A stretch of 64,000 nucleotides of DNA from Dermatophagoides farinae (lineage: Eukaryota; Arthropoda; Arachnida; Sarcoptiformes; Pyroglyphidae). Position 1 is the stretch's first letter; each line of letters begins with the position of its first letter. A program made the translations under genes and the position numbers. The DNA lies in NCBI RefSeq assembly GCF_024713945.1, contig NC_134677.1, positions 7,071,001 through 7,135,000 of the forward strand, written 5' to 3'. This document shows, piece after piece, positions 1-64,000 of this stretch. The notes under the pieces were generated by a model, which did not search any database, was not told where the DNA came from, and was given only the letters and a program-made list of their open reading frames with translations.

Positions 1-1297
1 GATGCGAATATATGAGTATCTAAGTAATGTTATGAAGTAAACGATGCAATAATGTTATACATATAACAACGTTGGAAACAGAAAAAAACAACAACAACAA
101 GAAGAAAAGAATTCTTGGAAATAAAATAGAATTTTTTTTTTTTTGGCTGGTTGGTATGACTAGAATCCATGATGATTAATCACAAGTGGTGGTATAGCAT
201 GGATGATGATGATGGCACTATTGCTTCTGGTTCTATATTATGTTGACTCATATAATTTGAAGCAAACAAACGATAGATTGAGACTGAGACAGAAGGAATA
301 TAGAATAGAAAAAGTTGATCCAAATTTCAATGTGAATGTTTTATTATTGTATATGGTTGAAGTGAATATAAACACTGAACCGATAGATAAATATATATGG
401 ATCGTTTTGTTGGTCGGGTCCTTTTTTTTCTGAAAATGAATTATTCATTAAGCTTTAATGCTTTGATTTGATTTAGTCTTCGTCTTTTTCGTCATCATTG
501 TCTTCAGCCCGTTTGGTGGTCTATCTACTGTGTCTCAATAATGTTAATTGGTTTATTGTCGTTCGATTTGAATTTTGTTGTTTTTGTATTTTATAAATAT
601 ATTTGTATACAGTTGGTTGGTTAATATCGATGGTGACTGATGCCCTTTTTCATGTTTAAAAAAAAATAAAAATTTTTTTTTTCAAAAGTTTGACCAGAAA
701 AAAAGTATGGAATGAGTAATTTTTGTGAAAAAACAAACAAAGCTAATTTTTTTTTTTTGATTTGCACTCACGACAAAAAATAAAAATGAATTTATCAATG
801 ATTTATATATGAAAATCTTGTACATTGTAATCTAATTTTTCATAATCAATGTATAGGAGCATTGTCTTTTCATTTCATTTTTTTCGTTCTTAAAAAAAAA
901 TCAAAATAGAAATAATTCGATTCAAATGACACGAAATGATCACAAATTTTGATTAGATAAATCATTTTATGTGACCGTAGACAAATAATAAGCATCATAT
1001 TTTTTTTTGGAGATTCAACCAATGAAACCAAAAAAAAAAAAAATAAAACAAAAAATCTAATGTCATGTCACGCTATTTGGTCATTTTTTTGCCAAAAAAA
1101 TTTTCGTTTTTTTCATGTGATTCCTGACTTTGTGTTTTGTTTTGTTTTTCATATTTACTGTCAAACTATGTAGTCGAGTGAAAAAAAAGATGATAATGTC
1201 ATGTTTTGTTTTGTTTGTTGAAAGTGATAATAGTAGTTAATCATTTTTTTTTCATTATTTTTTTTGTTTTGTTTTCTTTTTTGTTTCTGTTCTAATT
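1..1297. other. AT-rich non-coding stretch upstream of scratch (probable intron)
   Basis: I see no coding signal here. The stretch is AT-rich with many A/T homopolymers. Its last 50 bases form a long T-rich tract with a branch-point-like TCTAAT, followed by an AG at 1321-1322. That is the layout of a 3' splice site, so much of this stretch is probably the intron before the first visible scratch exon rather than a promoter. Confidence 0.5.
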
Positions 1298-3665
1298 ATG
1301 AATTGGTTTCAATCATTATCAGATTATGGTACAAATGTTGATCATTCAGCCAATACGACAACAAAGATAGTGGAAACATCAAATAAATTAAAAGATTCAT
1401 CATCATCATCATCGACAACAACATCAACATCGAATGGTGTGATTGTACATGGAAAACAATCGCAGAATAATCATAAACAATTATTGGATCTAAGTAATAA
1501 ACGTACAAGAAGCAGTAATAATAGTATTAGTCATAATAGTAATGGCTATAGTAGTAGTAGCCTTTATAAATCATCAAATGATTATAATAATTCCGGCTAT
1601 CATACGGCTAGCGAAGATAATACAACAATAACATCATTGACTGAGAATACTGAATCAACTGGCTATAATTCTTCATCCGATGATCATGATGATGGTACGG
1701 ATCATCATGCAACTAATTCTGAATCGAATAATTCAAATGATGTAACATTAATCAAAACGCATAAAAAACACGGAAAAAAGAACATTACAATTAGCTATAC
1801 GTATGATGCATTCTTTATTAGTGATGGTCGATCAAGAAAACGTAATATTAATGGCATCAATAATGGTAGTAATGGTAATAGTGCTGGTAATAGTGTAGGA
1901 GGAGGAAATGCTGGCCATGGTAATGGAATTATTAGTGATAGTAGTGCTGGAAGTATTGATCCAAAAGAAAGGCAACGATATTCATGTACTGAATGTGGAA
2001 AACATTATGCAACATCATCGAATCTATCAAGACATAAGCAAACACATCGTAGTCCAGATTCACAATTGGCTAAAAAGTGCCCAACTTGTCATAAAGTTTA
2101 TGTTAGCATGCCAGCATTGGCTATGCATGTGGTATGTTAATAATAATAAATGTCATAATAAACTTGCTTGAATTCAAATCAATTAATCAACATATCATAT
2201 AAATAATAATAATAATCCTTTTTCATTTTTTTTTTCATTCATTCATCATTCACAAAAATCTAGCTAACTCATAATCTTAATCATAAATGTGAAGAATGTG
2301 GAAAAGCTTTCTCACGTCCATGGCTATTACAAGTAATCAAATTGTCAAATTGATTTATATCACTTTAATTGAATATATAACAGCAACAATTTGATATTCA
2401 TAATTTGAAATTTTTTTTTTGTTTTGATTCTTTTCACTACATTTCTTCGTAGGGTCATATGCGTTCACACACTGGAGAAAAACCATTTGGATGTGCTCAT
2501 TGTGGTAAAGCATTTGCAGATCGCTCTAATCTTAGGTAAGTAACTTTGGTATTTGTATGAATAGAAAAAAAAACTTTGAATGAATTTAATTTTAAATGGA
2601 AAAAGTTTTTCATAAACGAGAATCGAGAAAAAAAAATTGTAATGGAAAACTAGAATGATTAATAATAATAATGTCTCAGCGTGTTTCAAAGTTTTTTTTT
2701 CTGTGTAAATATGAATAAACAGTTTTTATATTTTGAATAGAAATGGAATAGTTTGAATGAAAAATGTTTTTTTTTTACTCATTCGCAAACAATGATGACA
2801 ATAACAACGACAACAACAACAACGACAACAACAATTTGAGAACCTTGAACCCTCCGATATAGATGAATTTGACTTTTATGGCTAAAAAATTTTATATTAG
2901 AATCACTATATATGTTGTTGTTGTAGTTGTTGTTGTTTTTATGCATTGAAAAAGAATTCTAATTGAAAATATTGACTGACATTGGTTTTTTTTCTCTTGT
3001 TTTTTTTTCTTGCCTATTCTATTTTCATTCCCTTTCACACATCCCTCTTTATAAATATTCCATGTAAATATATTGTTGGAATCGCATATGATGGTTATGA
3101 ATTTACTACTCATAGAGCTCATATGCAAACACATAGTGCATTCAAACATTTTCGTTGCGAACGATGTAATAAGTCTTTTGCTCTTAAATCATATCTCAAC
3201 AAGCATTACGAATCATCATGTTTTAAGGATGCCAACAACAACAACAACAATAATAACAGTAATAATAATAGCAAACAACAAACGACAGAACAATCAATGG
3301 AAACGAATGGTAATAATTGTGAAACATTGGAGAATCATTGTTCTCCCACTTCATCATCATCATCATCATCACCGTCATCATTTTCAACATCGACATCATT
3401 TTCAAAATTGAACAATAATAACAAGCAATCAACAACAACGACAACAGCTAGTCATCAAATGAATAATAGTAATAGTGAAAAACAACAACAAAAACAAAAA
3501 CAAGAACCGGAAAAACATCAACAACCACAACAACGGCCAAGCTATACGACAACAACGAATCCTTATACAAATAGTATTACAATAACACGATCTAAGGTGT
3601 TACAACAGAATGGTGGTGGCAGCAGTAATATCATCATTTCAAATAAACGAAAATCAATCGAATAA
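1298..3665 (+). CDS. scrt: Scratch-family C2H2 zinc-finger transcription factor (5' end probably missing)
   Basis: Nuclear transcriptional repressor of the Snail/Scratch superfamily; members bind E-box DNA and act mainly in neural precursors. Exons by frame and GT-AG: up to 2131, 2264-2332, 2453-2535 and 3116-3665; about 511 residues if read from the ATG at 1298. Residues 169-182 hold the Scratch signature (DAFFISDGRSRK). Five C2H2 fingers follow from about residue 228: a CTECGKHYATSSNLSRH finger, a CPTCHKVYVSMPALAMH finger, [28 protein letters not shown], and last FALKSYLNKHYESSC, which is diagnostic of Scratch rather than Snail. A Ser/Thr/Asn-rich linker precedes the fingers, and an Asn/Ser/Gln-rich tail follows them. 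The family's N-terminal SNAG motif is absent. A strong acceptor at 1321-1322 suggests the true first exon lies further left, so 1298 is only the first available ATG. Confidence 0.9.
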
Positions 3666-6600
3666 AACAAACTGATGATGATACCACGGTCTGAATATAT
3701 TGATTAGCCCTTTTATTATTAACAATACATAAAAAACAAAATTTATTTTAGAGATCAGATCCAAAAAAAAAAAAAAATAACATTTACATATATAACATTT
3801 ATAATTTTGTTATATCATTGAGAAAAGGGTGTGTGTGTGTGTATAGCTAGCTCTATACATATATATATCAATTAATATATATAGAAAAAAATGCATGTTT
3901 GTGTGAATGTGTATGTTTTTTTTTTCTTTTTGTAATTTCATAATGTTTTATATATATATCGTATCCGGTTTTTTTTAAAAAAAATAATCAATATATTAGT
4001 ATTTTATCTATATAAATCATATATATACATGATATTATCTTTACAAATAATAATAATAATAATATACATCAAAAGACAAGTTATAGTCAAGTAACATTGA
4101 TATCGATATATGAGATGTGAAAATAGAAAAAAAAAAGAACAAACGAAGAGATATGAAAAGACCAAAACGAAATATTTATAACCAAACATTCACACACACA
4201 CACACAAACACTGTATACACAATTCCGTTTCAATTTTCATCTTTTCTTTATTAGATATTTTTTGTTTGTTTGCTTTTTTTTTGTTTTCATTTCGTTTTGT
4301 TGTTTTGTGTTACTGTTCTGTTCTGTTGTTTGTTGCTTTACTATTCTTATTTCGTTTTTTATATTTTATTTTTACAATCTTTGATGTTTTGTTATCATCA
4401 TATCGAAATGTTTTCTTTTTTTTCAACAAAAATAATAATAATAATAATAATATCAGCGTAAAACCGTTTGTTTTTTTTTGCTATTGACTACAGGAAATGC
4501 ATGACACCTGACACATTCCATACAGATTATATAGAGAGAGATATATATGTTGAATTTCAACATGTTTTTTCCCCCACCCCCTATTCTTTTTTCACAAATC
4601 ATGATAATGATACTGATTCTTTTTCTGATTCGTTTTCTATTTCTATCTTTAATCATTTTCATAAGAAAAAAAATTATCCTCATGAATCGTATGAACGAAC
4701 GGTGAAAAAAAAGTGATTTTTTTTCTATTTCTATTTCTGTTTTCTTTTCAAATAAAACAAATAGAATCATCACCATTGACGCCAACAATGACAATGGTAA
4801 TTTATAATGTGATTTATATCCATGAAAGAAAAATAGAGAAGAAAAAAAATCATTTCATCGATAAAAAAAAATTTGGTTAAACAAGAAGAATATTGCCAAT
4901 GTGAATGTGTGTGTGTGTGTGTGTGTGTGTGTGAGAAAAATATTCATGTATTGAACATACAAACAATACAGACAAAGTCAGACACATTTATTTAAAGGCA
5001 GTAAAAAAAAAATGAGATGGTGAATTTTTTTTTACTGTTATAAATTCACAAATACACAAGCATAATAATAATAATACTAATAATATAATATTGTTCATGT
5101 ATTTTGATAACATTAACAACATTCAGTTTTTTACACTGAAAAAAAAGAGCCAACTAAATGATGATGATGTTGATGATGATGATGATGGTGATGATGGTGG
5201 TGGTGGTGGTGGTGAATGGCGACAACAGAAAATGGAAAGATTGTGGCAGGATCGTTTGCATCAATGTGTGTGTGTGTTTATATAATAGGAAATAGAAAAC
5301 TACAATGTTTTAGGGCCATGTATTTTTTTTTTTTTTACTCACAGATGCTGATATAAGGTTTTTGTATATATTCTATCTCATGTGTTTGTATGTATGTATG
5401 TATGTATGTTCCACAATCACACAATCATAAAGCTACTGAATTGAACTTGGAAAAAATATATAAGAGCATACAACAACTGGGACAAGAATCAAAGAGAGAG
5501 AGAAAGAGAGAAAGATTATATGAGAATTCAATAAAAGTTTTTTCTTTTTTTTTTGCCCAAACCCTCAATCAAACACACACACACACAGCACAGCACATCA
5601 TACATCGATATTTGTAAGTTTTTTTTCGTATTGGATTTTTTGTTTGTGTGTGTGTGTGTATGATCAATAAACTTGTTTTATTATTATTATTATTAGTACC
5701 TTATATATGCAGCACATCTAGAACCAGAATGATGATGATGAAAGAAGAAGAAGAAGAATGAGAAATACAACATCAAGAGTTTTTAGGGTGTATAGAGGTG
5801 TGTTTTTTTTCTTGTTGATGTTAAGGGTACCATATTCATATATATAAATAGATTCTTACAAATTTTGATTGGAAAAAAAAACATTCTGACCAATCAGCTG
5901 GAATAGCCGGAATTTTTTTCAAATATTTTTAGTCGATGATCACATTATATTGATCATTTTATCAATTTGATCATTAAAAAAACAAACTAAATTCTGGTGG
6001 GAAAAAAAACTTTTCCTGTTCCACTTTTTTTATATATGTTATCTAAATGGTTTATTTTCTATTTTTTTTTTCAATGGCAAATTCATAGCTAGGAATTTAA
6101 CTAGATAGATTTGATTAGACTGTGGTTGTATCAGGATTTTTTTTTTTGGTCTTTCTTTTTTTTTATTCGAAGGTTTTTTTTCGGTTCCTTTGGGTATTTT
6201 CATTCATGTTCATATTAAATGATGGTCGATACAATGAATCGATGGTGTCAAATATATTGTGTGTTGAATGTCCACCAATGGATGTGATGGAATAATCAAA
6301 ACTTTTCATTGAGAACTATATTCCAGAAAACAATAATACAATTAAAATTTAATGCGATCAACAATCAATCCAACTACTATTACTTCATTTACAGCAAGAA
6401 TGGATGATGAATAGAAGTAAAAACAGCTGCAGATAAAAAAATACCAAGTCCAATTCTGGATACTTTTTGTTTAATACTTTCAATTCAATCTTGTTTTTGT
6501 TCGTTTTCACTTCAGTTATAATCATCATCATCATCACCATTGGCTTTTGTTTGTGAGCACATGAGAATTTGTTGTTGGAGCTCAACATCAACGAATGATA

Positions 6601-6933
6601 ATGATAATGATGAACAAAAACTAATTTGCATAACTTGTGTTTTTTTTTCTTTTGTTCTGGCATTTGCAGAATCCGCGTATATATATATATGAATGCATCA
6701 TTAGATAAATTACAATTAAAAACTTTGGTTTGCTTGGTAGTATATATATGGTGCTTGCTTACTTCTTGCTTGTCTGATTCGATTTACATTTTCAACATTG
6801 CAACATTATTGATTATTATTATATGTGCTTGTAAGAATCGGGTTAGTTTCCGGTCGAAATATCTTTGTATGTGTGTGTGTGTATAATGTGAAAAAAGATT
6901 GCATAAATTTCTTATTTCTTTGTCATTTCATTC

Positions 6934-6961
6934 TTTTTTTTTTTTTTTTTTTTTTTTTTTT
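6934..6961 (+). repeat. Poly(T) tract, about 28 bp
   Basis: An uninterrupted run of T. Similar runs occur near 8430-8453 and 28690-28715. No target-site duplication or body of a retrotransposed element was seen next to it, so I treat it as simple sequence. Confidence 0.8.
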
Positions 6962-8585
6962 GACTATCCGAATAAAAATCTGCAAAAAATGAATTCATTA
7001 CAATTTTTTTTGAATCAAATCTAAGTTTTTGTTTGAAAGAATTTTTCAACTGTACATGAATTGCATTCGAATGGAACAGGGGTGTGTTTATTTTCTAATT
7101 AAATATTTTGTGACATTGGATGTGCGTGTGTGTGTGTTGGTTAATAAAAAATTCCAACAGCGTCCAGATCAATCAACCAAAATTATTCTCTATTATCGTT
7201 GATGATGGGCATCATCATCATTAAACATTGCTATAAAAAAAAGATGTTTACTGATGATCTTTGCCTTTTTTTTTGGAATCGATTTAGATTTTCATACATT
7301 TTGTTTTGTTTTTCTTTCTTTCAAATTGTATGAAATAAAAAAAAAGAAAAAGAAAATAAAGTGGAAAAAAATAAAACTTTTGATCGGCTTGATTTGATCA
7401 TAATTGATAATTGACACAATGAAAACTGTCATAACTTTTTTTTCCAACACAATTTATATATTAGATAATGGCTGTGTATATAATCAACACTTGAATTTGA
7501 TTCAATGTTTAACGAATCAAGAATAACAAATTCTTGATTCTTTCGTTGATTTTTTTTCTGATAATATGAGGAAATCATTCGAACACATACTCGCACACAC
7601 ACAATCCTATGATTTAGTCAATAAACCAAATAGAGAAAGGCAAAGAAAAAAAATTATTATATAATGGTATTAATACTTCTTCTTCTCTCTCTCTCTGGAT
7701 TTTTCTATGATGGTGAAATTAATCTGGTATTACTTGTTGTTAAACGCTATGTATATGGGTGTATGTTTGTCTGTGTGTGTGTGTGAATATTATACAATGA
7801 TGGCACATTTGTAAAGCTCTTGAAATCTATCCTATCCTATCTATCTAACTATCTTTGGCTGATTTTGATTGTTACCATCATTTTCATTGAAAAGTTTCAT
7901 TTTAGGATCATGCCATGAATACTACTTACTTGCATTGAGATTGAATGAATGTGAATTTATACATCGTGTGATAATAATGATGATGATGATGATCATGATC
8001 ATTGATGGCATGAAAATGATGGCACAACAACGTCATTCATTTGTACCATTATTTTTTATCCATGAAATAAATCTCAGATGTCTATAATAATAATAATAAT
8101 AAACACGTTATATAACAGGAAAAAAAAGATGAAATCGGTACCATCAAAGTATTTTCTATTCCATATAAAACATACGAACAGAATCCGAAGTTATATTTTT
8201 CGTCTTTCTAAAAATCGGATGTTTTGATCCATAATAATAAAAAAAAATAATAATGAGATTAAAAAAGTAGCAAAAGTTAATTTATTACGAAATTGGATGG
8301 CTGCTTGGTTATATAACGTAAAATGAACGGTTTGATGTGTGTTTACTACTATTTTTTTTGGATCTTATCTAAGATTCCATATAGCCATCAAATATATATA
8401 GTGTCGGCTCTATCCAAGATCTTGGTCTGTTTTTTTTTTTTTTTTTTTTTTTTTGGTTATTAATATCAAACGTATGGATAGAATATACCGGCCTTTATCT
8501 TTTTTTACCGGAATGGATTTGCCATATGTTTTTGCAAACAAAAAAAAAAAAAAAACCTAAAAACACCAAAATGACCACCATTCCT

Positions 8586-8629
8586 TTAATGTGGCAAATT
8601 TTCAATCAACCAAACATTTTGTCATCAAA
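8586..8629 (+). repeat. 44-bp direct repeat, copy 1
   Basis: This 44-bp sequence, starting TTAATGTGGCAAATTTTCAA, recurs without mismatch at 9363-9406. The two copies are 777 bp apart, start to start. Flanks outside the 44 bp differ at both ends. Confidence 0.9.
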
Positions 8630-9362
8630 TTTTAACGTTTATTCATTGAATCAGACCTCTATTTTATATTAAAAGAAAAAAAATTTATTTTTCAAAAGTG
8701 GAAAGTTCCAAAATATCAAATCAAAGATATGGTGTAAATTATGAATTTTTTTTTATTGTCAATTTTGAAATTATCACAGCGTCAAGAAAAAATGAAAAAT
8801 GATCCTGTAAATATGATTAATCAATCGATGATTGTGTATCGAAACATGATTGACAAATTTTTATCTGATATTCGCCACGGGGGCGGTGCCACAACGTTTA
8901 CATCCGGTCGTTGTTAAACGCTTTTTGCAAGCATTTTAATTTTGAATAAAGTGAAAAACATAAACAAATGAACAGAAAAGACGTTTATTTCAAAAAATAT
9001 TGCGACAAAAAACGTTTTTGACAAGTGAAAAGATAAAAAAAAGAAAAAAATTAAAATTATTTTTATTCATAAATGACGTTTTTTGGGAAAAATTTCCGAA
9101 ACTATCGCTCTCAGCAAAATTTTCTAAGATTTTTCTATGCTGATTCAGGCAACTATACGTAAATTTTACGTACAAGCTTTTACGCCTGAGCTTATAGATA
9201 ACAGATAAAAGGCAAAAACTGGGTCTTTTCTATTTCTAAAGGTGTAGAAATATATTCTTGAGGAATAGAAAGGGGTTCCAGCTGTCTTAGCATCGTGAGT
9301 GTTTTTTTGGAACATTTTGAAGTGCAAAAAGCATAAATTTTACGTAGGTTACCTTTCTAGGG
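8630..9362. other. 733-bp segment bracketed by 44-bp direct repeats
   Basis: The segment lies between two identical 44-bp repeats. It includes a GC-rich patch near 8875-8935, unusual for this desert, containing the inverted-looking GCCACGGGGGCGGTGCC. The near-repeat AAATTTTACGTA occurs near 9161 and 9335. No terminal inverted repeat and no recognised reading frame were found. It could be an insertion with a duplicated junction, or the product of a local duplication; the source is unknown. Confidence 0.45.
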
Positions 9363-9406
9363 TTAATGTGGCAAATTTTCAATCAACCAAACATTTTGTC
9401 ATCAAA
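9363..9406 (+). repeat. 44-bp direct repeat, copy 2
   Basis: Second copy of the repeat at 8586-8629. By eye it is identical over all 44 positions and diverges immediately on both sides. Confidence 0.9.
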
Positions 9407-9927
9407 GTTACTACCACCAACAACAAAAAAAAATTTTATTGGAAAAACTTTTTCCCAAACTGTTTGAAAAATTTCTTGAAGTTTGTTTATTTTTCAGTGT
9501 TTGAATTTCAACGAAATAAACGAATGGTAGAAATCAATACGAAAAAAAACGTGGATATTTGTGTTTATCCAAATAAATATATAATGTGATTAGAATACTC
9601 GATAAATATCTAACCAAAAAAAAAAAAATATATTCACAATAGTCAATTGGAAATTTGATTATTAAAAATTTTTTTTTTATTTCATTGCATCATATTATCA
9701 TCATAGTGTTTAGCATCATACATTTTTACTGCTCTATATATCATCATCGGCCTAATGCTCACATCCATACAGACATACAAACATTTTCTATTTTACTATA
9801 GTTTAATATTTCATTTTTTTTTAATTTTATTCTTCATAGAAGCAATAAACATCATCATCATCATTTGCATATTTGCAAATTTCTTCCAATTTCACATACA
9901 ATCTATAGATTTTGTTTTTTTGTTTTT

Positions 9928-9931
<4 letters not shown>

Positions 9932-9964
<33 letters not shown>
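9932..9964 (+). repeat. (AG)n microsatellite
   Basis: About 16 uninterrupted AG units followed by an A-rich run. Confidence 0.85.
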
Positions 9965-9968
<4 letters not shown>

Positions 9969-10626
9969 AAAGATGCTCATTGTATGCATATTTGGTACAG
10001 TATTGCATAGCTTCTGAAGCTATTGATGATCATCTCTGATTTATTTGAAAGAAAAAAAAATAAAAAATTCATTTTTATATATTTGTATATGTATAGAATT
10101 AATTGATTAATTGATCATCATTGATTTTAGTGTGATAAATAATAAATAATTTCAATTTTTAAATCGAAATACAATACGATTCGAATTATTTGCTCAGAGA
10201 AAATTTCATTTTGCTTTTCCTTAATATAATAACATATTATAATGATCATGACAGAATTTTTTTTGCATGGAAAAAATTTTTTTTTTTTGTAGTTTTTCAA
10301 ATCGTTTAATACAACTATTTTTTTATAATATTCATTCACATTTCATAGTTTATTACTTGCACACAATATTTCATTATTTGAATATATGAGTGTCATTTCT
10401 AGTCATTTCAATCCAAAAAAATAGAATTCACATTCGTGCACACACACACACACATACACACAACATTTGCATTTGAAAATTCCACATAGATTCTGGATTT
10501 GGATTTTTTTTTCTTTCTTTTATTTATTCAATCTATCTATTTGTTTGTTTTTGTTTCAACAGGCAGCATTCCTTTTTTTTTATTATTTCCATTTGTTGAT
10601 TAGAAAAAAAATTATACAAACAAAAT

Positions 10627-10679
10627 CAACAACAACAACAACAACAAAATGAAACAGAATCCCGGTATCCAAGGCGACC

Positions 10680-10714
<35 letters not shown>

Positions 10715-10848
10715 AAAAAATTACCCAATTATTTATTTGTTTCATTTCAGGATTTCGATTTTCAACACAAACACACACACACAGACGTTATTATTTAGTT
10801 GTAATTTTGTTTTCATATCAAAAACAACAACAACAACAACAACAACAA
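10627..10848 (+). repeat. Cluster of (CAA)n tracts
   Basis: Three CAA-repeat tracts lie close together, at about 10627-10647, 10679-10714 and 10825-10848. A fourth is at 11391-11414. No conserved frame joins them, so they do not look like a polyglutamine exon. Confidence 0.75.
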
Positions 10849-12850
10849 AACTTGTTGCATATTTTTTTCACCAAAAAAAAATGAAATTTTGTTTCCATTT
10901 TGTTCATTTAATGATTGTTATAATTTTTCATTCTGTTGTTACATAGCGTCAGATTTCATTCATTCATCCCACACACACACACACATGCCAATCCTAAAAA
11001 CAAAAAATTCTAGTCGTCATATTGTTCCACGATACACAACCAGTGTATAAATATCTGGTTAACAAATTTTTTTTTTGTTTGAAAAAAAATAAAACCTGAA
11101 ATTCATAACGCAATAATCATCTCATATATATTATATAATGTACAAATACTGGATTTTTTTTTGACATTGTAACCGATCAAGAATAATATTGCTACCGCAT
11201 ACACACACACACACACACACACTCAAAAAAAAAATACAAGAATTTTCTTTTCTATATATAGACATAATTTTGGAATTTTTAATTCAAAACAAAACAAAAC
11301 AAAAAATCTCTAGCCGTCCTCACAAACACAAGTATTTGTAATACATTTAATTCTTTGATTGATTGATTGATTTTCTCTCTGTTCGTGTTGCAACAACAAC
11401 AACAACAACAACAATATTTACTCAAAACTTTAAATTCACTAAAATTCGCACCAAAATTTGTTAATTAAAATATCGAAATTTATTTGTAAGAAAATAGAAA
11501 AAAAACGGCTGAATCATTTTTTTTTTGTACGTTGATGTTGTTGTAATATCGGTAAATATTAATCATCAATTTTTGACATCTAAAATGACAAAATAAAACA
11601 TTTTTTTCAAAATTAATGACTCAAAAAATGTTTAGATTGATTCGACGAGATCATAAAATGATGATTTTAAGAAAGATGAAAATAAATTTTCCAGATTTTA
11701 ATGACTATTTGGTTTGGCAGACAAAATATTGAATATGTAGTGTACAAAAATTTCAATTTTTTTTGTCATCGCATACAGAATCGTCTATTGTCGGGCAAAC
11801 AAAACAATAAATCCGATTTAAAGATCCGAGAATATAAATTTCGTTTTTTTCCATATATATATTGAATTCTGAAGGCTCATATACATATATATTATATTTA
11901 TATGATGATGACAATGGATGATCGTGATGACAACTCAAGAAAAAAAAACAACTAACCGACGACAACAGATTATTTATTTATTTTTTGTTGTTGTTAATAT
12001 CAATCATGGAAAAGACGATTATACTGAAAACATTTCAATAGTATGAACATATAATTTGTCCGTTCCATAATAAGCTTCATTTTGTGTGTGTGAGAAAAAA
12101 GAATTTCAAATCAAGATGAATGAATAAAGGTTAATTTTTTTTGTTTCTACTTTCTGTTTTTTCCATCCATCCATCCAGGCGATTCATTTAGAATCGAACC
12201 AAATGGTTTTTTTCTTTGATTGTTCGAATGAAAACAAAATCGAATCATCATCATCATCATTATGATAGAATTCTACAATCACATTAATTAACCCATTAAT
12301 CGAATCTTGTATATCCTGATGATATTTTTTTTGTGGGGGGTGGGGCAGAATATCAGTTTGCCTACAAAGCAAAATGTATTCCGCCTTTTTTTTCCTATTC
12401 GTTTATTGATGCTGGTATAATATCGATGATGAAAACAGCACATATACATTACTATAGTTAAATGTGATCTAAATGCAAATATTTTTAGCTAATGATCATT
12501 GAATTTTTATTTTTTGTTTTGTTGTTGTTGTTCAACATTCGATTCAATGAAACCCTTCCATCATCTAATTGTATATAATGAAACTCAAATGAAAATTTTA
12601 TTCGAAATATAATATCCTATATGCATATATGTATACATACTCAATATATTGTGAGACAGCGCAAAACAAAAATGGATCCAGTTTCCTTCTTGTTCCAAGA
12701 TCAAACATTAATTTTGATGATATTAAGTATTGCCAAGTAAATGTTATGCTGTTGCTCTGTTTGTTCAATGCCAGGAACTTCGATTGAATAGATTGATTTT
12801 CAAAATTAAAGAAAAAAAAATGTTCAACATTATAATGTACATGCGCGAAT

Positions 12851-12881
12851 TATCATATGGAAAAACTATTTCCACATGATA
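12851..12881 (+). repeat. Imperfect hairpin upstream of AlaRS
   Basis: Two 13-base arms (12851-12863 and 12869-12881) are complementary except for one position and are separated by a 5-base loop. They lie about 125 bp before the AlaRS ATG and 7 bp before a second, perfect palindrome. They could be a protein-binding site in DNA or an RNA stem if the 5' UTR reaches this far. Confidence 0.6.
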
Positions 12882-12888
12882 TGACCAA

Positions 12889-12910
12889 CAAATTGCATGC
12901 ATGCAATTTG
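12889..12910. promoter_or_regulatory. Perfect 22-bp palindrome in the AlaRS promoter/5' UTR region
   Basis: CAAATTGCATGCATGCAATT followed by TG is its own reverse complement over 22 bp, with the centre at 12899/12900. An inverted CCAAT (ATTGG) follows at 12911-12915. The palindrome ends 94 bp before the AlaRS start codon. Its symmetry suggests a dimeric DNA-binding protein, but no factor is assigned. Confidence 0.6.
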
Positions 12911-13004
12911 ATTGGGTTTCGACGTGTAATTTTTTTTTTTACTCTTTTTGAATTTATTTTTATTTGTACGAAAATTTCATTTTCATAATTAATATTAATT
13001 GATC

Positions 13005-16000
13005 ATGTCGTTGAATTCACGATCATACAGAGATGTTCGACAAGCTTTTATCAATTTTTTCAAAGATAAATATGAACATCTTTTTGTTCGAAGTTCATCA
13101 GTCATTCCTCATGAAGATCCAACACTTTTGTTTGCCAATGCTGGCATGAATCAGGTATTCTATTTGTTTGTTTTCTATTATATCATATCTAAAATTCTTT
13201 GTTTTTAAAAGTTCAAACCAATTTTTCTAGGGACAGTTGATCCAAACAGCGACATGTCCAAGTACAAGAGAGTGGTTAATAGCCAAAAATGTATTCGTGC
13301 TGGTGGTAAACACAACGATTTAGATGATGTCGGAAAAGATTCTTACCATCATACGTTTTTCGAAATGCTTGGAAATTGGTCGTTTGGTGATTTTTTCAAA
13401 CGAGAAATTTGTCATTGGTCTTTTGAATTATTGACCAAAGTTTATGGCCTTGAAAAAGATCGGATTTATGTTACCTATTTTGGAGGCAACAAAGCAGCTA
13501 ATTTGGAACCTGATGAAGAAGCTCGAAAAATATGGTCAGAAATTGGCATTGATCTTGAAAAGATTCTTCCGTTCGATATGAAAGATAATTTCTGGGAAAT
13601 GGGCGAAACCGGCCCATGTGGACCTTGTTCAGAAATCCATTATGATCGAATTGGTGGCCGTAATGCAGCTGCATTAGTTAACATGGACAATCCGAATGTA
13701 ATTGAAATCTGGAATCTCGTGTTTATTCAATTCAATCGTGAAAATGATGGTTTATTAGTGCCGTTACCCAAAAAACATGTAGATACTGGTATGGGCTTTG
13801 AAAGAATTGTATCGGTCATTCAGAACAAAACTTCAAACTATGACACGGATATCTTCGAACCTCTGTTTAAAGCCATCCAGGAAAATACAGGCGCTCCAAA
13901 TTATACCGGAAAACTTGGAGACGATGATACTAACGGTATTGATATGGCATATCGTGTAGTGGCTGATCACGTTCGTACATTGACAATCGCTCTTTCTGAT
14001 GGTGGACGGCCGGATAATGTTGGTCGAGGATACGTACTAAGACGAATTTTACGTCGAGCTGTTCGTTACATTGAAAAGCTTGGTGGAAAGCCAGGTGCAT
14101 TTGGATCGTTGGTACCTGTCGTCGTACAAACTTTAGGTGATTTTTTTCCTGAGCTCAACAAAGATCCACAATTGGTCATGGACATCATCAATGAAGAAGA
14201 GTTGCAATTTTTGAAGACTTTGTCGCGAGGTAAACGATTGTTAAAAACTGCCATTGAAAAATTGGAAGGCAGTAAGATCTTACCTGGGGATATTGCATGG
14301 AAATTGTATGATACCTATGGATTCCCTATAGATCTTACCCGATTGATGGTCGAAGAGCATGGCTTATGCGTTGATATGGAAGGATTCGAAAAAGCCAAAG
14401 CTCAAGCTCAATTAATATCACAGGCAAAAATATCTCAATTAGACACAAAAGTTGAACTAGATGTCCATGCTATTTCTGAACTTCGTGATCAACTTAAAAT
14501 TCCCGTAACCAATGATTTGCCCAAGTACAATTACAATTCTTTAACTGATAAAAAAGATAGTGTTTATCGTTTTGAAAGCTGCCAAGGAAAAGTTTTGGCC
14601 ATTAGAAAAGAAAAATCATTTGTTCAAGAAGTTTCTGATACTGATTTGATTGGCATCATTTTAGATTCGACCAATTTTTATGCAGAAGCCGGTGGCCAAG
14701 AACATGATACGGGTTATATGATCAAGGAAAATGATGATAATAATGTTGAAATTGAATTCAAAGTGGTTCAAGTAAAATCATTTGGTGGTTATGTTGTACA
14801 TATTGGATATTTGATGCAAGAATCTTCTGGACAAAGTAAACTTCTTGTTAATGATGTACTTCGACTAGAAATTGATCAGGTTTGTCATTTTATGAATTAT
14901 TAACTAAATATATCATCATACAGAATTTTTTTTTATTATAGGAAAGAAGAAAATTAATTATGAATAATCATACCGGTACTCATGTCTTGAATTATGCCCT
15001 AAGATCTGTTCTCAAAGAGACTGATCAAAAAGGATCGCTCGTAGCTGCTGATAAACTTCGATTCGATTTTACCAACAAAGTTAGTTATATTTTTGAAAAA
15101 CGTAATTTATATTAATAATGAGATTTTTTTTCTTTCACCAGTCTGCAATGACAAGTGTTCAAGTAAAACAAGCTGAAAGTATTGCACGAGAAATGATTGA
15201 CAAGAATGAAATTGTATATGCAAAAGAATCTCCACTTTCAATGGCCAAAGCTGTGAAAGGATTGCGTGCTGTTTTTGATGAAACTTATCCGGATCCAGTA
15301 CGTGTAGTTTCAATTGGCGTTCCTGTAGATGACCTATTACAAGATCCATCCAGTCCAGCTGGTATGAATACTTCGATCGAATTTTGTGGTGGTACTCATT
15401 TGAAACGAAGTGGACATATTGGAGATTTCGTTATAACCAGTGAAGAAGCGATTGCCAAGGGAATCAGAAGAATAGTCTGTGTTACAGGTCCTGAAGCTAC
15501 CCGATCAATAAACAAGTTGGCCGAGCTTGAAAAACTTGCTTTCGAATTGGGAATTTATATCAATGCTAACCAATCAAAATTTTCTACTGAATTAAAAAAT
15601 ATGGCCAAAAAAGTCGTAGATTTGCAGCAAAAAGTCTCTGCATCGGATATATCTTGCTGGAAAAAAGAAGAACTCCGTAATAAGTTGAACCAATTGAAGA
15701 AAAAACTAGATGATTATGAACGTTCACTAAAAGCTTCACAAGCAAACGAAGTTGTTAATGTAGCAAAACAATTAGCCACCGACAATCCGAATTCAAAGTA
15801 CATGGTCAATTCGTTGAATGCTGGCTCCAATGCCAAGGCCCTCGATCAGGCAGTGAAAGCTGCTCGAGCTATTAATCCGGATCTTGCTTTGCTATTTTTT
15901 AGCATAGATTCGGATAACAATAAAATTATCTGTCTTTCTAATGTATCAAAAGAAACAGCTCAAAAAGGATTGACTGCCAATGAATGGGTTCAGAATATAA

Positions 16001-16128
16001 CGACTGTTATCCAAGGAAAAGGTGGCGGCAAACAGGAATCAGCTCAAGCTATCGGAAACAACATTGGATCATTGGATGAAGCTATTAAATTGTCTAATGA
16101 ATTTGCTCGCCTAAAATTAGGAGATTAA
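13005..16128 (+). CDS. AlaRS: Alanyl-tRNA synthetase, cytoplasmic type
   Basis: Class II synthetase that attaches alanine to tRNA-Ala and clears mischarged Ser/Gly. Four exons: 13005-13154, 13212-14879, 14942-15079 and 15142-16128, giving 980 residues; animal cytoplasmic enzymes are about 968. The N-terminal catalytic core is nearly canonical, with NAGMNQFKP across the first splice, [17 protein letters not shown] and [10 protein letters not shown]. The editing domain has the zinc/water-activating His616-x3-His620 (HTGTH) and Cys734-x3-His738 (CGGTH). A C-terminal C-Ala domain with a GKGGG stretch ends the protein. The start ATG at 13005 gives [15 protein letters not shown], with no mitochondrial presequence. 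Palindromes sit just upstream, and the sorting nexin gene follows on the same strand after 400 bp. Confidence 0.98.
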
Positions 16129-16528
16129 TATTTCTTAGAAAAAAAATTTTATCTACAATTTTTGTTACTATTCTATTTTCTATTAATAAATTCAATTAAA
16201 AATCGAACCGAAATAATATAAAAATGTGAAATTGAACTGTTAGTGGGGACTGTAACTACTAACATCGTATAAAATCAGCAACAGATTGTTTGGAAATAAT
16301 TATGTTGTGCAATTTTGTTTACTGCGTTTGTTACATTTTTCTCGCATCAATAAACAATTTGTGACAACATATAATTTATCCAATTAATTATAATCAAATT
16401 ATTATTGCGGAGTTGGATTTCTTAGACGTTTTTGGTTACAATTATGTTGATCATCGATCATTTCTTCATCTGCGATTCATCACATTATCGATGAAAAAAA
16501 AATTAAATTTATTTCAAAACATTCAACA
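16129..16528 (+). other. AlaRS 3' UTR and sorting-nexin promoter interval
   Basis: A 400-bp non-coding gap between two genes on the same strand. A polyadenylation-type AATAAA lies near 16184-16190. I saw no TATA box before the sorting nexin ATG. Confidence 0.5.
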
Positions 16529-17689
16529 ATGAATCGAAATGATACACGATTCACCAGTAATAATAATAAATCAACATTTCTTTCATCATATCTGGCTAGC
16601 GATGATGAAGAAGATAATCTCGAAAATTTTGGCCAAACAAATGATAATTCCGAACGTTTGGAAATACTAGCGCCAATTCCATTAAATATTCCTAATACAA
16701 TCGAAAATGGTCATCATGATCTCTCAACTGATACAAGTTGCAGCTCTAGTTCAACAATGAATTCCAATTATAATCAAATTCATCAAGAAAGTTATTTAAA
16801 TATTTGGAATGATAACCTAATTGAATCAGCTACACCACGTAGAGCTCAATATCGTGTGATATTTGAGATAATCAAAGCTCGTACAATAACTAACAATGAA
16901 ACAAGACAAAAATTTGTCAATTATACTATTCTAATGAAACGAGTACCCGGATTGGAAACAGAACCAGCCATCATTGAACGTAGATATTCAGAATTTCGTA
17001 ATTTTTATAATGCAATCAAGAGAAAATATCCGTTACTGCTCAAAGATATTATATTTCCAAAAAAAATTTTTATTGGCAATTTTTCTGCAGAAGTGATAGC
17101 AGAACGTAGTTTGGCTTTTCAAAAATTTTTAACATATTGCCTTAGTTTACCTGAAATTCGTTCATCAAAAGAATTTGCCCAATTTCTCTATTATCCTGAA
17201 TTGAAAGAGACTAAAAATTGCCTAAAATCAATCCGATTAGAAGAAGCGGCTAGTATTTTAGAGAATGTCTATTATATTCAAAGTAAATTATCATCACATA
17301 GCGGACAGCCGGATCGTCAATTGATTCATACGTTATGTTGTTTAATCGGTTGCCTTAATGCTGTCGATAATACGACAGATGCAAAAAAATTAGCACGAAA
17401 AACATTCGAAATGTTATTTGAAAATCCAGTTGTTTTGATACCGAGCCATTGTGTTACAAATGATAGTAATGCAATTTTCGAAGTAAATAATCTTTATGAA
17501 TCAAGTCAACTAATTGTGCCACTGATACTTCTTTCACTTCGTCATGAATGGTTTTCTGGCCAACAGAAATTGGCTTTAGAGAAAAAATTGGAAGAATTGT
17601 GTCGAAAACGTAGTTTGCCAAGAAATATTGATTCACATCCTAAATTATTGGAAATTATTCTACGAAAAGATTTCTCACCAATCTTATGA
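16529..17689 (+). CDS. SNX21: Sorting nexin of the SNX20/SNX21 type
   Basis: PX-domain protein expected to bind phosphoinositides on endosomes. A single uninterrupted frame of 386 residues. Residues 1-100 are an acidic, Ser/Asn-rich leader. The PX domain spans about 106-222, with the phosphoinositide-binding RRYSEF at 151-156 and FPKK at 176-179, followed by GNFSAEVIAERSLAFQKFL. Residues about 230-385 match the PXB helical (TPR-like) domain that distinguishes SNX20/21, ending in a KLLEIILRKDF-like helix. Human SNX21 is of similar length (373). The ATG at 16529 is the first in frame. The gene is convergent with the membrane-protein gene, whose stop is 286 bp downstream. SNX20 and SNX21 cannot be told apart here; arthropods normally have a single ancestor-like copy. 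Confidence 0.88.
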   Translation: MNRNDTRFTSNNNKSTFLSSYLASDDEEDNLENFGQTNDNSERLEILAPIPLNIPNTIENGHHDLSTDTSCSSSSTMNSNYNQIHQESYLNIWNDNLIESATPRRAQYRVIFEIIKARTITNNETRQKFVNYTILMKRVPGLETEPAIIERRYSEFRNFYNAIKRKYPLLLKDIIFPKKIFIGNFSAEVIAERSLAFQKFLTYCLSLPEIRSSKEFAQFLYYPELKETKNCLKSIRLEEAASILENVYYIQSKLSSHSGQPDRQLIHTLCCLIGCLNAVDNTTDAKKLARKTFEMLFENPVVLIPSHCVTNDSNAIFEVNNLYESSQLIVPLILLSLRHEWFSGQQKLALEKKLEELCRKRSLPRNIDSHPKLLEIILRKDFSPIL

Positions 17690-17974
17690 ATTAAGATAAT
17701 AATCAATCGATCGAAGCATAATCGTTGGAAGGCATTAATATCTAATCAACATTTTTCAATCAAACATAACATTCATATCCTATTAATTATTATTGTATTA
17801 TTCATTAGTAAATTATTTTAAGATTTTTTAACTTTATTTATCAATCGAAAATTATTTATTTTATACAAAATGAATGATGTGACCATGTAAGACGATTGTA
17901 TTTCTGTGATTAACTTGAAATGAATAAATTCATTGAATTCATTGAATATAAAATTGGTGAGATCATGACTATTT

Positions 17975-19065
17975 TTAATTGATTGTTATCGCCAGTATCA
18001 ATCCCATAACGACACCGATTGCTATTACAGAAAGTATGACCACCAAAACGATTATATGGCCATTAGTATTGGTCGATGTTTTTGATAAAAGTTTACATTT
18101 TTGACTGTTATATTGATTATGATGATGATGATGATGATAATTTGTTGGAATTTGATTTTTGCTGTTGAATTCAGATTTCAATGAAGTTGGCAGTTGTTTA
18201 GTGTATGGTTGACTATATGACATACGCATTGGTTGTCTGGGATATATTGCTGTCGATGATGTTGTTGTTGGAAAATAAGCTCCTGGATAAAATGTTTGAC
18301 TAGAATATAAAGGATGATAACCATGATTGGTTGGAAGCTGAAATATGGTATGATTCCTTCCAACGTTTGTCGGATAAAAATATGTTGCCGATGGAAACCA
18401 TGAATATGATGGTGTTTGATGATGGATTCCGGTATAATAATCTCGTATATCTCTTGAAGATGGCAATTTATGATGCATTTGATGTGTATGAAAATATTTT
18501 GTTGGTTGGCCATATTGATTGTCTAGATAATAAAAATTGAATCATCATATTATACAAAAATTATAATCACAAATAATTTATTACCTAAACGGATGAAATA
18601 TGGATTTTGAATCTTTGATGTTTTATAATAATTGGATCGTTGATCTAAATTCATAGCTGATTTATATAATCTTTGATTATGTTTGTTATTATAATGATGG
18701 CGATAATGATGATAGCGATTGTGTTTGTTTGTAGGTTTAATTAGATGTTCAGTTGACAGGCACATTAAACTCGAAGAATTCGATGTAATTGACCGTGTGG
18801 ATTCCGATGAATAACAAAAATTATTTATATCGTGTTTAATTTTCATTTTACTATTTGTTTTCTCAATTATACAACATTTTCCAGCATTTAAATTTTTCGA
18901 TATATTTTTATTGAAATTTAAAGCTCTACATTGCCATACCTGTGGCAAACGATGATAATCAACAATTGATGATGATGATGGCGGTTCTTCTTGATCCCTG
19001 CCATTTAAGATTGGGATATAATCATTCATTTTTTCATTGGATTTTGTATTGTCATCAATCACCAT
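17975..19065 (-). CDS. Unknown protein with one C-terminal transmembrane segment
   Basis: I do not recognise the family. Two exons (18585-19065 and 17975-18522) join in frame across a 62-bp GT-AG intron, giving 342 residues from the ATG at 19065. Residues 1-160 are polar, with Ser/Asn/His-rich stretches and several cysteines. The middle is rich in Tyr, Pro, Ser and Thr (for example TFYPGAYFPTTTSSTAIYPR), followed by a His run. Residues about 317-338 are one long hydrophobic helix (IIVLVVILSVIAIGVVMGLI), and only about four residues follow, as in tail-anchored proteins. No signal peptide is visible. A pyrimidine-rich AG lies 13 bases before the ATG and the frame stays open to it, so an upstream coding exon may exist. 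Confidence 0.65.
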
Positions 19066-19928
19066 CGATTTATTTGAACTATGAAAAGAAATGAAGCATT
19101 ACAGTTGGCGCTACATCTTTAGATAATGCTAGCGATGGATTGTCGACCATCATCGTCAATGATAAAGATGATCCAGGTATGAAAATATATTCGAACTTTG
19201 ACAACGTTCAAAATTGAATAAAAAAAAAGAAAAGAAAACAAAGTAATATCTAAACTTGATCGGAAAAAAAAATCAACTTGAATATCTGGCTCAATGCACG
19301 ATCAACTATTCACTATTATAGCTAGCATTGTCGACTTTGTTTAATGATAAGCAATCTTCATCTTAACCATCTATGTATATACACCGATATATCGAGATAC
19401 ACTTCAAAGAACATTTAAAGTCAATGACCGTATAACCAAAGTTTTGATGTTGAACGAACCGAGAAAAAAAAATTCGTAACATAACAATAGGCATCGTAAG
19501 GTAATGTGTTTGCTGGACAGAGAAAAAATTCGAATCTACCTTTTTTATCAAGTTGATTTTTTTCTCATTATCTTCTATTGTATGTTATCGAATTCAAAAT
19601 ATATAATAAGGCCAGAATATAAAAAAAATGATGATCACCATAGAATTTTATAGACATAATTTAAAGAAAAAAAAGGATGAATCAAAATCATTATTTTCTT
19701 GTTTGCAGTCATCATGAATATGAAAAAATGATTCATCCAAAAAGAGATAATTAATATCATTGTTGTGTCGATGTGTGCTATAATACAATTGGAAGAAAAA
19801 ATGAAATAACATGCAGATAAAATAAAATAAAATGCAATTTTAAGACGAAATTATAGATGATTGGATTGAATTATTAAATTCGTCGATCGGTTGGAAGGTA
19901 TCTGTCCATCGTTTATAAATTCAAGATG
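19066..19928. other. Intergenic stretch
   Basis: About 860 bp between two minus-strand genes, holding the 5' flank of the membrane-protein gene and the 3' flank of OTUD6B. A short exon-like piece on the plus strand (about 19101-19176, bounded by AG and GT) reads open but has no partner exons. I call no gene. Confidence 0.4.
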
Positions 19929-21022
19929 TCATTCAGTATTGTGCCATTCTTCATCATCAGGCACTTCACCGTTAGGCATAACGCTATTGTAATGTTCACC
20001 CAAACGATAGGCATGCCGGAAGTAGCTATAATTTGAAATGATAAATGATTATATTATATAAACAATAATATATAAAAGATTTACCATAGAATCAAAGGAT
20101 TTTTCGAACCAAATTCACTAAAACCGATTTGTATTGGAGTACCTTCGGCTTGTATTATTTCGATAGGCACTTTAAGAGTATTTGACAAGGCTTTCAATTC
20201 CAGATGACCGCCCCAAGTTTTTGTATTTGCTATTTTATCACAATACACTTCAAATTCTTTATCAGTCACCACACTATTTTCATCGTTCAATAAGAATGGT
20301 ATGAAATCATCTTTATTCTGGCGTATGTACTCACTAGCCTGATATCGTAATTCATCCACCGTTTGATCGATATTCCGTGTCAACCGAAGTTGATGTTCAA
20401 TTGCTTTATACATACAATCACCATCTGATGGTATTTCACAAAGGCTTAGATTTCTTTCCTCTAAAAGGCTTTCAATTTTTTTCATTTCAATCGATCTCGT
20501 ACTATCAATATCGTCTAATAGACCAGCTTTAATACGTTCTTGTCGTTCACGATCTTTACGTTCTTTGTTTTCTCGTCTACGTTGTGATTTGGTTATTTTT
20601 GGTTTATTTAAATTCTCCATCGATCTATTATTCTCTTCATAATCATAATCATTATCTGATTTATCATTTTGTGATGATTCTATTAAATTTTTTTGTTGGA
20701 GAGAATTCTGTTGTTGTTGTTGTTGTTGATGTAGCTGCTGCTGCTGCCAATCGAAAATTTCTTGTTCATGTTTTGCTTTCAATTCTGCTTCCATCAATTC
20801 AATTTGACTATTTATCTCTTTCTTCTTTTTTTTATCATTTTTAGGAACACTAAACCGTAGTTTTGTTACTTTAGCTATAAGAATTAAAATTAAATTTCAA
20901 GTAAATACTTCAAGTATTAAAAATGTTCAATAAATACCATTTAAATCTTTTTTCTCTTGCCGTTGTCTTTCAATTATTTCTTCGGGTAGATCCGGCATAG
21001 ACATTATTTGATCGTCTCCCAT
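19929..21022 (-). CDS. OTUD6B: OTU-domain deubiquitinase, OTUD6B type
   Basis: Cysteine protease of the OTU family that removes ubiquitin; OTUD6B is linked to translation initiation and the proteasome. Exons: 20938-21022, 20085-20874 and 19929-20025, giving 323 residues, the usual family length. The N-terminus has the conserved acidic/basic coiled region with FSVPKNDKKKKKEI. A polyglutamine-rich insert lies at about residues 72-90, and a charged Arg/Lys/Glu helix region follows. The OTU domain begins near 170 with the catalytic loop SDGDCMYKAIEHQL (Asp179, nucleophile Cys182) and ends with YRLGEHYNSV in the last exon (catalytic His303). The start at 21022 begins MGDDQIMSMPDLPEEII. The gene is divergent from eIF2-beta, with 357 bp between start codons. 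Confidence 0.95.
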
Positions 21023-21379
21023 CCAGGTGATAAAGTCCCTGAGTGTTTTTTATTTTTCGAAACAAAAATAACTAAATAAATGCAAGTGATTTTGAAAAAA
21101 AAATGGGAAAACAAGCTGAAATTACAATGGACTTGTCGACTATTTTAATTTCTTCGGGTTTGTACTGTGCGCACATCACATATTCGATAGTATCGATAGT
21201 GTTTAAATTTTCTTGTGTGCGTGTCGTGCATTTTTATGCATGGAGAGAGAGCATTATCCGATTTTTTTTCGATGGCACCGACACCGATTTCAGCAACAGT
21301 GTTAGTGTTGTTCTGATGCAATAATTTTTGATCAATTTTTTTTTAAATTCAATATTCATACAGAGAAAATTAATCAATA
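21023..21379. promoter_or_regulatory. Bidirectional promoter between OTUD6B and eIF2-beta
   Basis: The 357 bp between two divergent start codons must contain both promoters. TATCGATA, the insect DRE consensus, lies at 21191-21198 with a near-copy (TATTCGATA) directly before it at 21181-21189. No TATA box is evident, which fits housekeeping expression. Confidence 0.7.
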
Positions 21380-22557
21380 ATGGCCGACGATGAATTGGTA
21401 ATTAATTATTTGCATTGTTACAATGAATTGAAAACTATTCCTTTTTTTTGATTATTCAGGATTTAGATTTGACTACGAAGAAGAAAAAGAAGACAAAAAA
21501 ACCATATGATTTTACTGCATTGGACGATGAAGAATCATCTGTCAAAACTGAAAGTGTAAATGATTCAAATGTTGCCACTGAAACAAAAACCAATGATGTT
21601 CCATTGGACGATGATCTGGATTTAGCCGATTTTTCCGGCCTTAAAAAGAAGAAAAAGAAAAAGAAACCATTCAATCTGGAAGAGCTAGAGAATGCTTTAC
21701 CAAGCGAAAGCGGTGAAAAAGAAAGCCCTGGTGATGAAAAACCGGATGATTCTCAAGCTACCGAAGCTGTCGATGATTTTGATCTAGATTTCAGTGTATC
21801 AAAGAAGAAGAAGAAAAAAAAGAAGACTACTTTTGATTTGCCGGATCAAGATGATTTTGACAAAGAAAACGATGCAGATGCTGATGACGATTTAAAAGAG
21901 GACATCCAATTCAGTGGTGGCCCATCTAAATGGCTAGATTCGGATCGGGATTATACCTATGATGAATTATTAGAAATGATTTATAACAAGATCAAGGAAA
22001 AGAATCCTGAAAGTGAATCTGGAGGTAGAAAAAAATATGTTTTACGTCCTCCACAAGTTCTTCGTATTGGTACCAAAAAAACATCATTTGCCAATTTTCT
22101 TGAAATTTGTAAATCGTATGTCTTACTAATATATATTAGTAATTTAATTTTAATATAATCACTAATTACTCTATTCATGTAGGCTTCATCGACAATCGAA
22201 ACATTTGCAGAATTTTTTATTAACCGAATTGGGTACTAGTGGTTCAGTTGATGCAAATAATCAATTGATCATCAAAGGTCGTTTCCAACAAAAACAGATC
22301 GAAAGTGTACTTCGACGATATATAAGTATGTTTTTTTTTATTGTAAAAAATATGATCATGTAACATGTATTTTATCCACAGAGGAATATGTTGCTTGCCA
22401 AACATGTCGTTCGCCTGAAACGATTCTTCAAAAGGAAACACGTCTATTTTTCTTACAATGCGAAAGTTGTGGGTCAAGAAGATCGGTGGCCAACATTAAA
22501 AGTGGATTTCAAGCCGTCACCGGACGTCGTTCGGCAATGCGTGCTCGTACTAATTGA
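21380..22557 (+). CDS. eIF2beta: Translation initiation factor eIF2 subunit beta
   Basis: Beta subunit of eIF2, which delivers initiator Met-tRNA to the 40S ribosome with GTP. Exons: 21380-21397 (only 18 nt, MADDEL), 21460-22115, 22183-22325 and 22382-22557; 330 residues, against 333 in human. Three polylysine boxes, at about residues 13-20, 68-75 and 121-128, are the known contact sites for eIF5 and eIF2B-epsilon. The folded C-terminal half contains [16 protein letters not shown], and the C2-C2 zinc ribbon uses Cys278/Cys281 and Cys299/Cys302. The C-terminus ends RSAMRARTN. The gene is tail-to-tail with the Kazal gene, 160 bp away, so the two 3' UTRs may overlap. Confidence 0.98.
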
Positions 22558-22717
22558 GTCTTTATATTTCCATCTTGTACTGATGATCATAGGCTTTTTC
22601 GTACATTCAGATTTTTATTATAATAATCAATTTTATTTGCATTCACAAAAAATGATGATGAATTATATTTCAATCAAAAATTAAAAAAAAATTTGAATGT
22701 TGAAAAAATTTTTGTTG

Positions 22718-23942
22718 TTATAATTTGTCAACATCGTCGCCAACACAAAATTGTAATGGCATATTCCTGATGGTGGCATTACAATTCTCTCTTAGCATCA
22801 TACATTGGTTAAGGTAGATTTTTTTATTCGATCCACAAACTGGATCATAGATTGGAATACAATAGGCTGGACATTTTGAAGCCGTTGCACATTCGCTCAT
22901 ATCTACCTTTTCGATTCCATTGCTATAATTTTTAATTTAGAATTCTATGACCATCTTGAAAATAAAGATTTTATAATTTACTTACTCGCAATTCTGCATT
23001 TTCAAATAACATTCATTCAGATAGACTTGACCATCACTTCCACAAACAGGTTTATATAATTCAAGACAATTGTCCGGACAATGATCCTGTCTGGACTCTG
23101 TTTACGTGAGAAAAAAAAAACAATTTTTTTTTGTTAGGAATTTTATTCATTATTAATGGTAATCATACTTCGAGCATTGTTTCCAAGACAGAATAGAATC
23201 GGACGCTCCCGGATCAATTTTCTAATGCATCAATCAAAATAATCGTGATTTATAATATTCATCATCAATGATCAATGATATGGTTTACTTACCCACAATT
23301 ACGTTTGTGCATCACGCATTTATTCGGATAGATTTTATTATCATCTGAATTATTTAGTAGATAGATTAATTAATTAGATTCTTTGTGTGCGAATATTAAG
23401 ACTTAATTTATGAATAAAAAATCTTGACAGGCTTTGTGACTGACTGACTGACCGATCGACAAACTAACCTGCACAAACTGGATCCTGAATATCTAAACAA
23501 TCCGCCGGACATAATGGATGTAATCCACGACATTCTTCCCAATCACTCACGCTTAGGCTTTTCATTCGTAGAACAAAAAAAATAAATAAAATTAATTAAT
23601 ACAATGATTATTCATGAGATTCAAATGAATAATGGGCAGGTTCATAATTAGAAAATGAAAATAAGAATTTTTTTTCTTACCTACAATTAGACAAAAGATG
23701 CATAGAACATTCAGTGTCGAAAACCGTACCATTCGATGAACATACTGGTGAGTATGGTTCATTGTTCGGACATTTTTCAGGACATTTTTGTTCTTGTTTC
23801 TCCGAAGAAACTAATTCAAATTTTGAATAAACAATTTTTTCATGAACAAAATTGCATCATAATTAAACTTACAAATAAAATTCAAATCAAAAGTGATGAA
23901 AAAAATGATGAGGAAAAAATTCAAAGTTTTGACCATGGCCAT
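22718..23942 (-). CDS. Secreted protein with four Kazal-like domains
   Basis: Probable extracellular protease inhibitor or Kazal/follistatin-like matrix protein. Seven exons join in frame with GT-AG introns: 23873-23942, 23681-23810, 23469-23551, 23293-23344, 23169-23221, 22986-23097 and 22718-22922; 234 residues. Exon 1 encodes a hydrophobic signal peptide (MAMVKTLNFFLIIFFITFDL). Four cysteine modules follow, each with the PVC core: YSPVCSSNGTVFDTEC, QDPVCADDNKIYPNKC, YKPVCGSDGQVYLNEC and YDPVCGSNKKIYLNQC. Modules 3 and 4 are the most typical (YxPVCGSxxxxYLNxC). The predicted reactive-site residues after the second cysteine are not basic, so trypsin inhibition is doubtful. No other domain is visible. 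It lies 623 bp downstream of the growth-factor gene's stop, on the same strand. Confidence 0.88.
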
Positions 23943-24565
23943 GAGTTGAAATTTACTGATCGTCTCGTTTCGATATTAAATATTAATGTTAATGATGATG
24001 ATGATGTGTGTTTGCAAGTGTCTGTGTTTCTATGTTCGTCGTCGATAAAACTACCAACGAATTGAAAAAAAAACTTGAAATCACTATATTTCATTTGACA
24101 GCCAGAAAAAAACAACAACAAAACCTTCACCTTCAATGATCACATTCAATTTTATTGTATTTATTGTATGGTTGATGATGTTGTTGTTGAAAGAACAATG
24201 ACCATAAAAGGCTTTATTTGATCGAATATACACCAGCAAATCATGGCCATCAAGAGGGTGTCGCTTTAAAATGTTAATTATTTTTGTCAAATATTTAAAT
24301 GAAAAATATCATACAAAGAATTATGGAAATATGTATTTTTTTTATGCAAAGCACTGAAAAAATGAATATTATTTATAAATAAATCAAAAGATTAAATTGA
24401 ATTTTTTTTTGGTATGAGATAATGATTGGAAATTTTTTGTTTTTTGGCTTAGATTTAGATTCATCGCTATGCTTGGATGATGGTATTAGAATGACAAGAA
24501 ACAAGAATCTCATACCATCAATGAGCTAGGATTTTTTTGTTTTGTTTAAACTATGCTTTGGTCAT
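23943..24565. other. Intergenic stretch between the Kazal and PVF genes
   Basis: About 620 bp holding the 5' flank of the Kazal gene and the 3' flank of the PVF-like gene, both on the minus strand. No gene or RNA was seen. Confidence 0.45.
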
Positions 24566-26046
24566 TTAGATTGCTGGAGGTGGAGAGGTTCGAGAATGAT
24601 GTGGATGATGTTGATGATGCTGTCCATTATGATGATTATGAAGGTCATGACGAATTTGATGTTGATGATTATTATTTGGTGAATTTTGTAAACTAGTCTG
24701 AAACAGTTGGTGGTGGTTGTGGTTGTAATTCAACCACAGACCTGATTTCTGTGTTGAACATTGAGATTCAGTTCTGTTGAATCGTAAACCAAATGAACAT
24801 ATAGGTTCAGAACATTCACCAGTTTGTATACATTTAGCTCGTAATGGATCAAATTTTGCTAGGCCATCTTGAATTTTCAGACAAAATTTGTAGGATACTT
24901 CCTTATCGCTATCATTATCGGTAGTAAAATGGCCCAATTGACGAACACAATCACAAATACAGCGTTGATCTGTGCCACGAAATCTTTGAATGAATGGCTC
25001 GGGACATTTGATGACATGTTTGCATTTATGATGATGATTATTATGACGGTGGTGATGATGATGATGATGATGACCTTGCTGATGACCATGATCAGAACCA
25101 GCACTCATTAAACGCAAAGGAGGTCGAATTTGGACACTTCTTGGCATATAATTGATTGGTTTACATTCACAATGAGTATGATTTAAAAATGTAAGCCGTT
25201 CAATGCCAACAGCATTACCACCAGTTATATTATTCTTCATATCGGAACGAATTACATGGAAATATAATTCGACCAATTGAGTTTTACTTGGTTCACAGCG
25301 ATGTGTCCTGCAAATATATAAATTGATCAAATGAACAAAGGTAACAACAAAAAAAAAATCAATTCATCAAATGCTTACACATCTTCACAGCATCCGCTTT
25401 CATCATCACATCTATGCAGAACAGTGCATCTATGCAAATCATCAAAAAAAAAATTCATAATAAGATTTAAAATAAATTTCAAGAACAAAAAGCCATACCT
25501 AGGTACATATTGTTTTAATGGTGATGCATGATAATCCAACACTTTTACTAATTTAGCACGAGGTGTTGAACATGAATATTTTGTTCGAATATAGAATAGA
25601 TGACTATTTGCCAGATTGACTTCGGTAAAATTCCATTCATGACGAAATATAAAATTTTCCTCATCATTCAATGGATTATGATGAGACAATGCTGAAAATG
25701 AATACGATGGTGATGAAAATTCAATCGTAGGTACTATAGATGTCAAAGTAGAAGTGGTCGATTCATATTTATTTCGACCTCGAAATTTTCTCTGTTGATC
25801 ACGATCATCATCGATCAGATTTTCTGTTTCGTCGTTAAACATAAAATTTTTCGACATCAAATTATGATGATTCATTTCACTGTTTTTATCATCATGATGA
25901 AATGATAATGATGTACATTGTATCGATGAAATCATGAATAAAGACATGATGAAGATTATAATTTCGTTGATGAATGATCGATTTTTCAGTTGTATACACC
26001 GAGCCAAAATTTTGGCCCGCACAACAAACGACATTAAAGATTTCAT
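24566..26046 (-). CDS. Pvf: PDGF/VEGF-type (PVF) cystine-knot growth factor
   Basis: Secreted ligand expected to act on a PVR/VEGFR-type receptor tyrosine kinase, controlling haemocyte and tissue migration in arthropods. Exons: 25499-26046, 25379-25429 and 24566-25307; 446 residues. A hydrophobic segment (about residues 29-45) serves as signal peptide; Met34 is an alternative start. The cystine-knot domain spans about 159-247: Cys159, then PRCTVLHRC (184-190), GCC (Cys195/Cys196), Cys203, and the closing CEC (245-247) after LTFLNHTH. A two-to-three-residue insertion in RC-x-GCC is typical of invertebrate PVFs. A second cysteine-rich region (CPEPFIQRFRGTDQRCICDC onward) resembles the VEGF-C/PVF C-terminal repeats. 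His-rich stretches occur near 270-295 and at the end. Basic processing sites before the domain (RKFRGR) are plausible but unproven. Confidence 0.87.
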
Positions 26047-28765
26047 GAGTAGGTATTTTTTTCAATTTTTTACGAATTTTTGATTATTGGAATCTGGCAG
26101 AAAAATTATTATAAACAGAGAAAGTGATCATTTCATTTGTTTGTCAAACCATTTGATCAAATTGTTTTGTCGAATGATGATGATTGTGGTTAATGGCCAT
26201 CAATATGATGATGGTCTTGGTAGTGATTATCACGATATAAATCAGACTTTGTTTAAATTCTGTCAAAATAACATGAATCAATTTGCTTGGAAAAATAAAT
26301 AATAATTTCATCGACAACAACAATTCCACATTTGAATAGATTCGAATTCAGTGATCATCAAATATCCAATCATATTTGACCTGAATTCACATCTATTTGT
26401 CTATAAAGATTGAATGATGAGATTAAATAAACACGTCTGTGATAATTATTGAGTTATTGTATGAAAAACTGTGTGGTTGGTCGATCTGGTTGGTTGATGA
26501 GCGACGATATCAAAGTAAATAAAAAAAAAAATTCTTTTTCATTTTTAATCATGATTTACCCTAATACTGTTCATGTTCTTCATTATAATTATCGTTTGTC
26601 GTTTATATTTGATATATATTCTATTTCTTGATTGTCTAGTGAAAGTCTAGCTCTCTGTGTATGTGTTCATAAAACTTACACAAACATCGAAAGATTACAT
26701 CTTCATTAATCCAAAAAAAACTAAAAACAAAAATCCATGGTATTTTTATTTATACTACTATCAATTGGCATAAAAACAAATAAACATGGTTGGAGCTTTT
26801 ATTATTATTGTTGAATTGGTTGGTTGATTATCAAACAAATAAATGCAAAAAAAATGGTCGTGTTTTAGGCAAAACTGTTAAATGTATCAAAATTCAAGAA
26901 TCAGGTAATGTTCAATTGATGATCATGACTATGAATGGAAACAATAATAAACACATCAGGAAAACTAATGCTGAAAAAGTTTTGCCGGCTTCTTCTTGTT
27001 CAATCGATTGAAGGAAAGATGAACTATCGACCAGAAAAAAAAACCACAAAAAAATTCAAAGCATAATGTAACTCTGATGGTGGTTGTGGTGGTCTAGTGG
27101 TAGTCAAAGATAATATTAATTAGTTTGACCGCTAGTTGCTATTTTGGCATACGCAGAAAATTGATGATCATTTTATCCATATAAATAACATATATGAACA
27201 ACGGTTCTTGGGTTAGTTGGTGAGAAATAATTGAATGAATGAATTTTCAAACTGATCAAGCGAATCGATCAATCTTGTTCACGACGAACTTTAATAGTTT
27301 TGAACGACAACAGGTGAAAGTTAAGATAATGATGATGATGATGATTGAAAGTTGAATAGTTCAGAGAAAATCAATCAAATTTTCCGCGAACTAATAGAAT
27401 GATCGAGAATATCGATTCACATAATCATGGATAATTAACTTTGAACTTTGTACAATATAAATAATCACACAAAGACACGAATAATATTGGTCGCATCACA
27501 CTAATACAAAAAACCTATACTTGCAGACCAAACATTGGTGTGTGTGTGTGTGTCTTCATAACATGAACAGCGGTAAATGATGATCTTTTTGAAGCCAATT
27601 CGTTGTTCTATCTTTTTTTTGGCTAGTTGGTTGGTTTATCGTGGCTACGTGGTTTGAATACAAAAACCTAATGACGACTGGTTGATTCGATGTATGGCTG
27701 GTTGTGGTTTTTTCATTGTCGTTTTGGAATGATCGTATGGTTCTATTGGTTCCGCTGTTTTTCATCAAAGACAATGATACGAATTCAGGAAAAAGAAACA
27801 CAAATTGTTGTCACAGTAATTGTTTAAGCCTTTGAGTAATAAATTTGATCATAAATTTCGGGTTTAAACCAGTTATGATCGAGTTTTTTCTCCGAAGAAC
27901 GTGGAATTTTTCCGATCTCGTAGACATAATTTGTCACAAGGACAATGCAAAATAAAACATAAGATAAATTTTAGTATGTATGCTTTTTTTTGTTTCTGTT
28001 TGTGTGTGCATGTAATGCAACAGATGGCCAAATCAATGATCATCTAAAATGGCCAGCAACAAGCAAACTAAAAAAAAACCAACCATACTAATGATGTGAA
28101 CGAAATGGTATTTATCATAAAAAAAATATTTCATTCATTTTTTAAAGTCAAAAAAAAAAAAAAAATAGAAAAGAGTTTTAGGCATTCAAGACATCTGGAG
28201 CCGTAGGCCGTTTCACTAAAAAGAGGATTAAAATCACACTTTATGTCAATGATGTGTCAAAATTATTTAAACTAGTTTTTTTTTAAATACAATAATCTTT
28301 AATAAGATGATCCGATGAATGAATAAAATATTATGGGCGTTTATGATAGAATCTCTCAAAAAGTAAAAAAAAAGATTAAAAATTGAAGAAAATTTTACAT
28401 ATATATGCACACACACAGAATGATTACGAAACGTCGATTAGCATGAATTCTAGTTTGTTAGTGTTTAAACTTATGTTCACATTTTTAGTTTGTTGAAATA
28501 CATGAATTCTCCTCTTACAATTTTAATTGTCAACTTTTTTTTGTGGTGGATGTGAAAAGCTAAACTTTGTATGAAGACATTTATAATGATATATATATAT
28601 TGTGACATCGATTTGCTGACATTCGGTTGGCATTGTTATACTGTTGTTGCTGTCTAAAAACATCATTATGAATCGGTGTTGGTTGTAAATTTTTTTTTTT
28701 TTTTTTTTTTTTTTTGGTTGAAAATCTCAGAATGGCTGGCACATAATCATCACTATCGCGAAAAG
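26047..28765. other. Intergenic stretch upstream of PVF
   Basis: About 2.7 kb between the PVF start and the GPCR stop, both on the minus strand. I saw no recognisable gene. It contains GAT tracts and a run of T at 28690-28715, and is probably PVF promoter/enhancer plus GPCR 3' sequence. Confidence 0.45.
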
Positions 28766-30652
28766 TCATGAATCATTAAGTTTTACAACTTGATTCAATT
28801 TTTCCATCTCCATAACATCATTGTCGACAGTTGTATTACGACGTTGAGTGATGGAATGATTTCGAAGACGCATTTTATCAAATTTTCTTTTAATACTTTC
28901 ACGAATCTATACAGAGAATTACATTGTTAATGAAATGAAGAGAATTTTTATCATCAAAAAATGTGAAAATCATACCTCTTGATTGAAGAAACAGAATACT
29001 GCCGTTACAATTGAACCTTGTAATGCTTCGGTGATGATCATTATATAGTGGAATACGAACTGATACGAAGCACATGATTCGAATGGATCGAATGGAACAA
29101 TGTAGAACATATAGTGGATTCCAAACACTGGCACCAACAATAAGGATTTACCAACACTTGACCGTAATTGGTGATTCATGTTGTTTGATGTAGTAAATGA
29201 TTTATGCAACAAAACATACATCATGTAGATTAACAATATGGTATTTATCTTTTAAAAAAAAATTTCATTCATTGATTCAGTATTTGTAAAATAAATATTT
29301 CTACTCTATACTTACAACAATGAATGTAATGGTAGGTACAATGTATATTAATTCCCAATAACCCATCGATTTGGTCCAACAACTTTTGTTAAATACTTCC
29401 ATTGAATGAATAAATGTATAAAATGAAATTATTATGATGGGAGAAAACCATCCTAACAGATAGAATTTGATCATTCTTATTTTATTGACAGGCAATGGAC
29501 GGACAACAAGCTGCCAAAGTATAATGCCTTCATTTAACATCCAACAATAATTGGTTAAACGCGCCGTTTTCATCAAAAGCATCAATATTCGACACCATAT
29601 TGGACTTTTAAAAAATTATCATTAAAAATAGAATAGATAACAAATTGATGACTTACTTTTTATCGATCATAGAATTGAGACGATAATGTTGTTCTTTGAT
29701 GAATATCAATACAGAAAGAGAAAATGATGCGGTGAGTATGAGCGATAGGAAAAAATTAAGATGAATTTCTCTCAATTTGTGACGGTCATTGCAGAATGCC
29801 CAGAGTAAAATGAAACCGATCGATGTGAGTACCAAAGAAATGACATAGATAACTATCGATATACGAATAAATTTTAGTTTAATTGTTGCACCAGGTGTCG
29901 AACATGGTAGATAATTTGTGTATTCTTCAGAATAGTTGATCCATTTTTTTTCAACTTCATCAAAATGAGCTTTGCTTATTCTAGCCCATGTACTATTGTG
30001 CCAACATTCTTTATTCGCTAATTCGTTTCGACATGATGTTGGTTTAATACCCAAAGCAAAATATGTCATACTGGGACATGTTTGATAACTGATTGTACCC
30101 GGTTTGGCTGAATTCCAACACATAAAACCATCCCATTTAGCTGGACAATGATCATGTTCATGGGAATCATGATTTCCATTTTCCAACATTCGTACACAAC
30201 ATTGACGAGCTTGTTCACAACAATCGAGTAAAAGACCCTTCATGAATTAAATGATTTGTTTAGATAATAGATTTGATTATGAAAATTAATTAAAGTCTTA
30301 CCATATAAAATTCGGATTTCAACTCTTTTTGAATGGAATTATTCGGCTGTTTAAGTGTTTCATATTTGAATTCCGTACAATTCGGATTGCAAAGAAGAAC
30401 GTTGATTTGATCACTATAATTATAGATTACTTTCCATTTATGTACTGAATCAAAATTTATCCATGGACCTTCACTGCCAGCCATATACCATAAACATTGT
30501 GCACACATATTGTCCATAAAACGATCGATATTACGAAAATCATAGAAAAGATTACTTTTGCAAGGAAATCTATCCATCATTGTCGATGGTGATGGTGATA
30601 ATAATGATGACGTAAATGATAATAACAAGATGGTAACAATCACTGATATCAT
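28766..30652 (-). CDS. Class B1 (secretin-like) neuropeptide GPCR, ligand unassigned
   Basis: Seven-helix plasma-membrane receptor of the secretin family. Exons: 30302-30652, 29657-30237, 29316-29604, 28976-29248 and 28766-28906; 544 residues from the ATG at 30652, which starts a clear signal peptide (MISVIVTILLLSFTSS). The large ectodomain has the hormone-receptor signature CPAKWDGFMCW, then CPSMTYF, a Trp/Cys pattern and LPCSTPG before helix 1. Upstream is an extra cysteine block with two vicinal pairs (DCCEQARQCC). All seven hydrophobic segments can be traced, including the helix-3 motif NYCWMLNEGIILW and helix 7 ending in GSIVTAVFCFFNQEVI. The short basic tail (RESIKRKFDKMRLR) ends in MEMEKLNQVVKLNDS. 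The calcitonin/DH31, PDF and hector-like receptors are candidates; I cannot choose between them. Confidence 0.88.
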
Positions 30653-31878
<1,226 letters not shown>

Positions 31879-32637
31879 ATGAAAAATGCTTTCAAAGTGG
31901 CCGTTCTAGGATCTCCTAGGGTCGGAAAAACTACCATTATTGATGAGGCTATATATGGTAATCATTATCGATTAAAAAATCCATATGAGCCAACAAGTGA
32001 AGATATCTATTGTGCAATGGTTGAATATGATAAAAATTCTCGTGAAAAAATTTTCCTTTACGATTATGGTGGAATGGTATTTAAATGTTTCATGATAGTT
32101 GAAATTGATTTTTTTTTTTGATTTAACTCTCATAGGAAACATTAAATATCGATGCAATCAAAATGTGCCTTTCATTTTGCGATGTAAGTTGTAATTTATT
32201 TTGATTTTTAAGATTATCAATAAAATTCGAATGGTTCACAGGCCTTTTTGGTAGTTTTTTCCATCAATGATAAAGAATCTTTTATGATGGCTGTTCAGAT
32301 TAAAAAGAATATCGAAAAACTAAAGGATAAAAAAGATGTAAGTGAAATTCCAATTGTTAGCCTATGTATTGATTAGTTAACGTTCTATCTTTTATCCATA
32401 TAGATACCAATAGTATTGGTTGCCAACAAAATGGACAAAATAAATGAAGCTGTTATAAATCTAGAGGAAATCCGCAAATGGGTGGCACAAGAAAAGGTTA
32501 AATTTATCGAAGTATCAGCAACTGATCGAAAAAGCATATCCGAATGTTTTATTTATCTAGCATCAAACATAATTTTTTTATCAAAACCATCATTTTCGCG
32601 TAAATCAAAAACGGGTAGTCTTCAATTGGAATTATAA
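31879..32637 (+). CDS. NKIRAS: NF-kappa-B inhibitor-interacting Ras-like small GTPase (kappaB-Ras)
   Basis: Atypical Ras-family protein; vertebrate kappaB-Ras binds IkappaB and restrains NF-kB and Ral signalling. Exons: 31879-32076, 32136-32183, 32242-32337 and 32404-32637; 191 residues, like human NKIRAS1/2. P-loop GSPRVGKT at 11-18 (Pro and Arg at Ras positions 12/13), switch region SEDIYCAMVEYD, then YDYGGM at 61-66 where Ras has DTAGQ, so the catalytic Gln61 is Met. The G4 motif is NKMD (122-125) and the G5-like motif SAT (152-154). The tail SFSRKSKTGSL matches the kappaB-Ras tail and has no CAAX box. The ATG at 31879 is the first in frame that gives a complete GTPase fold. The gene is convergent with the Gly/His-rich peptide gene, 212 bp away. 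Confidence 0.92.
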
Positions 32638-32849
32638 ATTATTAATGAAAAAAAACAACAGTATTTTATGTAAATTTATTATTGAATGATAAATAAAATG
32701 GCGAAAATTTTAATAAATATTAATTTGGATATATATTAAGTTCGAGGAAAAAGACAAGGCCGCATATAAGAAAAATTTCCATTTCATAATTAGATGAAAA
32801 ATTACCAGAATTCATCATGAGAATTGATTCATTATTATGTTAGATAGGA

Positions 32850-33131
32850 TTAATAGCCACCATGCCCGTAACCACCGTGCTCTTCATATCCACCATGGTA
32901 AACCGGATACGGGATGTAATGAGTCTTTTTCTTTTTACAATCGTTCATCATGATAATGTCGCCTTTTTTCTTGCCACCACCTTTGTAGATCAATTTTGGC
33001 CCACAACCATGTTCGCCACCAATGATTATCGTATCATCGTTTTTCTCACTGCCACCAAAAGCTATATCAAAATGAGCGATGATGAACAGGGCAATAATGG
33101 CTGCCAAAGAAAATAATCTTGAATAGTACAT
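32850..33131 (-). CDS. Small secreted Lys/Gly/His/Tyr-rich peptide
   Basis: No family recognised. 93 residues from the ATG at 33131, in a single exon. Residues 1-28 are a classical signal peptide (MYYSRLFSLAAIIALFIIAH). The mature part has a Gly/Lys-rich section with two cysteines (HGCGPKLIYKGGGKKKGD and MNDCKKKKTH), then a tail of GGY/HGG repeats (GGYEEHGGYGHGGY). Such tails occur in cuticle proteins and in some Gly-rich antimicrobial peptides; either role is a guess. A TATAAAAA on the same strand (33277-33270) and an arthropod-initiator-like TCAGTT (33242-33237) lie upstream, pointing to a regulated TATA promoter. The start of a possibly related gene is at 63,874. Confidence 0.8.
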   Translation of the reverse strand: MYYSRLFSLAAIIALFIIAHFDIAFGGSEKNDDTIIIGGEHGCGPKLIYKGGGKKKGDIIMMNDCKKKKTHYIPYPVYHGGYEEHGGYGHGGY

Positions 33132-34603
33132 GGTCAATTGAATTAAAGGGTTTGAGCTTTGAAATAAAAACGATTTTTATGATGAACAAATCACTAGCAC
33201 TGGTCACTGTAATAGTTTGTTCGAAATTGTTTGAACAACTGATGGAACAAAAAAATCCAAACCTCACCGTTTTTATAGTAAAACTTTGAACCTCTAATTT
33301 AACACCAGACATTGATCATGAGAGATGAAAGGTTTAAAGAGAAGTCTCACTTGAATGATTTGCCATTACATTCGATAGTGTATGATGAAAGTGATTGCCA
33401 CAATCACCGCCATGATTTTCGGATAACTTGATTGGATTTTAATCTTTATCATTTTTGAATCCATTTTATCATGAAATTATTCTCAACGTTTTACGGACAA
33501 ACGAAACGGAAATTAAAAATTACAACATAAACATGCATTTTAAATCTATGATAATAGTTTTTGCTCAATTATCGGTATCATAAACCTGGACTGTATAAAG
33601 ATGTGGGTGTCATAATTGCTTTGAAAATAAACAATGATTGATGTGGGTGTCATTGTTCTAATTAATCACTTAATAACGTTATTTAGATCAGGTGCATAAT
33701 ATACTTGAAAGTAAATTTCAATATTTTAACTCTATGTCAAACCGGTGTTTTCAATGAAGTAAAACGAAAGTAAAAGTTGACCGCTAATTTTGCTTCTTAA
33801 CCGGTGATAACCCGAAACAAAATTATTCAAAGTCTTTTTACATCGTTGTTGTTCGCTCAAATGGATTTAATTGTCTTTCGTATCAACGTTCTAGTGAACC
33901 GCAAAGTTTACTGTATATTTTTTCTTCCCGTTGTACATTGGTTGGATAATCAACAAAAGTTCATAAGCTTGAGAAAAATCGAAGCTAATAAATGGTAATT
34001 ATACACTTTATACCAACGAAACTGACTAATAACTATTGATCGGATATTTTGACAAACTTGATCCAATCAATGAGGTCAAAATGTGGTTTACAAAAAAAAA
34101 AACAAATCTCCATTTCTTGGTGTCTCTGAAGGGCAAATTTATCTTGTAAACTTTTTCCTCCTATATCTATCATTTTGGTTCCGCATTCAAAATCACATGT
34201 CATTGTTGCCTTCGAGTTAAGGATTGTTTCAAATCGATGAATGTGCCAAAGAAACATGAAAAATCCGCATCATTTTTGTTGAAAAAAAATTATTTCATAA
34301 CAAGAATCAAGGAAGTGTCTATGGATCTGAAAGTTTCTATTTATAATAAACTTCTTCGTGTAGCAAAACTATAGTTTACATAAAGCCAACACCCAATTGT
34401 TGGACGAATAATTGGTAGTGGTGTGCTACCATTTGGGACATTCCATATAACAGTCTTTGGGTTTGTTGTTGTTAGCCACATATGTTTCTATTTAATCGTA
34501 TAACTTATCATCTTTGTTTTAACGATTAGAAAATAACTATACTTTCCAATGCCTGCAGCCGCATACCATTCACATGTAGCTATCACAAGTGAATCAGATT
34601 CTC
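33132..34603. other. Intergenic stretch with a possible gene relic
   Basis: About 1.5 kb between divergent genes. From about 33,650 to 34,520 the sequence has fewer homopolymers and looks more coding-like than other spacers. One minus-strand frame (34033-34257) reads a Cys/His-rich piece (CDFECGTKMIDIGGKSLQDK, then FALQRHQEMEIC). No start, splice set or family could be fixed. I list it as a possible decayed or missed gene. Confidence 0.3.
33270..33277 (-). promoter_or_regulatory. TATA box for the Gly/His-rich peptide gene
   Basis: TATAAAAA on the minus strand, about 140 bp before the ATG, with an initiator-like CATCAGTTG about 35 bp downstream. The spacing is slightly longer than ideal. Confidence 0.5.
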
Positions 34604-35266
34604 ATGATGTATCGACCAATAATTTTATGTGTTCTTTTCTTAGCATTTTCATCGATTTATACCAAGGTATAACTTTCAAATTTTTTCTGAATTCTAATGA
34701 TTTTATTATTAATTCTCATCTAGGCATATGAAGTAAATGTAACCGATAAAGTTACATTCACTATAGCTATCGGTAATGAAACTGCCGGTAAAATTGTTCT
34801 TGGTTTATTTGGAGAATTAGCACCTAAAACAGTAGAAAATTTCGTCACATTGGCTTCTGAAGATGGTTATCAAAGCAAATCTTATAATGGAAGTTTATTT
34901 CATCGTATTATAGCCAATTTTATGATTCAAGGAGGCGATATAACTAGTGAAGATGGAAGCGGATCGATATCGATTTATGGTGAATATTTTGATGATGAAA
35001 ATTTCGTTCTCAATCATGGCCAACCTGGCCTGATCAGTATGGCCAATGCAGGAAAAAACACAAATGGTTGTCAATTTTTCATCACATTAGTACCAACACC
35101 ATGGTTGGATGGACATCATACCGTGTTCGGCAAAGTTCTTGATGGAATGGATCTTATTTTTCGAATCGGTAGTCTACCAACCGATTCCAATGATCGTCCC
35201 GTTCAAGACATTCGAATAATTGATACAAAAACAGAAAAAGTAAATGTACAGACTACACTTGAATAG
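34604..35266 (+). CDS. PPIB: Secretory-pathway cyclophilin (peptidyl-prolyl isomerase, cyclophilin B-like)
   Basis: Catalyses cis-trans isomerisation of Xaa-Pro bonds, probably in the ER lumen. Two exons: 34604-34666 and 34724-35266; 201 residues. Exon 1, in a frame where two ATGs start MMYRPIILCVLFLAFSSIYT, gives a clean signal peptide; exon 2 opens AYEVNVTDKVTFTIAIG, the cyclophilin B-type start. The active site is intact by alignment: Arg82, Phe87, Met88 and Gln90 in FHRIIANFMIQGG, Trp148 and His153 in PWLDGHH. There is no KDEL-type tail (it ends NVQTTLE), as in other cyclophilin B proteins. The gene is tail-to-tail with slowmo, 223 bp away. The alternative ATG at 34607 would change one residue. 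Confidence 0.92.
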
Positions 35267-35489
35267 TTGTATTTTTTTATTTTAATTTGTTAAAAAAATA
35301 TATCATTATTCATTATTCATTAATTTAAAAAATTGGATAATTCCTAATTTGTTTTATATTTTTTTTGTGCTCGATAAATAAATACACATTTCTTTATGTG
35401 CGTAAAAAATTTGCACACAATGAATTGTCTTTAGAAGAACGACAATTATTATTAATAATAATAATAATATATAAATAGCCATTATGATT

Positions 35490-36301
35490 TTATGAAGATA
35501 GAGAATTTGTTTGGGTTCGATTGACAATATCATCGGCGATCACTCGTTTTGTATTGCCTGCTAGTTCATCAACACTTTTTACAGTTTTGTGCGCTAAATC
35601 TTGAACTTCTTCGTTGATTTTTCCAATAACCAATTCCATGGCTTGTCGGCCCTAGTAAAAAAAGGAAAATTTCATTATTAAAAAAAATCAATATTTTCAT
35701 CTAATAATAAATCATACTTTGGCGGCATTTCTCATTATATCTTTATGAACAAAATCTTCTAGATAGCTACTTAAAGGAATACCATGAACTTCGACTACAG
35801 TTTCTTGAGTCATTAACGTTTTGTTCGGGTTGGACGGATGAGGTTTGTACGTTAGTTGTTCAATAATGGACAGTTCGTTACAAAATGAAATCTTTATTAT
35901 GGTAAAAAGAATGTCAATAAAATATTCAATATATGAGAAATGAATAAACTTACATTTTTTGATTTTAATGTAAAATTTTTTGCCCGTGGATCAAGCTCAG
36001 AATATTCACTGGCATATGTTTTACTACGACCAAGTAATTTTTCAGCCCAACCTGGAAGGCCCCATTTACAGCTTATTAATCGATGTGTATGCATCACAGA
36101 TGTTTGTGGACAAACTGATCGATCAAGAATATCAATTCCAATCACTGAAGGATTTAAAGGATTAGGATATTTTCTCCATACTGCCTGTACGACCGTATCC
36201 CATTGATGTCTGTAATCAACGTAAAGATCAAAAAAAAACCGGTAAAAAACAAAAAAAAATTTAACTTACTCAAAAATATGTTCACTAGTCCAGATACGCA
36301 T
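35490..36301 (-). CDS. slmo: Slowmo / PRELID3-type PRELI-MSF1 domain lipid-transfer protein
   Basis: Mitochondrial intermembrane-space lipid-transfer protein; PRELID3/Slowmo proteins with TRIAP1 carry phosphatidylserine between the membranes. Exons: 36270-36301, 35954-36209, 35718-35891 and 35490-35651; 207 residues (family about 194-215). The N-terminus MRIWTSEHIFEHQWDTV and the core KYPNPLNPSVIGIDILDR, HTHRLISCKWGLPGW and LTYKPHPSNPNKTLMTQE are highly typical. The last exon encodes the C-terminal helix (GRQAMELVIGKINEEVQ). Divergent from fuzzy, 513 bp between starts. Confidence 0.95.
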
Positions 36302-36814
36302 TTTGTGCTCTAGATTTTAATTTCAACAAATAATAATAAATGAATATAAATTCCGTAAAAAAAATAATTTTTCGAACCTTTTAAATTTACAAGAGATGAA
36401 TATTATATTGTGAAAATACTAAATGATGTGATGAGAAGGTGATGAACAAATTAAAATAATAGGGAATCAGCGAGTGCAATCGTGCTTTATCTTTTTGATG
36501 ATCACGCATTGAATGGTTGCATAAGATCGAAATAAGATTTTTTTTTATCTAATCTACCAGGATTGTGATGTCAAAAATGTGGAAAAAATAATTTGGCTCG
36601 CGTTGTTTTACATTTCTCTCCTTCTTCAATGAACGTAGCAAATCAAGTACATTTGTGACCTTAAAAATGCACTCCTTTTTATATAAAAAAAAATTATGCA
36701 ATGTGACAGCCAATAACAATCAGAAATGATGAGCGAAACTATCGATAGACTATCGATTCTGTAAAACATATTTGGAATTCGTTCGGGATTAATTCTCATG
36801 TCAAAAAATTTTTC
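36302..36814. promoter_or_regulatory. Bidirectional promoter between slowmo and fuzzy
   Basis: 513 bp between two divergent start codons. It has TATCGATA at 36740-36747 and a near-copy TATCGATT at 36751-36758, echoing the OTUD6B/eIF2-beta promoter. No TATA box is evident near either gene. Confidence 0.65.
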
Positions 36815-38023
36815 ATGATGTTTTCCTTACAATTGATGGCCTTCAGCATCGATATTGGTTTGCCTTTGTTTATCCGACGATCTGATTTCAACAATGAAAC
36901 CATCAATAGTGATTTCCAATTAAATTCATCTACAGTTTTCTATGGTTTGAATCAATTTTCACGACTAAATGATTGTCTCTTGAAATATGCTGAGTCTAAA
37001 GGTAATCGAATTAAAATCAAATGGCATTCAAAGGGCAAAGTATTGCTGATTATTCTTTGTCAGGAAGAATATTTACTACGCGAAAAACATCTTGACCGTT
37101 TTCTAGTCCTAATTATAAATGCTATTCAGATGACATGTGGACCTGATGTATTTTTTATCGAAGATTTTGACAAACAAAAACGTGATCTCAAATTTGCTCA
37201 TCATCTATTAGATTGCTTAGTAAATCTCTTTGTATCAACCAATGTTGATAGAATCAATGTGATAGCTCATTCAGTTAATTATGAACCGATTGATCGATCA
37301 AAATCGATCAATTCATTTTTGTCTTTTCTTAATCGACTAGAATCGATACAATATTGGGCTCTATTTGTTCAAGAAAAATTAACATTTGCTAGTAAAGAAT
37401 GGTGGTCAACACTAGTTTCCGATCATCATACTTATTCTTGTTTAATCTGTTATCTGATTAACTCTTTTACCGATACGGTATTAGAAAAAGGAATGGAAAA
37501 AATTACCATTTTTCTCCCCTATGAAAATAATGTTATTCCACAAAATTTGACAATCATTCCATTGGCAAAACATCTACGTGTTTGTTTAATTAGTTCCAAA
37601 AATTCTAACCTTAATTATCTAACATCAGAAATTCCGGCCATCAATGACTCAACAGAACCATCATCTATTCTCAATTCATCATCGTTATTGAATGGCGATA
37701 ATGATAAAGCAATTTCAGCATTCATCATATTCAACACTAAACATCGAATTCATTCTATATATAATCCTACAATAGTACAAAATTATCTAGATGAAATAAT
37801 TGTATTTTGTAATTGTGATTTTAATTCTGAAAATGAACAAGATTCTATCATTGCTAACGACCATTTAATTATGTGCAAGATCAGCAATAAACATTTTATT
37901 CTATGTACTTTATTCACATCAATCAATCAACAACAATTATCATTGCAAAAATTGAAAAAATTAACAAAAAATTTAGCCTTTAATCTTTTGAATTTGAATA
38001 AAAATAAATCAATTTGGCCATGA
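36815..38023 (+). CDS. fy: Fuzzy homolog, planar cell polarity and ciliogenesis effector (CPLANE3)
   Basis: Fuzzy works with Inturned in the CPLANE complex, which acts downstream of Frizzled in planar polarity and as a Rab-activating and ciliogenesis factor. One exon of 402 residues; human FUZ is 418. Family features in order: an N-terminal longin-like start with GLPLFIRRS, FYGLNQFSRLNDCLLKYAES, the hydrophobic strand GKVLLIILCQEEYLLREKHL, then FAHHLLDCLV, and in the centre ASKEWWSTL, which matches the conserved WW of FUZ, followed by KITIFLPYEN. The C-terminal third has a Ser/Asn-rich loop, then a third longin-like segment. The ATG at 36815 is followed by further Mets at 36818 and 36836; the longest is chosen. 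Overall identity is low, so the call rests on order and spacing of motifs. Confidence 0.8.
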   Translation: MMFSLQLMAFSIDIGLPLFIRRSDFNNETINSDFQLNSSTVFYGLNQFSRLNDCLLKYAESKGNRIKIKWHSKGKVLLIILCQEEYLLREKHLDRFLVLIINAIQMTCGPDVFFIEDFDKQKRDLKFAHHLLDCLVNLFVSTNVDRINVIAHSVNYEPIDRSKSINSFLSFLNRLESIQYWALFVQEKLTFASKEWWSTLVSDHHTYSCLICYLINSFTDTVLEKGMEKITIFLPYENNVIPQNLTIIPLAKHLRVCLISSKNSNLNYLTSEIPAINDSTEPSSILNSSSLLNGDNDKAISAFIIFNTKHRIHSIYNPTIVQNYLDEIIVFCNCDFNSENEQDSIIANDHLIMCKISNKHFILCTLFTSINQQQLSLQKLKKLTKNLAFNLLNLNKNKSIWP

Positions 38024-41000
38024 AATTTTTTTTTTTTTTTTGAATAAAATATTTTTCCACCACTAGATGTCATTACAAGAACGAAATTTACAAACTGTTG
38101 CGCATTCAAAAAGAAATGTGTTTTTTTTACGAGTTTTTTTCATTTGATTTTCAAATAATGAAATGACAAAAAAAAATCGTGGTTGAAGTTTTTTTTCTAT
38201 ATTCTTGAAATTTTTTTTTTTAGTTGCTAAAGCAGGTGTACGACTGAAAAAAAAATTCATTGCTATATAATGTAATGACAGATAACATTGGTAATTAATG
38301 ACTAAAGAGAAAGAAGAAAAAAAATGATGACCAGTGTACCATCAATTATGGATTGGTAGTATCTAATGATGATGATGATGATAATGATAATCATCATCAT
38401 CAAAAACCATTCGCGTGTCATCGAAATTCGAACCTAAAATGATGATGACATTGGCATTTTTTAAATTATTAGCTAAACACTATCAAGCTTGAATCAATCG
38501 AATACCAATTGGATTGATCCAACAATAAAAAAAATGAATACACGTGTTAATTTGATTGTTGTTCATTGTCGTTGATGATTATGATGATGAGCAGCTTGTC
38601 AATGTCTTATATTCACAGTTAGTCAAACAGTTTTTCCAGCCCAATGATCATACCTAGATAGAATCACTATTATTTTATAATCATTATTATCATCATCAAA
38701 ATTAACTTTAAACTTTCCATATGTTCCATGAACGGTTCATCATCATCATCATCATAACCAACGGTATATTTGCATGTAGCAAGCGTATTTTGTCCATATG
38801 TCTTGAATTATTGAAGTAAAAAAAAAATTAATAAAAATAAGATAACCACCTACTAACATGTTGCTGCTACTATGGTAACATGATAATTTGATAGTCATTG
38901 AGGTGATCATCAGCATCATCATGGCCAAAGACCATAGTTTTTCTTTGGTACGGTTTTACAAACTATCCATCCAGTCAACCAGACACCCCTAGACATAAAC
39001 CTGTTTGATCAAGCGTTCAATCATGGTGATGATAATGATGATGGTAATGATTTTGAGAAAATCACACATTCATGAGTGTTTTTTTTTCTTTGGTGAAGAA
39101 TCACCAATTTTCGGTTCATGATAATGAACCATGAATATTTCGTATCTTTTTTTTCAAGGCATATGCCGTCAATTAAGAACACATCAAACACACATTTGGC
39201 GGCCGATTACATTTGATCCTGAAACATTTGCTGTATGTCTGAAGATTTTTTTTTTGTTGAATATTTACCGACTGCGTCAACATCTCGATCAATCGATGTG
39301 ATCAGACCAAAAAAAAGAGAGGGGAAAAAATTATCGGCTAAACCAAATAATCAGGACTAACGAAGCAATCAAAAAAAAAAAATCTGTTTGATGATGATTT
39401 TGACCTAACCAAACCTTATCGCTGACCGACAGGCGATTAAACGGAAAAAGCTTTAATATATAATAATATGAATTGGTTACCTTTTCGATTTTATATGATC
39501 AATATATCATGAATGAAGCGAATTCGATTTGAGGAAATGAGAGGGGGGAAATCATTCATAATAATCAAAAGATGACGAGTGCAGCAGCTTGCTTGTTTTC
39601 TGGATCATCATTATTCCCAATGAAATGGCTCGTGTCGCTAACCTTTATGGTTTATTCTTTGGATTTGATGTGCATGTGTATGTTGTTGATTAAACTAAGG
39701 CTAGGTCCTTCTGGTTTGTTTAGCAAAAAAAAAAATCCATAGAGTACACACACACACACACATAAACACGCAGAGAATAGGATATGATTGGATGTGGATA
39801 AGCATTTTGGAACCTAATGAACGTCCATACTATTCAAACACCATAGAGGCAAATCATGATGAAAGAAAAGAAAACGGACACTAAAAATTTTTGGGTGCAA
39901 CAATTACACATTATAAAAAAAACTCCACGGTAAATATAATAATAATAATAATAACGAGGAAGAAATGAAATATGCAACAGCAACAGCAGGCAGGTGCGGT
40001 CCAAATTTTGAACCATTTTGAATATTATATTTAGTGAATAACCTAACAAACACTCGCTTATGGCCCGTGTTCGCTCTTATGAATATAATACATATGACCG
40101 ACAACGTTTGTTTTCTATTGATGGCACGCGACTGTTGATGATGATGGCCAACAGCATTTGCAGTTTTGAGTTCTTATTAGTATATCCATTATCATCATCA
40201 TGTGTGCACGCGTTAAATTTTTCTTTTTTTTTTTTTTGGTTGTTGTTATTGGTTTGTTGTTGTGTTCACCTTTCACCATTTGGTTTGGTACACGACAACC
40301 GCCATCAGCCGTCAATAGCAGCAGGTTCTCGATTCGGTTATATCTGAGCATAAAGCAAAAAGAAAATGAGAGAGAGAGAGGTCATACCAGTTTCGAAAAA
40401 ATCAAACAACAACAACAACAATAATAATAATAACGAAAAATTTTCTTCGCTATATCCATACAATCTGGATCAATAAAGTCATACTAACTAATGGAACTCT
40501 AGATTTCGCTTTCATTTTTGCAAGCAAACATAATTGTCCATCATCATCATCATCATCATCAATGATCAGACATGAATTTAGCTAAAATGTCGGTTACAAT
40601 TTTTTTTCCACCCATAGCGATTTTCGATAAATGTGAAACTCATTTATAGAAACTACTAAATATATCATATTCAACATTTAAAATCTAAATCACTTACACT
40701 GACCATATCTTTCAAATCAGACTGTCAGACAAACAAAAAAAAAATAGAAAAAACAACGGATTGGATGACATCATTGGATCATGACTATGACCATGGTATC
40801 GCGCGTATGGTCTTTTTTCAAACTTTTCATATCCATCCGTCCATGTTTCATTTCAGATCGTGACCGAGGCACGCGTCCATTTTTTTTCCTCTTCTTTCCT
40901 TCTTCTAAAAACATCTGCCTTTGACACGTGCAATATGTGTGACCCTTAGGGTCATTGTTTGACCTGAAATGAAATGAACGAAATCGTAAGGAAATGGACG

Positions 41001-44000
41001 ACCCAATATGTGACCGGACTGATACAGACGACGATATACAGGCACACATAGATATATAGCTAAAATGTCTAATGTGTGTAATGGAAATTTAAGGGTTTTT
41101 TTCTGAACTTTTTTGCTTCTTACATTATCCAGTGGCAATAACATTAGTCCATTTATTTCTGGTTCTTGTTTTATCGGTTGACTTTTGACTTGAATGGTCA
41201 CTTGTTCCATATGTATCCGGTTGAAAGTTTCTAATTTCAGTCTGTCGGCCTATTATGATGATACTATTTTCATTTCTAAATTCATTTTTGCTGATTCTGC
41301 TAACAAAAACAAAGAACTTTATCAGACAAATGTCAAGTAATGCACCTTCAAACGAACATAGTATAACCAAAACAAAAAGAAAAGAAAAAATCTAACCGAC
41401 ATTGAACCAAACTTAACCAGCCGATGAATGTATACGATTTGTTTGATCTGGTTGAATGGCCATATATTTGCCGTTGGTCGGTGTAGCACACGAATCATAT
41501 TTAATTCACACGCAACATTATGATGAAAGTTCCTTTCATTGGTATATGCGTGTGTGTGTGTGTGTGTCATCATTCCTAACGGTTTATAACGGTTTTCTCT
41601 CTGTTCTCGATTTAGTCAACCAATTGAATATGTTTAACATCACACACATGATTCACACGGTCCAAATTTTTTTCCCACCAATCCAAATAACAATCAAAAA
41701 TTAAAACTAGGAATCTGGGAACTGGTGTGTGCTGGTAATCCAAAAAAAAAATGATCCAAATGGTTTGAATAAAAATGTTAATGATTCAATACGACGCATT
41801 GCTCTTGTTCAATTCAATTCAGGTCGATTTGTATGCGCCTGTTGAATTAATGGTTTCACACACTCACACACACACACACTGGAACTAATTCAATGTTTCA
41901 TCTATAAATTTCACACACACACACACACACACACAATCATAAACACACTGCTGGTGCTGGTCATTATGTTTCACATACGAAAGAATATTAAAAAAAACAA
42001 GAATCCCATTAAATTCCAAACACAATCCAGGCAAGGACAATTCCCACACCCTATCATAAAGTTATATGGATATAATATTTCACACACAATCATTATTTGG
42101 AACAATTTGCCAATGAACATTTTCAGACAATTTTCACATCCAATCACCATATGGACATCATTATTATCATCATCATCATGGATCATCTTTTTTTTCTTTT
42201 TTGTTGCATGAATAAATTAAAAACATCAGTTATATAGTTTATATATGGTTTTTTTCTCATTGAACTCTGAATTCAAATTAATTTGGACCAATCACACCTG
42301 GTGATATTGTTGGAATTTTCACTTTCATCATTTATATATGAACATTATGATTATTTTTTTTCAAATAAATCAATGAATGTATTAGGATCAACGGCCGCAA
42401 ATATGTTGCACGCTTTTTTTCTCTCTTTCTCTTGACAAGTCATATACTTACATTGGGAAAAAAAACCTGCCCTGGTTTTTTTTGGCACCGTTCACCTGGC
42501 CAAGTTCGCATGTGATCCAATCGAATAGAGCAGAAAAAAATATATAAATCGATAAAGTTGAATAAATGAAAATAATATGAACGCGTGCAAAATGTCTGTC
42601 GATTTTTTTTCTGTTTTGTTTTCAAATCATGAATAAAGCATTTATATAAAGGTATATAAGGTAAAAATCAGCACGTGCCCAATTCAGTCTTATTATTATT
42701 ATTATTTTTATTGAAAGACAGTGAATGTTTTCATTAATACAGAGACAGAGAGAAAGGAAACACACATGGCTAAAACGGGACATTTTCATATCCCGGATAC
42801 CTGTAGACTATTTTTCGTTTGTTTGTTTCTTTCATTATTCTTATTGAAACAAATCGAACATATGGAACGATGGAACACAAGGTGTTTTTCACAAATATAT
42901 TTTTTTTTTATAAATGTACGTAGGTAATTTCAAACAAAAAAAAATTGGGGAACCACCCCTCCTTCAACTTGTGAACCAAAGAGTGGTGATGATTCATTCA
43001 TTCTTATATTGAACATATGACTTGTGAAGCAGGTAAAAAAAAGAATGTTATCCTGATATGGTTGAGACCTAGGCTAAATATTGTTTTTATTCACTGTGTG
43101 TGTGTGTGTATGTATGAATTTTTCATTTCAGACACAGTTGTCTTGAGGCCATACATGCCACATGGCAAGTGTCTTAAAGCGGTACGTGTTTTTGGCACGC
43201 GTGCAGCTGCTTGGCTAGCTCTGCTATAGTTTGGTGAATGAATGGCCAATTTACTATTATCTGAATGTATATTTTTTTGACCGAGAAAAAACGATAGACT
43301 TTGTGTGGCACGAGCGCTGCACACATGTGACGCGAAATTTTTCTTTTTCTTTTTTCATCTTCGATGATCTGGCTGATTTCTCTTTAGGGTTGTTGTTGTT
43401 GTTGTTTTTTGGATGGCTTTTTTGGAATGAAATCTGTTGATTGTGGATTTTGTTTTTGTGTGTGTGTGTGTCTTGAATAATGGTGTTTGTCGTATCTCCC
43501 GTTAATAGCTTTCATGATTGTATGAATGTAAGTGTGTGTATGCTATCGACATTTTTTTTCACAATTTATGCCTTCGGGTTTTTGCAAATAAACTACCACG
43601 ACGACGAAAAGAGACGATTTATTCAAATAGCTAGTCAAATTGGCAAACAGATTGGCAGCAATGAGGTGCTTTCGACGGCCATTGGATGATGACGATGATG
43701 ATGATGATGATGGTGATGATGATCATCATCGTGGCCATTCTTGGAACATAAGGGGCCAACAAAGAATGTATTTCGAACCACCTGTCACACAAAAATTGGC
43801 CTGGTCAAACAGAAAAAAAAATCTGCCAGGCTATTTTGTGGTGAAAAAAAATTTCTTTTTTTTTTGACTGATGATGATGACGATGATGATGATTGTACAC
43901 TTGCCATTTGCTTTGGCGAAAATCTGATTTTTTTTCTTTCTTTTTTTTGATGTCCATTTTATAGCCTAAAACGAGAAAAAAATCTGGACATCACACAAGT

Positions 44001-45119
44001 GTTATTCATTGAATCAAATTTTTTTTTCTTTTACGAAAAATATTCATTATATGTGCACACGCACATAGTTTCACATTCAATTGATCGTCTTTGTCGATAA
44101 TGAATTTTTTTTTGTATTTATTAAATAAAAATAACGAAGAAACCGACCGGATATTGTTCATTGTTTGTTGTTCCGGAATTTAAAAAGAATTGGCAAGTGT
44201 TTATCTCAATAATAATAATAACAAACAAACAAAAAAACAAACAAAACAAAGGATGTTTCATCTTAAATTGGTTACAATAACCGCTTGTTTTGTTTTATTA
44301 ATTTTTCTAGGTTTGTTCAGTTTTCATTTGTGCTATTGTTGTTGTTGTTGATTTGCAAATTGATTTTTTCACGCTACTATGATTAGCTAATTGATTTTTT
44401 TGAAACGTGAAAGGCCAAAAAAAATCGATAGATTTTGGTTATTCGTTAATTCATTCTAAGCTAATGATGCTAAAAAAGGGTGTATTCATCAATACGTATT
44501 GGTCATTATATATGATGAAAATATATTTCAAAAACTAAAGAAAAAAACAAACAAACAAAAATTGTCATTTAAACCACCTGTTAGATCCATCCATGATGAT
44601 GACGATGATGATGATGATGAGTTGATGGCAATCATTTCGGATCAGATTCATTAGTTACAATCATCATCATCATCATCAAACGTCTTAATTTAGTGTCGAC
44701 AATTTAGTGCCAAAACAACAACAACGACCACGACATTGATGAAGATAATGATGACATCCAGAACTAAAAAAAAAACATGAAGCAATCTGCCATGATTGTA
44801 ATTTTTTTTTCTTCTATTTTTCCTTCTTCTTGGTTTGTTCGTATGTTGGATGTGGAATGTTTGGGATTGAGCATTGAAAAATTACATCCCATCACCACCA
44901 TCACCACACACACACACACACCGACATACTATTGCACTTGATTTTCGGAAAACTTTTTTTTTATTTTCTCATTCTGACCATCGTTTGAGCATTTGGTTTT
45001 TTTTATAACAAAAAAAATATATATATAAAAAACAATTTTCATCCTGAAAAACAAAACTACCCGATTGTTGAGGTCAACAACATATTACAACAACATTATG
45101 ATCGAAAGAAAAAAAACAT

Positions 45120-45151
<32 letters not shown>

Positions 45152-47442
45152 TATCATCAAAGGAAATATGTCCGAGTTTGATGATGATGATGATGATGAC
45201 GACGAGGATAATATATTAGTTCCTTGGAAAAAAGATCGCTACGATGCTATGCGTAGCAAGATTATAATAATAATAACAACAACAACGAAAACAAAAAAAA
45301 TTCATTTGATTTTTGTTTGTTCTCGATCCGTCTAAGGATGAAATTTGTGTGTGTGGTGTGTGGTTTGGTTTGGTTTGATTTGGTGTTCAAGAGAATAAAT
45401 GACCCGACCATAACATTTTCACAATGATCACAACAATATAATAGCACAGGTTAGAAAATGCGTTGTAATTTAAATGAATCAATCAATTTTCCATATATTC
45501 GCAGAACTCATTGGGAATATTCCCTTCCAATTTTTTTTCGAGTATAGTATTTTTTTATGAAAGTCTCACATAGGATTTCACTTTATTTTTTTTTTTTTGA
45601 CCTCTTGTTCAACCTTCAGTGAAAAAAAAATTCTATAAAACAGGTGAACCACCACCACCACCACCTTCACCAGGTAAACATTGTGATTGAATTAAAAATC
45701 AACTTTTTTTTGGTTTATTTGACCATTTTTTTTCCTATGAACAATAATAAGAAAAGAAAAATGAATGAAATGGTTTTTTTTCCTAAATACAAAAGATTTG
45801 TGAAGAACACATTGAAAAAATTTTGAATTCACTTGAAACGAGAACAAAAAATTTTCTTTTTTTTACCTTCGTTCTTCATTCTGTCCTTTTTTTTTTTTGT
45901 TGGTGACCGAAAATATTATTATTATTATAAACCTGCTTCTGTCAATGACAAGTTGCAGCTCCAGTGGAATAAAGAAAGAAGGAGAAAAGAAAAAGAAAAG
46001 GGAAATGGATCCGGCCGTCTAATACAGGTCATATATATTTTTTTGTACGATATGTGTGTGTTTGTGTGAGAAAGGTAAAAATCAACAATGTAAAAAACCC
46101 AGTTCAAGCTACTGAAACTGAATTTTTAAGAAATTTTTTTTTTTTTTTTTGAAAGAATTGAAAAAGCCAGCTCAACTGTCACGGTCCCCAATATTTGGAA
46201 CATTGATGATGATGGTGATGAAGGAAGACTATCCGATAAAAATTGGTGAGCAGGTGTGTCTAGGTGTATTGGGAGATTACATTTTAGCAATATATGGTTT
46301 ATAAAGCAAAACAATATCGGGACTTTACTAAGATTTTTCCCTTTTTTTCACTGCTCCCCTTATCTTTTTAGCTATTACAGCTACTGAATAGTGACAATGA
46401 ACGATTTTTTTTCTCTAGCTATACCGACGATATAGCTTCCTTCTGGACCGAGCCTTTTTCATGTAATTTCACACACACACACACAGAGAGACTACACAAA
46501 ATGTATTCAATCATTTGACATGTAAGAATACACAAAAGATTTTTTTTTTAACCTGAACCTGAATTAAATAAGGACTTACAGGTTACTCACATTTAAATAT
46601 AAACATTGAATCGACCGACAATTTAGCCAAGACTTCATTGTCAATTGATAATCATAGTTGATGAAAATGTTTGAAGAAAAAAAAACATTCCTATATATGG
46701 TCCAATGTCTCCTTTTTGTTCCTTTACCTGTGTATTTGGTTCGCAAACTTTTGACAAAAATTTGATTTTTTTTCTCTCTCTCTCTCTGTCTAATTGATCA
46801 ACTTACTGTTGTTGTTATCGTGATTTATAAATGTACAAGTTTATCTAAAGAAAAAAAAGAACCAAGTCTTTTTCCGCTCTTTGGATCGAAATTCGGCCAG
46901 TGACCGAGACAGTGCGGTGTTCAGATCTTTATTCTTCGGTTTTTTTCTTTTCTGCACCTTACTAAAATCTTCGATAATATAGTACAACTTGTTTCATCCG
47001 GTGAAACAAGGATGGAACAAAGGGGACAGTACTACTATTGAATTGGTTTCAGTCAATTGGTTATTATTATTATTGAGTTACAATCAATATCAATTTTGAC
47101 CACCGGAACTTGGTTGATTGGAGTATAAATCTGTTTTTTTTTCTTGAACAGTAACCACTATCTATTTAGAGTCAATAGCCGACACATATGAACAAAATGA
47201 GAATCTTTCTCTCATCATTGATGATCATCATCACTCACTTACTACCCCTATTTTGAAGGTTAAACGAGACCAACAAGACCCACACACACACACACACACA
47301 CAGAGAGACACCAAAGCCCCAGAAAAAAAACACAACTGGCAATATTTCGTGAGTGATTCTTCCTGTCTGGTAATATGGTTTGTTTAGGAAAATAATATAT
47401 AACAAGATGATGATGATGACCGTATGTGGTTTATAACATTTT

Positions 47443-47478
<36 letters not shown>

Positions 47479-48425
47479 CTCGTACACTTATAATCATCTA
47501 ATTGAGATTTCGTATACCATATACACACACACACCAAACACAATTTACCAATTCAATGATCATAGACTCGAACAAACATGAAAAAAAACGGAAATGATCA
47601 GATTAACTAACTGGCTCAATAATGGTGATGATTTGATGATGACGATGATGGTGATGAGCTGCCATTTGCACATGATATTTTTTTTTTTTACCTGCAACGG
47701 ATTTGGGTTTGGTCTATTATATTTGTATATATTCACAACTATAGTAACAACATGAACAACAACAACAACAACAATTATTATTATTTGAGGGAAATTAGAT
47801 TTTTTTTTCTCATTCTTCTTATTTTTTTTTATTGAGATTGTATATATGGTCAGGAAAGAAAAACGATTATTATAATAAGAATCCAATAACAATAACAGTG
47901 ACATTTGGATGTTTGAAAAAAAAATTTTCGATGGATGCATACTTTGAATATTTTTTTTATTATTATTATTTCATTGACAATGAAAAAAAAAAAATTCGAA
48001 CCATTATTGACACTGTTCGTTGGAATGTCGTTTTTATTAGTGTTCCATTATCACAATGTTGGAAGGCTGCTAACATTGTGACATTCCATTGAGCTGTTGC
48101 TGCTGCTACTGCTATTGGTGTATCGTATTATCGTTGATGAAATTTTAAAACCTTCATAGTTAGTGTGTTCTACTCTCCATCTTTAAATTGTTTTTTTTTC
48201 CATCATCATCATCATCTTTTGGTGTTTGGCCAATTCAATTGTGTTATGATTGTAAATACAAATTTTTTTTTTCACTTGAAAAAAAGCAGGTAGCAAATGA
48301 TTTTTAGGTCCGTTGAAATTTTATGTGCATTGTTGAACTTTGTCTTTTGTAAATTTTTTTTTTAAGACAGTGTTTGGTATGCAGGTATTACATGTGACAG
48401 ATTTTTAAGAGATGAGGAGGATACA

Positions 48426-48457
<32 letters not shown>

Positions 48458-51400
48458 TCTGACATCATCATATGAAATGGAATTTGAAGGCAAGTGTCGT
48501 ACAAGCCAAACGAAAAAAAAACGATCCAACTATGAAGAAACAACACAAAAGATATTGTCAAGACAATGGATGAGAAATCGTTTCATATCATTTGTACTGG
48601 ATATTTATGCATACCAAACACCCAGTAGCCACCAGTAGTTTCAGTGATCGAAGTAATTTTTTTTTTTTTTTTTAGTTTCGGGATAAAAAAACCAGCAGGA
48701 GAGATTTTTTTTTTCTTTTTCGTTTTCTTTTACATTCATTGAGATCAACCGATGATATTATTGCGCGACAGGTTGTGTACACGTTATGGTGAATTATTCG
48801 TTATAATTTGGAAGGAGAAAATATAATGAAACCATATAAACCACATTAACCGACAAACTGATTTCATTCTTTTTCAATAATGACACATCTTGAATTTGAA
48901 TAATTTTTTTTGTGTATAGTTCGAAAGTTCGAAGGCCTAGAAAAAAAACACCTTCGCTTTTTTAGTCCATTTTTGATTGATGATGATGATTAACAACGTA
49001 TCACCCTGATGAAATGAAATCAGATGAAAACAAGTTGTTAACGATCATTTTTGGTCATAAAAAAAATCTTGGATCGTTGTTGGTTTGAATTACTATGAAC
49101 TATCAACTGAATATATGGCCAAATATCTTTGATGGACGAAACAAAACAAAAAAAAAAAAAATCTAACCAATGATAAATTTCACACGATCCATAAAGTCAC
49201 CTTCATGGATATACCACTGTTTCTATTTCTCTATCTTCTTCATATAATCGGCTTCATATAAATTTCCATTACTTTTTCATCATTTGATCGATTGATGATC
49301 TTGACAAAGTTTTTCTTTCATTTTTTTTTCTTTTTCTTCTTCATATGGAACATTGTTTGCACTCGATGTATTCATATTGGTTGTTGATGATGGTGGATGA
49401 CCTTTATTCGACTTTAAATGTCACATATTTTTATTATTATTATTATTGGTCTTTTGATTTGGGTTTTTGTATACCTGAGGACGGTCAGGTCACCAGACAA
49501 TAATCAGTTCAAAAAAAAAATAGAAACCATAGCTTTATTTCAACAGAAACAATATATTTGAATCTTCAATAATACTTGACAACGAACTGTGAACCCAATT
49601 GATAGAAATAACCGCCATTCTCATCATCAACATCGTCAATGGTCGATCGTCACCTTTTTTTGAAGATCTACGGCTAACCATTGTTGACATAAATTTGATT
49701 GAATACATCTCATCCTTTCTGGTATCCCATCATCTATCGAATTTGATTTTTTCGATTCATTCATTTTCTCTCTATATGATGATCATATTGTTTGATTTGA
49801 ACGTACATCAATGGCTTCTTGGCTTTTTATCTTTCACTAAGGATGTTAATTTGCATTTAATTTTTTTTCTTGCTTGACTTTAACCATCACATCATTTTAT
49901 ATTCATATACACACACACACCATATGGCTATTGTTATTTAGTTCGTATCCCTTCGAGCCCATTTTCATATGAATTGAATTGAATTGAATTTTGGCATTGG
50001 TATTTTTTATTATGTATCGTCATCATCGATCCATTATTATTATTAACTTCCAGTATCCATCCCAGTATTTTGATCATCCATCTACTATCCATCCAAAAGT
50101 TGATCACCATCGATACGTTAGTAAATGTTCATTGTTATTCTAATCAAATCAAAGTAAAAAAAAATTCTGAAAGCGTTAAATAACAAAACCCGAACAATCC
50201 TTCTTCTCCTTATAACAATGAATAATAATAACTCAAACAAACAAAATAGATCAATCAATCAAAATCTGGTGCTGCTTCTTTTTTTCCTCAATTCATTTGA
50301 CATTTATTTGACGTTTATTTGTCTCTTTTTTGTATTTATATTGATTTGATGATGACTTTTATTTGACCTATGATGATTATGATGATGAGCATCACGATCA
50401 CGATTTCATTGGCAATGATAATCATAGATATTGCGATCATGGAAGATCAAATCGATTAGTGTCTATAGTTGAATTCATCTTCGGATCGGATGTTCCAGTT
50501 TTTTTTTCGTTATCTGAACTAGAGAAAAAATCTAAAAGCTAAGCAAAACAAGTGTTTTTGTCCAAGTGTCCTATGACCTCTGTTCTTTTTTTTCGTTTCT
50601 TTTTTTTCTAGCCTTTTAAACTTTGAATTGATTGAAAAATCTGTTGTTGAGCAATAGCAACAGGAAGATAGACTACACACATATCACAGAAAGAAAACTT
50701 GGTGAGGTCCCCAAGTTTTTATTTCTTATTCACTGCAGTAGTCCAGTCAATAAAGTTATTTGAAGAAAAGAAACTTTTTTCTTTTATTTCGATCAATCGG
50801 AATCTAGCAAAAAAAAGCGAAATCTAGCTCGTTTTTTTTGGGACTTTTCACTGTTTTCTGCCTTAGGGGACATGGTAGCGGTCGTTGTCTTCGTCACTGT
50901 CAATTCATCATCATAGTCTAACCAAACAAAAGCACCATCATGTTCCAAGACTCTTGATGCCTAATATCAATGCTTATAACCATAGATTTACTAAACATAT
51001 GCTAACATGGTATGTATATTGTATTTGTCATTGTAATGTATAAGAACCATCCCTGTTCCCACCCATCCGATTGCATCCGATGTATCACCTGCGTTTATTA
51101 TGTTGTTGATAATCGGACACAAATACAAATGTTGTACAGTGTGAATGTTTGTATGTGTGTGTAGTATGGTGGGCAGGCAGACACCTCTTGCATCGTGCTA
51201 CGCTTGCTATTTTTTGACGAAAAGACTACAATTGTATCTGTGTGTGTGTCTCGTGGGACCAATAAATTCAGCGAATGCTAGTACCGTCCATTTCATTCAC
51301 AAGTCTGACATCGACAATCATTCAACAAGCTGAGAGAGGTCACAATCCTGTTGATTATCGAATTTTATAATTCGTAATTTTTTTTCCACACAAAAACCAA

Positions 51401-51479
51401 ACACGAGCCATATGTCATCATCGTTATTTTAGTAATCGAACATTCTATTCTTAATCGTTCAATAATTTAAGAAAAAAAA
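38024..51479. other. 13.4-kb gene desert upstream of snail
   Basis: No recognisable gene on either strand. The sequence is rich in GAT/ATC, CA/TG and T tracts. By eye there are eight CAGGTG/CACCTG E-boxes between 38,233 and 51,091, and a nuclear-receptor-type palindrome at 40940-40954. The position before a developmental repressor suggests enhancers. Confidence 0.5.
40940..40954. promoter_or_regulatory. Everted nuclear-receptor half-site palindrome
   Basis: TGACCCTTAGGGTCA is a perfect 15-bp palindrome made of two half-sites with a 3-base spacer. A further half-site, TGACCT, follows at 40960-40965. This is the sort of site bound by nuclear receptors, but chance occurrence cannot be excluded. 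Confidence 0.45.
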
Positions 51480-52854
51480 ATGCCTAAAGCTTTTCTTCTC
51501 AAGAAAAAATCTTCAACCATTCTGAATGGACCAATTCGATCCATTTCACCAAAATTATTTTCACCATCATCATCATCTGGAATAGGATCACCACATTCAT
51601 CTCATATGAGTACAGAATCAATGTCGCCACGAAATGATCAAGAAAATCATTTTGATCAATCATCATCGTTAGTTAAATATTCATCACCATTGAATGAGAA
51701 TCAAGGTATGTAAAGAATATAAATTTTCTTATAGTTCGATGTAGTTACCTAAATTACCTTCAAATCATTAGGTCTAGATTTAAGCATTAAAAGCCTGCTA
51801 AAAGAATCGAATAGTTCATCATCAACATTCGTTTCGAGCTATCCGTACCCGGCAAAATTCGCTAAAATTGCCGATTTTTTACGCACGAATTTGAATGAAT
51901 CATCCAATAAACAACAACAACAACAACAGCCGGTGCCTTTGGTCACACCCGTCAACACCCCAATCACTGAAGCTATTGATTATAGCGTGATTGATACAAC
52001 TAAACCACAATCATCATTAAAACCAATCAACTATTCAAGAACGGAAGAAAAAGAATCTAATCATCATTATCAACGAATGCCACCATACAGTATTAATTGG
52101 AGTGAACATTTTTCTGTCAATCGTGTAATTGTTTCACCAAATAGCCAACGATCTGATGATTCTGGACGCGAAAGTATACATTCAGCTGATGATTTAGATA
52201 TGAAAATTGATGTTGATAATAATAATTCTGATTCAAAAATCAACAACAATGGTCATAAAAAATCCGATCGTTATCATTGCCCTGATTGCAATAAAAGTTA
52301 TTCCACACAAAGCGGTCTGGCTAAACATCAAGAATTTCTTTGTACAAGTCAAGTGAAAAAATCATTTAGCTGTAAACATTGCGAAAAAGTTTATGTATCA
52401 TTAGGAGCATTGAAAATGCATATCCGTACACATACGTTACCATGTAAATGTAAACTTTGTGGCAAAGCATTCTCTCGTCCATGGTTATTACAAGGTATAT
52501 ATTTTAATTAATACTTTGTTTTATCAATCGAAACTAACTGTTTTTTTTTTTTTTGTTAAATTCATTCAATTAGGTCATATTCGTACACATACTGGAGAGA
52601 AACCATTTGCATGTCAATTTTGTAATCGTGCATTTGCCGATCGTTCTAATCTTCGGGCTCATCTTCAAACACATTCAGTGGTAAAAAAATATAGCTGCAA
52701 AACATGTAGCCGAACATTTTCTCGTATGTCATTATTATTGAAACATGAGGATAATGGTTGCAATGGTATTAATCGATCCGTCGTTCATCATCATCATCAT
52801 CATCAATCGACAAATTCAAATCAAACCATGACAATGGTTCCAATTCAAGTTTGA
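51480..52854 (+). CDS. sna: Snail-family C2H2 zinc-finger repressor with SNAG domain
   Basis: Nuclear repressor that binds CAGGTG E-boxes and directs mesoderm formation, EMT or neuroblast behaviour. Exons: 51480-51705, 51772-52494 and 52574-52854; 409 residues. The first residues [10 protein letters not shown] form a complete SNAG co-repressor domain, which fixes the start. Across the first splice is [10 protein letters not shown] (about 76-85), close to the CtBP-binding consensus. Five C2H2 fingers run from about residue 243 to 380: [68 protein letters not shown], and last [19 protein letters not shown], which is diagnostic of Snail rather than Scratch. A short His run lies in the tail. Snail, escargot and worniu cannot be separated; mites may have one copy. 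Confidence 0.95.
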
Positions 52855-55800
52855 TTAGAAAAGAATGTTTTTTTTTCTACTATGTCAATAATCACCTAGT
52901 CTTTATCATTATCATTACCATCATCATCATAATCATGACATTTTTTTTATTACAAAAGAAAAAATTTGTATATATACTATTGACCTGTTGCACCATTATA
53001 TATATTTTTTTTTATTATTATTCAGTTTTAATTAATTTCAATCTTCAAATGTTATAATAATGATTCAATAATGGATGAGTACGAACCAAGTCTAAACAAA
53101 CAATTTAAACACAATTGAAAAAAAAAATTATTATAGTCATCAATGATGATTTTTTTTTCAAAAAAAAAAATAAATATCCACACTCGATCACACATTTTAA
53201 TCATATCACACATCATGATCATCATGATTTACAAGCACTTTGTATTGTAATATCTCAAGAATTTTATTTTTATACAATACTTACTTATTTTTTTTTTTTA
53301 CCTACTGACCGTGAATCACTTATGTGCCATAATAAATTTACTATTGATCCAATATATTTGGTGTAAATATACTTTGTCTAAATATAAATGTGACTAAGGT
53401 CCTCATTTATTTGGACCACATATATTCATCAATACAACCAGCACCTGTACTCAGTGATTCTCTTTTGTTGTTGTTGTTGTTGTTAAGGTCACGATCATCA
53501 TCATCATCATAATGAAGCAAGGTCCAAGGTCTTTTAACAATAATTATGATGAATTTCAGTTTGATTCAATAATGATGACCATTATAATGATTGATTCAAC
53601 ATCTAAATTCGTTTTTCATTCAATGTTCGATAATCAAAACGTTTTTTTTGTGTTGTTGGTGACATTCATACAAAAAAATTCACAATCAATTTGTATATGA
53701 AGAGAGATGGAAAGTTCCGATGATATGTGTGACTATGTCAAAGACCATAGTGATGATAGTTGATTCGGTACTAGTTTTTTTTCTCTATTCATTTTTTTAA
53801 ATGAACTAGGTTTTTTTTTGGCCATGGTGATTTGGTTTTTGTGCACCTGTCGACCACAGAAATTGCAATAACAACAGGAGAAGGACATGCATATATGGAC
53901 AGATGGCCCAAAACACCATTTTGGCTAGCCCTGACCACCTTGTGTTATTCAGAATAGTAAGAAAAAAGCCGGACATGTTCTTTCGGCCGAGACCTTGTGT
54001 TGTGTGTGTGTGTATGTGTGTGTTTGTTCGTATGCGCGACAAACTAACCAAAGAAAAATAAATCTAATACCTTTAGGCCAAAGTCCAAAGGCAATCTCGA
54101 CAAGTATTTTTTTTTTCATACCCTAATTCTTAAATAAAAAATGTGAAAATTCACAATGGCTTCTTCATTACCATTTCGAATCGATATATAAAAAGAGAAA
54201 TATTCTGCGAAAAAAATATGGAAAAAAGTTTTTTTCTTCTTTCGACACACTTATTATCACACACACACATTTATACAACGTATATTTGAATATTCAACAA
54301 GTTTGAAATAACTTTTTTTTTCGTTATCACAAGTTAATGAATAATAAATTTATTGGAGCACAAATGATGAATATATATTACATTAATCGTCTAGTAAATC
54401 ATCATATAACATATGTAATTGAATAAGTGTGTTAAAAAATACAGAAATCTTTTTCTTCTTCTGGATTATATATGATGATTATTATTATGATGATAATTAC
54501 CATGTCGAAACTGAGCATACACTCACACATAATTCATGATCATCATCATCGATAATATTGTTGTTCATCCACAATCAAATACGGGCGAAGAAAATAAAAA
54601 GATTTCATAATACCCGATACAAAAATGTTCGGTTATTCGATCCGTATAACATTACTGTTAGATTTTTTTTCCTATTTGTATGTTCAAAGAAGATAAGAAT
54701 GAAAAAAACGGACAACAACAACAACAACAACAAAATCTAGTTGAAACGAATGAATGAACGAATTAAAAAAACCGAACAAAAAAAATACGAAATCTTGTCA
54801 CATTATTTGAATGATGATTATGATGATTATGTTTATTTGGTTCGATTCAAATTGGATCGTGTTTGGAACACACACACACACACAGGTATGAAGAAAATTT
54901 TTTTTTTGTCTGTGTGTGAATAAAATGAATAATTGAAAAACTTTTTCAAATCTTTTTTTTTATTTTTGGAAATCTTGTTCACGTTTGTCTACTTGCTAAT
55001 CGTTATATACACACATACACTAGGACACCGGTTTTTTTCTGGTTATTAATCAAATTATTATTGTCACCCGAAAAAAAAGAAGAAACTCGAACAAAGTCGA
55101 ATGAATGACATTGTGTGAATCCTAAAAACATGTATTGCGTTTAAGTATGTGTTGAAGAATAATAATAAAATAAAAAATAATTACTCAAAAACCTAATCAA
55201 GCAATGTAATCGTGTATAAAAAAAAGCAACGACAACGAGAACAAACATTTTGCATAATAATAATCGATCTTGGATTTTCAATTGATTTTTATTTTTTAAA
55301 ATTTCTTTAAAATTGTTAACAACGAAAAAAAAAAATAGTTCACCCGTGTGTCCAGTGTGGTTGTTGTTGTTGTTGTTGTTGTTATTTTGGTCGTTGATAG
55401 CGGCACGAAAGAGACGGGACATTGATCGATCGATCAAGTGTTAGATCTACAGACAAATAAAGAAGAGAGAGAGAGAAAGACTCTCATCGATTGATTTCCA
55501 TGAATAAATCGGAAGTTTGTTTTTTTTCATACATTTTCTATTCATTCATTCATTCAGCTACCGATTTTTTTTATTTGATCATTTTAAAATCAAATCAAAT
55601 AATAATCACCAATTTTTTTTTCATTGTCAAATCGATGCAAATGCCATTCCATTGACACAGAAACACAATTCGTTCGATTAATTTTTTTTTTTTTTTGGAT
55701 CATCAACAACATTATTGGTGCTGGTTGTTTGGTAGTCGATGGCGATCAATCGAATTCAAAAAAAAAATCAAACAATAACCAAACATAGGCCCAACAACAA

Positions 55801-57542
55801 TTTGGAATGGCCAGAAAAAAAACCAATAACAAAAACGAATCAAGCCTCTTCGAATTTGAATTTAATTTTTTTTTTTACCAGAAAAAAAATTCAAATTTTT
55901 CATTACATTTAAGTTGAACAAAAAAAAACAGAAAGAAAAGAAAATTATCAAATAAAATTTTTTTTTCCTATTTATTATTACATCGTGTGCGATTTCATTG
56001 GAATGAAATCAAGACATTATCTGAGAAAAATTCGAGATGACTTGTCGGGATCCAAATAAATATATGAATATATATGACAAAGAAGAAATGATTATTGTAT
56101 TAGACTGGAAATCATAACAACATCAAGGCCAATATCATTAGTGTCAATAATAAATTACTTTGGATACTTTTAGTTCCAATGAAAATTTCACCGTGTATAC
56201 AATGTGTGTTTTTTTTCAAAAAAAAAAAACTATTCATATCCCATTTTGGTTCAAAGTATTTAATGTCGAACATCTTGTCTAATTGTAGGCATGTCTCGTA
56301 AATAACATTTTGGTTTTTTAAAGAAAAAAAATCCACGGATATTCAATATGATCATCATGAATCCTGTGAATTCAAATGTTTCAAAATCTTGTTAAAGTAT
56401 TATTTCAACATTTGAATGGCAACTCTTTTTTTTATTATTTCTGGATGATGATGAAGTGGCCATTACATAAGATTTTTTTTTTATATATATTAACATTAAC
56501 ATTTTTTCTTTTCGTTATTATTGTTGTTGTCGATGATACCGGTACTTGTGAAACTATAATTTGTTGTCGATAATTTCTTTTGGAACATTTTAACCTTTTG
56601 ACATTGAAAATACATATTTTTAAACAAACATGTTTGATTTTGATTATTTTTTTTTCTTTTCTCATTGTCATTGTGTAGATATGTTGTTTAGATAAACTTT
56701 TACAATTTTTTTGTGCAACATATAACCGAATAATTTATCAGTTTTAAACTCTTTTCAGTTATATGGAAAGGGTCAAAAAAGATAGCAAAAAAAAAATTAT
56801 TGATTAATGATAGGCTTTTAATCATAATCATTTTTTTCTTCTTGTTGTTGTTGTTGTTGTACTGAATACTTTCAATTTCAAGGCGTGTATGTGTTTGAAT
56901 ATTATTTAATTTTTTTTTCCTATACATATCGGTAATTTATCATCACTTATTTGAAGGTCATCTTATGTCTTTCCTACATCACTATAGTATACCCTTTACA
57001 CCCTACGGGTGATCATTATTTCGATAAATACCATTTCGGTAATCCATTCGAATCAAATGTTATGTTATGTTTTGTTATGTTGTTATTATGTTGCATCATG
57101 AATCATGTTTCGCTTTCATTTCGATCCATATAAAACATAATAATAATAATAATATAATAATCATTCATTTATCATCAATACAAAACTCTTTGATCCAAAA
57201 GAAATAATTCAATTCATATTTAAATGAGATTTTTTTTGTTGTTCTCTATGTTATTTTGTTGTAAGAGTGACAAACAAAATCGTCTTATAAGTTTATATAA
57301 ATTAGTTTCAAATGAGTAAATAACAAATTATTGTATGTTATATTGCATAACAATGAAAAAAAATCGAGTAAAATTATGGATGATGATTTTGATTTTTTTT
57401 TGTTTTGTTTTGTTTGCTATTTCTATTTTACAATAATAATAATAATAGTAGTAGTAGGACAATGGATAAGGAAAAAAATCCTATGACTTTCTATTCTCGG
57501 GTGAATATTATTTTCTTCTCTTCCTTTTTCCACCAACACTTT

Positions 57543-57565
57543 GTTCGATCACAAAGTGATCGAAC
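57543..57565. repeat. Perfect 10-bp inverted repeat with 3-base loop
   Basis: GTTCGATCAC, AAA, then GTGATCGAAC. Perfect over 10 pairs and higher in GC than its surroundings. It could be a dimer binding site or a small hairpin. Confidence 0.7.
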
Positions 57566-60500
57566 CTAAACTTAAACACCTTGGCTATATTCGGATGTTT
57601 GCACACAAAAAAAAAATTTGCCGTTTCCAAAAATGAAAACGTTTCACCTTTAAGATTTGACCTTTTTTGGCATACATCCAAATAATAATCATTTTATTTG
57701 TTTGAAACCGTTTCAAATATAGTGTATGGTACTTAGTTTCATATATATATAATGATGATGATGATCGTTAGTGTTCCAGTTAACTTTAGGGACAAACTTT
57801 ATCTTTCTATAGTTTTTTATAAACCCCCCTTTAACAGATCATCTTGACTTTGGATTCAAAGTTTATTTTAATAATAGTTTGCATGAAAACAAATTTATCA
57901 ATGACAAATCGAACTAAAAGTGTTCAATCGATATTATTGGCAAAAAAGAAGAAGAAAAAAAATCGAATGTTTACTTTGTTTTATGTTTGATTTAGAATCA
58001 GAAATAAGATAATAATAAAAAAAAATTTCAGTTAAAATCAATCTGTTGCATCCATCGAATCGCATCGTATTTTTTTAACCATGAGATTGAAATTTCACAA
58101 CAAAAAAAATTAAATTTTTCACCCGCTTTTTGATTGTTACAATTTGTTGTTATTATCAATATTATTGAAGTTCCAGAAATTTGACATTTGCGAAAGTTGT
58201 CTACCATTTTTTTTCCATGTCGGTAGGTCGGTCGGTCGGTTGGTCTTTCGATCGATTCATCTATTTATCCATCCATCCATCTATCCATCCTCCAATGAAA
58301 AATCAACCATTTCACATATTGTCACATTTAAAAGAAGAAAAAAAAAAGAAAGATAATTCATTAATTTCACGCGTCAACTCATCTTTTATTGTAGTCGTCT
58401 TTTTTTTACTGTTGCTAGTTGTTTTGTTGTTGTTGTTGTTGTTGTTGTTTTTCTTGTTGTTGTTATACCTGATATATATCTATAGAACGGTAGCCAAGTA
58501 AAAATTTATCAGAAAAAAATGGCTATCACATATCAAGGTCCCTAACCAGAAAAAAAAGAATTCAAAATGTCTTTTCACAGTGTATAATGAATAGAATGGT
58601 AGAAAAAAAAAAAAATTACAATAGCTAAAAAAAATACCAAATTGTAAAATACATTCGTTGGTCAAATCGAAAATGATGATGATGATGATCATAATCATCA
58701 TAAGGAAAGATCAAGTCAATAGAATAGCCATAAACCATTATCATTTACCATTTAGGTGGAATATAATATAATTACCCGAAGAAAAAAAAACATAAATAAA
58801 TTGTTACCGGTCATATCGACAAACTGACTGACTGACATTACTAATGTGAAAATGTGTAATCTGTTTAGATACAGTCATAAATGTAATCTGTGTGTGTGTG
58901 TGATGTTCAATGTGATTTATTCACTTAAAACTATTTGTTGTGTAATAATGATGATGATCATTATCTTTGGAATCACACATCATGGTCAAGTAAAAAAATA
59001 TATTTTTTTTTTGTCTATTTTGTTTTCGTTTTTTCTCTCTCTCTCTCTCTTTCGCATCATTATTTTACATGAAAACACACAAACGGGAAATCATAAATCG
59101 CATTCGCAATACCTCTCTATATTATTGTTGTTTTTTTTGTCACTTAAAAAAGTATAAATATTTTTGTCCATCTAAAATCGGAGAATATACAAATCAGATT
59201 TTTTTTCACGTATGAATACAAGATATTTCAAATGAGCAATGTGTTTTTTGAAACAACAATGGTTCTGATATAATTAGTCGAAACAAATCAAATCGACAAA
59301 ACCAAAGATTGAAACCTAAGATAATGGTATTATTTATTTTTTTTTCTGGGTAAGACATTCTTCGTTTGCCTTTCATGATCAAATAAAGAAAAGTAGATTA
59401 CCGATGACCTGACGTGTGTTCCAAAAAAAAAAAAAAAAATTACCCGATGTATATATGCTTGTGCATTTTTTCGGGCCATCAATCTGATTAACAGTGAAAT
59501 TTTTTTTCATTATTATTACCTAAATGGACATCTGTCTTATCCAATTGATAAAGCATCTGTTTGTTCAGTCCATCAAAAAAAAATAATAATTTTTTTTTGT
59601 TGAATTTCATCGAAATTCCGTTGATAGACAGCTAATCAGATTCGTACGAATACAAAATAACTAATTGATTGAAATAAGTCTTCACCACCACCACTAGACC
59701 GCTGATCGGAGATCAATATCTTTTCAATTTAAATGATGAAAAAAAATATACACATAGAAATAAGTGTCTTGGATGCTATCGGGTATTAAGTGGCGAAAAT
59801 CAAAATCTACAATTCCCAATCAATCGGTCCAAATCTCAGTTATGATTTTTTTTGTTGTTGTTTTTGACTTGATCTTGAATTTGAATTTTTTTTCTCTCCT
59901 CTAAACATGCGAAATATCCACTGAAAAAAAAACTGGTACACAATCTACGTTTTGTGGTATTAAATCAAGATTAATCTTTACCAAATACAGGTCAAAGGTC
60001 GAGCTACCTACCGACCGATCATTCAAACCAATTGCTTTCATAAGTTTGTACATGTGATTTACCATCTATCCATCCATTCGTTCCGATATACAGCAGTCTA
60101 ATCAAATAGAAAAAAACAGGAAAAAAAATATTGACAATTTTGATTGAAAAAAAATATACAAAATATTCAATTGGTTATTTGACAATGGTATTGACATTTG
60201 ACATGAAGATTGAGGCTTGTTTTTTGTTGTTGTTGTTGTTGTTGTGTGATGGTTGAAATCAAGTTGCTCTATTTGTCTTGTTCACTGTATATTTTCCTGA
60301 CCTCGAAGACCATTTTTCAAAGACAAAAAAAAGGGATGAATTTCAAGGAACAAAAATCTATTCGTTAAAAATCGTTTTATAGAGATGTTTATATGTTTTT
60401 CTGTCATATTTATCGGTGAATTATTATTACGATTGGTTGATGTTTGATACAAAGCAAATTTGATTGAAAAAAAAATGTTAAAAGGACGAAGACCGAATAA

Positions 60501-63500
60501 TTGTTTCTTTGAAAAAATAGGGAAATAAAGATGAACAAAAAAAAAGTGTAAGCTGAAATTAATGGCCAATCCAATATATTGGATACATATCCATAACAAC
60601 AACAACAACAACAACAACAAAAATAGAATGAACAATCAACATTAAGTAAGGTTAAGTTCTTTACCTTTACCATAATCATAACATTTTCATTGATTGAATG
60701 GGATTTTCTTCTTATTTTGTTGTTGTTGTTGTTATTATTATTATTATTGTTATTAATGTTGCCATATTTTTTCACTTGTATCAAACATATTATATAACTA
60801 ACGACGATGACGACAACGAAAAAAACAAACCAGAAAAAAAATGATAATCGTTTGGCCATAAAAAAAATAATGGTTAGACATATACAAATGATATATAACC
60901 GATGGTATAGGGTATTAATAATCAAAAAAAGAAAGAAACAGAGAGAGAGAGAAAAAAAAACGTAATCATCCGATCGATTGTAATTATTAGTGATCGATGT
61001 ATTTGGAAAAAAAGAAAAAAGAAAGCGGAAATGGTAGGGATTGATATTTTTTTTCTTGAAGGAAAAAAAAATTTTAATTTCATCTTTTTACTAAACATAA
61101 ACACTGGTAGCTGGATTTATTTATTGGCTAAAAATGATAACCTCGAAGGTCATAAAATTTATTTATTTTTTTTTTCATTCTCTCTGTTCTCATTCCATAG
61201 GTCGGTGTCTCTTCATTTTGACGACGACGATGCGAACGATGACATTCGGTTTTATAATTGATAAACCATAATTCAAATTATATACAATGGGTTTAATGGT
61301 ATTCAAAAAAAAACTTTAGATGAACAGAACGAAAAAACCAGATGCCATTCATTCATTCATTCGTTCGTATGGATAGATGGGATTCACAACCAACGATGCA
61401 AATGGACATAAATAAATATTCGTGTATATATGTGTGGTATGAGATGAGGACCATAATAAATGTCCATTATTATTTTTTTTTTTTCATTCCCATTGATGGT
61501 TTATCGAAAAAGGAGAAAAAAAATGAATCAATGAATTAAATTGAATGAATGAGACCAAAAAAAAAAAAAAATTGTTCCAAAACGTTTTTTTAGCACGTGA
61601 AAAAAATTTTTTTCAATTTTAAGGTTCACTTTCCATGTGTACATATAAAAATATCGGGTTGAGAATGCCAAAAAAAAAACACCCGCATTCAAATATTGAT
61701 AGACATTGTTGGAAAGGTTTGTCAATTGTTGATTATTGTTATGGATTGGCATTTTTTTTAATTCTATTTCATCTATCGAATTTGATCGAGAGAAAAAAAA
61801 ATTCAATTTTGATGTAGACGAAAAAAAACGCAAATCTTTCTAAAATTCAAACAGTCAAGCAGCATTTATCCGTATGTCATTCATTAATAATAATTTATGT
61901 CAATTGTCGAACGAAAATGAGCTTAATTCATTTGTTTCATTTCAAGTTTTTTTTTCTATCTGCCATCGATCGGTTGAATCGGTGAAAAGGATTTTTTTCT
62001 TCTTCTTCTGATTCATTTATATACACAACGGTATTCGATACACAAATCGTTTCGAATCAAATCGGTTGGGTGAGAACCCAAGATGCCAGACAAATAATGA
62101 AAAAAAAATCCTACCACCAAGTTAATCGATAAAATCGGATCGAGTAGAGCAGGTTCATTTTTTCTATACGTACACCAGATACCAGAAAAAAAGGGTTACC
62201 TAACACATACAGAAAACAGCGAAAGAGTGAGAGAGAGAACAGATTGAGGAAATCGGAATGAACAAAAAAAAATTCAATTTGATTGATTTGAATTTGGATT
62301 CGGTTGTCGCCAAATAAGATGAAGCAACCAACAAAAAAAAAACTGAACCTGTTTTTTATAAACACAACATAAATACAGAACATGATGATGATGATGATGG
62401 TTGGATTGTAGAAAAAAATGCCGAAAGGAAATTATTATCTCGACAGATGTAACCGGATAATGTGTCATACATTTGAACAATTATACAATTCATTAGAGGT
62501 ATTGTGTGAAGAAAAAGTTTCGAATCCATTTGGTAGTTTGAATTTTTTTTTCTTCCAGTTTTTTTCCTGCTACCATATAATTGTGATTGGCAATTATGGT
62601 TCCCCGTTTTTTTTTTTTTTTTTTTTGGTTTTGATATTATCAACGGTTACAATCAAACATTGAGCTACCAATCAGTTTATCAGGATTTTTGTATTTTTTT
62701 TTTTTTAGAATTTTTATTTTCGTACTTTTATTTGGTTTGCTTTGTGAATTTTTGAAATGTCCGAGTTTTGTTTTTGCACCAAAAAAAAATTGTTTTGAAA
62801 ATGTTTGGAAAAAATTATCACGAAAATTGATTAATTGATAAAGATTTTTGAAAAATTCATCATCTGAAAAAATGACAAATACCAGAAATGCCGAAAAAGT
62901 AATAAACAAAAATGACAAAAGTAATTTCTATAGATTTATAAAAATTTTCTGAAAATGAAATGAATGAATATTTGTATGAATTATGCATAAAAGTTTGCTG
63001 ATAAATAAACAACAACAAATCAATTGTTATTTATGGATCGCTACATATATAACTTCCGGAATATAAGATATTAATTTTTTTGTTGTTTGAAAAATGATAA
63101 ACAACAACGCCACAGGTGTGTACTTAAATATAATTAGTTACCAAAGGATATATGGAAAAACAAAACAAACGGCAAAAAAAAACCAAAAAAACAAATGACA
63201 ATTTTATTCAAACATAATGTGAATGAATAAATGAAAATTTAAATACGCTATATAAGATGCAATGGACCGTCAACCTAATCATCTAACTTCAGCTATCAGT
63301 CCATTTCCTTGTTGGGGCTCTATTTTTAGAGTATAATCTGTTATTGATTGGACTACTACTGTTCTCTTTCTTCTTCCTCTCTTCTCATGATCATGATGAT
63401 GATGATGATGATTGAGACAAAACAAAAAAAAAGAGGAAGAACGCATAATTTGAAACAAAAAAGAAAAAAACTATGCTTAGCGTTAATTACACGATCAAAA

Positions 63501-63657
63501 TTATATAATCAAACAACAACAGTTATCATATAATAATATTAGAGCTACATAAATTGTTAGAATTAAAAAAAAAGAGTAAAATATTAACAGTATCTGGTCT
63601 GTTATAAATGGATTGATGATTGAATTTGTGTGGACAAAATTTTTCCTATGAACAAAG

Positions 63658-63665
63658 TATAAAAA
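63658..63665 (+). promoter_or_regulatory. TATA box before the terminal secreted-peptide gene
   Basis: TATAAAAA about 215 bp upstream of the ATG at 63,874, in the same arrangement as the TATA box of the small peptide gene at 33 kb. A second TATATAAG lies at 63249-63256. Confidence 0.35.
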
Positions 63666-63873
63666 CACCTTTCGAATGCTATACATTTTTATTATTCAAA
63701 CGAATTTAATTTATTTTGTTGATGAACATCAAAAATTGTTTTTTTTCACCGTTCCATAGTTGTTTTGGTGAAATAGTTTTTAAATCTGTTTTATTATTAA
63801 TTGTTTCAAACGAACAAAAAACAACGATAACTGTAACAACCAAAAATAACCTCAAAATAATAAAAAAAAAAAA

Positions 63874-64000
63874 ATGTTCAAATGTTGTAACAGAATGGCC
63901 ATTATTGGTTGTTGTATTGTAATGTACATCACTTTATCAATAATGATCATCACAATTACAGAAGCCGGTGACAAAAAAGGTGGCGATCTATTCATTATTG
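63874..64000 (+). CDS. N-terminus of a small secreted protein, cut by the window end
   Basis: The first 42 codons are visible. MFKCCNRMAIIGCCIVMYIT and the following hydrophobic ITLSIMIITITEA make a good signal peptide, with cleavage likely after TEA. The mature part begins GDKKGGDLFII, which resembles the mature start of the small peptide encoded at 32,850-33,131 (SEKNDDTIIIGG). The family is otherwise unknown. The frame runs open to the last base, and codon use is ordinary for the window. Confidence 0.5.
   Translation, partial: MFKCCNRMAIIGCCIVMYITLSIMIITITEAGDKKGGDLFII

Follow-up and report, generated by a model that had tools for sequence, protein, structure and literature searches.

Three linked Snail-superfamily genes in the mite

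The Scratch and Snail genes in the window (the 64,000-nucleotide stretch of Dermatophagoides farinae DNA analysed here, on chromosome C1) belong to a group of three family members whose closeness is probably a remnant of a single ancient gene neighbourhood that dates back at least to the last ancestor shared by mite and human. ScratchB and Snail, placed on the same strand about 48 kb apart by the first-pass annotation, are indeed both on the + strand, each with an unbroken reading frame after splicing, at a distance of 47.8 kb (Table 1). A third gene, ScratchA, lies outside the window, 96 kb upstream on the - strand (C1:6972689-6973682). A single gene from each of the snail, scratchA and scratchB families falls within 151 kb, an interval with zero N.

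Table 1. Features of the Scratch-Snail region, in window positions except where C1 is given
Feature	Position	Strand	Basis
ScratchB exon 1, SNAG (MPRSFLVKK)	C1:7069471-7069714 (window coordinate ~ -1529)	+	1.5 kb 5' of the window
ScratchB exon 2: SCRATCH motif, finger 1 and the larger part of finger 2	1323..2131	+	spliced frame open
ScratchB exon 3: last part of finger 2, finger 3 as far as SRPWLLQ	2264..2332	+	FSRPWLLQ match
ScratchB exon 4: remainder of finger 3, beginning of finger 4	2453..2535	+	spliced frame
ScratchB exon 5: remainder of finger 4, finger 5 FALKSYLNKHYESSC, C-terminal tail	3116..3665	+	spliced frame
Alanyl-tRNA synthetase	13209..16125	+	Pfam tRNA-synt_2c 1.1e-192, tRNA_SAD, DHHA1
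PX-domain protein, SNX20/21-like (by eye)	16451..17686	+	Pfam PX; PDB PX matches SGK3, SNX3, SNX16, others
OTU protease, OTUD6B-like (by eye)	20084..20896	-	Pfam OTU; best PDB match 'OTU domain-containing protein 2'
eIF2 beta (EIF2S2), by eye	21427..22554	+	Pfam eIF-5_eIF-2B in second stretch
Possible PDGF/VEGF-like growth factor (by eye)	24569..26061	-	translation; no Pfam match
Secretin-family GPCR	28973..30673	-	Pfam HRM, 7tm_2
Small Ras-like GTPase	31810..32634	+	Pfam Ras 1.1e-8 in second stretch; first stretch below cut-off
Cyclophilin B/C	34724..35263	+	
PRELID3	35715..36265	-	Pfam PRELI; best PDB match PRELID3B
Fuzzy-like longin protein	36749..38020	+	Fuz_longin_1 E 0.002, below cut-off
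Snail exon 1, SNAG motif MPKAFLLKK	51480..51705	+	spliced frame
Snail exon 2: GLDLS, fingers 1 to part of 3	51772..52494	+	spliced frame
Snail exon 3: remainder of finger 3, fingers 4-5	52574..52854	+	spliced frame

The spliced ScratchB protein has 584 residues, with SNAG and five C2H2 fingers (identified by eye), the last of which, FALKSYLNKHYESSC, contains FALKSYLNKH. Snail also has SNAG and five fingers, with FSRMSLL in the last. These last fingers, together with the SCRATCH motif DAFFISDGRSRK in ScratchB, tell the two families apart as the first-pass annotation had stated. Its start for Scratch at 1298 was corrected: the exon in question starts near 1323, and the SNAG exon precedes the window. 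ScratchA has SNAG and five fingers and lacks the SCRATCH motif. The codon pattern of FSRPWLLQ gave three exact matches genome-wide, one in each of ScratchA, ScratchB and Snail, and none when reversed. That of DAFFISDG, the first eight residues of the SCRATCH motif, gave a single exact match genome-wide, in ScratchB. As far as the searches show, these three genes would make up the whole Snail superfamily of the mite, and they are probably transcriptional repressors of known kinds. GLDLS in Snail, which we take to be a possible CtBP-binding motif, differs from the canonical form, and such a motif is not universal within the Snail family. In PDB searches with the zinc-finger proteins, generic C2H2 chains dominate; the best 60 of 211 and the best 60 of 253 matches included no family member other than SNAI1, whose chain 3w5k_B aligned to Snail at query residues 27-138 with 198 bits.

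Finger comparisons, made with provisional reference sequences, bear on the origin of the three genes. ScratchB fingers are 87% identical to human SCRT1 and 81% to fly Scrt, with which ScratchB may group (tree support 0.60). ScratchA is 82% identical to Kahuli, the fly ScratchA (PMC8722224), and may group with it (tree support 0.95). Overall, identity of the mite fingers to human or fly members of their own family is 79-87%, versus 54-66% among themselves. A recent tandem duplication within the mite lineage would account for the single chromosome and the shared architecture, but these identities argue against it, as do the SCRATCH motif being in ScratchB only and the introns in finger 3, which are offset by one base and differ in phase between Snail and ScratchB and are absent from ScratchA. 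This origin is extremely improbable, and the lineage-specific duplication weighed by the first-pass annotation was rejected on the finger identities.

Genes between ScratchB and Snail

About 12 genes lie between ScratchB and Snail, which fits the 13 of the first-pass annotation. Nine have a Pfam match, counting the Fuzzy-like one that is itself below the cut-off, and three are by eye or uncertain (the PDGF/VEGF-like gene, a transmembrane protein at 18-19 kb and a Kazal-like ORF). The Pfam queries comprised a set of 30 ORFs and a set of 40, with three window stretches queried twice, and are a subset of all ORFs. To call these genes unrelated was too weak a description: the human counterparts of the EIF2S2, SNX21-, OTUD6B- and PRELID3B-like genes are on chromosomes 8 and 20, which also bear SNAI and SCRT genes.

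The 13.5 kb 5' of Snail (38021..51479) held no convincing gene in the ORF lists, and none of nine ORFs there scored over the Pfam cut-off; genes with short exons are possible. Gene-poor flanks of 12.1 and 9.5 kb at ScratchB and of 13.5 and at least 11.1 kb at Snail, where mean spacing is 5.8 kb, are consistent with a genomic regulatory block, where the three regulators would be kept together by long-range enhancers scattered among bystander genes. Such functional retention is compatible with an ancient neighbourhood, but it is conjectural and we consider it doubtful: the ScratchA gaps are small (2.2 and 6.2 kb), and large intergenic spaces are common at regulatory genes anyway. Passive retention would be sufficient.

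Gene neighbours in common with human SCRT1 and SNAI1

The ScratchA-ScratchB interval contains CPSF1 (745 bits, versus 47 for DDB1), DGAT1 (205 bits, versus 71 for SOAT1), an HSF, two C/EBP-type bZIPs (one checked against PDB, the other by eye) and an M24 peptidase that is probably the orthologue of PEPD. Since the genome has HSF domains at four sites and two of them outscore the block's copy, which an intron splits, the latter is a putative HSF1 orthologue. According to PMC5740759, the order at human 8q24.3 is HSF1-DGAT1-SCRT1-TMEM249-FBXL6-SLC52A2-ADCK5-CPSF1, which puts CPSF1, DGAT1 and HSF1 at most five genes from SCRT1. SNAI1, TMEM189/UBE2V1 and CEBPB are listed next to one another in PMC3635907, and CEBPG is close to PEPD (PMC3037298).

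Gene order and spacing differ between the mite block and human. Human SNAI2 and SCRT1 are far apart on chromosome 8. With SNAI1 and SCRT2 on separate arms of chromosome 20 (PMC2688512), the human data thus show no snail-scratch proximity. These arms and the unconserved order raise the alternative that only the sharing of a chromosome is ancestral, closeness having arisen later by intrachromosomal shuffling and genome compaction; in a 62-Mb genome even loosely linked genes come to lie close. However, CPSF1, DGAT1 and HSF, which human SCRT1 also has nearby, point to retention that is local and more than chromosome-wide on the scratch side, C/EBP-type genes, which are near human SNAI1, are inside the ScratchA-ScratchB interval, and snail is reported to adjoin scratch in Trichoplax (PMC2688512). 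We therefore regard this alternative as conceivable though rather unlikely, and suggest that the proximity may itself be ancestral, beyond mere chromosome sharing.

A chromosome-scale prediction, set beforehand, that five human neighbours would be on mite C1 gave a weak outcome, coming true for two of the five (P = 0.16): BOP1 (best copy) and VPS28 are there, and GPAA1 (C3), CSE1L (C8) and PIGT (C5) are on other chromosomes.

Chance estimates

Under random placement, and ignoring the look-elsewhere effect, a given pair falls within 49 kb with a probability of 0.16%, and three given genes fall within 151 kb in about 2 in 100,000 cases. Tight distance as the sole basis was rejected, one pair within 49 kb not being rare across many gene families. 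Three of the 20 published non-scratch genes around SCRT1 are among an assumed 25-35 mite neighbours, where about 0.05 are expected (P 1.6e-5 to 4.4e-5, uncorrected for the four HSF-domain genes).

Human counterparts of 11 of the 24 strictly assigned neighbours (MTSS-like, CPSF1, MTG2-like, DGAT1, TMEM67, PSMD7, CNOT1, NUDT21, SNX20/21, OTUD6B and EIF2S2) are on chromosomes 8, 16q or 20, with an uncorrected P of 1e-6 to 1e-5 for a chromosome set picked after the genes were seen and with positions and chromosome gene fractions partly taken from general background. The other 13 (ELYS, SEH1L, POP4, NGDN, EMC4, SNAP29, CTDP1, PHRF1, PEPD, QNG1, WDR4, PPIB/C and FUZ) are elsewhere. Excluded beforehand, as having no single human counterpart, were the two C/EBP-type genes, HSP70, the small GTPase, the PDGF/VEGF-like gene, the GPCR, a C2H2 gene at C1:7036-7041 kb, the Kazal-like ORF and unnamed ORFs. 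Five with a human paralogue elsewhere (HSF, RPRD1, PRELID3, AlaRS and SLC38) were also excluded; with these restored the count is 16 of 29. Names given by eye beyond the Pfam domain are SEH1, NGDN, SNAP29, PHRF1, WDR4, SNX20/21, OTUD6B, eIF2 beta, MTSS, MTG2, PEPD, PSMD7, CTDP1, SLC38 and the first C/EBP. Human positions were taken from the literature for CPSF1, DGAT1, HSF1, SCRT1, SNAI1, CEBPB, CEBPA/CEBPG/PEPD, EIF2S2, SNX21, OTUD6B, MTSS1, SLMO2, GTPBP5, C20orf77 and SEH1L, mostly from papers on chromosomes 8, 19 and 20 that could confirm and hardly contradict. The remaining positions and the chromosome gene fractions are general background values, and we take RPRD1B, PRELID3B and MTG2 to be C20orf77, SLMO2 and GTPBP5, respectively.

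Unclassified Wnt genes, taken as a control for retained clusters, added little: they occupy two adjoining places on C2 and two places 111 kb apart on C5.

A probable retained ancient neighbourhood

The first-pass annotation had left retention and later re-association side by side. Retention is favoured because of the third family member and because human SCRT1 and SNAI1 have some of the same neighbours. That unlinked genes came together again in the mite lineage, by chance or rearrangement, agrees with three of five tested human neighbours being on other mite chromosomes and with the dispersal of the genes in arthropods surveyed in 2009, where the portion consulted reports no snail-scratch linkage (PMC2688512). 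Such a re-association would nevertheless have to gather three family members plus human neighbours of both SCRT1 and SNAI1, against odds of ~2e-5 under random placement for the three genes alone, and is very unlikely. A retained ancient neighbourhood fits best, and chance re-association and recent duplication fit poorly. Counting against retention are the two-of-five outcome, the shuffled order, the human SNAI1/SCRT2 arms and the 2009 survey. In Daphnia the four family members are spread over three scaffolds.

In the ancestral neighbourhood, snail and scratch genes would have been placed among C/EBP, CPSF1, DGAT1, HSF and other housekeeping genes. Order and strand may then have been shuffled, and genes inserted, by local inversions and short-range moves, the block staying unbroken in the compact 62-Mb mite genome. 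A stronger version, which we put forward as speculation and think improbable, is a little-broken bilaterian Snail/Scratch locus with its three founder families and original neighbours, held by shared long-range regulation, in which the superfamily's origin by tandem duplication could be read directly in an arthropod.

Across the animals, Snail and Scratch genes have roles in mesoderm, in cell migration and in neurons. An arthropod with three linked families among human SCRT1 and SNAI1 neighbours would provide a separate reference point for the ancestral locus, and suggests that the small genome of a mite has kept a neighbourhood lost in the arthropods surveyed in 2009. Assemblies of tick, horseshoe crab, amphioxus and mollusc allow the question to be tested directly.

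Comparison with known systems

In the survey sections consulted, the idea of a tandem-duplication origin was based on placozoan adjacency and on looser linkage in Branchiostoma and mammals (PMC2688512). Beyond these cases, the literature searched, including parts of PMC11371463 and PMC10726417 and with most subscription papers outside it, yielded no further snail-scratch linkage; the passages of PMC10726417 mention neither gene. Kerner et al. (2009, PMC2688512) interpret the adjacency in Trichoplax adhaerens as possibly a remnant of the tandem duplication that founded the superfamily; that pair is adjacent with one scratch gene, whereas the mite has three families within 151 kb, among some 40 other genes or ORFs. 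Branchiostoma has snail and scratch on the same scaffold, and Lottia has scratchA and scratchB on the same scaffold; both resemble the mite in linkage without adjacency and differ from it in that linkage of all three families is unreported for them in the text consulted (PMC2688512). Drosophila scrt-CG12605 and the Daphnia scratchB pairs (PMC2646280 and PMC2889900) are also linked arthropod Snail-superfamily genes, but they are scratchB duplicates, whereas the mite genes belong to different ancient families. Human 8q24.3 (HSF1-DGAT1-SCRT1-CPSF1; PMC5740759 and PMC2865462) and 20q13 (SNAI1-UBE2V1-CEBPB; PMC3635907 and PMC5386118) each have some neighbours in common with the mite block. In human, these are two separate blocks with scratchA lost and the order different, whereas in the mite there is one block that includes scratchA.

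Mite members of the Snail superfamily

Exon limits of the window genes ScratchB and Snail were read from the genomic sequence (62,435,336 bases, 22 contigs). ScratchB has five exons, four inside the window, and encodes after splicing a protein of 584 residues with five fingers and one SCRATCH motif; Snail has three exons and its product has a SNAG motif (MPKAFLLKK) and likewise five fingers. The first-pass annotation's placement of Scratch and Snail on one strand ~48 kb apart was borne out: both lie on the + strand, separated by 47,815 bases. The window covers positions 7,071,001-7,135,000 of contig C1, which is 9.17 Mb long.

Whole-genome searches with each finger domain revealed one more close family member, ScratchA, upstream of the window. 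It matched the Scratch finger query at 4.2e-39, has the final finger FALKSYLYKHEESSC and lacks the SCRATCH motif. Outside the three genes, the best matches were 1.9e-19 (41% identity, C5) in one finger-domain search and 6.6e-16 (37% identity, C3) in the other; some short stretches elsewhere in the genome were more similar (up to 69% over 31 residues), in the manner of zinc-finger linkers. The exact codon pattern of FSRPWLLQ, a search blind to members with a change or intron inside the motif, matched three times genome-wide, once each in ScratchA, ScratchB and Snail; the reversed pattern gave no genome-wide match and the SCRATCH codon pattern one. C1:6968001-7135000 contains no N. The FSRPWLLQ signature is absent from additional C2H2 zinc-finger genes near the block, located on C1 at 7.036-7.041, 7.227 and 7.253 Mb.

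The superfamily comprises snail, scratchA and scratchB branches, with the SCRATCH motif exclusive to scratchB (Kerner et al. 2009, PMC2688512, excerpt), and the fly scratchA gene is Kahuli (PMC8722224, excerpt). Against manually entered reference sequences, identities were 79-82% for mite Snail to Snail members, 81-87% for ScratchB to ScratchB members and 82% for ScratchA to Kahuli; the mite genes share 54-66% with one another. Motif content and identities therefore suggest one gene per superfamily branch within 151,165 bases. Each product carries SNAG plus five fingers and, like the proteins of the known families, is presumably a repressor; we claim no novelty for the proteins themselves.

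Finger-3 introns of ScratchB (window 2332/2453, phase 0) and Snail (52494/52574, phase 1) lie one base apart and may reflect sliding or independent gain. ScratchA has no intron there. Given this pattern, the introns argue neither for nor against common origin.

Features of the ScratchA-to-Snail block (positions in the window unless prefixed C1)
Feature	Position	Strand	Description
ScratchA	C1:6972689-6973682	-	three exons, SNAG MPRSFLITNK, five fingers
IMD-domain (MTSS-like) gene			far side of ScratchA
ScratchA-ScratchB interval			two C/EBP-type bZIPs, ELYS, SEH1-like, POP4, CPSF1, MTG2-like, HSP70, NGDN-like, EMC4, DGAT1, SNAP29-like, meckelin (TMEM67), FCP1-like (CTDP1), PSMD7-like, CNOT1, PHD/RING protein, PEPD-like, C2H2 gene, queuosine salvage protein, HSF, WD40 protein, amino-acid transporter, CREPT/RPRD1
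Two NUDT21-like (CFIm25) genes	C1:7055506-7057351		tandem, same interval; first Pfam NUDIX_2, second by eye
ScratchB exon 1	C1:7069471-7069714	+	before window start; SNAG MPRSFLVKK
ScratchB exon	1323-2131	+	
ScratchB exon	2264-2332	+	
ScratchB exon	2453-2535	+	
ScratchB exon	3116-3665	+	
Window neighbours			alanyl-tRNA synthetase, SNX20/21-like PX protein, OTUD6B-like, eIF2 beta, possible PDGF/VEGF-like factor, secretin-family receptor, small GTPase, cyclophilin B/C, PRELID3, Fuzzy-like protein
Kazal-like short ORF	22721-22936	-	between eIF2 beta and PDGF/VEGF-like gene, by eye
Snail exon 1	51480-51705	+	
Snail exon 2	51772-52494	+	
Snail exon 3	52574-52854	+	

Neighbours shared with human loci

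NUDT21 is a single gene in human, and insects usually have one HSF gene. In the mite, HSF-type DNA-binding domains occur at four places (C1:7045080, C2:6249861, C10:2898925, C10:3168379), so orthology of the block HSF (closest to HSF4 and HSF1, 80.5 and 79.0 bits; HSF2 74.8) is less clear than that of CPSF1 and DGAT1, which is clear from PDB match scores. Excerpted sources place human HSF1, DGAT1 and SCRT1 at 8q24.3 (PMC2865462) and give the hg38 order downstream of HSF1 as DGAT1, SCRT1, TMEM249, FBXL6, SLC52A2, ADCK5, CPSF1, SLC39A4, VPS28, TONSL (PMC5740759). Among 20 published non-scratch genes around SCRT1, three are mite neighbours (25-35 assumed), against ~0.05 expected. On the snail side, excerpts list SNAI1 next to TMEM189/UBE2V1 and CEBPB (PMC3635907; same interval, PMC5386118). 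A further excerpt places CEBPG near PEPD in the 19q13 interval (PMC3037298); the two mite C/EBP-type genes and PEPD-like gene lie within 53 kb.

Human counterparts of 11 of 24 strictly assigned neighbours lie on 8, 16q or 20, a set picked after the genes were seen, and 13 elsewhere; with five looser assignments the count is 16/29. Human positions of OTUD6B, MTSS1, EIF2S2, SNX21, SLMO2, GTPBP5 and C20orf77 are from PMC2851616 (excerpt); others are presumed.

Five further human neighbours were predicted beforehand to lie on C1. BOP1 (best copy, 4.53 Mb) and VPS28 (0.23 Mb) do; GPAA1 (C3), CSE1L (C8) and PIGT (C5) do not. This score of two in five falls short of significance (P = 0.16), so whole-chromosome retention is not demonstrated and the claim is restricted to the local block. 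A weaker BOP1 match at C14:146663-147409 (202 vs 342 bits) may stem from contamination or represent a diverged second gene.

Discussion

The finding is larger than the first-pass annotation's: one gene per superfamily branch, plus shared human neighbours. That annotation left open a surviving ancestral arrangement or later re-association; the shared neighbours point to retention, and together with the presence of all three branches make it the better option. Local rearrangements would shuffle gene order and strand without dispersing the block; ScratchA lies on the opposite strand to ScratchB and Snail. In a compact genome, passive retention would suffice. Regulatory constraint could possibly hold the block together, because gene-poor stretches (1.6 to 2.3 times mean gene spacing) adjoin ScratchB and Snail, though this is weak evidence. 

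Wnt genes occupy two places ~6 kb apart (C2:1241724-1254004) and two 111 kb apart (C5:517799-633053), possibly remnants of an ancient Wnt cluster.

The mite block probably adds a further example of ancient linkage, a phenomenon already known. Some observations weigh against retention. Human gene order is not collinear with the mite block, and because SNAI1 and SCRT2 lie on separate arms of chromosome 20 in the excerpted source, human data back the scratch-side and snail-side neighbourhoods only separately. That these were once one neighbourhood is suggested by Trichoplax, where snail and scratch are adjacent, by Branchiostoma, and by the C/EBP-type genes inside the mite Scratch interval. Also against retention, the excerpt of Kerner et al. 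reports no snail-scratch linkage in the arthropods surveyed, and in Daphnia the four family members are spread over scaffolds 23, 39 and 110 (PMC2889900, excerpt).
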